This document shows, one piece after another, positions 1 through 64,000 of a DNA stretch of 64,000 nt. How positions within the stretch are numbered: position 1 is the first letter of the stretch; every line of letters begins with the position of its first letter. The position numbers and the translations under genes were made by a program. This stretch comes from Astropecten irregularis (Eukaryota; Echinodermata; Asteroidea; Paxillosida; Astropectinidae), in contig OZ020252.1 in the NCBI GenBank assembly GCA_963971285.1, positions 10,515,662 to 10,579,661 on the forward strand, read 5' to 3'. The notes beneath the pieces were generated by a model. It was not told where the DNA came from, did not search any database, and saw only the letters and a list, made by a program, of their open reading frames with translations.

Positions 1-40
1 CGAGTTACCATCAATCGTAGGGCTTCGTGAAATCCACCCT
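1..40 (-). repeat. Family D palindromic MITE, terminal fragment cut by window edge
   Basis: Read on the minus strand this begins GGTGGATTTCACGAAGCCC and continues into the CGATTGAT..GTAACTCG block found in the complete family D copies at 12437, 20119 and 62577. Only the outer arm is inside the window. Confidence 0.7.
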
Positions 41-1214
41 AGAGCATATATCTATTTGGAACACGTAGGCCTAAAAGGAGCCAATTGCTTAACGTTCATG
101 TGATTTTGAAATGTCGCAAATTCTTCGTCTTTTTTCTTCAGTTTCGAGACAGCGATTAAAGTCATGGCGCACTGCTTGTGATTCCAAACCGGTATGATTG
201 GTTTGTGCCGCACAAATGCTCCGTCAATGAGTGTACCGCCAAACCAACTTCCCTCGCTTAAGAGGCAGAAGAGTAAATCGATCAATACACCTTGTGCTAG
301 CAATCCAGATAAGAATAGCGGAATAAATGCTCAACTGGCCACGAAAACAAGATTAAAGGGGAGAAAGTTAATTGCATTCAACAAGAAACTCAGTTTGATG
401 CGCAATTGGCAGCTCAGCGGAAGATGAATACAATATTGCAAATACATGCACAAAGCTCTACAATTCTATGGTAATAAATGGTACAGTATCTGTGTATGTA
501 GTTCTTTTCTATTGGTAGTATACACCCTTAAATGCTGTTATGAAGACACAAATTACATTATCCGACTGCTTTACTGGCTATGTCGTCTACAGTATAGGAC
601 AGAATGATCGTCTTGAATACGGGATCCGGACGTCAAGAATCACAGGAAGATCTAGATACATTTCACCTTGACCAAAATAGAACAAGCCATACTAGCATCC
701 TAATTAAACACTAGGTTTCTTTCGACAGATACCCTGGAATTGAGTTACCAATTAATAAAATGCAGCCTGGCCATCCCAATCCTCTTTTTGTTATTTTGTG
801 GATTTCAAATTGGACCGAGTCATTTTCGGGTCATAAATGCTACTGGACCACAATATGAATGATTTGCAAGTTTCTTTTCGACCTGTAAGACCTCATAATT
901 TTAACAGCCAGATTTGAGGGGAGGTATACAAAAATCCAATCCCGGTTCTGTAATTTTGTTGGGTATCCATGAGAGGTAATTCAATCCGTCGCGTTCGATT
1001 CGAGATTGGCGTCACGTCAATTTCACACAATCTCAGAAAGAAAAACCTCGTTCAAGTTCTTGGCCGTGTGGGATATCGACAAGAAAAGGTCGTTTTGATA
1101 AAATTATGTAAATGATACCGTATCCATGGCGACAGAAAGATAAGTTTTCCAGAATTTATGGAAAATAATGCCGGCATCTCATGGCCTTCATTAACATAGT
1201 AAAATTAAATTAGT
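41..1214. other. Intergenic, AT-rich, nothing recognised
   Basis: No coding exon, RNA gene or repeat family was recognised. Open frames are short and have no family resemblance. Confidence 0.6.
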
Positions 1215-1554
1215 AAAAGGTAATTTAATACTTTGGTAATATGGTCAACGAAATGCAGATTCATGGGCAGTAATATCAAGAAAGATACATAACTGTTATC
1301 TGTGAAATTTCAAGTTCCATACGGTGCCCACTTATTGTGAAAATGGTGAAAAAGTTAACGTTCACGGTATCTTAAAATCGTTCCACATGATTTTTTATTT
1401 TCCGAAGATGAATATTGTTTTTAGTCAAATCGATTTTAGGCACACATATCTTAACGGTAAGTTTCCACCATCATCATCTTCGTACCCTGTAATTTATAGG
1501 TACATCTGTGACGATTTATGTTTCGGTATGCTACCAAAGTATGATAGTACCTTA
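1215..1554 (+). repeat. Family A TTAA-type MITE
   Basis: Starts with AAAGGTAAT..ATACTTTGGT and ends with CTACCAAAGTATGATAGTACC. The interior carries the family A modules: AAATGCAGATTCATGGGC, CCATACGGTGCCCACTT, and the block ending ACCATC..CTTCGTACCCTGTAA. The same modules recur in more than ten places in the window. Confidence 0.8.
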
Positions 1555-1881
1555 CACTTCAAGATCACAGATTCACATAAGAATTACACAGTATAATGGT
1601 GATGATATGAGAAAACATCCTATAAAATGTTTTTGTGTGAAATGCCATCGTTGAGAAATAAATGAAACTATTTTCCGATTGGAATAAATCGCTTCGAAGC
1701 GTTTTATTCATTCGTTGAAATGTGTAAACGGGTTTTCACTATTTTCTCATGACCCAGAAGGCTGATTGACCTCAAACTTCTACATGTTTGTCATTTAAGG
1801 TATATGATGGATTACATAATGTGCTTTCACTGTCAGCAACGATTTTGTCGCAAAAACCAGTTCTTTACCATCCCTTTAACT
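1555..1881 (+). repeat. Family B MITE, 5' end missing, fused to the preceding family A copy
   Basis: Matches the complete family B copies at 32399 and 44497 from ACTTCAAGATCACAGATTC onward and ends ACCATCCCTTTAA. The first ~40 bp of family B are absent; the sequence passes straight from the family A terminus into the B interior. Confidence 0.75.
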
Positions 1882-2411
1882 CGAGGTAATTACTTAGCAA
1901 AGCTCTAAGAAAGTCTGTCTTGTTAAAATCTGCATTCCGCAACCAAATATTTAAATGAAACAACTCATTAAACGCCCACCGTAAGAAGTGGGCACTTTAC
2001 AATATATTTATGCTGGATTTATATTCATTTGTTTATATTCATCATGTTTAATACCAGGATTATAATTTTAAGTCCAATGCCATCAGTATTGTTTGTCGCA
2101 TAGCATTATTTCTAATTAGCATAGGTTTACATATAGTGACCTTTTACCAAGAAAACTATGCAAGAAAAAGACAAGATCATTTTAGAGGCTGCAGGAAGTG
2201 TTCCTTATATGATCTCCAATAGAAACTACAGGAAACGCACAGGAACATAGGCCTACAAGGCCGATATGTGCACATACCATTTTGTAGTATACGAGCTTTG
2301 GACCCAAGAGATGAAAGATGACGACGCACAGATGGATCTAACATGCCCACTGTGATTTCTTCCATTCCTTCTTTTGAAAAAAAAAATAAAAACAGGAAAG
2401 AAAAAAAATCT
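1882..2411. other. Intergenic, nothing recognised
   Basis: AT-rich unique sequence without recognisable exons or repeats. Confidence 0.5.
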
Positions 2412-2635
2412 TTCAGGGTATAAAGATGGTGCTGGTAGAAACGTACCGTTAAAATTTCAAAAGAGCAAAAATATCGGCAAAAAGATTAAAGAAATTCCGT
2501 GGGTGTTTTTCTCAGACTGTCGGCACCGTATGGGACTGGAAATTTCACAGATGACTTTTACTGTATCCGTCTTGATATTTCTGACCATGAATTTGCATTT
2601 CTTTGACCCATAATGAAGTATGATATTACCTTTAA
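2412..2635 (-). repeat. Family A MITE, 5'-truncated
   Basis: Contains the family A interior in reverse orientation (CAGGGTATAAAGATGGTG, CACCGTATGGGACTG) and the terminus AAGTATGATATTACCTTTAA. The opposite terminus is missing. Confidence 0.7.
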
Positions 2636-2679
2636 GTTAACATACGAAATTAAATTTATGTAAGACACTCTGCAACGCT

Positions 2680-2752
2680 ATCCTAGCAAGGCCTTTTAGG
2701 AAAGATTCTGCTAGGATCGAGACGCCAGGCCCTCCTAACTCCAAGCATTTTG
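2680..2752 (+). repeat. Family H half-element
   Basis: Contains CTGCTAGGATCGAGACGCC, AGGCCCTCCTAACTCC and AAGCATTTTGATAG. This is one arm of the stem-loop family seen complete at 50889-50963 and 28213-28425. Confidence 0.65.
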
Positions 2753-3235
2753 ATAGATTTGAATTAGACTAAAGCAATTGAAAAATAGACACAATATGAA
2801 TTTATAGAAAAAAACATAAAATTAAAACCGCTACTCAAAAATGTTAAAAATGCTGATATAAATTTCCACAGTTTTTATAAATTGGAAACTATATAGATGA
2901 CTGGAATGACTCTAATACAAGGGAATGTGTTTCTGAAATTCATACTCAAAGTGTGGAATGCACATGTGCAAAAATTAGCAAAATAATATGTATACCCCTT
3001 GCATTATAATGCTTAAAGCTTGTAATCGCTCTTCATAAATATTCTTAATGGTTAAGACATTGCTGGTCGTTTATAATGTATGTGGATTGGACCACTGTAC
3101 AATGATTACCAAAATTCTCCACATACATGCCATGCATATATTTTGCTTTATGGTATGCTTTTTCGTAGAAACGTGAGTAGGCTGAATTTGATATTCTTTT
3201 TTATGGTTATTTTTTATGGTTTTCGCAAACTCGAA
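2753..3235. other. Intergenic, nothing recognised
   Basis: Very AT-rich unique sequence. Confidence 0.5.
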
Positions 3236-3550
3236 ATGTGACTTGATGACTTTAATGCATTCCACGCAGTTGTGTGGCCCGGGCTACTTTTATACTGACA
3301 GCAGAGATCCACCCCGTGTTATCAGGCGAGGTTACCCGAGTCAAGCCTCGGCATTCCCAGTTGTGGTAATTGACTCCGCGGTTCGCTTCATATCCTTCGG
3401 CACGGCCCCCAAAAGGCAGCCCCGGGAATAAGGAATCAATCAAGTGTCCACGATTCCGTTTCAATTACCGCCGAGAAACCTTGCATTAACGGAGGGCCAA
3501 GAGATGCCCAGGCTCGCTGAACCATAAACACCTTGCCTCAAACGATGATT
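3236..3550. other. GC-richer unique tract, possible conserved noncoding element
   Basis: About 300 bp with clearly higher GC than its surroundings and no copy elsewhere in the window. Frames are open on both strands for ~70 codons, but no protein family is recognised. A cis-regulatory element or an unrecognised exon are both possible. Confidence 0.25.
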
Positions 3551-4331
3551 GGGAAAATTCCAGTGACAAAAATCAAACCTGGGAGTGTTGAACCGTGGAG
3601 GCTTTAACAGCGTTGACTCAGTGTATTAATTTTTTATTGAATGGAGCAATTTCCTTTGGTCTTCTTATATTACCATTGACTGATTTGATTATTCAAGTAT
3701 GGTCAAATGAAAGACTTGAACCATGGCATTGTTGTACATAGGGACGTCTGAAAATAGGTAAATATTTGTAAATTAATAATTTTCTTTCTGTTAAAGTTAA
3801 AGCAAATGTTTAATCAGACATTTCAAATTGTCAGCCCGTCAATGTTCAGCTGCTTACTCCAATAGTAATGCTATGTACTAAGCTTTAATTAGTGACTGCA
3901 ATACGCCCTATTCAAGGCACATTCATCTTGTCACCTTCCTTATTTACCCGATGGAAAAGATAACACCAATTCTACAAAGAAAATGGGTACCAGACTACTT
4001 TGAGTCCAATTTGATTGCACTTCGATTGTATAATGAGTGCAACGTGAATAAGGTCTATCTTCAGCTACCGGCTCCCGTTAGATCAGTGCATATTGTCTTT
4101 CTCCGAATCATTACATCAACTACACGGAGAAAACAAAACGTATGTAGATATCTATGCTTCACTAGTTGCGCAAGAACTTGTGTAATCCATTTCTTTGGTT
4201 GTCGAATTCGCAAACAATATAATGTAACCCAACGAATTATTTGGGGTGTTATCTAAAATTACCCAATATACTACTTCGAGGTGGCTCAAATGATAAACGA
4301 GTGTATAGGACACTGAAGCACACACTAGTGC

Positions 4332-4500
4332 TACAGTGGAACGCCACTATAACGAACATCGCTGTACAAAACTTTCGGCTATACCGAACATGATCCTTGG
4401 CTCCCAATGCTTATATACAATGTACAGGCATGCTGAAGATTGTTCACTATAACGAACGATCTCTGTGCATCCCAGCTTGTTCGTTATGTATATCATTGCT
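4332..4500. repeat. Pogo/Tigger-like terminal fragment
   Basis: CAGTGGAACGCCACTATAAC followed by GAACATCG, and later repeats of CTATAACGAACGATC and TTCGTTATG, resemble termini of pogo/Tigger (Tc1-mariner superfamily) elements, which typically begin CAGT..CTATAACGAAC. No transposase is visible. Confidence 0.4.
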
Positions 4501-4940
4501 GATGATTGTAGTTAATACATTTGTTGCAGATTTGATGTGAAATATTGATGTGACCATCAGTAAGATCTTGGGTGCGTAAACACGAGAAAATAAACCGATA
4601 TAATTATCCATTATTGTCCGACCGTGGGTGTCAGTAAGTTTTCTGGATTATTAGCAAATAAAAATCACAATTTGGAGAAACTCAATATAATATATTACAA
4701 TGCAGGTTGCTTAACCAATGATGTTAAAAAGTTATACACGTATAGGCCTACTTCGCATTGCATTAATATTGTGAGCATTGAGATAAATACGTCTGGAATA
4801 TAAGTTTGTTATCGTGCATATTGACACTCCTTTTATCCAGTTACCCTTTGTACTCTTAGTGTGACATTTAGACGACAGGCTATTTGTCCGGTTATTCAAT
4901 CTGATCCCCTGCTGGCTGAAATTCCCCAAACGCAGCATCG

Positions 4941-5222
4941 TCAATGCGCCCCATTACAATTCCCACCTACGGGATCGATGGTGGAAAATGACTCGCCTAT
5001 AAAGTCCGCACACGCCTCGTGTGTCAGTTCCACGTAGACCTGACATGAGGCACAGTGATTGGAGCTTAGTCCAACGGTCACGGCAGCCAATACTTCGTGG
5101 GGATAGGGATATCTATACCGTCCCTGGCTCAGCAACGTTCATTCACGGTTAGCATACCAACCCCGCTACATTCTAGACGAGAAGTCGGCCAGCGTGATTA
5201 CCCCGATGCCGTCATGATTTTT
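4941..5222. other. GC-richer unique tract, possible conserved noncoding element
   Basis: A compositionally distinct unique block with open frames on both strands (minus 5135-4941, plus 5097-5285). Neither frame shows splice signals or motifs convincing enough to call an exon. Confidence 0.25.
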
Positions 5223-6202
5223 AGTAAGTCTTTCAAATCATTCGCACGTACCTTTATATTTAAGTTAAATTTTTGTTTCACGTAAGCAGTGAGGATTCAA
5301 TTATTTGGAATTTATTTTACCATCAGACGTGCACGGACGTGTAATTTCTTTTCACGAAATGGTTAACAGTGTTTTAAACACATTTCGCCTTAAATGCTCG
5401 CTTTAACATTTGTCTTCATTATTTGCAGTAATTACTCTTTCAGCGCAGCGACCTATTGTATCCTAGTTTTAGGACTTTGTATTAGTCTCATGTCTTTGTT
5501 CAAGTTGAATATGACCATGATATCAAAAGTTGCATTGTGTGAATTGTATAGCAAGATGATCTTAAATGCAATTAGACTGTGAACTGTTATACTTCCAAAG
5601 ATGCAGTCTTTTAAAAAACATAATCATCTTCAATTTCTCGAAACTTGTAAAGAAACTTATAATAGAATGCATCATTCTAAAGATGTATATTAAGGCACGG
5701 ACAATGTCTCTTTGATAGGAAGTATCATTCTCATTGCAGACTCATTGGAGTCCTTGCAGCTAAATGAAATGAAGCACGATGGTTCATTAAGTTCAGGATA
5801 TTTTGCAGAAAATAGAATTTGATACGATTCTAAAATTTCATAAATTGCACGTTGCCTCTGTGGATATCCTGGCGTCGGTGGCTATTAAATCGAATTGAAA
5901 TTGTCAAAAATAAAAAGCAATTCATTTTAAATTGGTATTCATTCATTTAGTCATCGATTTACTAGATCTTAATGGTTCCTTAATGATTCACATAGCATTC
6001 GAGAAATTTTAATAAAGTGAATTTCTTCGAATACAGTCTATAGAGACCAAATTGTGACAATCAACAAAAGATCTCTTTTGTTCAAAATCTCACAATTTGC
6101 AGGGATTTTTATATGAGCAGCCATACACTGTTGTGAAGCAAAAATACGTATCACAAATTGAACGTGGTAACAAGGCATGGACACTGTTATAGTATCTTTA
6201 AA
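5223..6202. other. Intergenic, nothing recognised
   Basis: AT-rich unique sequence. Confidence 0.5.
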
Positions 6203-6466
6203 TGTAGGCCTATACAGTACAGAATTGGTAACAAACTATAACAGAAAATAATGTTCACAGATTTACCTATTTCTTACACGGGCTCAAGATGGACATGATA
6301 GGAACCCCCTGCATAAATAATTCTGCCTGAAATGCTGTTTTATTTTGTCTAGAAATGTGTTTTTCGGTATTTTCTCAGGTTTGCGATTGAGATCAAATTT
6401 TCACAGGAAAGGTGTGCGTGCTGATATGTGTTCATTACCAATCATGTATTATACCTTTAATGAAGC
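6203..6466 (+). repeat. Family C TTAA-type MITE, internally deleted
   Basis: Starts near ACAGTACAGAATTGGTAAC and ends ACCAATCATGTATTATACC followed by TTTAA. The interior TCACAGATTTACCTAT block is present, but the copy is shorter than the ~350 bp full-length family C copies. Confidence 0.7.
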
Positions 6467-6545
6467 ATGCGTTTCGATTCAGTAAAAATCTATATATCAA
6501 ATCGCTTTCCAGTTAAACCTATGGGTTAGATCGTCTTGTCAGGCG

Positions 6546-6882
6546 CGGTTCTAGAGCCAATTGTTTTGTTTGTTTGTTTGTTTGTTTTTTTTGGGGGGGA
6601 CTAGAAGAGCAATTTTTTGGGGGGGGGGGGGGTTAGAAGACCCAATATTGTGGGTTCTTGTAACACTCGCTTCTGCTATGTCTTAGGGGTCGAAAAACAT
6701 GCACATAATTATAGCCTACACAACGCGTTCTTTTATGTTATTGGCGCTTAATAATCGAAAAAAAGGAAGTATTTTCAAGAATTTCTTTTTTCAAGTGCAT
6801 TTGTTTTTTTTTTTTGGGGGGGGGGGGGGGGGGGTGGGGTAGACAAAAAAAATTAGACCCCCCCGTAGAACCGCGCCTGCTT
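6546..6882. repeat. Family L element with terminal inverted repeats and poly-G runs
   Basis: Ends are CAGGCGCGGTTCTAGAGCC and its inverse GTAGAACCGCGCCTG. The inside contains (GTTT)n at about 6567-6590 and G runs of ~15-18 at 6617-6632 and 6818-6834. A related copy lies at 41363-41651. Confidence 0.75.
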
Positions 6883-7055
6883 CTTGTTCTAAGTAAATGA
6901 ATTTTTTGGCCGAGCATTTCCAATCAACCTTTCGTTCAGGTGCTATCCCTGCAGCTCAAACAATCTTAGAGAAATTACTACAAAATGTATACGCAATACA
7001 AGTTAGACAACCTTGGGCTAAATTGTTTTCCATGGAACAGAAAAAAAAAAGACTC

Positions 7056-7390
7056 ATCTTAAAGGAATTGCATTGGTTCTAAATCACGCTATAAAACAGC
7101 AGTACAATTCGGATGTAAAAAGCAGCTGTTTTTTAGGGCCTGTGTTTTTACCCACTTCCAAAAGGTTTCAGGGTTAACAACAAGTTTTTAGCTTGTATGC
7201 TTATTAATATTTCCATATTCATGAACAAAACTGTGATGGGCATGCCTGAAAATACCCCATTTTGCAAAGCCAATCAAAGGAAAACCATATGCTGGTTCGA
7301 AACCAAAATAAGACTTCCCATTCTTTATCTGTCAGTAAGGCAATGAAAAAAACTGACTGAAACAAGTACTGCAAGAACACTTTAACAATG
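7056..7390 (+). repeat. Family J TTAA-type element
   Basis: Matches the copy nested at 29371-29926 (blocks TTACCCACTTCC, TATGCTTATTAATATTTCC, ATTCATGAACAAAACTGTGA, AATAAGACTTCCCATTC). It begins TTAAAGGAATTGCA and ends TGCAAGAACACTTTAA. Confidence 0.7.
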
Positions 7391-9018
7391 TGATTATATT
7401 TGGACAACTAGGATTTCACAAAAATTAAACGCCATTTCTCGGACCATTTCCTTAATAGCACGAACACGTATATAGGTTATTAGAGCCATCGGGAAAGTAG
7501 CATTAGTCTCCGCTAGACCATCCTAAACCGAAACGCGAACGCGAAAGTACAGGCAGTTCACAGTTCTAATCTACCTCAAACACACTTCAGCATAAGTTTG
7601 TACTAAGATTTAGGTTACCTGTTATTGGAATGCACAAGTAGTTAGTCCCCAAGCAGTTAATTAAGTAAATTGGATTAAAGACTACCAATGGATATGATGT
7701 CAATACATAACTATCAAGCCAATGGTGCCTACAGCGCCCAAATAGACAGTGAGGGGAAAGACCGACTTACTTAACCAAACAGACCCAGTAAGTACACCAA
7801 GTCGTGATTTAAAAAAAACAGACAAAGAACATTCTATTGGAGGGATGTGAGTGGCATATAAAAAATCTGAATATACCAAGGAAAAAGATTAAATTGACAA
7901 GTTTGTACTTTTGTACAGATCAACTGTAAAAAAGAAAGAAAGCTGGAATTCTAAAAACAAAATCTGAATTTGAATCTGAAGTCTCACATCCATGTGTATT
8001 ACCTATTCTAGATTAAAGCTTCCACGTAGCACTGCGCGCAGGGAGGGAAAACGTCGTTACATACATAGGCTTCTATACGCTCGAAACAACACACATATCC
8101 CCGTGGCGTTTTAAAGATAATACAAGACAACTTGGCAGAATTTCACCTCGACACCATTCGTGATACCCTTCGCATGTTAAATGACATTTACAGTTGTATA
8201 ACTAAATATATCAATATTGGTCATTGTTGACACAAGATAATTACAATCCCTTCTATATACGAGTTGTAAAAACAAAAGGAAAAACCTTCGTCTTGCCTAG
8301 TGCCTATCTCAGGCGACCACATCGGACATAAATCAACACATTCATTCAAGCGTGACCACGGATTGCAAAACAAGAGCGGGAAGAAATGGTTTCTTTTACC
8401 CGCTATATTTTACTCAGTCCTGCACGTTGAGCACTTTAAGCGGTAGGTAAACACGTGGTCAATCTGTATTGAGATTCGTCAAATATGTGTTTTAGCGTGC
8501 AGGAAATTTGCTGCGCTTTTTTTTCAGGAGCTATTTAGAATTTTGAAAACGGCACAGATAACAGGAGCACTTAAAGACGCTGGATTATTATAAAAGGTTT
8601 ATTCGTAGAAACTAAAAGATAAACTAAATTCATTTCGTTGTGCGTTAAAAGGCAAACAATTTGTTCCAATAGGCACGATATTACGACAGGCATTGCTTTA
8701 ACAGTTCCATTTACCTTTTACTGTAACTGATCTCTTATGTGTTTTTTCGTAAAGTCCCATGAGCACTAATTGATCTGAGAAATCTGATTAGTAAAATAAA
8801 GTGAATGATCTCTGGGGAAATGTAGATGATGCTGGTGGGCCTAATTAAAGAGACCACAGACTGAGAAATCCAGGATGCCTCATAATTAACTTAAACAATG
8901 GATTGAAGAATATTCCAAAACGTGTCTCTACCTACCAAATAATTAAAACTAGGTGTCTTATGATTTTTTACATAGCGCCGACTTTACACGTATTATTTCA
9001 TTTGTAAAGAAAGATACT
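7391..9018. other. Intergenic, nothing recognised
   Basis: Unique AT-rich sequence. No exon, RNA gene or repeat copy was recognised. Confidence 0.5.
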
Positions 9019-9198
9019 ACGTGAGAATAGCGCTCCGCACTTGCGCTAAAAATAGCACCGGACCTCAGACAAATATTGCAACCATGGACACGTGCGTGGG
9101 TGTGCGCGTGCATGTACAGTCGTTTGTGAGTCTATGTTTGTCTGACATCCGGGGATTTTGTGACGTCATTAGTGCGGAGCGCTATTATCACGAGCTAA
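9019..9198. repeat. Short inverted-repeat element containing a CRE palindrome
   Basis: GTGAGAATAGCGCTCCGCAC at the left is mirrored by GTGCGGAGCGCTATTATCAC at the right, giving arms of about 21 bp around a ~130 bp interior. The octamer TGACGTCA lies at 9161-9168. Confidence 0.65.
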
Positions 9199-9425
9199 GT
9201 AGAAAAGTTTCTTTTTAAAATGTGTTTCAGAGCTAAATAAAGTGTTAGGGTTCTTCGGTGTATTTTAATGACTTGCGTGATTGATTTCAACGAGTGAAAA
9301 TGATGGATGACCGGCTAAGCGCTTTAACGCTTCAATTTGGATTCGTAATTACAAAGTTTGCCTGCGTAACTTGATCCAAGAGGCTTGAGCGCGCCCTTAC
9401 TGCAGACTGTAAACATTGCATTATG

Positions 9426-9433
9426 TGACGTCA
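9426..9433. promoter_or_regulatory. Full CRE palindrome TGACGTCA
   Basis: An exact 8-bp CREB/ATF-type palindrome. Further exact copies are at 9161-9168 and 10121-10128. Function is not shown by sequence alone. Confidence 0.35.
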
Positions 9434-10120
9434 ATGAGCCTATATGTGTTGTTGTGCAAGTTCAATGCGCAGATATATTCCTTTAATGCTTGGAGGGCAC
9501 AGATTAGATGCTAAAAAAGGGAAAGGATTAAGTCTTTTTCTAACCAAAGATCTCAAAGGGTGAACGGATGAAAGTAGTCTCTATCGTACGTAGTGTAGCG
9601 ATGGACGGATCTGATTAGTTACGATAGATTGATACTGTAGGCTGAAATGCAATAGATTGATCTTTGTTCAGTGTCATCAATTCCAAAAACACTTCAATCC
9701 CTGCAAATGTTAGACTTTTAAAGTTGGCTGCGCTGACTCCATATGAACACTGCAATAAGGCTTGACTGTTCTAAAACCGCATCAAGACATTTCCATACAA
9801 TGATCAATGAATAAATGCATATTAAAACAAATCAAGGTAGAATGGGATTTAAGCAAACAGGATGTAGCCGAATAAATACCAGGAATTCGATTTGGAAACC
9901 GAATAGTGTGTTTGTACTGGTAATAGATGCAAGGGACTGGCTATCATCCCTACGGGACGATTACCTCTACCAGATCACTGTCTCTACATCAGAAATGGCA
10001 GAGCTGTGCAATGTGGCAGCGTATAGCCGGTAGGGGTATTAGCATCTCTGCCAAGCTAACAAGACGTGCCATGGGCGGTATCGCCATGGTATAGCAGTTT
10101 GCCATTTGATTTCATTATAA

Positions 10121-10128
10121 TGACGTCA
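10121..10128. promoter_or_regulatory. Full CRE palindrome TGACGTCA
   Basis: Third exact CRE octamer within 970 bp (with 9161 and 9426). No gene was recognised nearby. Confidence 0.35.
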
Positions 10129-10261
10129 GTCATTCCATGAAGGTAGTAACACCAGGGGATAAATTGATAATGTTAAAGCTACATATGAGCCCATTGAGTC
10201 GCATTGTAACATTTCGCTTTGTATATTGAGCTTCAATGCAATCCAACCAATCAAATAATCA

Positions 10262-10325
10262 AGTCTCCTGATGATGACTAGAGCAGGCTAGTCGAAACGT
10301 TGAGACCTTACACGAGAAGTGCGAA
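10262..10325 (+). repeat. Short stem motif with GTCGAAACGTT core
   Basis: TGATGACTAGAGCAGGCTAG is followed by TCGAAACGTTGAGACC. CTAG..CTAG can pair and the CGAAACGT core recurs in family H and in the 53262 element. Probably the end of a dispersed foldback repeat. Confidence 0.4.
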
Positions 10326-11138
10326 CGAAATTGAAGTGCGAAAGTACGAACAATTCTTACATGGTGTTTCCGCAAACTGATCCACATACCAATTGTCACC
10401 ATGCAAAGCCTCAAATCTTTCTTGAAATCAAATCAGTCTATAAATCAAGGTTGAATATGCATGGGCAAAACTAGAGTCTTTAAAAGAGAAGGCGGATATG
10501 TGCGTTGGACATTGAAAATTAGTGTGATTTTCTGAAAGTTAATTGCATGTCGCACACGCCTCGCGTTACCGTTAAAAAGTACTGATAACCACAACGTTCT
10601 ATACATTTCTTATTTTGTCATTTATATTTTCTATAATTTCAGAATGCGTCTACATAGGAAAAGCTACCGCAATTTTTATGTTTACAATGAAAATGGGATT
10701 TGTGAAAAAAAAACATAAAACAAGTTTTGAAATCTTTATCTATTAGATTATGCGAAATTATATTTAGTGTCTTTTGCATTCATTATACAGGTTTTCCAAA
10801 TAAAAATGATTGTTCCTCCAATTTTCCAAAGCGTGAAAAGATCAACTCAAAACTTTGTTATGCCTATTGTAATTCATTTATATATTGATTTGTTAAAGGT
10901 AAAGAACAGGTAGGGTAACAAGTTTTTTTTTGGAAAGTAGTCGCACTCTCATTATTTCGTTGATACTATTTTTTTTAAATTGTTTTCTCGCAATACCATT
11001 TTTGTTTTGGAGCAGCTTTAGCCTAATACACTGGGGACATGAGCATTGACAGATCGTGTCTGGAATCCGTCTCTCTGAAAGCAAGCATTCTGTCTTAAAC
11101 AGAAATCCCGTGTTGATCTACATGTCCAAACATTTCCT

Positions 11139-11400
11139 AAGAGCAGTAAACCAGGCTCCACCGGGAACCTCTGCCGAAGGAATTGTTTAATTCACGGCGG
11201 CGCAGTTGGGGCTGATCCGTGCCGCTAAGGCGTCAATCCCGCTTCCTAACACCACCCCCTGGGACTACCAATTGGTAGGTCTGATCGCTGACATCGGAAA
11301 ATTGAAATGGAAAATTCGTGCTGGAGCAAATTGGCCAATTAAATTACAGCGACGGAGCTTTTTTGGCGTGACCGGTATTTTGATTTTGATCTTTTGATTT
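11139..11400. other. GC-richer unique tract, possible conserved noncoding element
   Basis: Unique, higher in GC, includes AATTGGCCAATTAAATTAC and an open frame of about 63 codons on the plus strand with no recognised family. It could be regulatory or an unrecognised exon. Confidence 0.25.
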
Positions 11401-12436
11401 CAAGATGCACTTTGGCTGGTAGAGTGAGAAGTATGCGCACGTGTTTCATTTTTTTCTTTTTCCCTATGCATCGACTGGCAATGACTTCGTCTACTTCTTT
11501 ATAGGAACAAACCTGTTCAGATATAACTGAAGGCACGAGACTGGTTCCGTTTGAACTTTTAAATATCATGTATTTGTGTTCGCGTATGCGTTTGTGGAAG
11601 TATTTGTGTAGGCCCCATGTTTATGTTTGTGTTTTAGTATTTGTTTAAATATTTTGAACTTAAATATATAAGTTTTAATTATTTAGCTGTGTGATGCGCG
11701 CGATGCGTGTCATTACAGAGCACTTACTAAAGATTTTAAGTGTCCCATTAATTTTGCGTCACTCAGTGCGTTTTCAGGAAATAATAAACAGGTTTTCACG
11801 GTAAAGATAAATCTCCGGACATGTATATTAGTGACGATTTATACGATGAATATTAATATGCACAAGTTAATAAAAGCATGCGGCCAACCCAAGAAACGCG
11901 AGAATTCGCAATTCACAATGAAAAGAAGGAGCCATTTTGAAGAGAACACCGCAATATCAGTATAAGATATTGTTACAAGCATCAATTAAAAAAAGAGATT
12001 ACACTGAATAACTGAGTCACGGAATTCCTAACCGAGAAGTCCTGTATATCACACTGAACAATCTAAGAGGATATATATTTATCTTTAAATGAAATCGACT
12101 CGTACTACGTGAGGAGCAAATAGTGTCATCATCCCAGTCTTAGTTCAGGGCTGAATATTCCATGTATCGCCAAATGGTCTTCAATGTGGTTTAAGGGATG
12201 CCATTATCAAGCTAATAAATAGTTTAACTTACCTTTTGGAGCAATCCAGTGTCTGTTAATAGCTTCCGTACTGTTTGTTGCTCTGTGGATACAGTTGCAA
12301 GGCGCCTCATTGAGTCAGCTGTTTCCATACCATAATGCAAACGTGCATTGTCGATGAAGAACCTGGCAGCTCATTGAACATGCAGTAGGTATCTTGCTGC
12401 TCACAGTTTGCTACAGATGTTTTCGTGGTGAAGTTC
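11401..12436. other. Intergenic, nothing recognised
   Basis: AT-rich unique sequence. Confidence 0.5.
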
Positions 12437-12582
12437 AACTGTGCGGTCGATTTCTCGAATCCCTACGATGGATCGTAACTCGAATTACGAAGGATAACCT
12501 ATTGTATCCTATGTACGGCTGCAATGCATCATAAGTCCTACGATTGATAGTAAGTTACGATGAGTTTGGTGAAATCGACCCT
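12437..12582 (+). repeat. Family D palindromic MITE, complete
   Basis: Starts GGTCGATTTCTCGAATCCC and ends TTTGGTGAAATCGACCC, so the outer ~14 bp are inverted repeats. The middle contains ACGGCTGCAATGCATC and TCCTACGATTGATAG, shared with the copies at 20119, 24574, 49568 and 62577. Confidence 0.85.
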
Positions 12583-12892
12583 GGTGTGTGCGGTTCTCCT
12601 GTTCAAGTCTTTCGGCGTGAAACTCCATTACCGCCCAGTGTCACCAATGCACAATGGTTATGCCTATAGACGCAATGCAAAACAGAAAAATATTAAATGT
12701 ATGTTATCAGCTGAATCCACACACTGCAGATTCATTATTTGGTACTTTATAGGAAGGATGCATAGTTTTGGAGTTTTCTTCAAGCCTCTTTGAAGTAAAG
12801 GTTCGCATTTCTGTTTAACTGAATTTGCAAACTGCACATTCATTCACACACGTGGCAACTTAGACTAGTTTGTATAAATTTGGAGTTCCCTT

Positions 12893-13260
12893 AAAGGTAG
12901 TATCATACTTTGTTTTTTGTCAAAGAAATGCAGGTTCTTGGGCAAAAATATAAAAAAAGATAGTCACAGTCATCTGTGAAAATTTCAGTCCCATACGGTG
13001 CCCACTTTTTGAGAAAATCGTGAAAAAAAAAACAGGCCACAGTATTTCTTAAGTCTTTTCTCTTTTATTTTTGATCTTTTAAAAGACCAAAAAGGTTTTC
13101 GGTCGTTGTTTTACTAATTTCTAGATAAATACACCATTTCGGGCGGAAAATGTTTAACGGTAGGTTTCTACCAGCACCATCTTCATGCCCTGAAAGTTAT
13201 ACGTAAATCTGTGACCATTTCTCTTTTGGTTTCTTACCAAAGTATGATACTACCTTTAAA
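12893..13260 (+). repeat. Family A TTAA-type MITE, near full length
   Basis: TTAA-AGGTAGTATCATACTTTG at the left, ACCAAAGTATGATACTACCT-TTAA at the right. The interior has the standard module order. Both TTAA sites are intact. Confidence 0.9.
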
Positions 13261-13339
13261 GTCGCCTTGTAATGATAAGGTTTTACCGACTTCCCGGAGA
13301 TTATTACCAAAACAGATATCCTCTAGATTTATCTCTAAC

Positions 13340-13611
13340 TTACAGGGTATAAAAATGATAGAAATATACTGGCACAATTTGTCTGTCTGATATGCTGTTT
13401 TTATCCAGAAAAGACCAATTGACCAAAAACAATTTTGGTCTTTGGAAGATAAAAAATCCTGTGAAAAGATTTTTAAAATATCGTGGGCGTTTTCCACTGT
13501 TTTCTTAAAAAGTGGTAACCGTATGGGACTGAGGATTTCACAGATGGCTGTTCGTGTATCTTTCTTGATATTTGTGCCCATGAATCTGCATTTCTTTGGG
13601 ATTTTCTGGTA
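13340..13611 (-). repeat. Family A MITE, inverted and without termini
   Basis: Carries the family A interior in reverse orientation (TACAGGGTATAAAAATGATA through GCCCATGAATCTGCATTTC) directly after the copy at 12893. A long minus-strand open frame over this region (13701-13234) is a by-product of the repeat. Confidence 0.75.
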
Positions 13612-14210
13612 AATGTTCGGCTCAGTCCTTTGACATATTGTTTTATGCACAGAAATACTGATTTCAATCTGATAAGCCTCACATAACTTCCCCTGTTTCA
13701 CGTCAGCGTTTAGCTTGGTTATAAGACAAAGTGCTCTTTATAAGAAAGATAGCAATAACTTATTTGAGCGTAATCTTAATTACGAGTAACAATTTAGATG
13801 GTTAATAATTTGGAACTTGTTTTGAATTTTTTCCTTGACATGACTTTACCTTGAATGAATAGTGAACAGCCATTAACTGGTGCTGATGGACTCCACGAAT
13901 ACCACGTTATCGCAATGCAATCCATTTATTGCCATTACTGTAGCCAAGCTGCCTTGAAGGGTCATACTGGAAAGAAACAAAATAATGGCCAGTTCGTGTT
14001 AACAATGATACACATGTCGCAGATAAAGTGTGTCAATTGCTACACCAATTAAGAGTTGTGCGATTAGGCTTACGGGCTGCACAATTGCAATTTAGTTGGC
14101 TGCTAAACGCCACACAGTGCGTTGCCATTGCCATGGTAAGTCACCTTCAATTGGCACCAACTGCATAGTAAAGGGAATCTGCCTGTTATAAGACGACTAT
14201 CGATTTTATG

Positions 14211-14575
14211 CTTTAAACGTACAGTACAGGATTGGTAACATACCAATGAACAGAAATGGCCACAGATTTACGTATAACTTTCAGGGTATGAAGGTGGTGC
14301 TGGCAGAAACATACTATATTTCCGCCTGAAATGGTGTATTTATCCTGAAATTACTCAAACAAATACCGAAAACAGTTTCGATCTCGGGGTAAGATCAAAA
14401 CCATTTTTTATGTTTTATAAGAAAAATTGAGTCAGGTTTTCGCAATTTTCTCGTGACTCAGATGTCCGACTGAGCTTAAATTTTCACAGGTTTATTATTT
14501 TATGTACATGTTTGATCAGACAAACTGTGAGTGCTGTTCTGTGAAATTTACCAATCATGTATTATACCCTCAACC
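14211..14575 (+). repeat. Family C TTAA-type MITE
   Basis: ACAGTACAGGATTGGTAAC at the start and ACCAATCATGTATTATACC at the end. Interior blocks include GATCTCGGGGTAAGATC, CTCGTGACTCAGATGTCCG and AAATTTTCACAGG, the last two resembling modules common in echinoderm interspersed repeats. Confidence 0.8.
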
Positions 14576-15002
14576 GAGACTCAGTTTTATTTGATAACGA
14601 GCTCGACTGGTCTTGAACTAAAATTTGTTGATGATTAACTTGACTTGTTTGCAATTGATAAGAAAGGGTGCAAATCGATAATATGCGTATGAGTGCAGGG
14701 CGAACACAGCCATATGTACCACTATCATTTCTAAGACGCCTCATACATCAGCAATACACATGAACCAAACAAAATTGTTATATTAAAGGGGCTTCACCAA
14801 CAAGTATTCATTCGTAAGAAATTAATAAATCGTAAAGGTATAGTTGATAGAACAGCTGCGGTCTGTTCATAATTCGATTTGTCATGGAATAAAAACAGAC
14901 CTGTGAAATTCCCAGCTCAATTGATCATTGGAAACAGTAGAAAACAGCCATAAAATGTTGCAGTTGTTACGTGAAATTGTGAGGTTATTGGTATGCTGAT
15001 GT

Positions 15003-15158
15003 TTTGATCTCGGAGATCAAAACTGATTTCGGCATTTTGTTTCACTAATTTCTGGAATAAATACAGCATTTCAGACAAGACAAATGTTAACGGTATGTTT
15101 GTACCAGGTAGATCTGTGAACGTGTCTGCGTTTGGTTTCCTATGATAGTACCTTTAAG
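15003..15158 (+). repeat. MITE fragment, families A/C, right half
   Basis: TTTTGATCTCGGAGATCAAA, TTTCTGGAATAAATACAGC, TTAACGGTATGTTTGTACC and the terminus ATGATAGTACCTTTAA. Confidence 0.65.
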
Positions 15159-15729
15159 TGCAACTGCCACACGTAAGATATTCATAAAACGTCCTGAAAA
15201 TGTTTAATGCTCATTTTCGGCAATAAATACAGGAAAAAAATTCTTCGAATGTATTTTAGTTTCTTTTAAAAGCATAGGCCGACAAAGTAGAAGTTTGAAA
15301 TGTATCCCTAGGCTACGATTAATGTTCTCTTGAAAATACTTCAAATTGTGCAATAAAATCCGATTCGAGTGTTGTACGAACTCGAGGCCTAAGTTCATTT
15401 CCAATAAAGCAAGCTCTTCTTTCGAGAAACATTCTTAAATTTCATAACCACCTTCAGTTACTTTTCTACAGTTCACAGACCGTTTAGGAAAAATATCAAA
15501 TTCACTCTTCATTTGGGTGTTTGTCTGACTTGAGTGAAACGATTCTAGCAATTACATTTTCGGCTAATAAATTGGTGTCCTTCCTCCCTGAGTTACACGA
15601 AATTCGACAAACATTTTCCACTGTAAAAATAATTACGTAGTATTCGCTGGGGGCGCCCTTGCACTTGACTGACTTTTCCAACACGTATAAATAGACATGA
15701 ATCGAGCAAATAGACAATATTGAAATGAT

Positions 15730-16034
15730 AAAAACATGAAATGATAAACCTGTGAACATTTAAGCTCAGACGGACATCTGAGTCACGAGAAAATAGTGAA
15801 AACCAGACTCATTTTTTATAAAGCATAAAGAATGCTTTTGATCTTACCCCGAGATCAGAACTGTTTTTGATCTTTGTTTGACACATTTCTAGATAAACAC
15901 ATTTTTTTCAGGCGGACATATTTTAACAGTATTTTTTTTCTACCAGCAATATCTTCACATCCTGAAAGTTATATGTAAATCTGTGAACATCTCGGTTTGG
16001 GTATGTTACCAATCCTGTACTGTACCTTTAATAA
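15730..16034 (+). repeat. Family C MITE, left end missing
   Basis: Starts inside the CCTGTGAACATTTAAGCTCA block and ends CCAATCCTGTACTGTACC-TTTAA. Confidence 0.75.
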
Positions 16035-16539
16035 TGAACATGATAGAACAGGGCAAATTATTCAATGCAGTATTCAGAATTATATAGCACCAACCCGAAG
16101 TAAAGTTTCCTTCGTGTATAGGCCTAAATGTCATTTTAATGTATTGTGCTCTTACCAATACTGGTATTGAAATAGGGATTCAAATAAGGTGGATACAGTA
16201 TGGCCGCTTGCTGCAGAACCAAGTGGTACGCAAAATGAGCTGTAATTTACTATATTCGGCAGATTTAACAGTGGTTTGTTGAAGGCGCCACCAATCGTCA
16301 ACTGTTTTTTCAATTTTTGCTTTTTGAGCGTAACCAGATAATCGCACCATAAACAAACGTTTTCAGTTAAAAATACATTAAAGATTGCTTGAGCGTGTCA
16401 ACCGGCAATCAAATCACAGGCACATGCCGGAAAATACCTTGAGATTATTGGTTTGTACTGACATTGAAACTGGCTGGCCTATTACCTAGAGTACCGTAGC
16501 TCAAGTCAGAACTTCGATTTTCTGTCACATTCAAGTGTG
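16035..16539. other. Intergenic, nothing recognised
   Basis: Unique sequence without recognisable features. Confidence 0.5.
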
Positions 16540-16800
16540 TGGCGTTTATTAAACTAAAGCAGACGATCGAATAGAACCTACAGTGATGCAGCGGGGATAT
16601 TGCTGGTAATTGTGGTTTCATGGCAGTTTAGGCAGTCCCCTGCTATGTCCTTACGGGCATCAGTACACGGCAGCTTGTAATTGCAGGGAGTTTGATCAAA
16701 CGGTGTGGTCGAGGGGATTCTTGGGGTCGACCAGGGTTTATGCAATATGGGTCAAAGCCCAGCGTTTTCAAGTAGGAAGATGCTTGGCATTCTAGGTCAA
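16540..16800. other. GC-richer unique tract
   Basis: Unique block with higher GC and a plus-strand open frame of about 61 codons (16610-16795) that resembles no family known to me. Candidate conserved noncoding sequence. Confidence 0.2.
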
Positions 16801-17042
16801 ACGATTGAGTGATGAAATGCGCGATCGCAATTACGATAATGACCTGTCTTTACGGTGCAAGCCCCGGACCAAAATAACTAAGGGTTGTATTATATTAAAA
16901 AGGGTTCAACAAATCTATAAAAACTTTAAGTACATCTTCAAAGTAGGGAATATTGGGAAATTAATAAAAATTGGGAATTGGTATACAACTTAATATTGAG
17001 AGGGATCGACTCATTAAAAATGAAATACTGCAAACCATAAGA

Positions 17043-17605
17043 CCAGGGGCCCATTTCACAGACCTGCTTTAGCACCAACATTTACTTAAAGGTATGATAA
17101 ATTGTTGCAAAACAGCACTGATACTTGTCTTACCAACATGTACATGGCATTCTGTTACATATTGAGCTCAAAAGGACATCTGAGTCCCAAGAAAATAGCA
17201 AAAATAGGTCTTTCTTTCTTATAAAACATAAAGAATGTTTTTTTAGATATCGCCGGGACGTAAATTATTTGTTTTACACTTTTCTAAACACATATAGCAA
17301 TTCAGACAGAAACATTTTAGCAGGAGGTTTCTATCATGTCCATCTTTATACCGTGTAAGTTATAAGTAAGTTTGTGAACATTTTCTGTTTTGGTTTGTTA
17401 CCAATCCTGTACTGTACCTGTAAGCACCAAAACCTTGGTGAAATTCAAGCCAAAACTCCTTGTGAATGTTATGCTCAGCAAACAATGACCGAATACAAGT
17501 CAAAAGCTGCAGTAAACTTCACCTGAAAACTTGATCAAGGAAGATTTTTCATGCTTAAGCAAATTTTGTGCTTCAGCAGTTCTATGAATTTGACCCCTGG
17601 ATATA
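17043..17605 (+). repeat. Family I element split by a family C insertion
   Basis: Left part runs from GGGGCCCATTTCACAGACC to CATTTACTTAA; right part resumes at TAAGCACCAAAACCTTGGTG and runs to CAGTTCTATGAATTTGACCCC. Joined at TTAA, the parts match the uninterrupted copy at 50551-50812. The termini are inverted repeats (GGGGCCAATTTCAT type). Confidence 0.8.
17089..17421 (+). repeat. Family C MITE nested in family I
   Basis: AGGTATGATAAATTGTTGC to CCTGTACTGTACCTGTAA, inserted at a TTAA inside family I. It carries the usual family C blocks, including AGCTCAAAAGGACATCTGAG. Confidence 0.8.
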
Positions 17606-17766
17606 GGCGTTATAGTGAACTTAAATTGATGTACGAGGGTTAGTTCAACTTAGTTGGTTTAAAAGTCGTATTTGGGTTGAAAACGGTTTGAGATTGTGTA
17701 GAAATAAATTTAGGCAATATTTTCACATTGTTTGCAGGTCTGTGCAATAGAAAGTACTTTAACCTT

Positions 17767-18123
17767 AAAGGTAGTATCATACTTTTTATCAAAGAAATAC
17801 AGATTTATGGGCACAATATCAAGGAAGATACAGTCGCAGTCATCTGTGAAAAATTCAGTCCCATACTGTGCTCATTTTTCGAGAAAATCGTGAAAAACGG
17901 CCACAGTATTTCTTAAGTCTTTTCTCTTTTATTTTTCATCTTTTAAAAGATCAAACAGATTTTCGGTCATTGTTTGACTAATTTCTGAATAAATACACCA
18001 TTTCAGGCAGAACAATTTTAATGGTACGTTTCTACCAGCACCATCTTCATACCCTGAACGTTATACGTAAATCTGTGAACATTTCTGTTTTGGTGTATTA
18101 CCAAAGTATGATACTACCTTTAA
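17767..18123 (+). repeat. Family A TTAA-type MITE, near full length
   Basis: TTAA-AGGTAGTATCATACTTT ... ACCAAAGTATGATACTACCT-TTAA with all interior modules in order. One of the best copies for a consensus. Confidence 0.9.
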
Positions 18124-18930
18124 CCCACCCTGCATACCACAGTGTACCTTTGGTAAGTGTTGTATCCTGAATACCATGACACACCGCAGTGTGGTTTGTG
18201 TGGTAACGCATGGAGGACCCAGACCATCCTGTGGAAACTATTATAATGTGTGGTTAACAGCTGTTGACTAGTGTGATAGATGCATGGGGTTATGGCTAAT
18301 GCAAGCAAAATAACAGCTGCACTGATTTTTTACCACCTTCTGCAACAGTTTAAGGTTGTACAACAATGTATTCATAAGTTTAGGGTTTGTATGCAAATGA
18401 TAATTTACATATTCATCAGCATTATCATGATGCCATCATAACAGACAGTAGTAACTAGACTGATGTTTCACAACATTTGGGGTAATTGTATGCAATTGTC
18501 TAAAAGACCTGGCCTTCCCAACTAATTCAGTATTCTGAATGTTTCTTTCCACCCAGTTAGAGCATTTCATCTTTCAAAACATTATTTTCTGTAAGTCTAT
18601 TTTGCCCTTTCAACTTTCTTTTCCCATTTTGTGAACAGTTGCTTCCCTACATAGGGATGTATAAAAATACTGCATTGAAAAGAAACACATTGGACTTCCA
18701 ATGTGCTTTTTGTATGTGAATTTTCTATACAAAGGCCAACATATAAACATTTACTGTATAAGGCACTGTCTGCAGGTACTGTTGATCTTTTAACCCTAAC
18801 CCTGAACTCTTGTCACACAGGACAAGTGCTACTTAGTGCTTACCACACATTACAACAGTCTCCACAGGGGGACTGGGTTACTAAACCACACATTACCACA
18901 CATATTACACTGTAGTGTATTGTGGTACAA
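18124..18930. repeat. Possible element with CACA/TGTG-rich inverted ends (family O)
   Basis: The left part has TACCACAGTGTACCTTTGG and AGTGTGGTTTGTGTGGTAA; the right part has GCTTACCACACATTACAAC and GTAGTGTATTGTGGTAC in inverse orientation. The ~550 bp between them look unique. This may be one element or two separate fragments. Confidence 0.4.
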
Positions 18931-19257
18931 TATAATAATAGGAATAATAACCGCTTTTATAAAGCGCATATCACAATCAATGATTATGTATCTATGCGTG
19001 TATTACTATTATCCCTGGTCATTGGCCTACATTTAAGGTTACTAAGGCTAATCAAGCACACAAAGCCATCTCTACCCTCACAGGTACCTTACTCCTGGGT
19101 GAAGAGAAGCAATATAATTAATTAATGTGACAAAGTGTCTTGCCCAAGGACGCACGCAAGCACCAGTACTAGCCCATGGCTGGATTTGAATCCACAATCT
19201 GTCGATTTGACCATAAGACCTTGAGTACGACTCACTAGACCACTAGGCCACATGTAC
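18930..19257 (+). repeat. Family M dispersed repeat with tRNA-like box B (possible SINE)
   Basis: Shares GCCATCTCTACCCTC, CAGGTACC..CTGGGTGAAG, TGTCTTGCCCAAGGA and CCCATGGCTGGATT-GAA with the copy at 55370-55742. The GGATTCGAACC-type block resembles a tRNA T-loop/box B, so a SINE-like origin is possible. Confidence 0.6.
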
Positions 19258-20118
19258 CCAAAACACACTTTTCACAAGGAAAACCTTGTGTGGTCAACTC
19301 TGATATATGCCGGATAAGGGAACTAGGGTTAAGCTCGACCATGGATGCCATAATGTCCTCTCAATTTGGAATGTCAGATATGATTTCAAGTCTGTAAGTC
19401 TGAGTCCAAATGAGACCTTTTGAAAGGAGGTTGCCACTGAAGAACATTGATGACGCTGTATGAATGCTAATTTGCAAAGGGTATGGTTTCAAGAGTGAGG
19501 TGACAAAATTCATTGTTTTCGGTATCATTTGAGGAAAGTAAAATCCTGAAATGCTATGCTGTATTATAATTAACTAGCCTGGTCAAATTCTGGAGGGGGA
19601 CATGAGGGAAGGGGGCACAGGGGCAAGGTGGCACACATGGGGTGCACCACTTTTTCTAGGTAGGCTTACTGCAGATGTAGAAAGCATTGATTAGCCATTT
19701 CTTCAACAATCTAGATTTCAAATGAGGGGACACCGACATCCATTGGGGAGGGGGTGCTGCAGTTAGGTCAGAGAATAGGTATGTACCTGGACTGTGGACT
19801 GTCAAATATACACAAACCAGTAATAGAATTCCTACAAATCATATGGCAAGTCTGCTCCCTGATTCCAATGTTTACACTTATTACAGAGTTAGGCCTACAG
19901 CGCAGGTACACAGACAGTGCACATGTACATGTACATGCAAATTATGTACACTGTGAGCTATGTAGGCTTCTTAATTCAACCTGAAATAGCATGAACCAAC
20001 AGAAAAACATACCATATAACTAATTCTGACAACTTTTACTTGCACAGTGTAAGCAGGGAAGTTTCCGTAACACTCAGTGTCTAACAACTGTTCCATATGA
20101 TACCCGAACAATTAAAAG
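19258..20118. other. Intergenic, nothing recognised
   Basis: Unique sequence; includes an alternating ACATGTACATGTACATG stretch near 19920 but no recognisable gene. Confidence 0.5.
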
Positions 20119-20271
20119 GGTCGATTTCATAAAACCCTAAGATCAATCGTAATTCGAGCTATGAAGGGTAACCCATCGTAGGGGGCCTATCCTACGTAGG
20201 CCTGCAATGCATCGATAAGTCCTACGATTGATAGTAATTGTTACAATAAGTTTGGTGATATATCGACCCCT
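20119..20271 (+). repeat. Family D palindromic MITE, complete
   Basis: GGGTCGATTTCATAAAACC at the left and GTTTGGTGATATATCGACCCC at the right, with the CCTGCAATGCATCGATAAG core. Confidence 0.85.
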
Positions 20272-20545
20272 TTTCCCCTAAAACTGTTCCTTATAATCTC
20301 CTGTATCTCTATACAAATGGCTTTCATTCATGTCACAAATGAATCTTCTATTCTAAGTAAAATATAAGTGTTGTTCATGGACATTAGTTCATTCTGGTTA
20401 GTCTGGTACCCACTGCCCAGCTTATACAGTTAAATAACTCACCTTACTACGACTGTTTCATCTGTAACTACATCTCAGTATTACTGCTTTATGTATTCCA
20501 CACATGTATAGACTGGTGCATCAACATGTTTCTATGGGGGTTCCT

Positions 20546-20650
20546 GAAGTTTAGTACACTCAAGTTAGCTGATACCCAGCTTTTACTCACCTAAATTCTA
20601 GGTAAGTGAAGCTGGACCAGTACCAGCTAACCTGAGTGTACTGAACCTAC
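20546..20650. repeat. Short stem-loop
   Basis: GTTTAGTACACTCAAGTTAG is mirrored by CTAACCTGAGTGTACTGAAC, and a second stem (ACTCACCTA / TAGGTAAGT) sits inside. Only one copy was seen. Confidence 0.6.
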
Positions 20651-20928
20651 CTGAGCTGTACTAAACTCTATGCATAGGCCTACATCATTAGTACATGTCT
20701 CATGTCATAACAAACACTGTTTCAGAAATAACAGGAAATTCTCACCTTATGGCAGGATTCCTAAATTGTTCACAACGATTCCCTGTTATCAGACACCTGT
20801 CCAAAATGCTGGAGGAACTTTCCTGAATAAAGCTTAACAACACAACATTATTGTCCACGAGACCACGACATATCGCAGTGTAAACAGTAATTCAAGCACA
20901 CGGTTTTGAATGGCGCCCTCTATTGATT

Positions 20929-21280
20929 AAAGGTAGTATCATACTTTGGTAAGAGAACAAAACAGAAATGTTCACAGATTTACTTATAACTTACAGGATA
21001 TGAAGATGGTGGTGGTAGAAACATACCGTTAAAATTTTTCCGCCTGGTGAAATGGTGTATTTATCCAGAAATTTGTAAAACAACGACCGAAAAAATCTGG
21101 TTGATCTTTTAAAAGAGAAAAGACTTAGAAATACTGTGACTGTTTTTCACCGTTTTCTCAAAAAGTAGGCAACGTATGGGACTGATTTGTTCACAGATGA
21201 CTGTTACTGTATCTGTCTTGATATTTTTGCCCATGAACCTGTATTCTTTGATAAAAACCAAAGTATGATACTACCTTTAA
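20929..21280 (-). repeat. Family A TTAA-type MITE, near full length
   Basis: Both ends are intact (TTAA-AGGTAGTATCATACTTTGG and its inverse), interior in reverse order relative to the copy at 12893. It shares its right TTAA with the next element. Confidence 0.9.
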
Positions 21281-21482
21281 AGGTAGTATCATACTTTGGT
21301 AAGAAACCAAAACAGAAATTTTCACAGATTTACGTATAACTTTGGGTATGAAGATGGTGGTAGTAGAAACATACCGTTAAAATTGTTCCGCCTGAAATGG
21401 TGTATTTATCCAGAAATTAGTAAAACAACGCCCGAAATTTTTTTTAATCTCTTAAAAGATCAACAATAAAAGAGAAAAGACT
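21277..21482 (-). repeat. Family A MITE, left half of an interrupted copy
   Basis: Runs from AGGTAGTATCATACTTTGG to AAAGAGAAAAGACT, where another copy has inserted. The missing half resumes at 21764. Confidence 0.85.
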
Positions 21483-21763
21483 GAAAGGTAATATCATACT
21501 TTGGTTTTTCAAGAAATACAGATCAATGGGCAAAAATATCAAAGAAGAAACAGCTACAGTCATCTGTGAAAATTTGATCTTTTACAAGGTCAAACAGATT
21601 TTCGGTTGTTGTTTTACTAATTTCTGGATAAATTACACCATTTCAGGCGGAGAAATTTTAATGATAGGTTTCTACCAGCATCATCTTCATACTCTAAAAA
21701 GTATACGTAAATCTGTGAACATTTCTGTTTTGGTCTCTTACTAAAGTATATACTACCTTTAAG
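21483..21763 (+). repeat. Family A MITE inserted into another family A copy
   Basis: AAAGGTAATATCATACTTTGG at the left and AAAGTATATACTACCT-TTAA at the right. Removing it restores GACTTAAGAAATACT, as found in intact copies, so the target was TTAA. Confidence 0.85.
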
Positions 21764-21914
21764 AAATACTGTGGCCGTTTTTCACTGTTTTCTCAAAAAG
21801 TGGGCACCGTATGGGACTGAAATTTTCAGTTACTGTTACTGTATCTGTCTTGATTGTTTGCCTATGAATCTGTATTTCTTTGATAAAAACCAAAGTATGA
21901 TAATACCTTTAAAA
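21764..21914 (-). repeat. Family A MITE, right half of the interrupted copy
   Basis: Starts AAGAAATACTGTGGCCG and ends ACCAAAGTATGATAATACCT-TTAA, completing the element that begins at 21277. Confidence 0.85.
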
Positions 21915-22261
21915 AATGAATCTGCGGTGGTGTTTATCTAAATGCACTAAAACTCCGGCTTGGTTCGTGGTGCGCGATTTAATCCTGAAAGGAATACGGA
22001 GTGGCATGGATAACATTTCCTGGATTATTCCCACAGGTCTTTTGTTCATGATTAGCCCTCCAGCTTCCCAGATTTCAATAAGATGACTGGCAGTGTACAC
22101 AAAATAATACTACTGACACCACCGAAGTTTTTTGTTTTAATCAATAGAGGGCGCCATTCAAAACCGTGTGCTGGAATAATTGTTAGACCTTGAACATACT
22201 GGAAGGAAGAGGGCGCTATTCATATACCAGACGGGCGCGGCAGTAAAATTAATTTGCCTTG

Positions 22262-22932
22262 GTGTTAAATTCACTGTTCTATACAAACTGGATAGGTCGT
22301 GCTGCTCTGCAGGTGAAGCATCCGAGTGGCCATTTTGGGATATTCAATACATTGGCAGGCCCGTAGGCCGGCGTATACAGAGAATACACGGGTTTACACC
22401 ATGGCGGCCATCTTGGATTTTGATCGCAATTTCAAAACGAGGCACTTTCCACGTGTGCGCACTTTTCTAAGTGTAAGCCCGTCCATTGTCGAAGACAATA
22501 CACGGGTTTACACTTCGGCAGTTTTGATCGCGACTTCAAAACGAGGCACTATCACGCATGCGCTTTTTTGGAAGTGTAAACCTGTGTATACACGGGTTTA
22601 CACTTCTAAAAGTGCGCATGCGTGATAGTGCCTCGTTTCGAAGTCGCGATAAAAACCGCAGAAGTGTAAACTCGTGTATTGTCTTCGACAATGGATGGGT
22701 TTACACATCGAAAAATGCGCATGCGTGGAAGCGCCTCGTTTCGAAGTCGCGATCAAAATCTAAGATGGCCGCCATGGCTGAAACCCGTGTATTGCTGCAC
22801 TGCTTGCTGTGCAGTCATGCAGTGCAATGAGAATTGTGCTGAATATCCTAACATGGCCGCTGGTGACTTCACGGCTCGCTGTGTAATCTCTGCCCCCGCG
22901 ACCTATCCAGTTTGTATAGATCAGTGGTTAAA
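22262..22932. repeat. Family F long foldback element (about 670 bp)
   Basis: A long imperfect palindrome centred near 22598. The left edge TTCTATACAAACTGGATAGG mirrors CCTATCCAGTTTGTATAG at the right. Arms carry ATGGCGGCCATCTTGG / AAGATGGCCGCCATGG (YY1-like) and several GTGCGCATGCGTG / GCATGCGCTTT blocks (NRF1-like). The right arm has diverged after about 22785. It ends about 315 bp upstream of the receptor start codon at 23249. A second copy is at 33911-34607. Open frames inside are artefacts of the palindrome. Confidence 0.85.
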
Positions 22933-23248
22933 CTTCGCCGTAGAACTGACCCACCCCAAAGTCTGTCAGATGTTGAGAGGTAACTGAAATTGGTGTTTGC
23001 ATATGAGGTTATTTTCAATATTTGGTCGGTTTCCCGATGGACAGAAAAATAAATCGCCGACATTGTGGAGTTTATTATTGCAACTTCGATGTTCTTATAA
23101 TTCAAAACTCTCTTTTGCATTTATTTCCTTCCAGTTGAAAGGTCTTCTCTGATGTCAGCAGGGACCTAGGTGGATGCTGCAGCTGAACTGACTGGAAATA
23201 TTCATTACACAGTGATCGTAGATCTCGGCATAGAACAATCAAGTTAAT

Positions 23249-24338
23249 ATGTCGCCAACCGATATGTCACCAAAAGTCATGATGTCATCGCCAGCAACAA
23301 ACGATATCTCGGACCTGAAGTCGCAAGAGGGCGCTATAACGTACGGACTGTTAAACTCGACCATTGCAACAACACCAGTGAATTACAACACTGACAGGGA
23401 TGAAGATCTTGCCCTGGTAGAAATATTAATTTCACTTTTCATATTCATCAACGCTGTCTTTGGTAACATGCTTGTCATTGCGGTTTTGTGGCGTCGACGC
23501 AAGAGCCTTTCCAGAATGCATTTCTTCATTATTCATCTCTGTATTGCAGACTTGACGGTGGCGTTTCTATACACAATGCCGCAGATGATATGGGATATTA
23601 CCTACAAGTTCTACGCCCCTGACGTTGTTTGTAGGGTCGTCAAATATTTCCAATTATTCCCTGTCTATTTGTCCACGTACATACTCGTCATGACAGCAAT
23701 AGATAGGTACCTAGCTATATGCCATCCATTATTGAGTTTACGTGGTAATCACACACGACGTATGCGTTTCATGATCATTACGGCTTGGGTCATTGCAGCA
23801 GTGTGTAGCGCCCCCCAGTTCTGGTTCTTCAAGTTAACGAATCGTACGCCAGGTGCGCCCGAGGCCTTTATGGACTGCCGTGGTAACTTCCCTAAACATA
23901 TCCAGACAATTGTGCTCAGGGCATATATCACCTTCTTCACCATGGCCATATACGTCATACCTAGTTTAATCCTAGCGGCTATGTACGGCATGATATGTTT
24001 GACAGTGTGGAAGAACATGGACAAACAGTATAAGACATCGGAAAAGAAACACCAGCCCGTACAGCAAAAGGACAACAACAACTGGGAAGAAGACGAAACG
24101 GATAAGATGAATCCAGAAAATATTGAGATGCAGTCCACACAGCCAGCCAAGAAAGGGGCCCAGTCAGAGCAGACGCCCCAGATGTTATACCGGCGCCACG
24201 GTGCGGCAGGAAAGGTGTCACGAGCCAAGGTTAAGACTGTGAAAATGACACTGACCATTGTGACCGCGTACGTGGTGACATGGGCCCCGTTCTTTGTTGC
24301 TCAGATGCTGTCCGTATGGGCAAATATTTACTACGATA
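23249..24338 (+). CDS. Vasotocin-type receptor coding exon 1 (N-terminus to end of TM6)
   Basis: Encodes residues 1-363 plus one base of codon 364. The donor is GATA|GTAAGTAT. Without splicing the frame runs on to a stop at 24377-24379. Confidence 0.93.
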
Positions 24339-25958
24339 GTAAGTATTTCTGCCGACACAAATTGGCAATTGTACAATGATAATATTCATCTGATAATGAA
24401 GCATGTGCCCTATAATTATTTGCAAATTAAAAATGATGCTGAGGGATAAGAAAGCGGGAACTTTCTCAAATATTTAAGAAAGATTCTGCTTTTCAAATGC
24501 TTGACAAGGTCATGCTAGGATCGTTTATTTAGGATCTCGTAACCCTAAGCCTGCATTAGTATTTTTACCCGAGGGTCGATTCAACAAAACTCATCGTAAC
24601 TTACTATCGACTGTAGGACTTATGATACATTGCAGCCCTACGTTGGATATGATGGGTCATCCTTCGTAACTCGAGTTACGATCGATCGTATCGACTCTGA
24701 GGTCATTATTCAGCTTCATGAGCATTTGGCTATGGTGTGGAACTTGTAGCCATTAAAATTTGGCTCTTTCCAACAGTTTCTTGACGAATCGCCTTTATAG
24801 CCCAGCTCGTAAAATAATATATTCATCCATTAATATTGTATGACAAGTTTGCTTTTACTGAGGTGATACTCATGAGTACTTCCATTTTTTGTGGCCCCGG
24901 TGGGACATCCACGACTATAGCTACAATCGTGCCAATTAATGATTACAAACAACCGTTGCCATAAAAATGACACTAATTCCGAATATTGGCGCCAACATTT
25001 TCGATTCACGACTTGCTATGTCGTAAATTCATAGAACTGGTCCTTTTTGAATAACGAGTCTTCACCAATTTCCAAAGTCTATCGTAAACATTAATCTCAA
25101 AACAAATTGTGTGAAACCAATGGAGTCATTGGGGACGAAGTTGTTGCCAGTCGTCTTATGAAAACAGCATGGTGACTGGAGTTTTCATCAATGAAAACTT
25201 TTCATATTATACAGAATTCTGTACTTAAAGGTACTATCAAACTTTGGTAACATACCGAAACAGAAATCTTCACAGATTCACCTATAACTTACAGGGTATA
25301 AAGATGGTGATGGTAGCAACATACCGTTTAAATATTTCGGCCTGAAATGCTGCTGCTGTTTTTATCCAGAAAAGAGTTAAATCAATTAACCAAAAACCGA
25401 AAACGTTTTTCACTTATTTAAAAAAAAGTGGGCACCGTATGGGACTGTGAATTTCAAAGACGACTGTTACTGTACAGTCCTTGATATTTTTGCCCATGAA
25501 TCTTTTTTTCTGTGACAAAAACCGAAGTATGATATCACCTCTAAAGCAGTTCTTTGAAAGGGAGTGTGCTTTGAACAAGTCGTGAACATGAACGTCAATA
25601 ATATTGGCCTCTATTAAACATGAGTTGCTGTAAAAGTCAGTAACATTGGCGCCAATAATTTAGGTGATTCACATTTTCAAGACACATAAATATAGATCTT
25701 GATTATTAATGGTTCATTTCTGTTTCACCTGTAGACGTTTTCTTCACCATCACCATGCTGTTAACGAGCCTGACGAGTTGTGTCAATCCTTGGATCTACT
25801 TTGCCTTCTCTAGCAATGCAGGACGCGATATCAAGCAAGCACTCTGCTGCACCAAAGATGTACGGAGAGAAAATGGTCTGGCCTCGGACCGCACTCACCA
25901 CGATGACACCTCAACACGTTTTGTGTCTACTACTGCCACTGCAGGTGCCACCATGTAA
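23249..25958 (+). CDS. Vasopressin/oxytocin (vasotocin)-type neuropeptide GPCR, two coding exons, 437 aa
   Basis: A class A GPCR of the plasma membrane, expected to bind a vasotocin/oxytocin-type nonapeptide and signal through G proteins. CDS = join(23249..24338, 25735..25958). Seen: Asn36 glycosylation sequon in the N-terminus; GN in TM1 (72-73); LCIAD in TM2 (Asp101); Trp115-Asp116 and Cys128 before TM3; Asp-Arg-Tyr at 152-154; Trp180 in TM4; Cys210 in the second extracellular loop; Pro238 in TM5; a ~70-residue charged third intracellular loop; SRAKVKTVKMT leading into TM6 with TWAPFF; NPWIY in TM7 (381-385); Cys401-Cys402 as a likely palmitoylation site. FFIIH, IWD and the SRAK..TVKM block are hallmarks of vasopressin/oxytocin receptors. 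The single intron between TM6 and TM7 has phase 1 (GT donor at 24339, AG acceptor at 25733) and matches the intron position known from vertebrate vasopressin/oxytocin receptor genes. The first in-frame ATG is used as the start. Upstream noncoding exons cannot be excluded. Confidence 0.93.
24574..24694 (-). repeat. Family D MITE in receptor intron
   Basis: GGGTCGATTCAACAAAACTC at the left, then TTACTATCGACTGTAGGAC and CTCGAGTTACGATCGATCG. The distal end is lost. Confidence 0.75.
25228..25548 (-). repeat. Family A TTAA-type MITE in receptor intron
   Basis: TTAA-AGGTACTATCAAACTTTGG at the left and AAGTATGATATCACCTCTAA at the right, with the CACCGTATGGGACTG module inside. It lies about 190 bp upstream of the exon 2 acceptor. 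Confidence 0.8.
25735..25958 (+). CDS. Vasotocin-type receptor coding exon 2 (TM7 and cytoplasmic tail)
   Basis: The acceptor is TTTCACCTGTAG|ACGTTTTC. The joined codon 364 is AAC, followed by VFFTITMLLTSLTSCVNPW. The exon ends at TAA 25956-25958 after a Ser/Thr-rich tail. Confidence 0.93.
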
Positions 25959-26158
25959 CGGTGCTGGTTACAAGTTGAAAATATTGTACATTTTACACAT
26001 TATTTATTGATTTATTGATTTCTTTACAGACAGCCTCAATTCTGCCAAATCTGGGAGTTCTGAGGAAGTAAATTGTAATTTAAAAAAATTAAAAGATAAA
26101 TTGCAGTAAATTGTATTGTAAAAAGTGAATAGATAAAATTCAGCTACCAACTAAAAAT

Positions 26159-26164
26159 AATAAA
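26159..26164 (+). terminator. Candidate poly(A) signal AATAAA
   Basis: First exact AATAAA after the stop codon at 25958, about 200 bp downstream. Later AATAAA-like sequences also exist, so the true 3' end is uncertain. Confidence 0.3.
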
Positions 26165-26328
26165 ACACCGTTATGTCTTACTTTATTCTGACCTGAAAAT
26201 TATTTTTAAATTGTAAAGAAAATAGCACTGAAATACAACAATAATTAAATCACATCCAAAAAACTAGAGTTCAAGCAAAAGTGATTACACTCGATGATAA
26301 GATGAAACGAATAATTAAACTTCTTTAC

Positions 26329-26354
26329 AAAAAAAAAAAAAAAAAAAAAAAAAA
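26329..26354 (+). repeat. Poly(A) run of about 26 bp
   Basis: A simple A homopolymer. No retrotransposed sequence was recognised immediately 5' of it. Confidence 0.9.
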
Positions 26355-26514
26355 TCAAAACTTTTCAGGGAAAGTTAAAATCAGTACAGACAGATCATTG
26401 ATTGCCTGGAAACTAAATAAAGTGCAATTTAATTCCAGGACCCCAAATTTCAAATTAATTCGAATCAAGTAGAGAGGATAAAGCAATGAGATTTAAAATG
26501 CTTGTCGGGTAGAA

Positions 26515-27020
26515 AACGTGTTTAAATCAATCAAGTAATCAATCAATGAGTGGGAGCATGCGCGTTGCCGCATCTACCTTCGAGTGGTACTCCTTCGGTC
26601 TTCTGATGGCCATCCCCCAGGCAGCCATGCAACCCATCCCCATCCCATCCCAGCAAAATAACAATCCATCTGATGCAACCACGTGTCGTGTCGGATGACC
26701 TACCGGGCGAGTCCTACGAGTAGGTTCTCCCATAGAGAGAATTCACCTGGCAGGATCGCTCGCAGGGAATCTAGCCACATGACCGTACAGTCGCATCTGG
26801 CACTCATGTATCATGCAGGTCTCATCTGACTCTCCGCGAGTAACCTCTCATTAGACACACACGGCCCGACCAGCGATACCAAAGGATCCTCCTCAGAGAC
26901 CCAGTACCGAAAACATTGAGTTGTCTCCCCAAACACCCAGTCAAGGTCCATGTCTCACGACCGTAGAGTAAGACAGGCAAGACCAGGGACCCGAAGACCC
27001 GAATCTTTGTCCTCTTGCAT
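26515..27020 (-). mobile_element. Decayed 3' end of a non-LTR retrotransposon (reverse transcriptase C-terminal region)
   Basis: Read on the minus strand, shifted frames give a segment with VLPVLLYGRETWTL, then SLRRILWYRW, then WGMAIRRPKEYHSKVDAATR. These correspond to the conserved C-terminal part found after the reverse transcriptase domain in many metazoan non-LTR elements (the LLYGCETWTL and WGMARRRPLEYRRKVDAAT type blocks). Stops and frameshifts separate the blocks, so this is a dead 5'-truncated copy. The last open frame stops just before a short (TTGA)n tail at about 26520-26546, as expected for a non-LTR 3' end. Confidence 0.8.
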
Positions 27021-28212
27021 AGATATCGCGAACACCTTATACATAATTGTGATTAAAAGACCAAAGGAATTTGCTTGATTTGGGGTTCGTTATGATATGG
27101 TAACATCATTGGGGTCTAAGGGACAGAAAAGTACAAAAGTAAGGTACTGGGGCAGCATTTATTACTCTAGGACCGAGTTTGAGTGAGAACAGTGAGGTGT
27201 GACATTGCAGAACGTGATGGCAATTTGGTAGGCTCAAGTTGATCACACATTATGTTATGTCAAAACTTTCAGTGATCCAAAGCTTTGCCTGATTTTCCTA
27301 TCGACTTTTCTGCTTCTCAGAAAAAGTAGATTTCCATGTTTCAGCCACCTGATCAGAAACCATTTAGTTAAGTGGCAGAGAAGGAGGAAATGAGGAAAGT
27401 GGTTATTGAATATTCCGCAATTTGAGCAAGAAAAAGCAGATGTACACTTATCGTCCTCCAGCTTAAAAAGGTAAAAGAAAACCAGCTTTTCAGGTTACAG
27501 TATTTATTGAAAAGTAAATAATATGTTGATGCCAGAGAACTAGAAATGTGACATTTGCAAATTCTTCAACTTTCTGCTATTCTAATAGCAGTGAAACAGA
27601 TGTCCAGTTCCTGTTTATAATGTATACTCCAAAGTTATCCCAGCGAATTGGAACATGTCTTAGGAAATTTCCAAAGTAGGTTCTGGATTTGAGTTTTTAT
27701 AGTGTAAACAATGACAGCTTTGTTCTCTCGAGCGAGCACAATTTTTGAACAAGCAGCTATAATATCCACACAAGGCGTTAGAGCATATAAAGATTAACAT
27801 TTTGAATTCCGCACTAGGATAGCTCTATAGCAGATCGTTTGAACAATCCTATTTTGGATATGGGTTGATAACCAAGAACATCAGTGGATCAACAACTTTG
27901 TATCCACAACTATTTGTTGAAGCATTAGTGGTATACTGAGAGAGATTTGGAGGGAGTGATGAAGGACTTAAAAGCGAGAGGGAGAGAGGCTGGGGTAGAG
28001 ATGAATGATTGAGATATAATTCATTGCTTTAGAGGGGATATTGCGATAACCACCTTGGTTCAACCATGGTCGTTCATCGTGTTCCAAGCTAGAAGTTATA
28101 GTCTCATAACAATATGCTTCTTGCTGTGTGTTTTGACATGTCTTGAACTTCCATTGGCACACGCTTGGGCTATCATCAAAATGTGATATGCGATAAGAAA
28201 ATGCTTAGAGTT
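27021..28212. other. Intergenic, nothing recognised
   Basis: Unique sequence between the retroelement and a stem-loop. No exon recognised on either strand. Confidence 0.5.
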
Positions 28213-28425
28213 AAAAGGGCCTGACTCGTTTCGATCCTAGCAGGATCTTTATCGAAGGCTAAATGACAAGAAGACAAGATCAGGCAAGTCAAGATACATA
28301 TTGACCTGCAATGTTACTGTCTTCTTGTCATTCTTGACTTGCATGTTGTTCCCTTCTTGTCATTTAGCCTTCGATAAAGATCCTGCTAGAATCGAAACGC
28401 ATCAGGCCTTCCTAACTCCAAGCAT
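28213..28425. repeat. Family H stem-loop element (long form)
   Basis: The left arm CGATCCTAGCAGGATCTTTA followed by TCGAAGGCTAAATGACAAG is mirrored by CTTGTCATTTAGCCTTCGA and TAAAGATCCTGCTAGAATCG. A second pairing inside uses GACAAGAAGACA / TGTCTTCTTGTC. It ends with CTAACTCCAAGCATTTT, the family H tail. Confidence 0.8.
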
Positions 28426-29164
28426 TTTATAAATTTCAGGTTATAATTTTGGCCGATGAGCATTTTGAAGCTGTTTGTTACTTGAATAAATGAAAAGCTA
28501 AAAGAAAAGTCCGACAAAATTAGCTTTAGACATTTCTGGCGACAGTACAATGTACTGTTACAGCGCCACCAAGCGGCAACGTTAGATAAATGCTTCCCAT
28601 AGTGGCATCGATTGAGAATAAAAAGATGGATGCAAATTTGGAAAAGGATTTCAGTGATAATGATGAAATGATAATCATGAGGTCTGATAATGCGCCAACA
28701 CCATCCAATAGGGTGTTAAAGGCACACAATTTACACATATCTTTTACAAACATAAACAATTAAGACAAAATGGGAATAACTTTTACTTAAAGGATCGAAA
28801 TTGACCCCTACGTTTTCGTACTGGCACTATCTTAATCAAGTTTAATCGAAAGAAAAATCAATATCTATTATTGCGCACCGTAGAATACTCATGTAGAATT
28901 GCGATGTATTGTTCTACAAAGTTTTGTTTCATTGAAAGATTGTATTTTTGTATAACACTGGGTAAAAAGACGTAAATGGATAGAAATGTGAAGTCACTTG
29001 AGTATTGTAAATTGTCTTAAAGTGTAATAAGTAACAAGTTGCGACTTTTATGGTGGTAAACATGACTGTTGTTAACGTTTATCTGAAGTAATTAGTTTGT
29101 TCCGATGGTGCGTGACACAAACACCGTTCACAGTAAAAATACGAGGAACGTAGACCCGGGTAAA
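28426..29164. other. Intergenic, nothing recognised
   Basis: Unique sequence. Confidence 0.5.
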
Positions 29165-29968
29165 GATCCGGACCCAATTTCAGAGAGCTGCTTAAGCACC
29201 AAAATTTGCCTAAGTACCAAACACCTTGGTGAATAAAATCAGTATGCCAGCCAAAACTTGTGAATGTAATGCTCAGCAAGCAATGGCCGAATACAAGTCA
29301 GAAACAGTAAACATCACTTGAACATTTTGGTTGGCAATCCTGTTTGATCAAAGAAGACTTTTCGTGCTTAAAGGGACTCTGCAATGGGAATATTATGGCT
29401 TGAACATGTGCCACATGATAAAAAAAACTATACATGGGGATTGTGATTTTACCCACTTCCTCACACTGATTCGGAGTTAAAAACAGGTCTTTTGGTCTGT
29501 ATGCTAATTAGCGTTTCCATATTCATGAGCAAAACTGTGATGGCATCTGGGCAACTGAGAGCAGTAACTCAATTAAATTGGGCACAAAAAGGTTTTATAT
29601 GTTTCCTGACAGACCTTTTCCTCTTCAATTGGCTTTATTTTGCCAAATATGTTCCTTTCACTCAACTGGTGGTGTAATTTTTTTTACCAAACCATTTCTG
29701 TCGGTCAAGTTTGCCTCTTAATTTTTTGTGTTTTTCCATTATATTTCTGCTGTTGGTTCCCTACATGAGTATGCGTGAAAATCCCCCGTTTTACAAAGCC
29801 ATTCAAAGAAAAACCAAATGCTGGTTTGAAACCCAAATAAGACTTGCCATTCATTATTTGTCAGTATATTCTCTGTATGAAGGCAATAAAATAACCTGAC
29901 TGAAAAAAGCACTGCATGAACCCTTTAAGCAAATGTTGTGCTTAAGCAGCTCTATAAAACTGGACCCT
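29165..29968 (+). repeat. Family I element split by a family J insertion
   Basis: Left part GGACCCAATTTCAGAGAGC to TTTTCGTGCTTAA, right part TTAAGCAAATGTTGTGCTTAA to ATAAAACTGGACCC. Joined at TTAA, the parts match the intact copy at 50551-50812. Confidence 0.8.
29371..29926 (+). repeat. Family J TTAA-type element nested in family I
   Basis: Starts TTAA-AGGGACTCTGCAATGGG and ends CTGCATGAACCCT-TTAA. The interior matches the copy at 7056-7390. Small open frames inside have no recognisable product. Confidence 0.75.
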
Positions 29969-31370
29969 GTTCAGTTTCTGTATTAAAAAGGTAATTCATC
30001 TCCAACTGTAAATAATGGTAATTGTAAACATAATGTGCGTTTTATGAATATAATATGTATGTTAATTCAAGGCACGAAGTACTAAGTGATGTTAATGTCA
30101 CACAATTCCCTCTTCATGTACATACATGTATAGCTTGACGACGTAAAACAAATCACACACCTTTCAGGGATCTTGCTAAAGGCTCTTGGCTGGGCTAAAT
30201 CTGTAGCATAGAATCTGAAACATGGGATAAAAAAGGTGTTAAAATAACTGACCATTACAGAAAGATACTGAGATTACAATGAATTTGTGCTAATTAAATA
30301 CAGTTTTTATTGTGTTCGTCTTGTGATGTTCCATATCTATGCTATAACACTATACTGTATACGCAGACACAATAGAATTGAACTTTAAAGTGTTACTTGT
30401 ATAATTACATCAATTATCGTTGTATTAATATAGTATTATCATTGTATTTACACATACATACCAATATATAATTCTTACAAAACCACAAGCCAACCATAGA
30501 TACATAACCGTTTTTGTGTTCATATGATGTTTTGCTAGTATGTTTATACAATGTCCATGTATGCTATAATTATGTATAGTGTGAGAAAATAGCAATTCAA
30601 AAAGGCCGTTTTCGCAGTTGTAACTTTCAACTTTATAACGAACACATGTGTAGTTCAGACCTCCATAAGTGTGTACATTATATATAAGCAGATGTTCCTA
30701 ACGTATGATAATTTACAGAAACACCTGCCGCTAAACACTTCGCAACATCAAAATGCTCTTAGTCTTTGTAGTATGCCCTCAGCATTTCTGGTGCTATTCT
30801 TGAAAGTTTTAGATTTCTATCAACAATTGATACATTCAAACGGCTATGTCGTGATACACCATTTGCCTCTTATGTGAGTTCAACCTCCTGAATGTTAAAT
30901 AACTCATGAATGCCTAGGAAATATTGAAAGTGGGGACGAGATTTCGATCTAAAGATCTGTTTCAGACGGCTGTCAACTTTCCATCAAAATGAGGAATTAT
31001 ACTCCATTTCGTTTGGGATATTTAAGCTAAACAGACAATCTACGGTTGATTGAATCAAATCCCAGGCAAAATATACTCAAAAACGATTCTGTTCTCTAAA
31101 ACATTCAACGGAATGCAATTACCCTGGCTCTTTGGTCACATGATATGTGTCTGCCTTAATAGATAACACAGGTGTTCTTCAACTCATATCAGTTTTCTCC
31201 TTTTGGGTATTCTGCTTTCCCAAATCCAATACTGGAGGATCATTTGTGGTAAATTGTATTGAATGTTACCATTTCAGGAGGTACATGGATGAACATAGTA
31301 ACACCATAATGCAGCCTAGAGCTTCAATATGGTGTGAGGTTCCGAAGGAATAATTGCGAGAAATGGATGA
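29969..31370. other. Intergenic, nothing recognised
   Basis: AT-rich unique sequence without recognised exons or repeats. Confidence 0.5.
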
Positions 31371-31442
31371 CTTAAAGGAACATTACGGTTTTTCTCGGTC
31401 AAGTAAACCTATAAGGATGCTTTGACCGAGTTTTTCCGTTCA

Positions 31443-31720
31443 TGGGGCCTTTGCGAAACCACGGCTTGGGCTTGGGCTTGGGCTTGGGCTTGGGCTTGGG
31501 CTTGGGCTTGGGCTAAGGCTAAGGCTCTGTCATCTAAAACCTGAAAATACATGTTGTGGTTTTTCCTCGAGATTGAAACTCCGTTTTCTTGCTCGAAATA
31601 AAGTCTACCTAGCTCGAAACCGTGCCCCAAAACCTTATTTTGATACTTGTTACTTTAACATGGATCTAAGAAATGGAGTCGGAGCCGGAGCCGGAGCAGG
31701 AGCCCAAGCCGAGGCCCATA
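31443..31720. repeat. Family E element with (GGGCTT)n array
   Basis: Begins GGGGCCTTTGCGAAACCACG, runs into about nine GGGCTT hexamers (31463-31515), then a ~150 bp interior (CTGTCATCTAAAACCTG, TTTTGATACTTGTTAC), and closes with the complementary GGAGCC/GAGCCC array and GAGGCCCATAG. Confidence 0.8.
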
Positions 31721-32107
31721 GAATCTTTTTGAGTGAACAACATTGTCTTTTAAAAACATATTCATAGACTTTATAAACAACATTGGCAGAAGTTTACTTT
31801 CAAATGACGGCAAAAACCTCGTGGCCGTCTGTTTCCTACATGCCCTGCCGCCATTTTGTTTTAGAAAGCTAAAAACAAATGAGGCGGGTCTAGTACACTC
31901 TATTGAGTACAGATAATTGTCCCAACCATCTTTCATGAGTACAATCGGTAAAATAGTGCCACATTTCTGTTTTGTGGTCAAACTTGGGTGACGACTCCAT
32001 AATGTTTTTTCAGGTATTTTTATGGCATCCATCATAAGTAAATTTTGGACTTTCTTTAACTTTTGCCGAATTCCGCCAGTACAACAATGGCGGCCAACAT
32101 TTCCCAT
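31655..32107 (-). CDS. Uncertain 150-codon open frame behind promoter-like motifs
   Basis: Starts at ATG 32107-32105 (MGNVGRHCCTGGIRQKLKKV) and runs 150 codons, its last part overlapping family E. I recognise no domain. The basic, Cys-containing start could be that of a small mitochondrial-type protein, but that is a guess. The region has an unusual density of promoter-type motifs: TCACGTGA at 32126-32133, TTTCCTG, GGCCGCCATTG across codons 5-8 and AATGGCGGC near 31855. Could be a first exon, a processed pseudogene or chance. Confidence 0.2.
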   Translation of the reverse strand: MGNVGRHCCTGGIRQKLKKVQNLLMMDAIKIPEKTLWSRHPSLTTKQKCGTILPIVLMKDGWDNYLYSIECTRPASFVFSFLKQNGGRACRKQTATRFLPSFESKLLPMLFIKSMNMFLKDNVVHSKRFYGPRLGLLLRLRLRLHFLDPC

Positions 32108-32125
32108 GACAGGAAATGAGCCGAG

Positions 32126-32133
32126 TCACGTGA
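32126..32133. promoter_or_regulatory. E-box palindrome TCACGTGA
   Basis: Exact USF/TFE-type palindrome about 20 bp upstream of the ATG of the minus-strand open frame at 32107, next to an ETS-type TTTCCTG and a YY1-type GCCGCCATT. Confidence 0.3.
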
Positions 32134-32398
32134 TTCAGTAAGAGCTACCATTTCTCTCGCCAAGAAATTTCTATTCATTAAATTAATGAGATTAAAGAAG
32201 ATGTGCAAAACATAAACCAATGTCACAAACACAGAAAGAGACTTCCAAGGACTTTAAAGGATTCTTGGGTTAATCGTAAAAAATAGATTTATGTGTACAT
32301 TTCGTCCCCATGTTAGAAATGACAGAATCACGCCCGTGTTCAAATTACGTCACTGAGCGGTAAACAAACCACAGGCGAGGAGAAAGAATAATTTCATT

Positions 32399-32758
32399 TA
32401 AAGGGATGGTACAGAATTGGTAAGACAAAATTCACTTCAAGATCACAGATTCACATAAACCTTACACCGTATAATGGTGATGATAGGAGAAAATCTCCCA
32501 TGAAATGTTTTTGTCTGAAATGCCATATTCGTTGAGAAATAAATGGAACTATTTTCCGATTGGAATAAATCGCTTCGAAGCGTTTTATTCATTCGTTGAA
32601 ATGTGTAAACGGGTTTTCACTATTTTCTCGTGACCCAGATGGCTGATTGACCTCAAACTTCTACAGGTTTGTCAGTCAGTTAAGGTATCATTTATGATGG
32701 ATTACATAATGTGCTTTCACTGTCAGCAACGGTTTTGTCGCAAAAACCATCCCTTTAA
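32399..32758 (+). repeat. Family B TTAA-type MITE, complete
   Basis: TTAA-AGGGATGGTACAGAATTGG at the left and AAAACCATCCCT-TTAA at the right. The interior includes CGCTTCGAAGCGTTTTATTC (a short palindrome) and ATTACATAATGTGC. Confidence 0.9.
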
Positions 32759-33611
32759 TGTGCAAATTACTGCGCCCAATACTTGGCATGGACTACATGT
32801 ATGTTATTTCTCGCTTTCCTCTTAATGGCGAAATGTACAGATGGCTTGACCATTTGGGTATAGCCAAATCAGTTATATTTCTAATCCTAGACCCAAATCT
32901 CAAATCTAGGGTCTGTTTCAAAAAATTTTATCCAAAACTTTCCGGGAAATTTTTTTATTTAAAAATGGTTTTCCGTTGGTCGTGCTTTTTCATTTCGATT
33001 GTGACACCTTTCCGTGCTTGTATGCCATATTTGAAAACCAATTGATTTTTCTGCACAACAAGATCTAAAATCCATATTGTCACACTAAATAACAGTAATA
33101 TCGTGCACGTAACATCTTTGACCAATTTTTAAGCCATATAATTCGTGTGTAAGATACAAAATAATGTAAATAATGTCTAAGTACATAATCTATGTACAGT
33201 CATTTGGTGCGATTTAGTGGTACATTCACAGTGTATTAATGATGTTAAATTATATGATGTGTCTATTCTTGTGAATAATTGCCTAGCGCCTACAGCTTAA
33301 AGAAATTCCATAACATCTGATGTTTTAACACACTTTAATATTTAGGGGTAGTTCTAAATCCTGGACTGTATTTCATAAAACATGAAGATTAATCTTACGA
33401 TGAGTTACCAATTTTCACCACACTTTGCTAATTGTACCAATTAAAACAGATTCACATTTTAAAATTAGTCTTAGTGTTTATTGAAAACGACTGTTAATTA
33501 TGTTTGTATTTGTCGGTTGAGAAAAATAAATGCACCGGGAATTATTAGCACCTTCAAACATCTTTTTTCAAAACTCGTGTTTGTTAGCAGTAACGTACAT
33601 ACATCTTGGAA
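32759..33611. other. Intergenic, nothing recognised
   Basis: AT-rich. A 95-codon open frame at 32758-33045 starts within the B terminus and resembles no family. Confidence 0.5.
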
Positions 33612-33830
33612 CTTGGGGTGTTTACGAAACGGAGGCTTAGGCTCCATCCTAGGCTTCGGCTCCATTTAGTGAATCCATTTTGAAATAACAGTTATAAAAT
33701 AGAGACTTTTGGCTGTGGTTCGGAAGTAGATTCTCTGATTTGAAAAGGAAAACTGAGCTTCAGCTTCAATGAAAAACCACAACCTATATTTTCAGCATAG
33801 GATGTCAGAGCTGGAGCCTGAGCCTGAGCT

Positions 33831-33865
<35 letters not shown>

Positions 33866-33898
33866 GTGAGCCTGAGCCTGAGTTTCGTAAACCCCCTG
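33612..33898. repeat. Family E element with (GAGCCT)n array
   Basis: GGTGTTTACGAAACGGAGGC at the left, interior CTATTTTG-type and GAAAAACCACAACCTATATT blocks, then about thirteen GAGCCT-type hexamers (33810-33884) and GTTTCGTAAACCCCC. Confidence 0.85.
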
Positions 33899-33910
33899 TA
33901 AATCTTTACA

Positions 33911-34607
33911 AATACGGGCGATTAACAAAAGTGCGCCTCCAAGAGTTTGCAATGCATTGGCCAACCACAATGCTCGGAATCGGACGCCCCTTTCCCACTG
34001 ATCTATACAAACTGGATAGGTTGCGCTGCTCTGCAGGTGAAGCATCCGTGCAGCCATTTTGGGATATTCAATACATTGGCAGGCGCGGCAGCCGGCGTAT
34101 ACAGAGAATACACCGGTTTACACCATGGCGGCAATCTTGGATTTTGATCGCAACTTCGAAACGAGGCACTTCCACGCGTGCGCACTTTTCTAAGTGTAAG
34201 CCCGTCCATTGTCGAAGACACTTCCAAAAAAGCGCATGCGTGATAGTGCATCGTTTTGAAGTCGCGATCAAAACTGCCGAAGTGTAAACCCGTGTATTGT
34301 CTTCGACAATGGACGGGCTTACACTTAGAAAAGTGCGCACGCGTGGAAGTGCCTCGTTTCGAAGTTGCGATCAAAATCCAAGATGGCCGCCATGGTGTAA
34401 ACCCGTGTATTCTCTGTATACGCCGGCTGCCGCGCCTGCCAATGCATTGAATATCCCAAAATGGCTGCACGGATGCTTCACCTGCAGAGCAGCGCGACCT
34501 ATCCAGTTTGTATAGATCAGTGGTATAGATCAGTGCCCTTTCCAGATGCACAAATTCCGTGTACTGTGATTGGCCAACGCGTTGCAAACTCTTAAAGGCG
34601 CCCGTAT
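33911..34607. repeat. Family F long foldback element, near-perfect palindrome (about 700 bp)
   Basis: The outer edge AATACGGGCG mirrors CGCCCGTATT. The arms (about 33911-34220 and 34295-34607) are nearly identical reverse complements, with an asymmetric ~75 bp centre containing GCGCATGCGTG. The arms contain AAGATGGCCGCCATGG and GTGCGCACGCGTGG. Open frames of up to 194 codons here are palindrome artefacts. Homologous to 22262-22932. Confidence 0.9.
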
Positions 34608-35085
34608 TACTTCAGCATAATGGGTTTTGCAAGTTGGGTTAAATGCTGTTAACATACTTTTATATTCCAGTTTTGTATACTGACTTTTATACGTTTGTAT
34701 TCGACACTGCACTGTAACATCCTAAGAGATGTCATCATTTATCAGGGTACTTTGTCACATGGAAAAAAATTATTGAAGCCATGAAAATATACTAAATGAA
34801 TGTTTATCTAATAGCTTAATTGATAAAAAGATAACGACACCAGTAATTTTCACCTGCAGGCGACTTTTGGAATTGTTTGCGGTTTTGTTGATATGACCTC
34901 ACGTTTCCAGGCTGACTGAAGTCAGGGAATAGTTCAAACCAATGAAGAATAATGCCCAGCCTGCAGTTGGCACCCGTTGTAATTTTAAGCAAGAGGGCGC
35001 TACTAAAATTAGTGCTTTATACGCGAGCTGACCGTGAGTAGAATGATGTGACGATCGTAACGAAAATATCCCTGAGCGTTTTTCG
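34608..35085. other. Intergenic, nothing recognised
   Basis: Unique AT-rich sequence. Confidence 0.5.
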
Positions 35086-35183
35086 CTGTTTTCTCGAGAC
35101 CCTACATTTTACAGAAGATTGTTAGCGTATCTTTCTTGATATTTTTGCCTACGATTTTCAAAAACCAAAGTATGAAGCTACCA
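35086..35183 (-). repeat. Family A MITE fragment
   Basis: TCGCTGTTTTCTCGAGACC, TATCTTTCTTGATATTTTTG and AACCAAAGTATGAAGCTACC, about one quarter of an element. Confidence 0.6.
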
Positions 35184-36300
35184 AAATTGAAACAATGACA
35201 CTGGTGTTGAGATGGTATTTTCGAATGCAAAGTCGTGCAAAGTATCTAGTAAGGCGTAGATGGGTAGAGGTGCTCATATTACATTTGATTACATTGCATT
35301 TTGACTAATGGCTGTTATCTTGATAATAAACTATCATGACCTTCAGAATCTATAATAAGCCTATCTTCCGACATAGCTTTTAAAGACCCTTGAATACTTG
35401 ATTTTTACTAAGGAAAAGCCAAACAAAATCATATAAATCTTTTGAGCACCTGATAGTTTGAGCAGTTTTTCATGCAATTTTGTTTTCACGTCAAACTTTA
35501 GCAAATGTACGGGAAGCGAATTATATAATTTTTCAGGATTATAAATCAATATTTACAAGTTTCAATATTTAGTCAGGAGTATTAATTAGGGAAAAAAGAA
35601 GAAGAAGATGCAGTTTAATAATCGAGTTTATAATTACTGCACAATTATTAAAATACTAACCACACACATCAAAATGAAACAATTGCATTAATTTCAATAG
35701 AAAGGAACAAAATTAAAATATAAAAAGAAATATTCATATCTTAATAAAGCGATAGAAAATATTTATTCATTATTATGAATCTCAATATTTGTTTTTGTAA
35801 TTTATACATAAATACATATACATATTCATAAGTCTAGCCAGAGGAGCAAGCTATTCTATAGTTAACTATCGTGAGTAAGGACAGGTATTTACCGACAACT
35901 ATTTAATTAAAAGGTGTTTATTAGAATAATCCCTTAAACCGAGTTTAATGTTTTATTTCACATTGTCTTATTTAAGTCTGGGTTTCATGATAGCTTTAAA
36001 CATTTGGACTTAAAGCAAACGAAGGGAAAGAACGGGCGAGCGAAGAAAACAAACAAACAAACAAACAAGCACCCCACAAACACAAACAAATAAATAAACA
36101 AACTCATACATAGACAAACAAACACTAAGACGAACAAAATATGACGAAAAGGCGAAGAAAGACAAAGACCTCCAAACTTCGACGAGGTAGACATTAGTTC
36201 ATCCTACTACTACTACATCAAACATCCTTAACCACACATAGAGACATTCACTCTCGGGCACACTGTGAACTGCATGAAATCACACACACATTATGACACT
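35184..36300. other. AT-rich intergenic with a (CAAA)n-type tract
   Basis: Very AT-rich. Around 36047-36125 it contains a degenerate AAAC/AAAT tract. No gene recognised. Confidence 0.55.
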
Positions 36301-36301
36301 T

Positions 36302-36643
36302 AAAGGTATAATACATGACTGGCAAAGGTCATAGAAGAGCACTCACACTTTTTTTGATCAAGAATATACATGGAATAATAAGCCTGAGAAAAGTTGAGCT
36401 CAAACGGACCTCTGAGTCACGAGAAAATAGCGTGATAAAACATAAGGAATGGTTTTGATCTTACCCTGAGATCAAAACTAGTTTCGGTTTCGTTTGACTA
36501 ATTTCTTGATAAATGCACAATTTCATGAGGAAATATTTTGGTGTGTTTCTTCCAGCACTATCTTCATATCCTGAAAGTTAATTATACGTAAATATGTGAA
36601 CATTTCTGTGTGGTATGTTACCAATGTATTGTACCTTTAACCC
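36302..36643 (-). repeat. Family C TTAA-type MITE
   Basis: TTAA-AGGTATAATACATGACTGG at the left and TTACCAATGTATTGTACCT-TTAA at the right, with the CTCTGAGTCACGAGAAAATAG module. Confidence 0.85.
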
Positions 36644-37236
36644 AAAGCTCACTTCAGATACCACCTAGCATCGCTTCAATTACATACGTAAGACACGGCA
36701 CAGGAGGAGGACAGAGCACAGAGGATGTGGCTGAGGCAAAACGTACGATAAAATAAACGATTCGATGTACGGCTTAAGAATTTGAAATATCTTCGTTCTT
36801 TAACGTGTTGTTTCCCTTGAATTCGAACTCAGCATGTCAAGTAATTCGTTCAATTCTTGCAAATATAAAAAAAGAAGAGATCAAAACACTTGATTAGCTT
36901 CAATCTCTCGGAAGATTACACTATTACGAATGAGACATTATACAAATACATGTAGTGCCAAAATGGCCATTCGAACCACAGTTTGTCCCTTTTTGTAAGT
37001 TGATTTGTCAGAGATAATGGCTTTTGCTCTAAATATTTTCGGTAAATTTCTTTATAATAACAACAATTCACCTGAAAATAGGAACGAGAAATTTTCGCTG
37101 CGACGCTCCGATATCGAAATGTATTCTTAATTTAAACATTTCGTCCTTTAGGCCTACATTTGTATACATTTTAAAATCATCGGTAAAAAAACATATCATC
37201 ATGAATATTTCTCTCAGGTGTGTGCACTAAAGAGGG

Positions 37237-37261
37237 GAAGAGGGGGGGGGGGGGGGGGGGA
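37237..37261 (+). repeat. Poly-G run
   Basis: About 20 consecutive G interrupted once or twice. Its length in the assembly should be treated with caution. Confidence 0.85.
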
Positions 37262-37754
37262 GTTCACACGGGGCATGCGAACGATTTGCGATTTAAATCC
37301 AAGCTTCGCAGAAGTTTGCCTACGAACGTCCCACGACAATGAAGTCTTAAACAATTCTTGCGCAGTTTTGCGATGTTCTACAACGTGTGTGCAAATGTCG
37401 CGTGGACCATGGCTAACTACGTAAACGAACATAAACGAAGAACACGCAACTTAAATGCGAACAACGCAAGAAATAATCACACGAACTTAGCGACATTCGC
37501 TATGGATAATATGCATCCAAAACGATGACTTTTCATTCCATGCTCACCAAGATAATATACATTCCTGAAATATATTCCTGGCTAAGATGGTTACTCTTAA
37601 TGTTTTTATATATTTATATATGTATAATACATTTTTAGTTACATTTTTTACCAACATATTTAAAAAGTGAAATTACGGCGTTCCACGAATGCAATTTCAC
37701 TTATCCAGGTAAACATATAATGTATAGAGCTACGGAAATATTTTTTGTAGTAAA

Positions 37755-38097
37755 AGTTGTCTTGTCTAAATAATTATCTCAACAAAATTACTTTTACCGA
37801 AAACGAGAAGCGATAATGATATTTATCTGGCCAAATCAACGACGTGAATCTAAAAAGTCGTCTTATCCTCACAATTAAACTCAGTTTTAGTCGAGTCGTC
37901 CTTACAAAGTAAACTATCAGGACAAATCGACTTCCTCCTTTTAGTAAGTTGTTTTGACGTGATAAATTATCAGGATATTTCGACTGTTTAGTTTGAACTA
38001 TTGAGTCATTTTGCTCGTAAAAATTATCTCGATAAAGTCGACTTTTAGGGTTTAACCATTCGACTTGGCGAGATAAATTATTTTCTGGATAACTGTA
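37755..38097. repeat. Degenerate TTATCTCG/AAGTCGACTT array
   Basis: Recurring degenerate blocks such as TTATCTCGATAAAGTCGAC, GATAAATTATCAGGATATTTCG and TCAGGACAAATCGACTTCC every 40-60 bp. It lies 200-550 bp beyond the stop codon of the second receptor and would be in or near its 3' UTR. An open frame of 117 codons across it is a by-product. Confidence 0.6.
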
Positions 38098-38305
38098 ATG
38101 GCACTTCTGGAGCACCGTATGGAACATCCTTCACTCAAAGTGTTTAATTAATTGCTAAGCAGGGCATGGTTAGTGCAAAGCGCGTTTATCATGTCAACCT
38201 GCTTACCAATAGTGTGTATCGTTGCTCAGCATAGTTTGTATAGTGCAGTGAGGCTAATTTACAAGAAGTTATTGTACATGTGGTTTAGTGGAGTAGATTG
38301 GGCAA

Positions 38306-38531
38306 TCACATAGCACTGTTAGGCATCTCTTTGCAGTGATCGCTGTTACTTGTACGGGCTGGTGTGTAGACGTACATTGGTCTGCCCTGTCCTCTGTGTG
38401 TACCGCTAGCCTCAGACATGTCTGTTAGGTTGGTATCGGTGCGCATTGTTGTAGAGCGTCCGTAACGAGACGGTCGCCATGACGTGCAGCATCTTAGCTT
38501 GGTTGCCACCCAATCAATCACCCTGAATCGT
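38306..38531 (-). CDS. NPSR/CCAPR-type receptor exon 9 (cytoplasmic tail) and stop
   Basis: Acceptor CCAATTATCAG|ACGATTC. 226 nt, encodes RRFRVIDWVATKLRCC then a Ser/Thr-rich tail ending EMPNSAM and TGA at 38306-38308. Lies 2.5 kb from exon 8. Assigned because the acceptor phase fits and the dicysteine and basic helix-8-like sequence suit a receptor tail. Confidence 0.8.
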
Positions 38532-41500
38532 CTGATAATTGGGGTATATGGCAAGTAGAAATACAAATTTCAGTTCACCATAGGAGGACCTCGCACGGAT
38601 TACGAATAACCAAAATACAGGGCGAGTCCAAAAGAACTTGAATGGGATTGGTGATGTTTTTCAAAAGAAACAAAATGACACTCAAAAGTTCAGCAATTAT
38701 TTAACAAGCACTCTCTCCTGCTTATTAGAAACAAGAATGAAACAAATTGATCATTCCCAAGAGGAGTTATGTATATTTTAATAAAGGTACTCATTTTGCA
38801 AGCTGTCCATAGAATGTTAATGCTTGACTGAATCGCCACATCTGAAAGGGTATAAAAGAGTCATTTCAGCAAGTGCGTACTTTACATTGGTTTTGTATTC
38901 CATGGGCAGCTTTCGAAATGAGTACCTTTATTAAAGTAGGCATAACTCCTCTTAGGAATGATCAATTTGTTCCGTTCTCTTTTTCTAATAAGCAGGAGAG
39001 AGTGCTTGCTAAATATATGCTTTACTGAAATTTTGAGTGTCATTATTTAAATTTTGTTTATTTTGAAAGACGTCACAAATCCAGGTCAAGTTCTTTTTGA
39101 CTCACCTTGTATATTTACTTAGTTAACCAAACAATCGCCTCCAAAATGACATGCAGTCACCGATATAACGCAGTTATAACAGTCAAACATTTCACAGGAA
39201 GGCATTTTAAGACTTGGACGTTGTTTCTGAGCCGCTGAGGGCGCTGTTACGTGGCCAGTTTTGGGATACGGGTCAGAAACTCATCCAAGACCTATAAACA
39301 CGTAAATTGACAAATTTCGCAAATTAAAATCAGTTGAAATATTTTAGACTAGGAAAATATACATAAACGCAATGTGTCGATATTGTGGGTAAAAAACTAC
39401 GCCTAAAAACAAAGATGCGTTAGACTTGATAACTTACTTCTGATTTGGCTGAAATAAACAAACAAAACAGCCACACACAATGGACAACGCGGCAAAATAA
39501 TCAATGTAAGCACCTACGAACATAATCCCCTAAAAAAAGTTCTGCAACTCAAGTTTGAGGGATAATATCTTGTTTGTAACTGATCTATGAACGGTGAAAC
39601 TGGTATCATTGGAAAGCTCAATTATTCCTCTTTACAATGATGCGCCATCTCTTGTGATTATGTAATCATGGGATGTGCATTTCTCCTGAATATAGGGCAA
39701 AGTCAGAAGTGAAATGTTGCAAAATGCAAATGAGAATACACCTTGTTTGGACCGTGCTTTCACGCATCAGCGCATCAACACCATTCATCAAACTCAGTCC
39801 ATTCTCGAAACGATTGAAAAATTTTGCAACATTTCATTTTGGACATTGCTGCATATTTATCAGAACTGTACATACCACGATTAAATTACCATGACAAATG
39901 ACGCATAATTGTAAAGATAAATAATCACTCTTTCCAGTGATATCACGTTCATCGTTCAAAGATCAGTAAAAAATAAAGATATCAAACTTGAGTTGCAGAA
40001 CTTTTTTTGAGGAATTTATTTGGCAAACCATCAACTCAATATCTGTCTTGAAAATAATGCTATGTACGATAATGCACACAAAGCAAATATTTCTTAGCAT
40101 GATATTTTGTCTTTTTTTTTACCAACAAGATGTATGGAGGATAGTGCACTTTCTTGTCGGGTACAATTACTTCATTTCCACGGTAAAAGTGGGCATCAAT
40201 AACTTTGTCTGGAAAAACAATCAATATAGGCATTCGATTTGGACAAATCGTTTTAGAACCAAATATAGAATAAGGTTTTATCAATTCCTCCTTCAACGCA
40301 TTACCTATAATTGCAAATAAATCCTCTTTAAGTATTAAGAATACTGCAAAGGATCCCAGGATAATATAAATCTGACATTTTAAATTCATTTGTGAGCTCG
40401 GATTTTTGGAGGAGCTTTTTATGAACTGTATTTATAATTCCCCATAGTGTGCGGGATCATATTTGAAGGATTACGGCGTTTTTTGATTGACAGCGCTTCT
40501 TGATAGTGAAATGACTCCAGTTTTCAATATGGTAACGTGACACGACAAGACAAAGCTAGCAGTTGAGCCGATTCTTCATATCGGTGTATACCATGCCGCG
40601 ATGCCAGTGTTAAAAGTGCGAATCATATTGCTGGGCTGTAAATCCGGATAGGAAATGCAGATTGTATATCGCCCACTTCAAAAGTGTATAATTTCCACAA
40701 TTTGTTAAAACATTGAATATCAATACCAGTATATGACAAATATGATACTTCCCTTTACCCTATAGGGCCGTGGATTTCATTCCGACATAATGAAACAAGC
40801 GGCGGAAGTCTGAGTTGCATTTGTTCCTAGCGTAAACTGATATGTTCCTTTAGTACACTGCAGCTCATGTATAGGATGGTAAAGGTCGACTGATATATCA
40901 TAGCATGCAAGGGCATTGTAACGTGCGGTCTTACCAAGCCTTTTTGCAACAGTAAGGAAAAATACCGACAACCACATCAAAATGACAATGATCAACACCA
41001 AATGCCATTGAAACATTCAAACCTGTATAGCCTAGATAGCCTTACCTGAGTTCCTGGCAAATGTTGGTGCTGAACAACCCATAGATGAAGGGATTAACAG
41101 CACTGCTGAGATACGGTAAGTTCTGAATGAATGCTGAAGCGCGGAAAGCGGTATTCTGACTTATCTCATCTATGACTATCACTCCAAAGGCATTCAATGT
41201 GTAGAAGAGAGAAAATGGACACCAGCACAGAATAAAAGCTGAAACAAATGATTAATCAAGATATTATTATATCAAAGTGCACACGTTTGAAGATCTTGTA
41301 TGAACTAAGGGAATGGCGCTTTTCAAAAAGAAATATCTGGACTTCTACAGTGTGTCACCCAGGCGCGGTTCTAGAGCCAATATTTATTTTGGGGGGCTAG
41401 CAGACCCAATATTTTGGGTTCTTCTAACACTCGCTTCTGCTATGTCTTATTAGAAGTCGAAAAACATGCACCTATAGCCTACACAGCGTGGTTTTTTTGT

Positions 41501-44500
41501 GTATGTTATTGGCGCTTAATAACTGAGTAGATCCAGAAGTTTCGAGATTTTTTTTTCAATTGCATTTTTGGGGGGGCTAGACAATTTTTTTTTTTGGGGG
41601 GGGAGGGGTGTTCAAGCCGCTCCCAGCCCCCCGTAGAACTGCGCCTGGTGTCACCCCCAAAACGATATCCATTTTCACAAAATTATGAAAAGTAATTGTA
41701 TGTTTTCAGCTATTTGATATTTAGTCTTTTGCATTCAATATTTCCCAGGCTAAAATCTGACGAAATTTCAATGCAATGCATTCATGCATAACCTTTTTCA
41801 TGTCTGGAAAAGACCATTTTCCTGCCATTACAATTGAGTTACAATGGTGGTCATCTTAAAGGTTCACTGTAATAAAATGTGGGAAAGGGATGAAAGTGCT
41901 TTAAAATTATTGCTTAATACATAATTAATGAGAATATAAATTTTTATTTGTATGTAAGTGCTTAATTTTGACGAAACAATTACAAAATCGATACATGTAT
42001 GCCCCGCCCCTCAAAAAAGTCCCCATTGGAACCGACCCACTCAACAATAGCTTGTGACGTCACCTACAGAACTAGTATAGGCTCGCACCGCAGTATACTG
42101 CGTGGTGTTCTGCATGTGACGTAAGCAAGGTTTTTCGTCGCGAAAAGTGGGGTGCTCAATTATGGGTCTAAAATACCTCCTTTTTCAATATACAGTATTT
42201 TTTAGCGTAAACAAAGATAGACAGGTTGAGTTTTATAACAGTAGATATGTATTTAACTTCAGATGTGTTTTTATTACAGTGAACCTTTAACATTTGGGAA
42301 TCTTTAAATCTCCCCTCGACGTGGCCGTACGTCCACATTCACTACACATAGATCACCACTAAGATCACCACAACTGGCACTCATTTTGTAATGGTAGCAA
42401 AATGGACTTTTCCAGACAACCAGTAATTGCTCGGTGATACACGAATGGATTGAATTGAAATTTGGTCAGAATTTACCCAGTGAGGCAATGAATACAAGAA
42501 ACTAAAAATCAAATAGCTTAAAATATACAATTTCTTTTCATTATTGCTTGAAAATGGGTATGCCAAGCTGATCTTTCTGAAATAAAAGTCAAACTGCTTT
42601 TGATCCTCATTACTCAAACATCTTTGCTGGCTTCCCAAATATAATTATTCATAGGGCCTTTACGAAACTAGGCTTGAGGCTAGGCTTATTCCACTGCCAC
42701 CATTTGAGGCCCACAACATGAAACGAACGGTTTGGACCACATGACGGAGCCGATAAAAAGCTCCAGTTTCGCCGTGTATCTCAAGTCGTTAATTTCATTT
42801 AGGACACAAAATGGCGGTAGCAAAATCAATCCCAAGCCTAGCCTCAAGCATCATTTCGTAGCGGCCCTATGATTGGACCTTATGGCAGTTTTAAAATGAG
42901 TGAGTGAATGAAATGAATAACATACCAACGATAATGCACACCGTCATCTTTAGGGTCTTTCTCTTTGCTTTTGGAATGAGCCCTCTAGAGCTGGCCCGGT
43001 GTTTCATCTCTTTAGAGCCTGTAATTAAAACGCCCTCATTGTCAATGCATGGATTAAAACGCCCACACGAGGGCGCTATAATTAGAACAATCAATGCTTG
43101 CGGTGTGCGCTACATACACCAAATAGCTTAAAACAAAATCAAAGTGAAATAATTTGTATATCCTCAAATTCTCATATTTTTTTTTGGGGGGGGGTGGCCA
43201 TGCAATTAGCAAATGTTGTGATTAAGACGGATTATCACAACTTGGGGGTTCAGTGCTTCAGCCTGTTGTGGAGACTTGAGACATTTTGGTTTAAAATCGT
43301 TTAAAATCGTTATTAACTTCGTTTAATACGGACAAAGAACATTTTTTTTTTTTGGGGGGGGGTTCTTGGGGCAATTAGCAAAATAAATAATTGGCTAACA
43401 AACAAACAATTTAAAAGAATTAGTTAGATGAGGGTTCAAATTACCATTTACAGTATTGTACCAAAGATCACTCTTGGGTGGCGTTTTTTGAACTGTGATC
43501 GAAGTTGAGGGATTTCACAAGTAGTTTATTTTATAGTGTGGTGCACCCTGTAATAGGTTGCTAGCTGCAGTACTAGCATTATTTGTGTTAGTAGACATTA
43601 TCGTACAACGCTGTATTTTACCATACAAAAGGCATGAACATGCACGGTACCTAACCATTCCTTTATCACATTCGTATTCCTTAAATCTTTTGAATGATCA
43701 TACAAGGCAATTGCCATTGGTCTAAGAAATATTATACGTTTCTCAAAGGATATAGACAGGAAGACTATGGGGCGGAATGCAAAAAAATGGTCTTAAATGG
43801 TGGGCTTAATATGCATTGTTACTGACAAATTTTCCTGTCTGTGTTGCTGGACGGCTTGAATCACAATGGAAAATAAAAATGGAAACCTCAATGAAACCCT
43901 CATCGGTATAACTCATTATTAAAACATTAACCACAGGATTCAGTCTGTCCCTCAGAAACCCCTCTGTCAACAACTAAGTATAAATTGCTATTTTGGCAAC
44001 AACAATTATAACAGCATGCAATAAAGTAAATAAGGGGAATTCCAAACAAAGACAGCATAAAGCCTCCTCCAAGCAGGCTAACTCTTTTAAGACTGGCTAA
44101 GCAGTAAGACTGCTTCATTATATTGCAACTAGGTCTACGACTTCAAACACGGTGTCAATGGGAGACTTTTGAAGGGTCGGTCTTGAGTCAACAGCGCACG
44201 CGCAAACCATGCTTGCCCAATTGTGAGCATGCGCGCGTTGTATTGCTTGTGCGTGCGCGTGCGCTGTTGACTCAAGACCGACTCTCCAAAAGTCTCCCAT
44301 TTGAACTTACCAGTTTTGCTTCCTTTGACCTTTTCTGGCTTCTGTCCCATCATGTATTTGCTTCTCCTCCAAATGGACACCACCATGAATATGTAACATG
44401 CGCTTATAACGATAAGTGGTATGTAGAAGAAACCTGATACAACGTATAACGTGTAAACCTGTGGAAACAAACAAAATCAACCCTAGAAACATTTAAAGGG

Positions 44501-47500
44501 ATGGTACAGAATTGGTAAGACAAAATACACTTTAAGATCACACATTCACACAAAACTTACACAGTATGATGGTGATGATAGGAGAAAACATCCCATAAAA
44601 TGTTTTGTCTGAAATGCCATATTCGTTGAGAAATAAATGAAACTATTTTCCGATTGGAATAAATCGCTGCGAAGCGTTTTATTTATTCGTTGAAATGTGT
44701 AAACGGGTTTTCACTACTTTCTCGTGACCCAGATGGCTGATTGACCTCAAACTTCTACAGGTTTGTCAGTTAAGGTATATGATGGATTACATAATGTGCT
44801 TTCACTATCAGCAACGGTTTTGTCGCAAAAACCAGTTCTGTACCATCCCTTACAATACTGAATTGGTAACATAGGCCTACCCAAAGAGAAATGTACACAT
44901 ATCTATAAACGTATTACTTTCAGGATATGAAGATGGTGCTGCTAGAAACATACCATTACAATATTTCCGCATGAAATGGTGTATTTATCCAGAAATAAGT
45001 AAAACAAAAGACCGAAACAGTTTTGATCTCGGGGTAAGATCAATTTTTTTTTTTTTATGTTTTATAAGACAAACTGAGTCTGGTTTGCGCTATTTTCTCG
45101 TGACTCAGATGTCCGATTGAGCTCAAATTTTCACAGGTGTATCATTTCAATGTACAATCAGAAAAGGTGAGTGCTGTTCTGTGACCTTTTCCAATCATGA
45201 ATATAACATTTTCGGAGTAAGGAGGACCTGACGTATTGACGATGGGTCTTTGGGAAAGATCCTGCTAGGATAGAAACATCAGACCCTCATTAATTCCAAG
45301 GTGCAAACATTTGATATGGAACCACATAATGTACAGGTTTGACCTGATATGTCAGTGGATTGATGGTACAAACTATAGGTTTGTAGTCATTTGAAAGAAC
45401 AATCAATTTTTCTTACGGATATGATTGACCCAACTTAAAGGTAGTACATGTATGTAAGGACGAAAACAGCAGCAATTATTACTAAGCGTACAAAAGTACA
45501 AACAGTTATACATCTTGAAAACTATACCAAATGGTATAAAATGAATGGGAGACTTTGGAGAACCGGTCTTCAAGTCAACAGCGCACGCGCACGCACGAAT
45601 ACGCATGCGTAAAACAACGCGCGCATGCTCACAATTGCGTGCGCGTGCGCTGTTGACTTGAAGACCGGTTCTTAAAAGTCCCCCATTCTCAATTGAAATG
45701 CGATCCAATGGTTTCATCTTCCTAAACAACCAGGGACCAATTTCACGGACCTGCTTAGCTCAAACATTTTGCTCACCATGAAATTTCTGTCTTAATAAAA
45801 ACAGGATCATATTAACAACAACTTTCCTTGTGTTGTGCATCACTAGTGATTGTTCTTTGGCTGTTGCTTACTGACCATGAATATCAAAGTGGAATGCTGA
45901 ATGGTGGTTTGGTTTATTGAGAATGATATTTTGTGCTAAGCATTTTTTTTGTGTGCTTAACAGCTCCATGAAATTGGCTCCCGGCTCCCGGCTATAATAT
46001 TTTAAAGGCCTTTTCCAAACCTCTGCGTCGGCTTGTGTTCTGTCATCCATATACTGAAAATACAAGTTGTGCTAATTCTTTGAAACTGAAGCTCAAGTTT
46101 TCTTACCTACTCCCGAGCCGCAGCCAAAAGCAACTATTTTGATACACATTATTTGAATGGATTTACTAAATCAGTGGAGCCGGAGTAGGAGCAAGAGCCT
46201 GAGCCGGAGCCAAGGTTTGAATGAACTTGCCTTGTACTGCCAACTCCCTGGTGCTAGTAGAGTTGGAATACAGTGTTTCCCTCCATATGTGCCGTCAACT
46301 TCAAATACTATGGCCGATGGAATGGAGGCAAAGAACGGAGCTATCCACGCAGTGGCTGCCATCACGTTCGCTCTCTTGCCTTATAAAACAAATAAAGGGA
46401 TTCAATCAATGCTTGCTGTATTGGTCACCATCTTTGATGTTCAAGTCAGAAAAAATCATCGGATTATAGTTTTAATGGCGCAAATTTTAGTTAATTCAAT
46501 TCAAATCAAGTAAAACATTTTATATTAAGAGAATGTCACTATGTGATTGTTATAATTATTTGCAAATGCCATTATTCATCCAAATACAGGGTGTCCCAGA
46601 AAAAACGCAACACTTTGTAGTGACCCATTATGTTAAAATTAAACTGTTTATCACTCTTCAAGATTCAGATATGTGATACAACTATGTCTTGCCTATCACC
46701 ATGTAGAATTTAAGTAAATTGGGGCTGAAATTGGCGAAAATATGACCAATTGAAAGGTACTCCTTAAAAACAAATTTGCAAGGATAACACGCATAGTGGT
46801 CAATACACACATAATGTGTAGGAAATAAAGATGAAAATAGGGTTTTGAGGTTGGGTAATGCAGTCTTGGATTGTTCACTCAATTTTAGTTCAATTTTGCT
46901 CAAATTCTACATGGTGATAGCCAAGACATAGCTGTATTACATATCAGAATCTTGAAATGGTAAACATTTTAATATAATAGTTCTCGACACAAGTGTTGCG
47001 TTTTTTTGGACACCCTGTATAGTGTTAATATAGCGCAGTCATGAGTGAGTGACAGTTGTCATACCAATAAACCTTATTCACGGTACATCCATCCTGCATT
47101 TGAAGCAATGAAGTCAAACCAAGGCTAATCTTTTCCTAAGGGTATACAAGGAAGGTGACAAGATGGATGCGCCCTGAATAAGGCCTATTCATTGCTCCAA
47201 TGTTTACTCTAATAGCAAAATGAATGTTGAGCGAATTCAGATGTCAAAATGAAACCTCACCACTTCCAGAAAAGTCCATGGGAAACACAATTGCAAAAAA
47301 CCGATCCAAGCTCAGTGCTACCAGTTGGAACGATGACGCATTAATGACGTAGGCCTGCAAGAAAAAATTGGGAAATTAGAGTCATTGAAAAGTGAACAAA
47401 ATAATATTGACTGGAGCGGGATTCGAACCAGCGAGCGGAATGCCGCACCCGCTCTCTTGCCAACTGAGATATCCAGCCATATGTTGGTGGTGTCCCTAAA

Positions 47501-50500
47501 AGTCAATTATCATTGTTTGTTTGGCAGTCAGAAGCAAAGAAACCACTCACATACTGCTACATCCCAAGGATCATTGAAGATACCAGCAGCACATTTTAAC
47601 ATCTTTTTACAAACTAACAATACTTCCCATCAAAAGTAGGAACAGATTATTATTTTATATCATTTTGTATTATCTCTGTATATAAGAATAAAGATGGACA
47701 TGAAGAATATTGCAATATCAAGTCTTGATCAAGTCTTGATCAAGTCTTCACATGATCATTTGAAGGCTTAATGGTAACTAAAAATGTTGGTTTTGGTCAA
47801 AGAAATGCAGACTTATGGGTACAAATATCAAAAAAGATATAGTAACAGTCATCATTCTGTGCAATTTCTAGTCCCATTATGGTGCCCACCCATTTTTTAT
47901 AAAAAAAAAAAACAGTGCAAAACGTGCACGGTATTTTCAAATCTATTCACGGGTGAGATGAAAACTGTTTTTTGGTCATTGTTTTTTTCTCATTTCTAGA
48001 TAAATACAGCATTTCAGGCAGAAATGTTTTAACGGTTTTTTAGCACTGTGACCATCTTTATACCCTGTAAGTTATGGGTATACATTTGTGAAGATTTCTG
48101 TTTTAGTGTGCTACTATACGTTTAAAAGTTAATAGTGTATTGCCATTTTATGGCCTATCTGCCGTCAACATTCAATTCAAATTTTAAATTGCTAATTTTA
48201 TTATTAGTTAACATGTTCATTCGATACATTACCCGGAATAAAAACACGCTAAAGGAAATTATAGCAGTCAAATGTAAATAAACATTTCACATAGAAAAAG
48301 TCTGTCTTACATTAATGCGAACGAAGTGCGAAGTACTTTTATTGAATGTTATTTACGTTCGTGAAATCAGAAATCTTGTTTTGTGAGTGATTTGTGATTT
48401 TAGCTCCACAAAAATAACTTTCCTATAATAACATGGGGATGCTCGAAGTTGTTTTCCTGCCTGAATACGAACAATTCATCTTCAAACAGGCATACGGATG
48501 TTGTCTCAAAAGACACCAGTTCTGTGAAGCAATTAAGCGTGTTAGATGAGTTCGTGCACATCTTTCATTATGGGAAATGTGAGCTACATAATTTCATATT
48601 CTTGGAAACGAAAGGTAAAGTAGAAACATACAGTGAGATATGATATGTAGTGGATGCTAGTGGCGAGTTAATAAGGGTATCGACTTTACTGTATGTTGCT
48701 CTCAAAATAATTTCTCATTGTTATAAACCATTGGGGGTCTGAACTTGGATAAAATCCCAATACACTGACGGCTAAGTCTAAGCTTTTACACGACTCCATC
48801 CAAGCTAATGTAATTGAAGGTGCTATCATACTTTGGTAGCATACCGAAACAGAAATCTTCACATATTTACCAGCCCTATAACTTAAAGGGTATAAAGATG
48901 GTGATGGTAGAAACATACCATTGAAATTGTTCTGACTGACATGAAATGCTGTATTTGTCCAGAAAAGAGTGAAAACAATGACCAAAAACTATTTTTTTCT
49001 TAGGAAGATAAATAAAATTCATGTGAAAAGATTTAAAAACTACCGTGGGCGTTTCAACTGTTTTCTCAAAAAGTGAGCACCGTGGGACTGAAATTTTCAC
49101 AGATGACTGTGACTGTATCTTCCCTGATATTTTTGCCCATGAATCTGTATTTCTTTGACAAAAACCAAAGTATGATACTACCTTTAATTTGTGTGCACAC
49201 TGTGTCTTAATTCATACGTAATGAACATCAATCACATTACCAAACCTTGTCATCATTTTGAAATATTTATTAACGTCTGGTATTTCAATATATTATTCAT
49301 TCTTAGAATGTTATTGATGTCCCTTGAAAAGACTAATTTGAATGAAATGAAATGTTATTCTTTCATGGAATGGCAAGCTTGAAGCCTACTTTGTTTAGAC
49401 AAAATGAGAGACTGAATTTATCCCTATTTTACAGTTTCATTTTTGTCCCTTTTTCCTAAGTTAGATCGGCTATGGTTAATATGAATAATTTTGGTAGAAA
49501 GCTTAATCACTTGTCGCCCGAATTAATAGAAATGTTGAGTGTGAAGTTCTTCACGTGATGGGGACTGGGGTCCATTTCACCAAAATCACCGTAACTAGCT
49601 ATCGATCGTAGGACTTATGATGCATTGCAGCCCTAGGTATAGGATATGCCCCCTAAGATGGGTTATCCTTCGTAACTCGAGCTACGATCGATCGTAGGGC
49701 TCCGTGAAGTAAATTTTAAGAAGCTCGGCAATCGATCGTAACTAGATTTACGAAGATAGGACATCGTAGCGGGTATAACCCACGTAGGGCTGCAATGCAT
49801 CGATAAGTCCTATACGATTGATAGTAAGTTACGAAGAGTTTGGTGAAATCGAACCCAGGTCACGCCTGCCATAGATAACTAACAAAACTACACAATAAAG
49901 CGGCTGATATTGTCGGTATAATTCACATAAAATGTGCACTTAGAATGGGGTGAATATACTTTGTTTTTTTCGTCAGAGAAATGCAAATTCATGGTCAATC
50001 TCGAGAAAGATGCAGTAACAGTCATCTGTGAAATTTCCAGTCCCATACGGTGCCCACTTTTTGAAAATACAGTGACAACGCCCACGGTAATTTAAAAATC
50101 TTTTCATAGGATTTTTAATCTTCCGAAGATCAAAATTGTTTTGGCTCAATTGGTTTGACTCTTTTCTGGATAAATGCAGCAATTCAGGCAGAAACATTAT
50201 AACGGTATGTTTCTACCATCACCATCTTTACACCCTGTAATAATTTATAGGTAAATCTGTGAAGATTTCTGTTTCGGTATGCTACCAAAGTATGATACTA
50301 ACTTTAAAGGAGTGTGCATTTTATTAATTTGAACAGTCTAAACGTTCCTACCTGTAGATAGCGTATTATCTTGCAGAGAGGCGTTCCAGCATGGAACTCA
50401 CCCATGTACTTATATATGATCTCAAATCCGCTGTTGATAATGCCTACCAACAAATCTGTAATATGATAAATATACAAACAAATCTTGATTTAGAGGAATA

Positions 50501-53500
50501 ACCAAGACAACGGCTGAATGGATTTAAAGGGCTAGCACATGATTAGCACAGGGGCCAATTTCATAGAACTGCTTAAGCACCAACATTTGATTAAGCACCA
50601 AAAACCATGGTAAATGAAATCAGTATGCCAGCCAAAACTCCTTGTGAATGTTATGCTCAGCAATCAACGGCCGAATACAAGTCCAAAGCAGTAAACATCA
50701 TATGAACATTTGGTTGGTAATCATGTTTGATCAATGAAGACTATTCGTGCTTTAATAAGCAAATGTTGTGCCTAAAAAGCAGCTCTATGAAATTGGCCTC
50801 AGATCACAAAACAGCATTTCAAACTTTGTCTTATCATGGCTATAAACGAAATAACACTTTAACGGGTTGTTTCAGTAATATATCATTTTACTTGAGTTAG
50901 GAGGGCCTGACGTTTCGATCCTAGATTCTGCTAGGATCGAAACGTCAGGCCCTCCTAACTGAATGAATATTTCATGTCATTATTTAGCATATTTTCAGTT
51001 GATGAGAAGTTTAAGTTTTCAGCACTTTATTGCTAAGTCTTGTATTAACAAAATTAATCATTGTTATATCTTTACTATGAAAATTGAATTTTTCTTCCTC
51101 ACAGGTAAACCCTTTTGCTTTATTGCTTTATAAGATATTTATTATCAAGATAATAAATCGCATTTTGAAGCTACTCAAACGGAAAGTACCTTCTAAACAC
51201 TTACAAACCAAGTGAGTTGTACCTGAATCGATGAATACTAAGTCTGATGATCTACAAGTCATGTATTATCATCTCGAAGGCGACAGTGCACTTTTCAGTT
51301 CAACATCTGGATGTAGCAGGTCGGACTACCTGAAGTACAAACCTGGGACCAATTTGATAGAGCTGCTAAGCACAAAAATTTGCTTACTACAAAAATGTCT
51401 TGCCCAATAAAACAAACCACCATTGGAAAATCCATTTGATATTCATGGTCAGCGAACAACAGCCAAAGAACAATCACAAGTGATACACAACACGTGGAAA
51501 TTTGGTTGTTAACCCTGTTTTTATCAAGACAGAAATGTCATGCTTAGCAAATTTTCGTGCTGAGCAGCCTTAATGAAATTGGCCCCTGAATACTTGTTGG
51601 TTGTACCTGTAAGAGTTTATTACCTGAGGCGGCCAGGTGCGCAACGAAGAAATTGAGTCTTGACTTCTTGTGTCTGATGATATAGACTGCCAGTAGCACC
51701 ATGGAGTTACCAATCACGTTCAGTGCAAGAAGCACCCACAAGACAATCAGCTGGAACTCCTATCATAGGAAGCAATGTATTAACAATAGGTGAATACACC
51801 ATTATGCAGGTGGTCATTATACGGTCACCTCACCCATTAGTCTAACCTATTGGTAGTTCCATTCACCAATACAGTCCAACAATGAGTATATGATTGAAAT
51901 GTCTTTGTTTCTTATACTGCTCCCAGCAGCCCCACACCTTTTTAATTAAGCCAACGGCCTGAGCTAAGCAGCTCTTTGAAATATCTCCACAATTTGACAG
52001 TCACACATCACGGATGCGCAATTCTGCTAGGGGGAAATTCATTTTTTGAAAGCACAGTTCCAGCATTTTACGTACTTTCCTCGACTTCTGGAAAATTTGA
52101 CACTAAGTATCACACTGTAGTTGGTGTCTTCCGATAAATTCGCATTTTAGAGTGTTTAAAGGTAATTTCATACTTTTTGTCAAAGAAATGCAGATTCATG
52201 GCCAACGATATCAATAAAGATACAGTAACAGTCATCTGTGAAATGTCCAGTCCCATACGGTGTCCAAGTATTTAGAAAACAGTGAAATACGCCCACGGTA
52301 TTTCTAAAAATCTTTTCAAAGGATTTTTGAAGATTTTTGAAGATCAAAATTGTTTTTTTGTTCATTGGTTTTACTCTATTCTTGATAATACAGCATTTCA
52401 GGCAGAAAATGTTAAATGTTTCTACCATCACTATTTCTATATCCTGTAAGTTACTGGTAAATATGTGCAGATTTCTGTATGCTACCAAAGTATGATAGTA
52501 CCTTTGTCGAGACAAAAAGTGGGTTTAGGTTTTGTCAAAAGATGACATGATAAAATTCCACAATATCTCCTTAAAATAATTGACTTTCTTTTAGTATAAT
52601 TTTTTTTTTTTAGGAATTTAAGTTTACCAAATAACTGTTTCCGGAGACCAAGAATAGAAAACCCACACATGCAAAAGTCGTCGATGATTAAACACCCACA
52701 AGCAACAGTCGTCAATATTTTGTTGTTAGCTCTGGATGTTATCAAATATTGATGCTGATCAAGAATGCCTGTCTCTGCGGAGCAAGACTTCTATTGTCCA
52801 TCTAATCTGTTTGTACGTGGGACTTGCCGTCTCAAGTTTCACTCATATCTTGGGACATCAATATCATTTTGTGAAGGCCTTTACTATCTGCATGATCAGG
52901 TTTGGAAGGAAAAGTCATAATCTTCGTTCTGAAGTTTGATTCTTGGTGAGAGAATGGTTTCATGTACTGGACGAAGTGTTTTTGTGCTATTAGGATCTTA
53001 TCATGGAAATAACTTGATGTGTTTTCACGGTAATGTGGCAGTTTGCTTGAAGCAAGATGATTTCCGGAGTTCAGGCCTCTTGCTTTATTAAGCCGCATGA
53101 GCTAAACATGAATCTACGGCAAACAAGTCACTCCTTTAAGTTTGTTTCAACAGTGGGATAACAAAAATGAAAAGTTGTGTGACTAGGATTCAAAGCTGGT
53201 TTGAGGATGACAACCGACCCGAAATAATTATGTTTTAGCAAGGATCACGGCTCGGATCAGCACATTTTGGTGAGTCGATGACTTGACGTTTCGAGCGGTG
53301 TGATTTGTCCGTCTTTGAATGGATGCGTTCGTTTAGCTTCCACGAGTCGACAAAGTCAATCTTGTCTCCTCTCTCTCTCTCGCTTGTTTTATGCAGTATA
53401 CTGCTGATCCACAGGTCAAGGCTGCTCCGTGGAAGCTAAACAAACTCACAAACTCATGCATTAGGCAGCTATCCCTTTTCATGAAGACGGACAGAGCGCA

Positions 53501-54517
53501 CTGTCCGAAACGTCAGGTCATCTACTCACCAGCAGTAACTTCCTCTCATAACCAGTCTTCTCTCCAAAGGCAGATTTCTATGTCACGTGGTTTTTACCCT
53601 CAAACCAGTTATATCAAAGTTGAGTAAGTTTAACACTGCGTCCCTTTTGAACAGTACCTTTCTGTTTCTAACCATCAAATGCATACCAATTTTAATCAGC
53701 CGTATATACGGTACAGCAGGCCAGAAAAGCAGTAGCGATGAAATTGACTTAACGCGTTTTTCTAATAAGTACATGTATCTGGTTTCTATCCGGATAAATA
53801 TTTACCGGCTAATAGCGGAGAAAAGTGGCAAACGGTCATTTTCTATTGCAATCAGCTTTCCGGATAATACTACATCGATCGGCACAACTTAAACTAATTT
53901 GCATGTTTGCCGGATAAAGCTGACCTAGGTCATGCATCAGGTCAAACGCTATACGTGAAAAGGCATACTGGTGCTTCCGTTTCTCTCCCGTATACACAGT
54001 CAGTTGGAACGATGTCGTTTTCTATTGCCGGTCTCCGGAAAGTTTCTTCGGCATTATCCTTCCCAAACTAGGATAAATACCCGCTAAAGTGTTCACTGAA
54101 TTATCCGGATAATGGAGGCGAACGTCATTTTTTATTGGCGAAAATTAATCTGTTTTCCGGTATATGCCGAAAAACGGATCGTATAGAAAAACGCCCATAT
54201 ACTTTAAGTCCTTTAAGTTTATAGGGGAGGCAATGGGCACTCAGTTTACTGAACAAAATGTCTCTGCTTTCTACTCCTGCAATTTCCAAGCGAAATCAAA
54301 ACAAACCATTTGCGAAGCCAAATGAACATTCTTTTCTTGAGCTTAAACAACTTACCTTATAAAATAGGAGTCTATTCTCGATTTCGGTCATGTCATCGGT
54401 TGTGTTTGGTGCGCCCTCTGTAGTCGACTCCATCCTATCTGCATTTGGCACTAATGAAACACCGCTTGCGTTGGGGAAGTTCAATAACTGTCCATAAACT
54501 GTCTGAGTCGTTGCCAT
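38306..54517 (-). CDS. NPS / CCAP / NG-peptide-type neuropeptide GPCR, nine coding exons, 434 aa
   Basis: A class A GPCR related to vertebrate neuropeptide S receptor, arthropod CCAP receptor and ambulacrarian NG-peptide receptor. CDS = complement(join(38306..38531, 41046..41238, 42926..43018, 44311..44458, 46231..46379, 47261..47354, 50352..50455, 51624..51759, 54356..54517)); total 1305 nt, in frame throughout. Seen: N-glycosylation sequons at Asn16 and Asn38; GN in TM1 (71-72); AASDLLVG in TM2 (Asp100); EFHAGTPLCK with Cys127; TM3 ending SLDRFFAI (Asp-Arg-Phe, not Asp-Arg-Tyr); PMDFSGS; TM4 Trp177; Cys202 in loop 2; Pro229 in TM5; GLIPKAKRKTLKMT before TM6; CWCPF (300-304); IQNLPYLSSAVNPFIY in TM7; Cys374-Cys375 as likely palmitoylation site. 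The HAG, MxFSGS, IPKAK..TxKMT and IQNLPxLxSAxNPxIY blocks place it in this family. All introns are GT-AG except intron 5 (GC-AG). The start is the only ATG giving a normal extracellular N-terminus. Which of the NPSR, CCAPR or NG-receptor lineages it joins needs a tree. Confidence 0.92.
38618..39109. repeat. Family K, TA-flanked mariner-like MITE in intron 8
   Basis: TA-CAGGGCGAGTCCAAAAGAAC at the left and GTTCTTTTTGACTCACCTTG-TA at the right. The interior is also largely palindromic (AGCACTCTCTCCTGCTTATT and its inverse), so it could fold into a long hairpin. The TA flanks and CAGGG termini fit Tc1/mariner-type non-autonomous elements. Confidence 0.8.
39531..40014. repeat. Inverted-repeat element in intron 8 (family Q)
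   Basis: AAAAAAAGTTCTGCAACTCA then AGTTTGA at the left is mirrored by TCAAACTTGAGTTGCAGAAC and TTTTTTT at the right. A second inner pair (GAAATGTTGCAAAA / TTTTGCAACATTTC) lies inside. One copy in the window. Confidence 0.8.
41046..41238 (-). CDS. NPSR/CCAPR-type receptor exon 8 (TM6, ECL3, TM7)
   Basis: Acceptor TTGTTTCAG|CTTTTATTC, donor CTCAG|GTAAGG, phase 2. 193 nt with CWCPF and NPFIY. If the intron is retained the frame ends at once (CTC AGG TAA), giving a receptor ending ..CQELR. Confidence 0.9.
41363..41651. repeat. Family L element in intron 8/exon 8 flank
   Basis: CAGGCGCGGTTCTAGAGCC at the left and GTAGAACTGCGCCTG at the right, with G-rich runs inside as in the copy at 6546-6882. 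It sits about 125 bp upstream of the exon 8 acceptor, in intron 7. Confidence 0.8.
41860..42286. repeat. Family P TTAA-type MITE in intron 7
   Basis: TTAA-AGGTTCACTGTAATAAAA at the left and its perfect inverse TTTTATTACAGTGAACCT-TTAA at the right; 427 bp. The interior is unrelated to families A-C. A CRE palindrome (TGACGTCA) lies at 42055-42062. Confidence 0.88.
42650..42873. repeat. Family E-related inverted-repeat element in intron 7
   Basis: CATAGGGCCTTTACGAAACT then AGGCTTGAGGCTAGGCTT at the left; the right end is the inverse. The arms are about 40 bp. It ends about 53 bp from exon 7. Confidence 0.8.
42926..43018 (-). CDS. NPSR/CCAPR-type receptor exon 7 (ICL3, start of TM6)
   Basis: Acceptor TTTTAATTACAG|GCTCT, donor TCGTTG|GTATGT. 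93 nt, encodes SKEMKHRASSRGLIPKAKRK then TLKMTVCIIV. Confidence 0.9.
44158..44302. repeat. Family G hairpin next to exon 6 donor (intron 6)
   Basis: GGGAGACTTTTGAAGGGTCG, GTCTTGAGTCAACAGCGCAC, GCGC... on the left is mirrored on the right, ending CTCCAAAAGTCTCCC. The stem contains alternating purine-pyrimidine GTGCGTGCGCGTGCGC. The right arm ends about 8 bp from the splice donor at 44310-44309. Confidence 0.85.
44311..44458 (-). CDS. NPSR/CCAPR-type receptor exon 6 (TM5, start of ICL3)
   Basis: Acceptor TTTCCACAG|GTTTAC, donor AAAACTG|GTAAGTT. 148 nt, encodes VYTLYVVSGFFYIPLIVISA to VKGSKT. A family B MITE terminus lies 38 bp upstream and a hairpin begins about 8 bp downstream. Confidence 0.9.
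44497..44852 (+). repeat. Family B TTAA-type MITE in intron 5
   Basis: TTAA-AGGGATGGTACAGAATTGG at the left and CTGTACCATCCCTTA at the right. Its left edge is 38 bp from the exon 6 acceptor, so the branch point of intron 5 probably lies in or beside the element. Confidence 0.88.
44851..45208 (+). repeat. Family C MITE in intron 5, abutting family B
   Basis: Starts ACAATACTGAATTGGTAAC and ends TTCCAATCATGAATATAAC, with GATCTCGGGGTAAGATC and CAGATGTCCGATTGAGCTC inside. Confidence 0.75.
45215..45312. repeat. Family H stem-loop in intron 5, degenerate
   Basis: GAGTAAGGAGGACCTGACG and GATCCTGCTAGGATAGAAAC, CAGACCCTCATTAATTCCAAG: the usual order with mismatches. Confidence 0.65.
45543..45692. repeat. 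Family G hairpin in intron 5
   Basis: GAATGGGAGACTTTGGAGAA, CCGGTCTTCAAGTCAACAGC, GCACGCGCACGCAC on the left and the inverse on the right ending AAGTCCCCCATTC. The stem is rich in alternating CG/CA (Z-DNA prone). Same family as 44158-44302. Confidence 0.85.
45729..45992. repeat. Family I-like element in intron 5
   Basis: CAGGGACCAATTTCACGGAC at the left and CATGAAATTGGCTCCCGG at the right; interior blocks match 51348-51590 in reverse orientation. Confidence 0.75.
46004..46217. repeat. Family E element in intron 5 abutting the GC donor
   Basis: AAAGGCCTTTTCCAAACCTC, CTGTCATCCATATACTGAAA, TTTTGATACACATTATTTG and GGAGCC/GAGCCT hexamers up to about 46217. The closing terminus is missing. The GC donor of exon 5 lies at 46230-46229. 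Confidence 0.75.
46231..46379 (-). CDS. NPSR/CCAPR-type receptor exon 5 (TM4, ECL2); GC donor
   Basis: Acceptor TTTTATAAG|GCAAGAGAG, donor TACAAG|GCAAGT. 149 nt, residues 167-215 plus the two bases completing Gly166. Includes the loop cysteine Cys202 and SWQYK. Phase 0 at the GC donor joins correctly to VYTLY of exon 6; the nearest GT (four bases further on) would break the frame. Confidence 0.88.
46587..47017. repeat. TA-flanked MITE with CAGGGTGTCC termini, intron 4
   Basis: TA-CAGGGTGTCCCAGAAAAAAC then GCAACACTT at the left and the inverse GTTGCGTTTTTTTGGACACC..CTG-TA at the right. The interior is mostly palindromic, with a repeated CACCATGTAGAATTT/AAATTCTACATGGTG pair. Typical of mariner-type hairpin MITEs. 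Confidence 0.88.
47261..47354 (-). CDS. NPSR/CCAPR-type receptor exon 4 (TM3, ICL2)
   Basis: Acceptor TTTCTTGCAG|GCCTAC, donor GAAGTG|GTGAGG. 94 nt. Contains the Asp-Arg-Phe at the end of TM3 and PMDFSGS. Confidence 0.9.
47407..47482 (-). pseudogene. tRNA-like sequence in intron 3
   Basis: On the minus strand it reads GGCTGGA-TA-TCTCAGTTGGCA.. and ends TTCGAATCCCGC-TCCAGTC. The seven acceptor pairs form (one G-T), and a D arm with AGTTGG and a T loop TTCGAAT are present. The anticodon arm does not close to a seven-base loop (AGCGG..CCGCT encloses ten) and the T stem has a mismatch. More likely a tRNA pseudogene or tRNA-derived SINE head than a working tRNA. Confidence 0.55.
47770..48126 (+). 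repeat. Family A MITE in intron 3, diverged
   Basis: AAAGAAATGCAGACTTATGG, TATGGTGCCCACCC and CATTTCAGGCAGAAATG modules, but both termini are degraded. Confidence 0.7.
48816..49188 (-). repeat. Family A TTAA-type MITE in intron 3
   Basis: AAGGTGCTATCATACTTTGG at the left and ACCAAAGTATGATACTACCT-TTAA at the right with all modules. Confidence 0.85.
49189..49563. other. Intron 3, unique part
   Basis: AT-rich; nothing recognised. Confidence 0.5.
49568..49858. repeat. Two family D MITEs head to head in intron 3
   Basis: The first copy (49568-about 49712) runs GGGTCCATTTCACCAAAATC to CGATCGTAGGGCTCCGTGAAG; the second (about 49720-49858) runs CAATCGATCGTAACTAG to GGTGAAATCGAACCC in inverted order. 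About 10 bp lie between them. Confidence 0.8.
49940..50308 (+). repeat. Family A MITE in intron 3, 43 bp from exon 3
   Basis: GGGTGAATATACTTTG at the degraded left end, GTCCCATACGGTGCCCAC inside, ACCAAAGTATGATACTAACT-TTAA at the right. The right end is about 43 bp downstream, in gene orientation, of the exon 3 donor. Confidence 0.8.
50352..50455 (-). CDS. NPSR/CCAPR-type receptor exon 3 (TM2, ECL1, start of TM3)
   Basis: Acceptor CATATTACAG|ATTTG, donor CTACAG|GTAGGA. 104 nt, completes Asp100 and encodes LLVGIINSGF through CKIIRYLQ with the TM3 cysteine. Confidence 0.9.
50551..50812. repeat. Family I element, intact, intron 2
   Basis: GGGGCCAATTTCATAGAACT then GCTTAAGCACC at the left; AGCAGCTCTATGAAATTGGCC at the right (inverted ends). 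262 bp. It serves as reference for the interrupted copies at 17043 and 29165. Confidence 0.85.
50889..50963. repeat. Family H stem-loop, perfect, intron 2
   Basis: AGTTAGGAGGGCCTGACGTT then TCGATCCTAG is mirrored exactly by CTAGGATCGAAACGTCAGGC then CCTCCTAACT, with a loop of only a few bases. Confidence 0.9.
51348..51592. repeat. Family I-like element, intron 2, close to exon 2
   Basis: GGGACCAATTTGATAGAGCT at the left and TTAATGAAATTGGCCCCTG at the right. It ends about 32 bp from the exon 2 donor (51623-51622). Confidence 0.75.
51624..51759 (-). CDS. NPSR/CCAPR-type receptor exon 2 (TM1, start of TM2)
   Basis: Acceptor ATGATAG|GAGTTCC, donor CCTCAG|GTAATA. 136 nt, encodes EFQLIVLWVLLALNVIGNSM through HLAAS, ending in phase 1. 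Confidence 0.9.
51760..52156. other. Intron 1, unique part
   Basis: Nothing recognised apart from the acceptor of exon 2. Confidence 0.5.
52157..52507 (+). repeat. Family A TTAA-type MITE in intron 1
   Basis: TTAA-AGGTAATTTCATACTTTTT at the left, ACCAAAGTATGATAGTACCTTT at the right. Confidence 0.85.
52508..53261. other. Intron 1, unique part
   Basis: No repeat family or exon recognised. Confidence 0.5.
53262..53545. repeat. Inverted-repeat element with GACGTTTCG arms, intron 1
   Basis: GGTGAGTCGATGACTTGACG then TTTCGAGCG at the left is mirrored by CGAAACGTCAGGTCATCTAC then TCACC at the right. Inner pairs include TTTAGCTTCCACG / CGTGGAAGCTAAA. A (CT)n run lies at about 53370-53383. Confidence 0.75.
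53750..54196. repeat. Possible element with GCGTTTTTCTA ends, intron 1
   Basis: ACGCGTTTTTCTAATAAG at the left and GTATAGAAAAACGCCC at the right are approximate inverse repeats. The interior repeats CCGGATAA and TTTTCTATTG/TTTTTTATTGGC blocks on both sides. Confidence 0.5.
54356..54517 (-). CDS. NPSR/CCAPR-type receptor exon 1 (extracellular N-terminus)
   Basis: Encodes residues 1-54, hydrophilic with two sequons and no signal peptide. The donor is ATAAG|GTAAGT, phase 0. Confidence 0.85.
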
Positions 54518-54863
54518 ATTCGACTGAATTCAAGGAACTTCAAACGCTGTCCTTTTTTATATTGTGTGAAGAGCAGACGCTGGAACTGCAGTCTCAAGTA
54601 TCCCGATGCATCATCAAGTTTTGTTGACTTAAGCTGCTCATCCGCTTTGTACACCGTAGGATTTCATCTGATGCTCAGATTTTCTACAATACAAAATCAA
54701 TATTGGAAAGTTCATAATACAAGTAAAGGAGTTAGTAAGGCTTACTAGCAAACAGCGACCATAATCCGTTCGGACTGGACTCAATTTTAAGTGGGACGAT
54801 GCTTAAATTTCATAGTGGGTAAATTTTACCGCCGTTCGCACTAACTTTTTGAGCCGGGAAAGT

Positions 54864-55246
54864 TAAAGGGATGGTACAGAACTGGTTTTTGCGACAAACC
54901 CGTTGCTGACAGTGAAAGCACATTATGTAATCCATCATATACCTTAACTGACAAACCTGTACGGAAGTTTGAGGTCAATCAGCCATCTGGGTCACGAGAA
55001 AATAGTGAAAACCCGTGTACAGAGAACTGTACACATGTCAACGAATGAATAAAACGCTTCGAAGCGATTTATTCCAATCGGAAAATAGTTTCATTTATTT
55101 CTCAACAAATATGGCATTTCAGACAAAAACATTTCATGGGATGTTTTCTCCTATCGTCACCATTATACTGTGTAAGTTTTATGTGAATCTGTGATCATGA
55201 AGTGTATTTTGTCTTACCAATTCTGTACCCTCCCTTTAAGCGAGAC
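54864..55246 (-). repeat. Family B TTAA-type MITE, 5' flank of second receptor
   Basis: TTAA-AGGGATGGTACAGAACTGG at the left and ACCAATTCTGTACCCTCCCT-TTAA at the right, interior in reverse orientation relative to 32399. It begins about 350 bp upstream of the start codon at 54517 and could lie in the 5' UTR or promoter. Confidence 0.88.
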
Positions 55247-55369
55247 CGTGGTTAGGGACTTATGTGGGGAAATGCGTGTAATGTTTGAGGTTACATAATG
55301 GCCCCGAAAACCTCGAAATCATGCGAGTTGCAATTGTCGCACATCAATGCCCAATATATCAAATACATG

Positions 55370-55742
55370 TAATAATAATATAGCGGACATTTATATTGCG
55401 CAGCTACTATTTGAATATACTCCACTGCGCATTACAAATTGTATTATTATCCCTGGTCACCGGGTTATAATTTACATTCCTGAAACCATCTCAACTCCCT
55501 GTGGAGCATACAGCCCTGGCTACTGTAAGGTGCACAGAGGCTAATCTGTGACCACAAAGCCATCTCTACCCTCGCAGGTACCCATTTACACCTGGGTGAA
55601 GAGGAGCAATAGGGCCTATGTGACAAAGCGTCTTGCCCAAGGATGCAAGCACTACTGGCCCATGGCTGGATTCGAACCCTCAATCTGTAGATTGACCACA
55701 AAACCTTAGGTACGATACGCAAGATCAATAGGCTACAGCACT
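55370..55742 (+). repeat. Family M dispersed repeat (possible SINE)
   Basis: GCCATCTCTACCCTCGCAGG, TACACCTGGGTGAAGAGGAG, GCGTCTTGCCCAAGGATG and GGCTGGATTCGAACCCTCAA. Second copy of the repeat at 18930-19257. Confidence 0.65.
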
Positions 55743-55963
55743 CCACTTTCTGAAGAAGGAACGCATCATGCACAGATAAACATTGTGTGCATGGAGACCC
55801 ATCGTGACAGCAGACAGTCAGCGAAGGCAACCATTTTCAGTAAATTTAGGTTAATACGATTCATTTTTCCAATTTCCCCATACATTCTAGATATTGTCTA
55901 TTGATTTTGAGACGAAGTCAAGATTTTGTTTGTCTGATCTAAACCTCGTTGATTAAATACTAT

Positions 55964-56177
55964 GAGGGTTTACGAAACGGAGGCCCAGGTTCAGGCTCAG
56001 GCTCCATTTCGTGAATCCATTCTAAAACAATGGGTTTCAAAATAGAAGTAGATTCTCTGGTTTGAAAAGGAAACAAAGCTTCAGCTTCAATGAAAAACCA
56101 CAATCTATAGCCACAAACTGAGCAAGTGCCTGTGCCTGAGCCCGAGCCTGAGCTTCCGTATCGTAAACGCCCTATTT
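55964..56177. repeat. Family E element with GAGCCT-type hexamers
   Basis: GGGTTTACGAAACGGAGGCC, CAGGTTCAGGCTCAGGCTCC at the left; GAGCCCGAGCCTGAGCTTCC and GTATCGTAAACGCCC at the right; interior GAAAAACCACAATC shared with 33612. Confidence 0.8.
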
Positions 56178-56190
56178 TGATCTATTCATA

Positions 56191-56209
56191 TGACGTCATC
56201 TTGACGTCA
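56191..56209. promoter_or_regulatory. Paired CRE palindromes
   Basis: Two exact TGACGTCA octamers, at 56191-56198 and 56202-56209, separated by 3 bp (11 bp centre to centre, about one helical turn). They lie about 1.7 kb upstream of the second receptor's start codon. Confidence 0.4.
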
Positions 56210-56871
56210 AGTTAGAAGTCTCTTTATAGAAGCCATTGTCTTGCCTAGTACTAAACTGTGGATAGAGGATGGATAGCTAGACTGAACCAGCCCATAAATG
56301 TCCTCATTCCGAGATCAATCACGTCTCCAACGTCCTTCCAAGGTGACACATTCCTCAGAGGGCGTTCTCTTCTCCACTTCAAACAGTGCCAACCTTCTCA
56401 GTTAGGTATTTCAGATTTTGGACTTGGACATTCACGCGGTCATTTCCGCCTTAATACCTCCCTTCATTATTACGAGGCCATCTTTCCAAGATGTGTTTTT
56501 TTAACTGGTTTGTGCTCACAAAGAATGCCACCAACCAGATGATAAATCACCCTATAACGATGACATTCAACTGTCGGGAAATGGCCTTCATGAAGCAGAT
56601 TGAATCCTCTGCTTATAATATCGTTGTCCCAATAAAATGGACCTTAAATCAAAGGCTTGCTTCTGGGATGTCGACATACCGAAATTAATTTCAGCGTGTC
56701 ATTAGATGGGACGGCCCCCACGGAAAGAAATAAATCAATCTATTTTGTGACCATGAAACTCTAACAAATAGGCCTACATGCAAATAGACAAGCAACCATG
56801 AAATCAGAATCATGGTTAATTTCCTGATGTAAAAACAAAACAAAAACCGAAGCCTGAAAGAAATTAACATT
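56210..56871. other. Unique 5'-flanking tract
   Basis: Repeat-free, moderately GC-rich to about 56690. Open frames of up to 94 codons (56258-56542) show no family. Confidence 0.4.
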
Positions 56872-57227
56872 AAAGGTATAATACATGATTGGTAAAGGTC
56901 ACAAAACAGCACTCAGACTTTGTCTTATCCAGCATGTACATGAAATACACCTGTGAAAATTTGAGCTCAATCGGACATTTGTTGCGAAAACCCGACTCAG
57001 TTTTTCTTATGAAACATAAAGAATGGTTGTGATCTTACCCCGAGATCAAAACTGTTTTCGGTTTTTGTTTGACAAATTTCTGGATAAATTCAGCATTCCA
57101 GGCGGAAATATGTTAACGACGTGTTTCCAACAGCACCATCTCCATACCCTGAAAGCTATACGTAGGCCCTAACTCTGTGAAAATTTCTGTTTGTGAATGT
57201 TATCAATCCTTTATTGTACATTTAAAA
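56872..57227 (-). repeat. Family C TTAA-type MITE
   Basis: TTAA-AGGTATAATACATGATTGG at the left and ATCAATCCTTTATTGTACATTTAA at the right. Confidence 0.85.
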
Positions 57228-58646
57228 CCATCTATAATGTCATAAAAAATACAAAATTTCATCGTAACATTTGATTTCGACATGTGATCGAGTACGTAAT
57301 TATAATTGTCGGGTCTTCTATAATGTACTTTGTAATTATTCAACTATTTATTTGTAAAGGAAAATCAGGCATTGGTCTGTTATGTCAAAATGAAAAACTC
57401 AATTTTCAAGAATAACAATCCAGCGTTGTTTTCCAATTTCCAACCGACAGCCAGCGTATGCATAATGTTTTCAATTATCCTGAATCAGATATTAGCGATC
57501 GAACATACTGAATGATATAAAGGCCAGTAGTCTTAGCTCTCGTTGCATGCATGTTTGCAATAACTAACAGTGTGCGCTGCTCATAGTAAGGGGGACACGT
57601 TTCAGAAATTTAAAACTCCGAGCTTATTGCTAGCGCGTTTTTGACACGTTCACCGCCCTTGCCTTTCACCAATGGACCGGGGAGGACAGTCACGGACTGC
57701 TGTAACTTCATATGACGCTCGCCCGATTCAATTCGCTCTCTGAGTGAAAATCAAATAGAGTATATCTTGATTTGCTTTCATTGCCAAGACTTCCCAACTG
57801 GATAGATCATTGGAATAAAGACGCTAGGATTAAGCAGCCGCACAATACAGTATGGTAGAATAATGGATCCGCTGACCTAATAAAAACACAACTCCTTTGT
57901 GTGGAGTATTGGCAGCGTCTGATTGCTTCCCCTCTCGAGAAATCATCTGGCATAATATCCGTGTCTTATTCCATAAATCGTGAAATGAAATACTTTCAGT
58001 GGAGAGACTGTGATACTCTACCAAATGCGCTTTGTACACTGAGAAGAATTGTCTTTATTTGCCTGCTGTTGTGCGAAGATCGATTCCATATAAGTCTGCT
58101 GTAATCTTCTGGCGCCGCCAATCCACGCCAAGGCGCGATATCAGTCTCTACTTTGCACCTCTTCAAAACTTCGCGGATTATTGGGTCAGTAAAGGGATAC
58201 CGTACCCTAAATTCTATTCATAAGAAGACGAGAAACTCCCCATGACCCCCTACCACGAGCATTGCTTTTAATGGTTAATGAGAAAGAGACTATACCATTC
58301 GTTGTGGGTGGAGGCGCGACAATTTGATTATAGAGATAGCCCATGAGCATTGCAGGCTGATTGCTCAGATGAAAAAGAAAGTTCTAATATAGAACCTCTT
58401 CCGTAATTCGTATCTGTGGAGGTATATATTAACAATAACAGGCGGTCGCTGCCCTATAATGAGAAACGAATTTTGCAGCTTGATTCAGCAAGGGATTTGT
58501 GCCAATGCTCTATAAGTTTACTCTAAATCTGCCTTATTTTTCTTCTCGACCAAATGTAACCTGCTGATTCGAGTCGTCGCAAACACGCGTGATGTATCCA
58601 CTTGTATTAGTATACCAGCACATGAGCAAGTGAAATCATGCGTTAA
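57228..58646. other. Repeat-poor unique tract
   Basis: About 1.4 kb without recognisable repeats. GC-richer patches (57630-57730, 58105-58200, 58430-58470) include GGCGCCGCCAATCCACGCC. No exon with splice signals recognised. Candidate regulatory DNA for the second receptor or an unseen neighbour. Confidence 0.3.
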
Positions 58647-58990
58647 AGGTATAATAAATGATTCGTAAAGGTAACAGAACAGTACCCACACTTTGTCCCA
58701 CAACATGTACATAACAAAAATACACATGTGAAAAGTTGAGCTCAATCAGACCTGAGTCACGGGAAATTTTTTTTCTTTTGAAACATCTTTTTGATCTTAC
58801 CCCATGGTCATGACTGTTTTCGATTTTTGTTTTACTAATTTCTGGACAAATACGTATTTCAGGCAGAAATACTTTTACAGTATTCTACCAGCATCATCTT
58901 TATACCGTGAAAGTTATAGGCCCCACACGTAAACACGTGAACTATTCTGTTTTTGAGTATGTTACAAATCCTGTACTTAACCATTAATTT
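58647..58990 (-). repeat. Family C TTAA-type MITE
   Basis: TTAA-AGGTATAATAAATGATTCG at the left and ACAAATCCTGTACTTAACC at the right, interior modules present but diverged. Confidence 0.75.
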
Positions 58991-60820
58991 GTTTTAGTTT
59001 GTGTGTTGCATCACGGTGAACTGTTACAGAGCAAAAACGAAGTTTAAGTTTAACCAGCTTGCGGGTTTGAAATGATATATGGGGGAAAACGGTAAACAGC
59101 TAGCAGGTGTGTAATGGAATACGAACAAAAATGGTCGTTAGCTGGTCGGGATGTGTACCGTCAAAGGTAATTGCAAGGTTTACGATGGTCATTATTGTAT
59201 CAATAACGATCCCACGCCCCCCTACTGGAAAGAAATAATGCATTTCATTTATATTTAACGTGTTGTTTTGGTTAATGTTCACGTGTAGGTGTTCTTTTTT
59301 ATTCCTTTGCTTTGCAGTTTGCATTTATATAGGACTCCTAGGGCTCAACTTTAAGAGATTTACAACCGGCGGCCATAATGAGAACTGTAACAGGAGAAGA
59401 TTGACACTTTCTTGGCTAAAGGTTTCCATATGGGTTGGGATAATAGGCAGGCCAGCTCGTCCCACACAATTTAGTTTTAGTACTCTCACCATAGCGCGTC
59501 TTAACTTTGCCAAGACTCCGTCCTTAATTGGAGTTCACTTTTTTAATATCATGGGGAATAGGCCTGTAATTCTTGATATTGACTGTTGACTGTTGACCGT
59601 CTTGGGCTAACCTCTACCGGCACAATAACCTGGCACCTTCTGTCCCCAGGGTTCCCTAACATTGTCCAAAAGCGATTATTTTGAGCAAAGCTGACCAAAC
59701 CGAGAGCAACGTTTCCCCTGGAGTGTGGTAACTTGCTGTAAGGGTCCCAGGTGGCTTCTCCCAGGGCATTGCTATTTATGCCATGTTCATGCTCGGACAA
59801 AGAGTGACTTACAAGGAGATGCAATGATGCTCAAGCCGTATTTCTCATTTTCAGGAAACACAGAGCTTTCTTTTGACCATGGCTCTGACCTGCGATGGTC
59901 ATGCATATTATCATCAGACTGCTGTCCACAGGCTGATTTTCTTAACAGAACCAGTATCACAACAAAGCAGGCTGATTCCCGTCTCGCGAGACTGAAACTA
60001 CTAGCTGCGTCCTGCCAGTAAAGCACGGCCAAATTGACCTTAATTCCCCCGTAAATCCCATTAATCGGGCCACGTGAGTACCGGGCAGAATCTTCCCCCC
60101 TGCCGGGGACACGAGCAATTTGTCCCGTTTGGTGCTGATGTGATGGTTACCTAGGGACTAGTTTTGTCGAGTGCTTGATTCCAGCATAGTCTCTACGGAG
60201 AGGGGATAGACTGAATCGAATCGCTGTGACTTGACATAAAAACCAGATCGGATCCAGACGGTAGAAACAGTCTGAAATGAAATTCAAGACTGCAATGCTC
60301 TGGAAAACAAACAGAATCGTTGGTATTGTACGGAGTCGTCATGTGGATCACGTATCACAGAGGGCATTGACTATCTATGACACATATTGTTCAGAGAAGA
60401 ACGATGAATACTGTTCCCATCATCAACATACTGGAGTTCCAACCCGCAAATCTAGAATTATTAATATCTTCACAACCTTTCAGCTTTTACATTAAATTCT
60501 TTCACCTTTTTCAGTCCGTGTATTGGACATGTTATTAAACTTTTTGGTTATTGAGCAGTTTTAAGAGAAGGAAAAAAGAAGAAGAAAAAAGTATAAGCGT
60601 GATAGTCCATTGGCAATATCGGTCAAATTCTCCCCAACGGAAAAGCGACTTGCAAGCAGAACACGGAAAGGCGCGTCCAGAGAGACGAACTCATTTCCCG
60701 CGTAAAATCCCACTGAAAAGACCTACGTCCGGCCAATCAGTGGAAGTCGTGACACCCACTCATATGTTTGAACGAACGAAATTCGTCTGTCCATAACAAG
60801 AAAACACGAGGTCCCACTTT
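58991..60820. other. Longest repeat-poor tract (1.8 kb)
   Basis: No MITE was recognised. The tract is locally GC-rich, with open frames of 70-110 codons on both strands (for example 59260-59589 plus, 59549-59824 minus, 59725-60021 plus, 60551-60796 plus). None has recognisable motifs or a consistent exon structure. Could be conserved noncoding DNA or exons of an unrecognised gene. Confidence 0.3.
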
Positions 60821-60821
60821 A

Positions 60822-61173
60822 AAGGTACAGTACAGGATTGGTAACACACTGAAATAGAAATGTTCACAGACTTGTGTATAAATTTCAGGATATTGATATT
60901 GTGCTAAATTATAGAATCATAAAGGTTAAAATATTTCCGCCTGAAATGCTGTTTTTATCCAGAAATTAGTAAAACAACGACTGAGAACAGTTTTGATTTT
61001 GGGGTAAGATAAAAACTCCTGTGAATAGATTTGGAAATACCGCGAAAGTTTTTCACTGTTTTCTACACTTTCCAATGAACATTTCACAGGTTTGTTTTTA
61101 TTCCATGACAAATCAAATTATGAACAGTCTGAAGATGTTCTGTCACCTTATACCAATCCTGTATTATGCCTTT
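60822..61173 (+). repeat. Family C TTAA-type MITE
   Basis: TTAA-AGGTACAGTACAGGATTGG at the left and ACCAATCCTGTATTATGCCT-TTAG at the right. Confidence 0.85.
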
Positions 61174-61534
61174 AGAAGAAATTTACAGGAACGTTTTTTG
61201 AAAACGGCATTCATTACAATTATCAATTTTTCAAACAACATATCAAACTTATTTGAGAACATTTTCCTCAAAATTGGTGATTTCCTTTTTAAAGGTAAAC
61301 CAACAAAACGACACATGCCTAAACAATTAGCCCTGTTCATGTTTTGTGTAGTGAATTTGTGTGGTTACAATTAAAAATAGCGTATTTTGGGGTTTTCAAA
61401 ATGTAGTTTTATTTTACAATTTCTGAATATTTCAGAAATATAGGCAACGGTATGATTTTGTACCTATAAAGCGTTTCAAACCTAAACTTAAGGACAGCTT
61501 TGGATCATCATCAATCTTGTGCACTACCTTTCAA
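61174..61534. other. Intergenic, nothing recognised
   Basis: AT-rich unique sequence. Confidence 0.5.
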
Positions 61535-61866
61535 GGTATAATACACGATTGGTAAAGACCACAGAACAGCACTCACACTTATCAAACATTTACATGAAAT
61601 GAGAAACCTGTGAACATTTCAGCTCAATCGGAAATCTAAGCACGAGAAAATGGCAACAAGCCGACTTGATCGTTTTTATAAAACATAAAGAATGGTTTTC
61701 ATCTTACCCCGCGATCACTACTATTTTCGGTCGTTGTTGGACTAATTTCTGGATAAATACACCATTTCTGGCGAAAATATTTTAACGGTATTTTTCGTAC
61801 CCCGAAAGTTATACGTAAATCTAATACTGTTTGGCTATGTTACCAATCATGAACTGTACCTTTAAG
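61535..61866 (-). repeat. Family C TTAA-type MITE
   Basis: AAGGTATAATACACGATTGG at the left and ACCAATCATGAACTGTACCT-TTAA at the right, with CTTACCCCGCGATCAC and ACACCATTTCTGGCG inside. Confidence 0.85.
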
Positions 61867-62335
61867 GAGGATTTATGGAGGAATAAAAACCAAAGCAATC
61901 TCAACATGATTTATCAACTACACGATGTGTCCTGCGTGTTTATCCATATCTTGAGTTCCTTTAAGATTTATGACATAGATGGATCTTCTGCATATCGTCT
62001 TTACCATCATCTAAGGACTTCTGCCATGCTTGTAGAAGGTATTGTCAATGAGGGCAACACGATACTTCCTACAGCAGTCTCATATGGGTATATTTTGTTG
62101 ATTTGTTCTCATATTATCCACGTATTGTAGGTTTCCCCCGTATATTTACCACAACTGGTTTAAGTATGAGTTGTGGGGAGTATCCTTAGAATGACGCCAC
62201 AGCTATATAAACTCAAATGTAATTCAACCTGAAGATATGAATGTGTGTATAGCTAAGTGGAAATATATATAACTATATTAGTTGTGTTTTGCTAGAACGA
62301 TATCAACTAATCTGTTCTTTACACACTGGTCCAAA
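61867..62335. other. Intergenic, nothing recognised
   Basis: A 99-codon open frame (61831-62130) begins inside the MITE end and has no recognised motif. Confidence 0.5.
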
Positions 62336-62832
62336 GGTTACTTCATATTTTAGTTTTTGTCCAAGAAATGCAGATTCATGGGCACAAATATTAAGACAGT
62401 ATCAGTCAAGTTGTGAAATTTGCCAGTTTTTTTAATAAACGGTGAAAAGCGCACGCGGTATTTTCAAATCTATTCACAGGGGTTTTGATATCACCCCGAG
62501 ATGAAAACTGTTTTTTGGTCTTTGACTGTACTCTTTTCTGGAAGAGCCCCAGCATTTTAGGCAGAATAACTATACTGGGGTCGATTTCGCGAAGCCTTTC
62601 GATCGATCGTAACTCGATTTACGTAGGTTAACCCATCGTTGGGAGACCTATCCTGCACAGAGCTGCAATTGTATCACACGTCCTACCATTGATAGTAAAA
62701 TACGATGAGTTTGGTGAAATCGACCCCTGATATGTTTCTACCACCACCATCTTTACACCATGTAAATTATACGTAAATCTGTGAAGAATTCTGTTTTGGT
62801 ATATGCTACCAAAGTATGATACTACCTTTAAG
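62336..62832 (+). repeat. Family A MITE interrupted by family D
   Basis: Left part AAGGTTACTTCATATTTTAG to AGGCAGAATAACTATAC; right part TATGTTTCTACCACCACC to ACCAAAGTATGATACTACCT-TTAA. The break lies in the module that reads TTAACGGTATGTTTCTACC in intact copies. Confidence 0.85.
62577..62730 (+). repeat. Family D palindromic MITE nested in family A
   Basis: GGGGTCGATTTCGCGAAGCC at the left and TTTGGTGAAATCGACCCC at the right. The flanks suggest a TA target but are too diverged to be sure. Confidence 0.85.
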
Positions 62833-64000
62833 CCGAAAGAGCTAGATGGTGATAAATAGACTGATCACTGAGGCTTGGCAAAGGAGATCATTACTGATTT
62901 AAAATTACATCAGGCTAGGCGATATATTGAAATAATTGTTAGTCATCCCTAGACAGCTAATGTAAAAGTCACTGCCTTAGCTGCCCGAATCCAAATGATC
63001 ACAGTCAGCCATTATAATTATACTGGACTATCAAGTGAACTTTACCGGTCATTGCTTCGTGGGCATTTTCTCTCTTGGCTGCATTAAGTGCAAAGCCTAA
63101 AAGACCGCCAAGGATCCGCTGGTGATTTTCAGGCAGACACCAAAATGAAAAGTGGAATAAGAGACAATCTTGCCGTAGATGCACTTCCTTTCCGATTTTT
63201 TTTAATATGAGGCCTGCAAAACCTCCAGTGTTCATGTTCAGAAAGTGATTTAATGCTCCCCTTGGGAGCCTGATTAAATGGCGGCATTTTCATGTTTTAA
63301 CCGATCCTTAAATTCAAAGACGTCTTTATGAACTTGAAGGAATCGTGAAAGAGCCGTTGGGTATTTTTTTCCCCTCTGTCGTATACTTCTCGTCTCAAAC
63401 GCACACACGCACGTGTATATGCACATCAAATACTCAGTGTATCTTGGTCTGAAGGCCTATACCGTATGGGCCTTTGGGATTCCTATGCATCGATTTCTGG
63501 TAGTACATGTACATGGTAGTTCGTCCTGAAACACGTAACACAGATTCACCACAAAATCATGATTTGTAGCGACCGAAAACTGTGAAAATGGAGAATACAT
63601 TCCAACAGACACGTCCTATAAATAAACATGTTTACCGAGCCTTGCAGTACATTTTAACGCTATTGTAAATTGGTTTCACACATATACCCAGTACGGCTGG
63701 TTGAAGTTCGGTCGGTGCAGAGCTCATATGTCAAAGCACAGTAAATAAATCTTGCATGATACAACCAACACGTGTCTTCACAAACCACAAGCGCAGTAAT
63801 TATTCGAGAAAATTGAAAATACAGCACATGCCTGAAAATTTGGCGCGAGGGTGACTACACATCGCGTATAGAGCGCACTAAAGGAACGCTCGCATACGGT
63901 GAATATAATGAGAATTGTTGAAGAATTGGCTAATATTACTTGGGATAACTGATACGACAGGACTGTAAATTCTCTGCAACTCTATACCTAGAATGGAATG
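62833..64000. other. Unique sequence to window end
   Basis: No repeat family recognised. Open frames are short (a 76-codon minus-strand frame at 63235-63005 has no recognisable family). Nothing callable. Confidence 0.4.

What the first reader, a model, noticed from the sequence alone, without database searches (positions are those of the whole stretch)
23249..54517. Vasotocin-type and NPSR/CCAPR-type receptor genes are direct neighbours, tail to tail
Seen: a vasopressin/oxytocin-type receptor (+) ends at 25958 and an NPSR/CCAPR-type receptor (-) ends at 38306, with no convincing gene between. Known: these two receptor families are sisters in bilaterian GPCR phylogenies, and ambulacrarian NG-peptide precursors share a neurophysin domain with vasotocin-type precursors. 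Inference: the linkage may be a surviving trace of the duplication that made both signalling systems. The gene structures have diverged greatly (2 versus 9 coding exons, no shared intron position).
Basis: partly seen in the sequence, partly recalled or inferred. Interest (0 to 1): 0.75.

Follow-up and report, generated by a model that had tools for sequence, protein, structure and literature searches.

The report
Neighbouring sister hormone-receptor genes in starfish
In this starfish genome the genes for two related brain-hormone receptors, one for an oxytocin-like hormone and one for its long-separated sister hormone, still lie next to each other; the same neighbourhood was reported for a sea urchin in 2015, and their sharing a chromosome in acorn worms and molluscs suggests a trace of a gene duplication from the dawn of bilateral animals.

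Summary
Confirmed. The window lies in what is, by protein similarity, a starfish genome (476 Mb; C16). A VP/OT-type receptor (23249-25958 +, 2 exons, 437 aa) and an NPS/NG-peptide/CCAP-type receptor (54517-38306 -, 9 exons, 434 aa after one splice correction) are convergent neighbours 12.3 kb apart, with no domain-bearing ORF found between. Only one of each was found in the genome. A tree puts each firmly in its family. The arrangement and its reading as a relic of an ancient tandem duplication are already in print for the sea urchin S. purpuratus (Semmens 2015, PMC4422128), which reports no adjacency elsewhere. New here: (1) it holds in a second echinoderm class; (2) by matching contig lengths of database proteins, both receptor types share a contig in 10 of 12 comparable species: 3 echinoderms, 2 hemichordates, 5 of 7 molluscs (not in a chiton or a scallop on short scaffolds); (3) the two ligand genes (CLVQDCPNG and NGFFYG type, the only two neurophysin genes found) are also linked, 234 kb apart on another chromosome. 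The linkage is therefore probably older than the protostome-deuterostome split. Not shown: positions within contigs, amphioxus, annelids, arthropods; sisterhood of the families rests on literature; tail-to-tail orientation needs an inversion.

The parts
23249..24338 (+). VP/OT-type (asterotocin-type) receptor gene, coding exon 1 (N-terminus to extracellular loop 3)
   Evidence: best PDB matches V1a receptor 1.1e-71 and oxytocin receptor 3.5e-67; Pfam 7tm_1 1.4e-52; tree
25735..25958 (+). VP/OT-type receptor gene, coding exon 2 (TM7 and C-tail, stop codon included)
   Evidence: GT-AG, phase 1
25959..38305 (.). Intergenic gap between the two 3' ends, 12,347 bp, 20.5% in within-window repeats
   Evidence: 12 of 12 ORFs of 90 aa or more without a Pfam match above cut-off
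54356..54517 (-). NPS/NG-peptide/CCAP-type receptor gene, coding exon 1
51624..51759 (-). NPS/CCAP-type receptor, exon 2 (acceptor corrected from 51750 to 51759)
50352..50455 (-). NPS/CCAP-type receptor, exon 3
47261..47354 (-). NPS/CCAP-type receptor, exon 4
46231..46379 (-). NPS/CCAP-type receptor, exon 5, followed by a GC-AG intron (AAG|GCAAGT)
44311..44458 (-). NPS/CCAP-type receptor, exon 6
42926..43018 (-). NPS/CCAP-type receptor, exon 7
41046..41238 (-). NPS/CCAP-type receptor, exon 8
38306..38531 (-). NPS/CCAP-type receptor, exon 9 with stop codon
   Evidence: the whole protein (431-aa model) is 75% identical over its full length to the Asterias rubens NPS/CCAP-type receptor

Best explanation
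The pair is the inherited product of a local duplication of one receptor gene before protostomes and deuterostomes split. One copy became the VP/OT-type receptor, the other the NPS/NG-peptide/CCAP-type receptor. Both copies stayed on one ancestral chromosome and, at least in two echinoderm classes, stayed immediate neighbours. In this starfish the first should bind the CLVQDCPNGamide-type hormone and the second NGFFYamide, both encoded on another chromosome (C18), where the two ligand genes are also still linked. Shown: gene models, family placement, one copy of each found, adjacency, ligand-gene linkage, contig sharing elsewhere. Inferred: ligand pairing (from work on other echinoderms), the duplication event, and an inversion after or during it, because the genes face each other.
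For: Family placement with 100/99 support for each clade and best PDB matches among OT/VP receptors for both. Adjacent in S. purpuratus (PMC4422128 section 4.4). With about 20-24 ancestral linkage groups (passages of PMC12005716, and PMC11175523), chance sharing is about 1 in 20 per independent clade (my estimate). Ligand genes: the only two neurophysin genes found lie on one chromosome, their peptides 234 kb apart, and both appear to have a phase-0 intron just before the first neurophysin cysteine. One exception, the chiton Liolophura, belongs to a class with strong rearrangement.
Against: The receptors share no intron position (2 versus 9 coding exons) and only 23% identity (85 of 368 aligned positions). 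Convergent orientation is not what a plain tandem duplication leaves. Liolophura has the two on different contigs (25.1 and 96.4 Mb) and Ylistrum on different scaffolds. The lists are capped, so further paralogues of a species on other contigs may be unseen. Semmens reports non-adjacency in other bilaterians including B. floridae. My tree leaves VP/OT, NPS/CCAP and GnRH receptors as an unresolved three-way fork. Mollusc co-location alone is one inherited fact at about 1 in 20, weaker if duplicate receptors are counted as extra chances.
Confidence: 0.78

Rival explanations
1. The two receptors were brought together by a later rearrangement in the echinoderm (or ambulacrarian) stem and have been neighbours since then; the duplication was not local, and co-location in molluscs is coincidence.
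For: Strict adjacency is known only in echinoderms; S. purpuratus is the only species in which Semmens 2015 reports it. No shared introns and convergent orientation. Mollusc sharing at contig level could be a 1-in-20 coincidence inherited by the whole phylum.
Against: Hemichordates and molluscs both show contig sharing. Both mollusc CCAP-receptor clades and both mollusc VTR clades of the tree are found on a shared contig in one species or another (tree).
Confidence: 0.14
2. The neighbourhood is kept by selection, for example through shared enhancers that co-regulate the two receptors, rather than being a passive relic.
For: Neighbours in two echinoderm classes (and this window); the genes face each other across 12.3 kb, and large introns could hold regulatory DNA.
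Against: No regulatory evidence was obtained. A fifth of the gap is within-window repeats. Semmens 2015 reports the genes as not adjacent in other bilaterians.
Confidence: 0.05
3. Chance neighbourhood in this lineage only, or an assembly artefact.
For: None found.
Against: Same neighbourhood in a sea urchin, contig sharing in 10 of 12 other species, a window near the middle of a 21.5-Mb contig and without N, and about 1 in 8,000 by chance for a given gene pair (my arithmetic).
Confidence: 0.03

Closest known systems
NGFFFamide receptor / VP/OT-type receptor gene pair of Strongylocentrotus purpuratus, scaffold 114 (Semmens et al. 2015, PMC4422128; section 4.4 read whole; other passages by term search)
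   Same: The same two receptor families as adjacent genes, with the same interpretation (tandem duplication about 600 million years ago).
   Different: This is an asteroid. Orientation in the urchin could not be compared, because figure S3 is in a supplement that was not available to me. (The paper's Discussion once says precursor where section 4.4 says receptor.)
NPS/CCAP-type receptor of Asterias rubens (P0001) and the NGFFYamide system (PMC6156427, start of abstract and one passage seen)
   Same: Orthologue at 75% identity over the full length; this genome encodes the NGFFYG repeat.
   Different: Another starfish species. Its linkage to the VP/OT receptor was not comparable in my lists, because the VTR hit came from A. 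amurensis.
Asterotocin (VP/OT-type) receptor of starfish (PMC6668147, start of abstract and passages seen)
   Same: Receptor orthologue at 68-71% identity to Acanthaster, Patiria and A. amurensis proteins.
   Different: The ligand encoded here reads CLVQDCPNG; the A. rubens ligand CLVQDCPEG is recalled.
VP/OT and SFRNGVamide precursor genes in tandem in Branchiostoma floridae (reported in PMC4422128, passage)
   Same: Linked VP/OT-type and NG-peptide ligand genes.
   Different: Here they are 234 kb apart and divergent, on a different chromosome from the receptors.

Membership tests
VP/OT-type receptor family (gene at 23249-25958) | Rhodopsin-class 7TM domain | tested here: met
   Pfam PF00001, 1.4e-52, profile 1-260 of 260
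VP/OT-type receptor family (gene at 23249-25958) | Falls within the VP/OT receptor clade, apart from NPS/CCAP receptors | tested here: met
   100/99 for the VTR clade, 100/99 with other starfish VTRs
VP/OT-type receptor family (gene at 23249-25958) | Single intron between TM6 and TM7 as in human V1AR | tested here: met
   Intron after residue 363, before TM7, 24-31 residues from the position of the nearest NPSR intron; PMC3316597 section 13 puts the V1AR intron about 25 residues from NPSR intron VII. No alignment to the human gene was made
VP/OT-type receptor family (gene at 23249-25958) | Activated by a VP/OT-type peptide | not testable with these tools
   A candidate ligand gene (CLVQDCPNGGKR plus neurophysin) is present on C18
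NPS/NG-peptide/CCAP-type receptor family (gene at 38306-54517) | Rhodopsin-class 7TM domain | tested here: met
   Pfam PF00001, 3.7e-49, profile 1-260 of 260
NPS/NG-peptide/CCAP-type receptor family (gene at 38306-54517) | Falls within the NPS/NG/CCAP receptor clade | tested here: met
   100/99 for the clade, 100/100 with other starfish
NPS/NG-peptide/CCAP-type receptor family (gene at 38306-54517) | About 9 coding exons with introns I-VIII as in vertebrate NPSR | tested here: inconclusive
   The number fits: nine coding exons, eight introns against the description in PMC3316597 section 13; positions were not aligned to human NPSR
NPS/NG-peptide/CCAP-type receptor family (gene at 38306-54517) | Activated by an NG peptide | not testable with these tools
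   An NGFFYGKRNGFFYGKR precursor with neurophysin is present
Relic of a bilaterian local duplication | The two receptor families are each other's closest relatives | tested here: inconclusive
   Three-way fork with GnRHR unresolved; the NPSR-type protein's best PDB hits are OT and V1a receptors (1e-39), then GnRHR (1.4e-29), which ranks just ahead of V2R (7.7e-29); literature supports sisterhood
Relic of a bilaterian local duplication | Linkage in distant bilaterian phyla | tested here: met
   Shared contig in 5 of 5 comparable ambulacrarians and 5 of 7 molluscs; contig level only
Relic of a bilaterian local duplication | Linkage in amphioxus, annelids, arthropods | not tested

The most novel reading that the evidence does not exclude
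[quoted passage not shown] in the same starfish genome the two ligand genes are also still linked on a second chromosome, so both halves of one doubled hormone system keep the mark of local duplication side by side.
Probability: 0.7. Interest if true: 0.65.

Novelty: new member of a known kind. Interest (0 to 1): 0.5.

Why it matters
It makes the origin of two major hormone systems testable by position as well as by sequence. If both receptors sit in one bilaterian linkage group, they arose by local duplication, not whole-genome duplication, before the protostome-deuterostome split; linked ligand genes say the same for the peptides. Semmens 2015 could point to receptors in an urchin and ligands in amphioxus; here both linkages are seen in one genome, and the contig-level link reaches molluscs.

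Tried and rejected
A gene in the gap or flanks: 28 non-receptor ORFs were scanned against Pfam: all 12 gap ORFs of 90 aa or more, all 12 flank ORFs of 100 aa or more, one flank ORF of 95 aa, and three inside introns of the NPS/CCAP receptor gene. None reached a curated cut-off. Three gap ORFs had weak matches (PARP 0.00073 at an EP repeat, Imm31 0.0028, Med3 0.0082) and one flank ORF another (ZHX finger, 0.091); all are below cut-off and read as chance. ORFs in 30 kb on either side of the window were only listed and looked at by eye.

Sisterhood by tree: two trees did not resolve it; outgroups were human GnRHR in both, a coral protein and starfish receptors of the own genome; long branches were flagged.

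Rows: the trees used a selection, 55 and 48 of the 275 database proteins returned. Dropped between them: the Montipora protein and six others (B. belcheri VTR, M. californianus CCAPR, deer V1b, Bradybaena, Folsomia, second Ptychodera VTR); added: six receptors of the own genome (L012 was left out).

Vertebrate trace: PMC3826523 (passages only) does not mention NPSR; PMC3912137 (one passage) gave nothing; not pursued. A G-alpha search of the own genome, to look for the vertebrate OT/VP-receptor paralogon on C16, did not complete and was dropped.

Literature: seven searches, the passages opened and the two sections read showed no report of the receptor linkage outside S. purpuratus; subscription journals and preprints are not in the library, and supplements were not available.

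Full report
What is there. Two G-protein-coupled receptor genes face each other tail to tail. The left one (+, 23249-25958) has two coding exons and encodes 437 aa. The right one (-, 54517-38306) has nine coding exons; I moved the exon-2 acceptor from 51750 to 51759 because this restores a conserved stretch, giving 434 aa. Searches used the earlier 431-aa model. Seven of its eight introns are GT-AG and one is GC-AG. The 12,347 bp between them hold 12 open frames of 90 aa or more, all scanned, none with a Pfam match above a curated cut-off.

Which organism. The closest proteins are from starfish: the NPS/CCAP-type receptor is 75% identical to Asterias rubens over its full length, and 79% and 76% to the shorter Patiria and Acanthaster proteins over 82-83% of the query; the VTR is 68-71% identical to Acanthaster, Patiria and A. 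amurensis. The assembly is 475.7 Mb in 168 contigs, and the window lies at C16:10515662-10579661 of a 21.46-Mb contig. One receptor of each type was found; the next best matches in the genome are 35% identical or less for the VTR and 32% or less for the NPS/CCAP type.

Which families. Against the PDB the left protein matches V1a (1.1e-71) and oxytocin receptors best; the right one also matches OT and V1a receptors best (1.3e-39, 3.8e-39), then GnRHR (1.4e-29) just ahead of V2R (7.7e-29). In a 57-protein tree the NPS/NG/CCAP clade and the VP/OT clade each have 100/99 support, and the window proteins sit in their starfish subclades (100/100 and 100/99). The fork joining these clades with GnRHR is unresolved, so sisterhood is taken from the literature.

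What was known. Semmens et al. 2015 (PMC4422128, section 4.4 read) report that the NGFFFamide receptor gene is adjacent to a VP/OT-type receptor gene in S. purpuratus, that the two are not adjacent in other bilaterians with genome data (unpublished data), and that this presumably preserves a tandem duplication about 600 million years old. PMC3316597 (section 13 read) describes nine coding exons for NPSR and a conserved VP-receptor intron about 25 residues from NPSR intron VII; the window shows a similar distance (24 VTR or 31 NPSR residues).

New test of linkage. The protein searches give the length of the longest contig that carries each hit. Named species with a contig in both the NPS/CCAP lists (all 49 hits, best 120 of 297) and the VTR list (best 120 of 172) number 12. 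In 10 the two lengths are identical: Patiria miniata, Acanthaster planci, Diadema antillarum (a 2.06-Mb scaffold), Glandiceps talaboti, Ptychodera flava, Mercenaria mercenaria, Patella vulgata, Solemya velum, Pecten maximus, Mytilus trossulus. In 2 they differ: Liolophura sinensis (25.1 and 96.4 Mb) and Ylistrum balloti (scaffolds of 0.8-2.9 Mb). I take identical length as the same contig. Liolophura is a chiton; PMC12005716 (passages; it studied L. japonica and other chitons, and L. sinensis is not among the species named in those passages) describes chiton chromosomes as strongly rearranged while 20 molluscan linkage groups are fairly conserved in bivalves. The method does tell contigs apart: Haliotis cracherodii, Ylistrum and Lingula have two VTRs on contigs of different length. 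Chance sharing is about 1 in 20 per clade by my estimate from 20 molluscan groups, 24 bilaterian groups and 23 hemichordate chromosomes (passages).

Ligand genes. A genome-wide search for neurophysin found two genes, both on C18. One encodes ACLVQDCPNGGKR after a signal-like stretch (exon at about C18:6159932, neurophysin exon at 6175726, +); the other encodes NGFFYGKRNGFFYGKR (about C18:5926007, neurophysin exon at 5923556, -). The peptides lie 233,925 bp apart, in divergent orientation. In both, the likeliest splice sites put a phase-0 intron directly before the first cysteine of neurophysin (read from the sequence, no transcript). So both ligands and both receptors of the doubled system remain linked in one genome, on two chromosomes. 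Semmens cites the tandem ligand genes of B. floridae (passage).

How it probably came about. A local duplication of one receptor gene before the protostome-deuterostome split, an inversion at or after it, intron gain or loss in one copy, and slow drift apart along the chromosome, except in echinoderms. The signalling roles (VP/OT-type peptide at the left receptor, NGFFYamide at the right) are inferred from orthologues.

Verdict. The extension to starfish, hemichordates and molluscs and the linked ligand genes are the added value, with the limits stated above.

Noticed in passing
own genome C18:5923556-6175941 (L002, L004, L014, L001): The only two neurophysin genes found (NGFFYamide-type and CLVQDCPNG-type precursors) have their peptides 234 kb apart on one chromosome and appear to share a phase-0 intron before the neurophysin domain.
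   Followed up: yes
window 46230 downward on - strand (intron after exon 5 of the NPS/CCAP receptor): Non-canonical GC-AG intron (AAG|GCAAGT ... TTTCCACAG).
   Followed up: partly
window 1216-1553, 12888-13259, 17763-18123, 20927-21283, 25228-25540, 48817-49185, 49956-50304, 52158-52504: Dispersed repeat of about 350 bp in many copies (about 69-86% identity), one copy in the VTR intron and several in NPSR introns; 27% of the window is in within-window repeats.
   Followed up: no
window 31463-31514 and 33814-33882; L022:505-777; L025:5213-5569: Hexamer tracts (GGCTTG / GAGCCT) giving open frames of EPEPEP or GLGLGL type; EP-type frames recur in both flanks.
   Followed up: no
own genome C21:5904823, C21:11167112, C21:11271974 (L007-L009): Three receptors with a single open frame on one chromosome form a clade of their own (100/99), outside the GnRHR, VP/OT and NPS/CCAP receptors (81/86) in the tree; their ligand family was not identified.
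   Followed up: partly
lophotrochozoan VTR hits: Of seven species with two VP/OT-type receptors on known contigs, four have both on one contig (Solemya, Owenia, Argopecten, Gigantopelta) and three do not (Haliotis cracherodii, Ylistrum, Lingula); for Solemya and Owenia the tree puts the two in different VTR clades, suggesting an older local duplication of the VTR too.
   Followed up: partly
window 22.2-23.0 kb and 33.7-34.6 kb: A similar repeat unit with overlapping open frames, on both strands at the second place; the frames scanned there had no Pfam match above cut-off.
   Followed up: no
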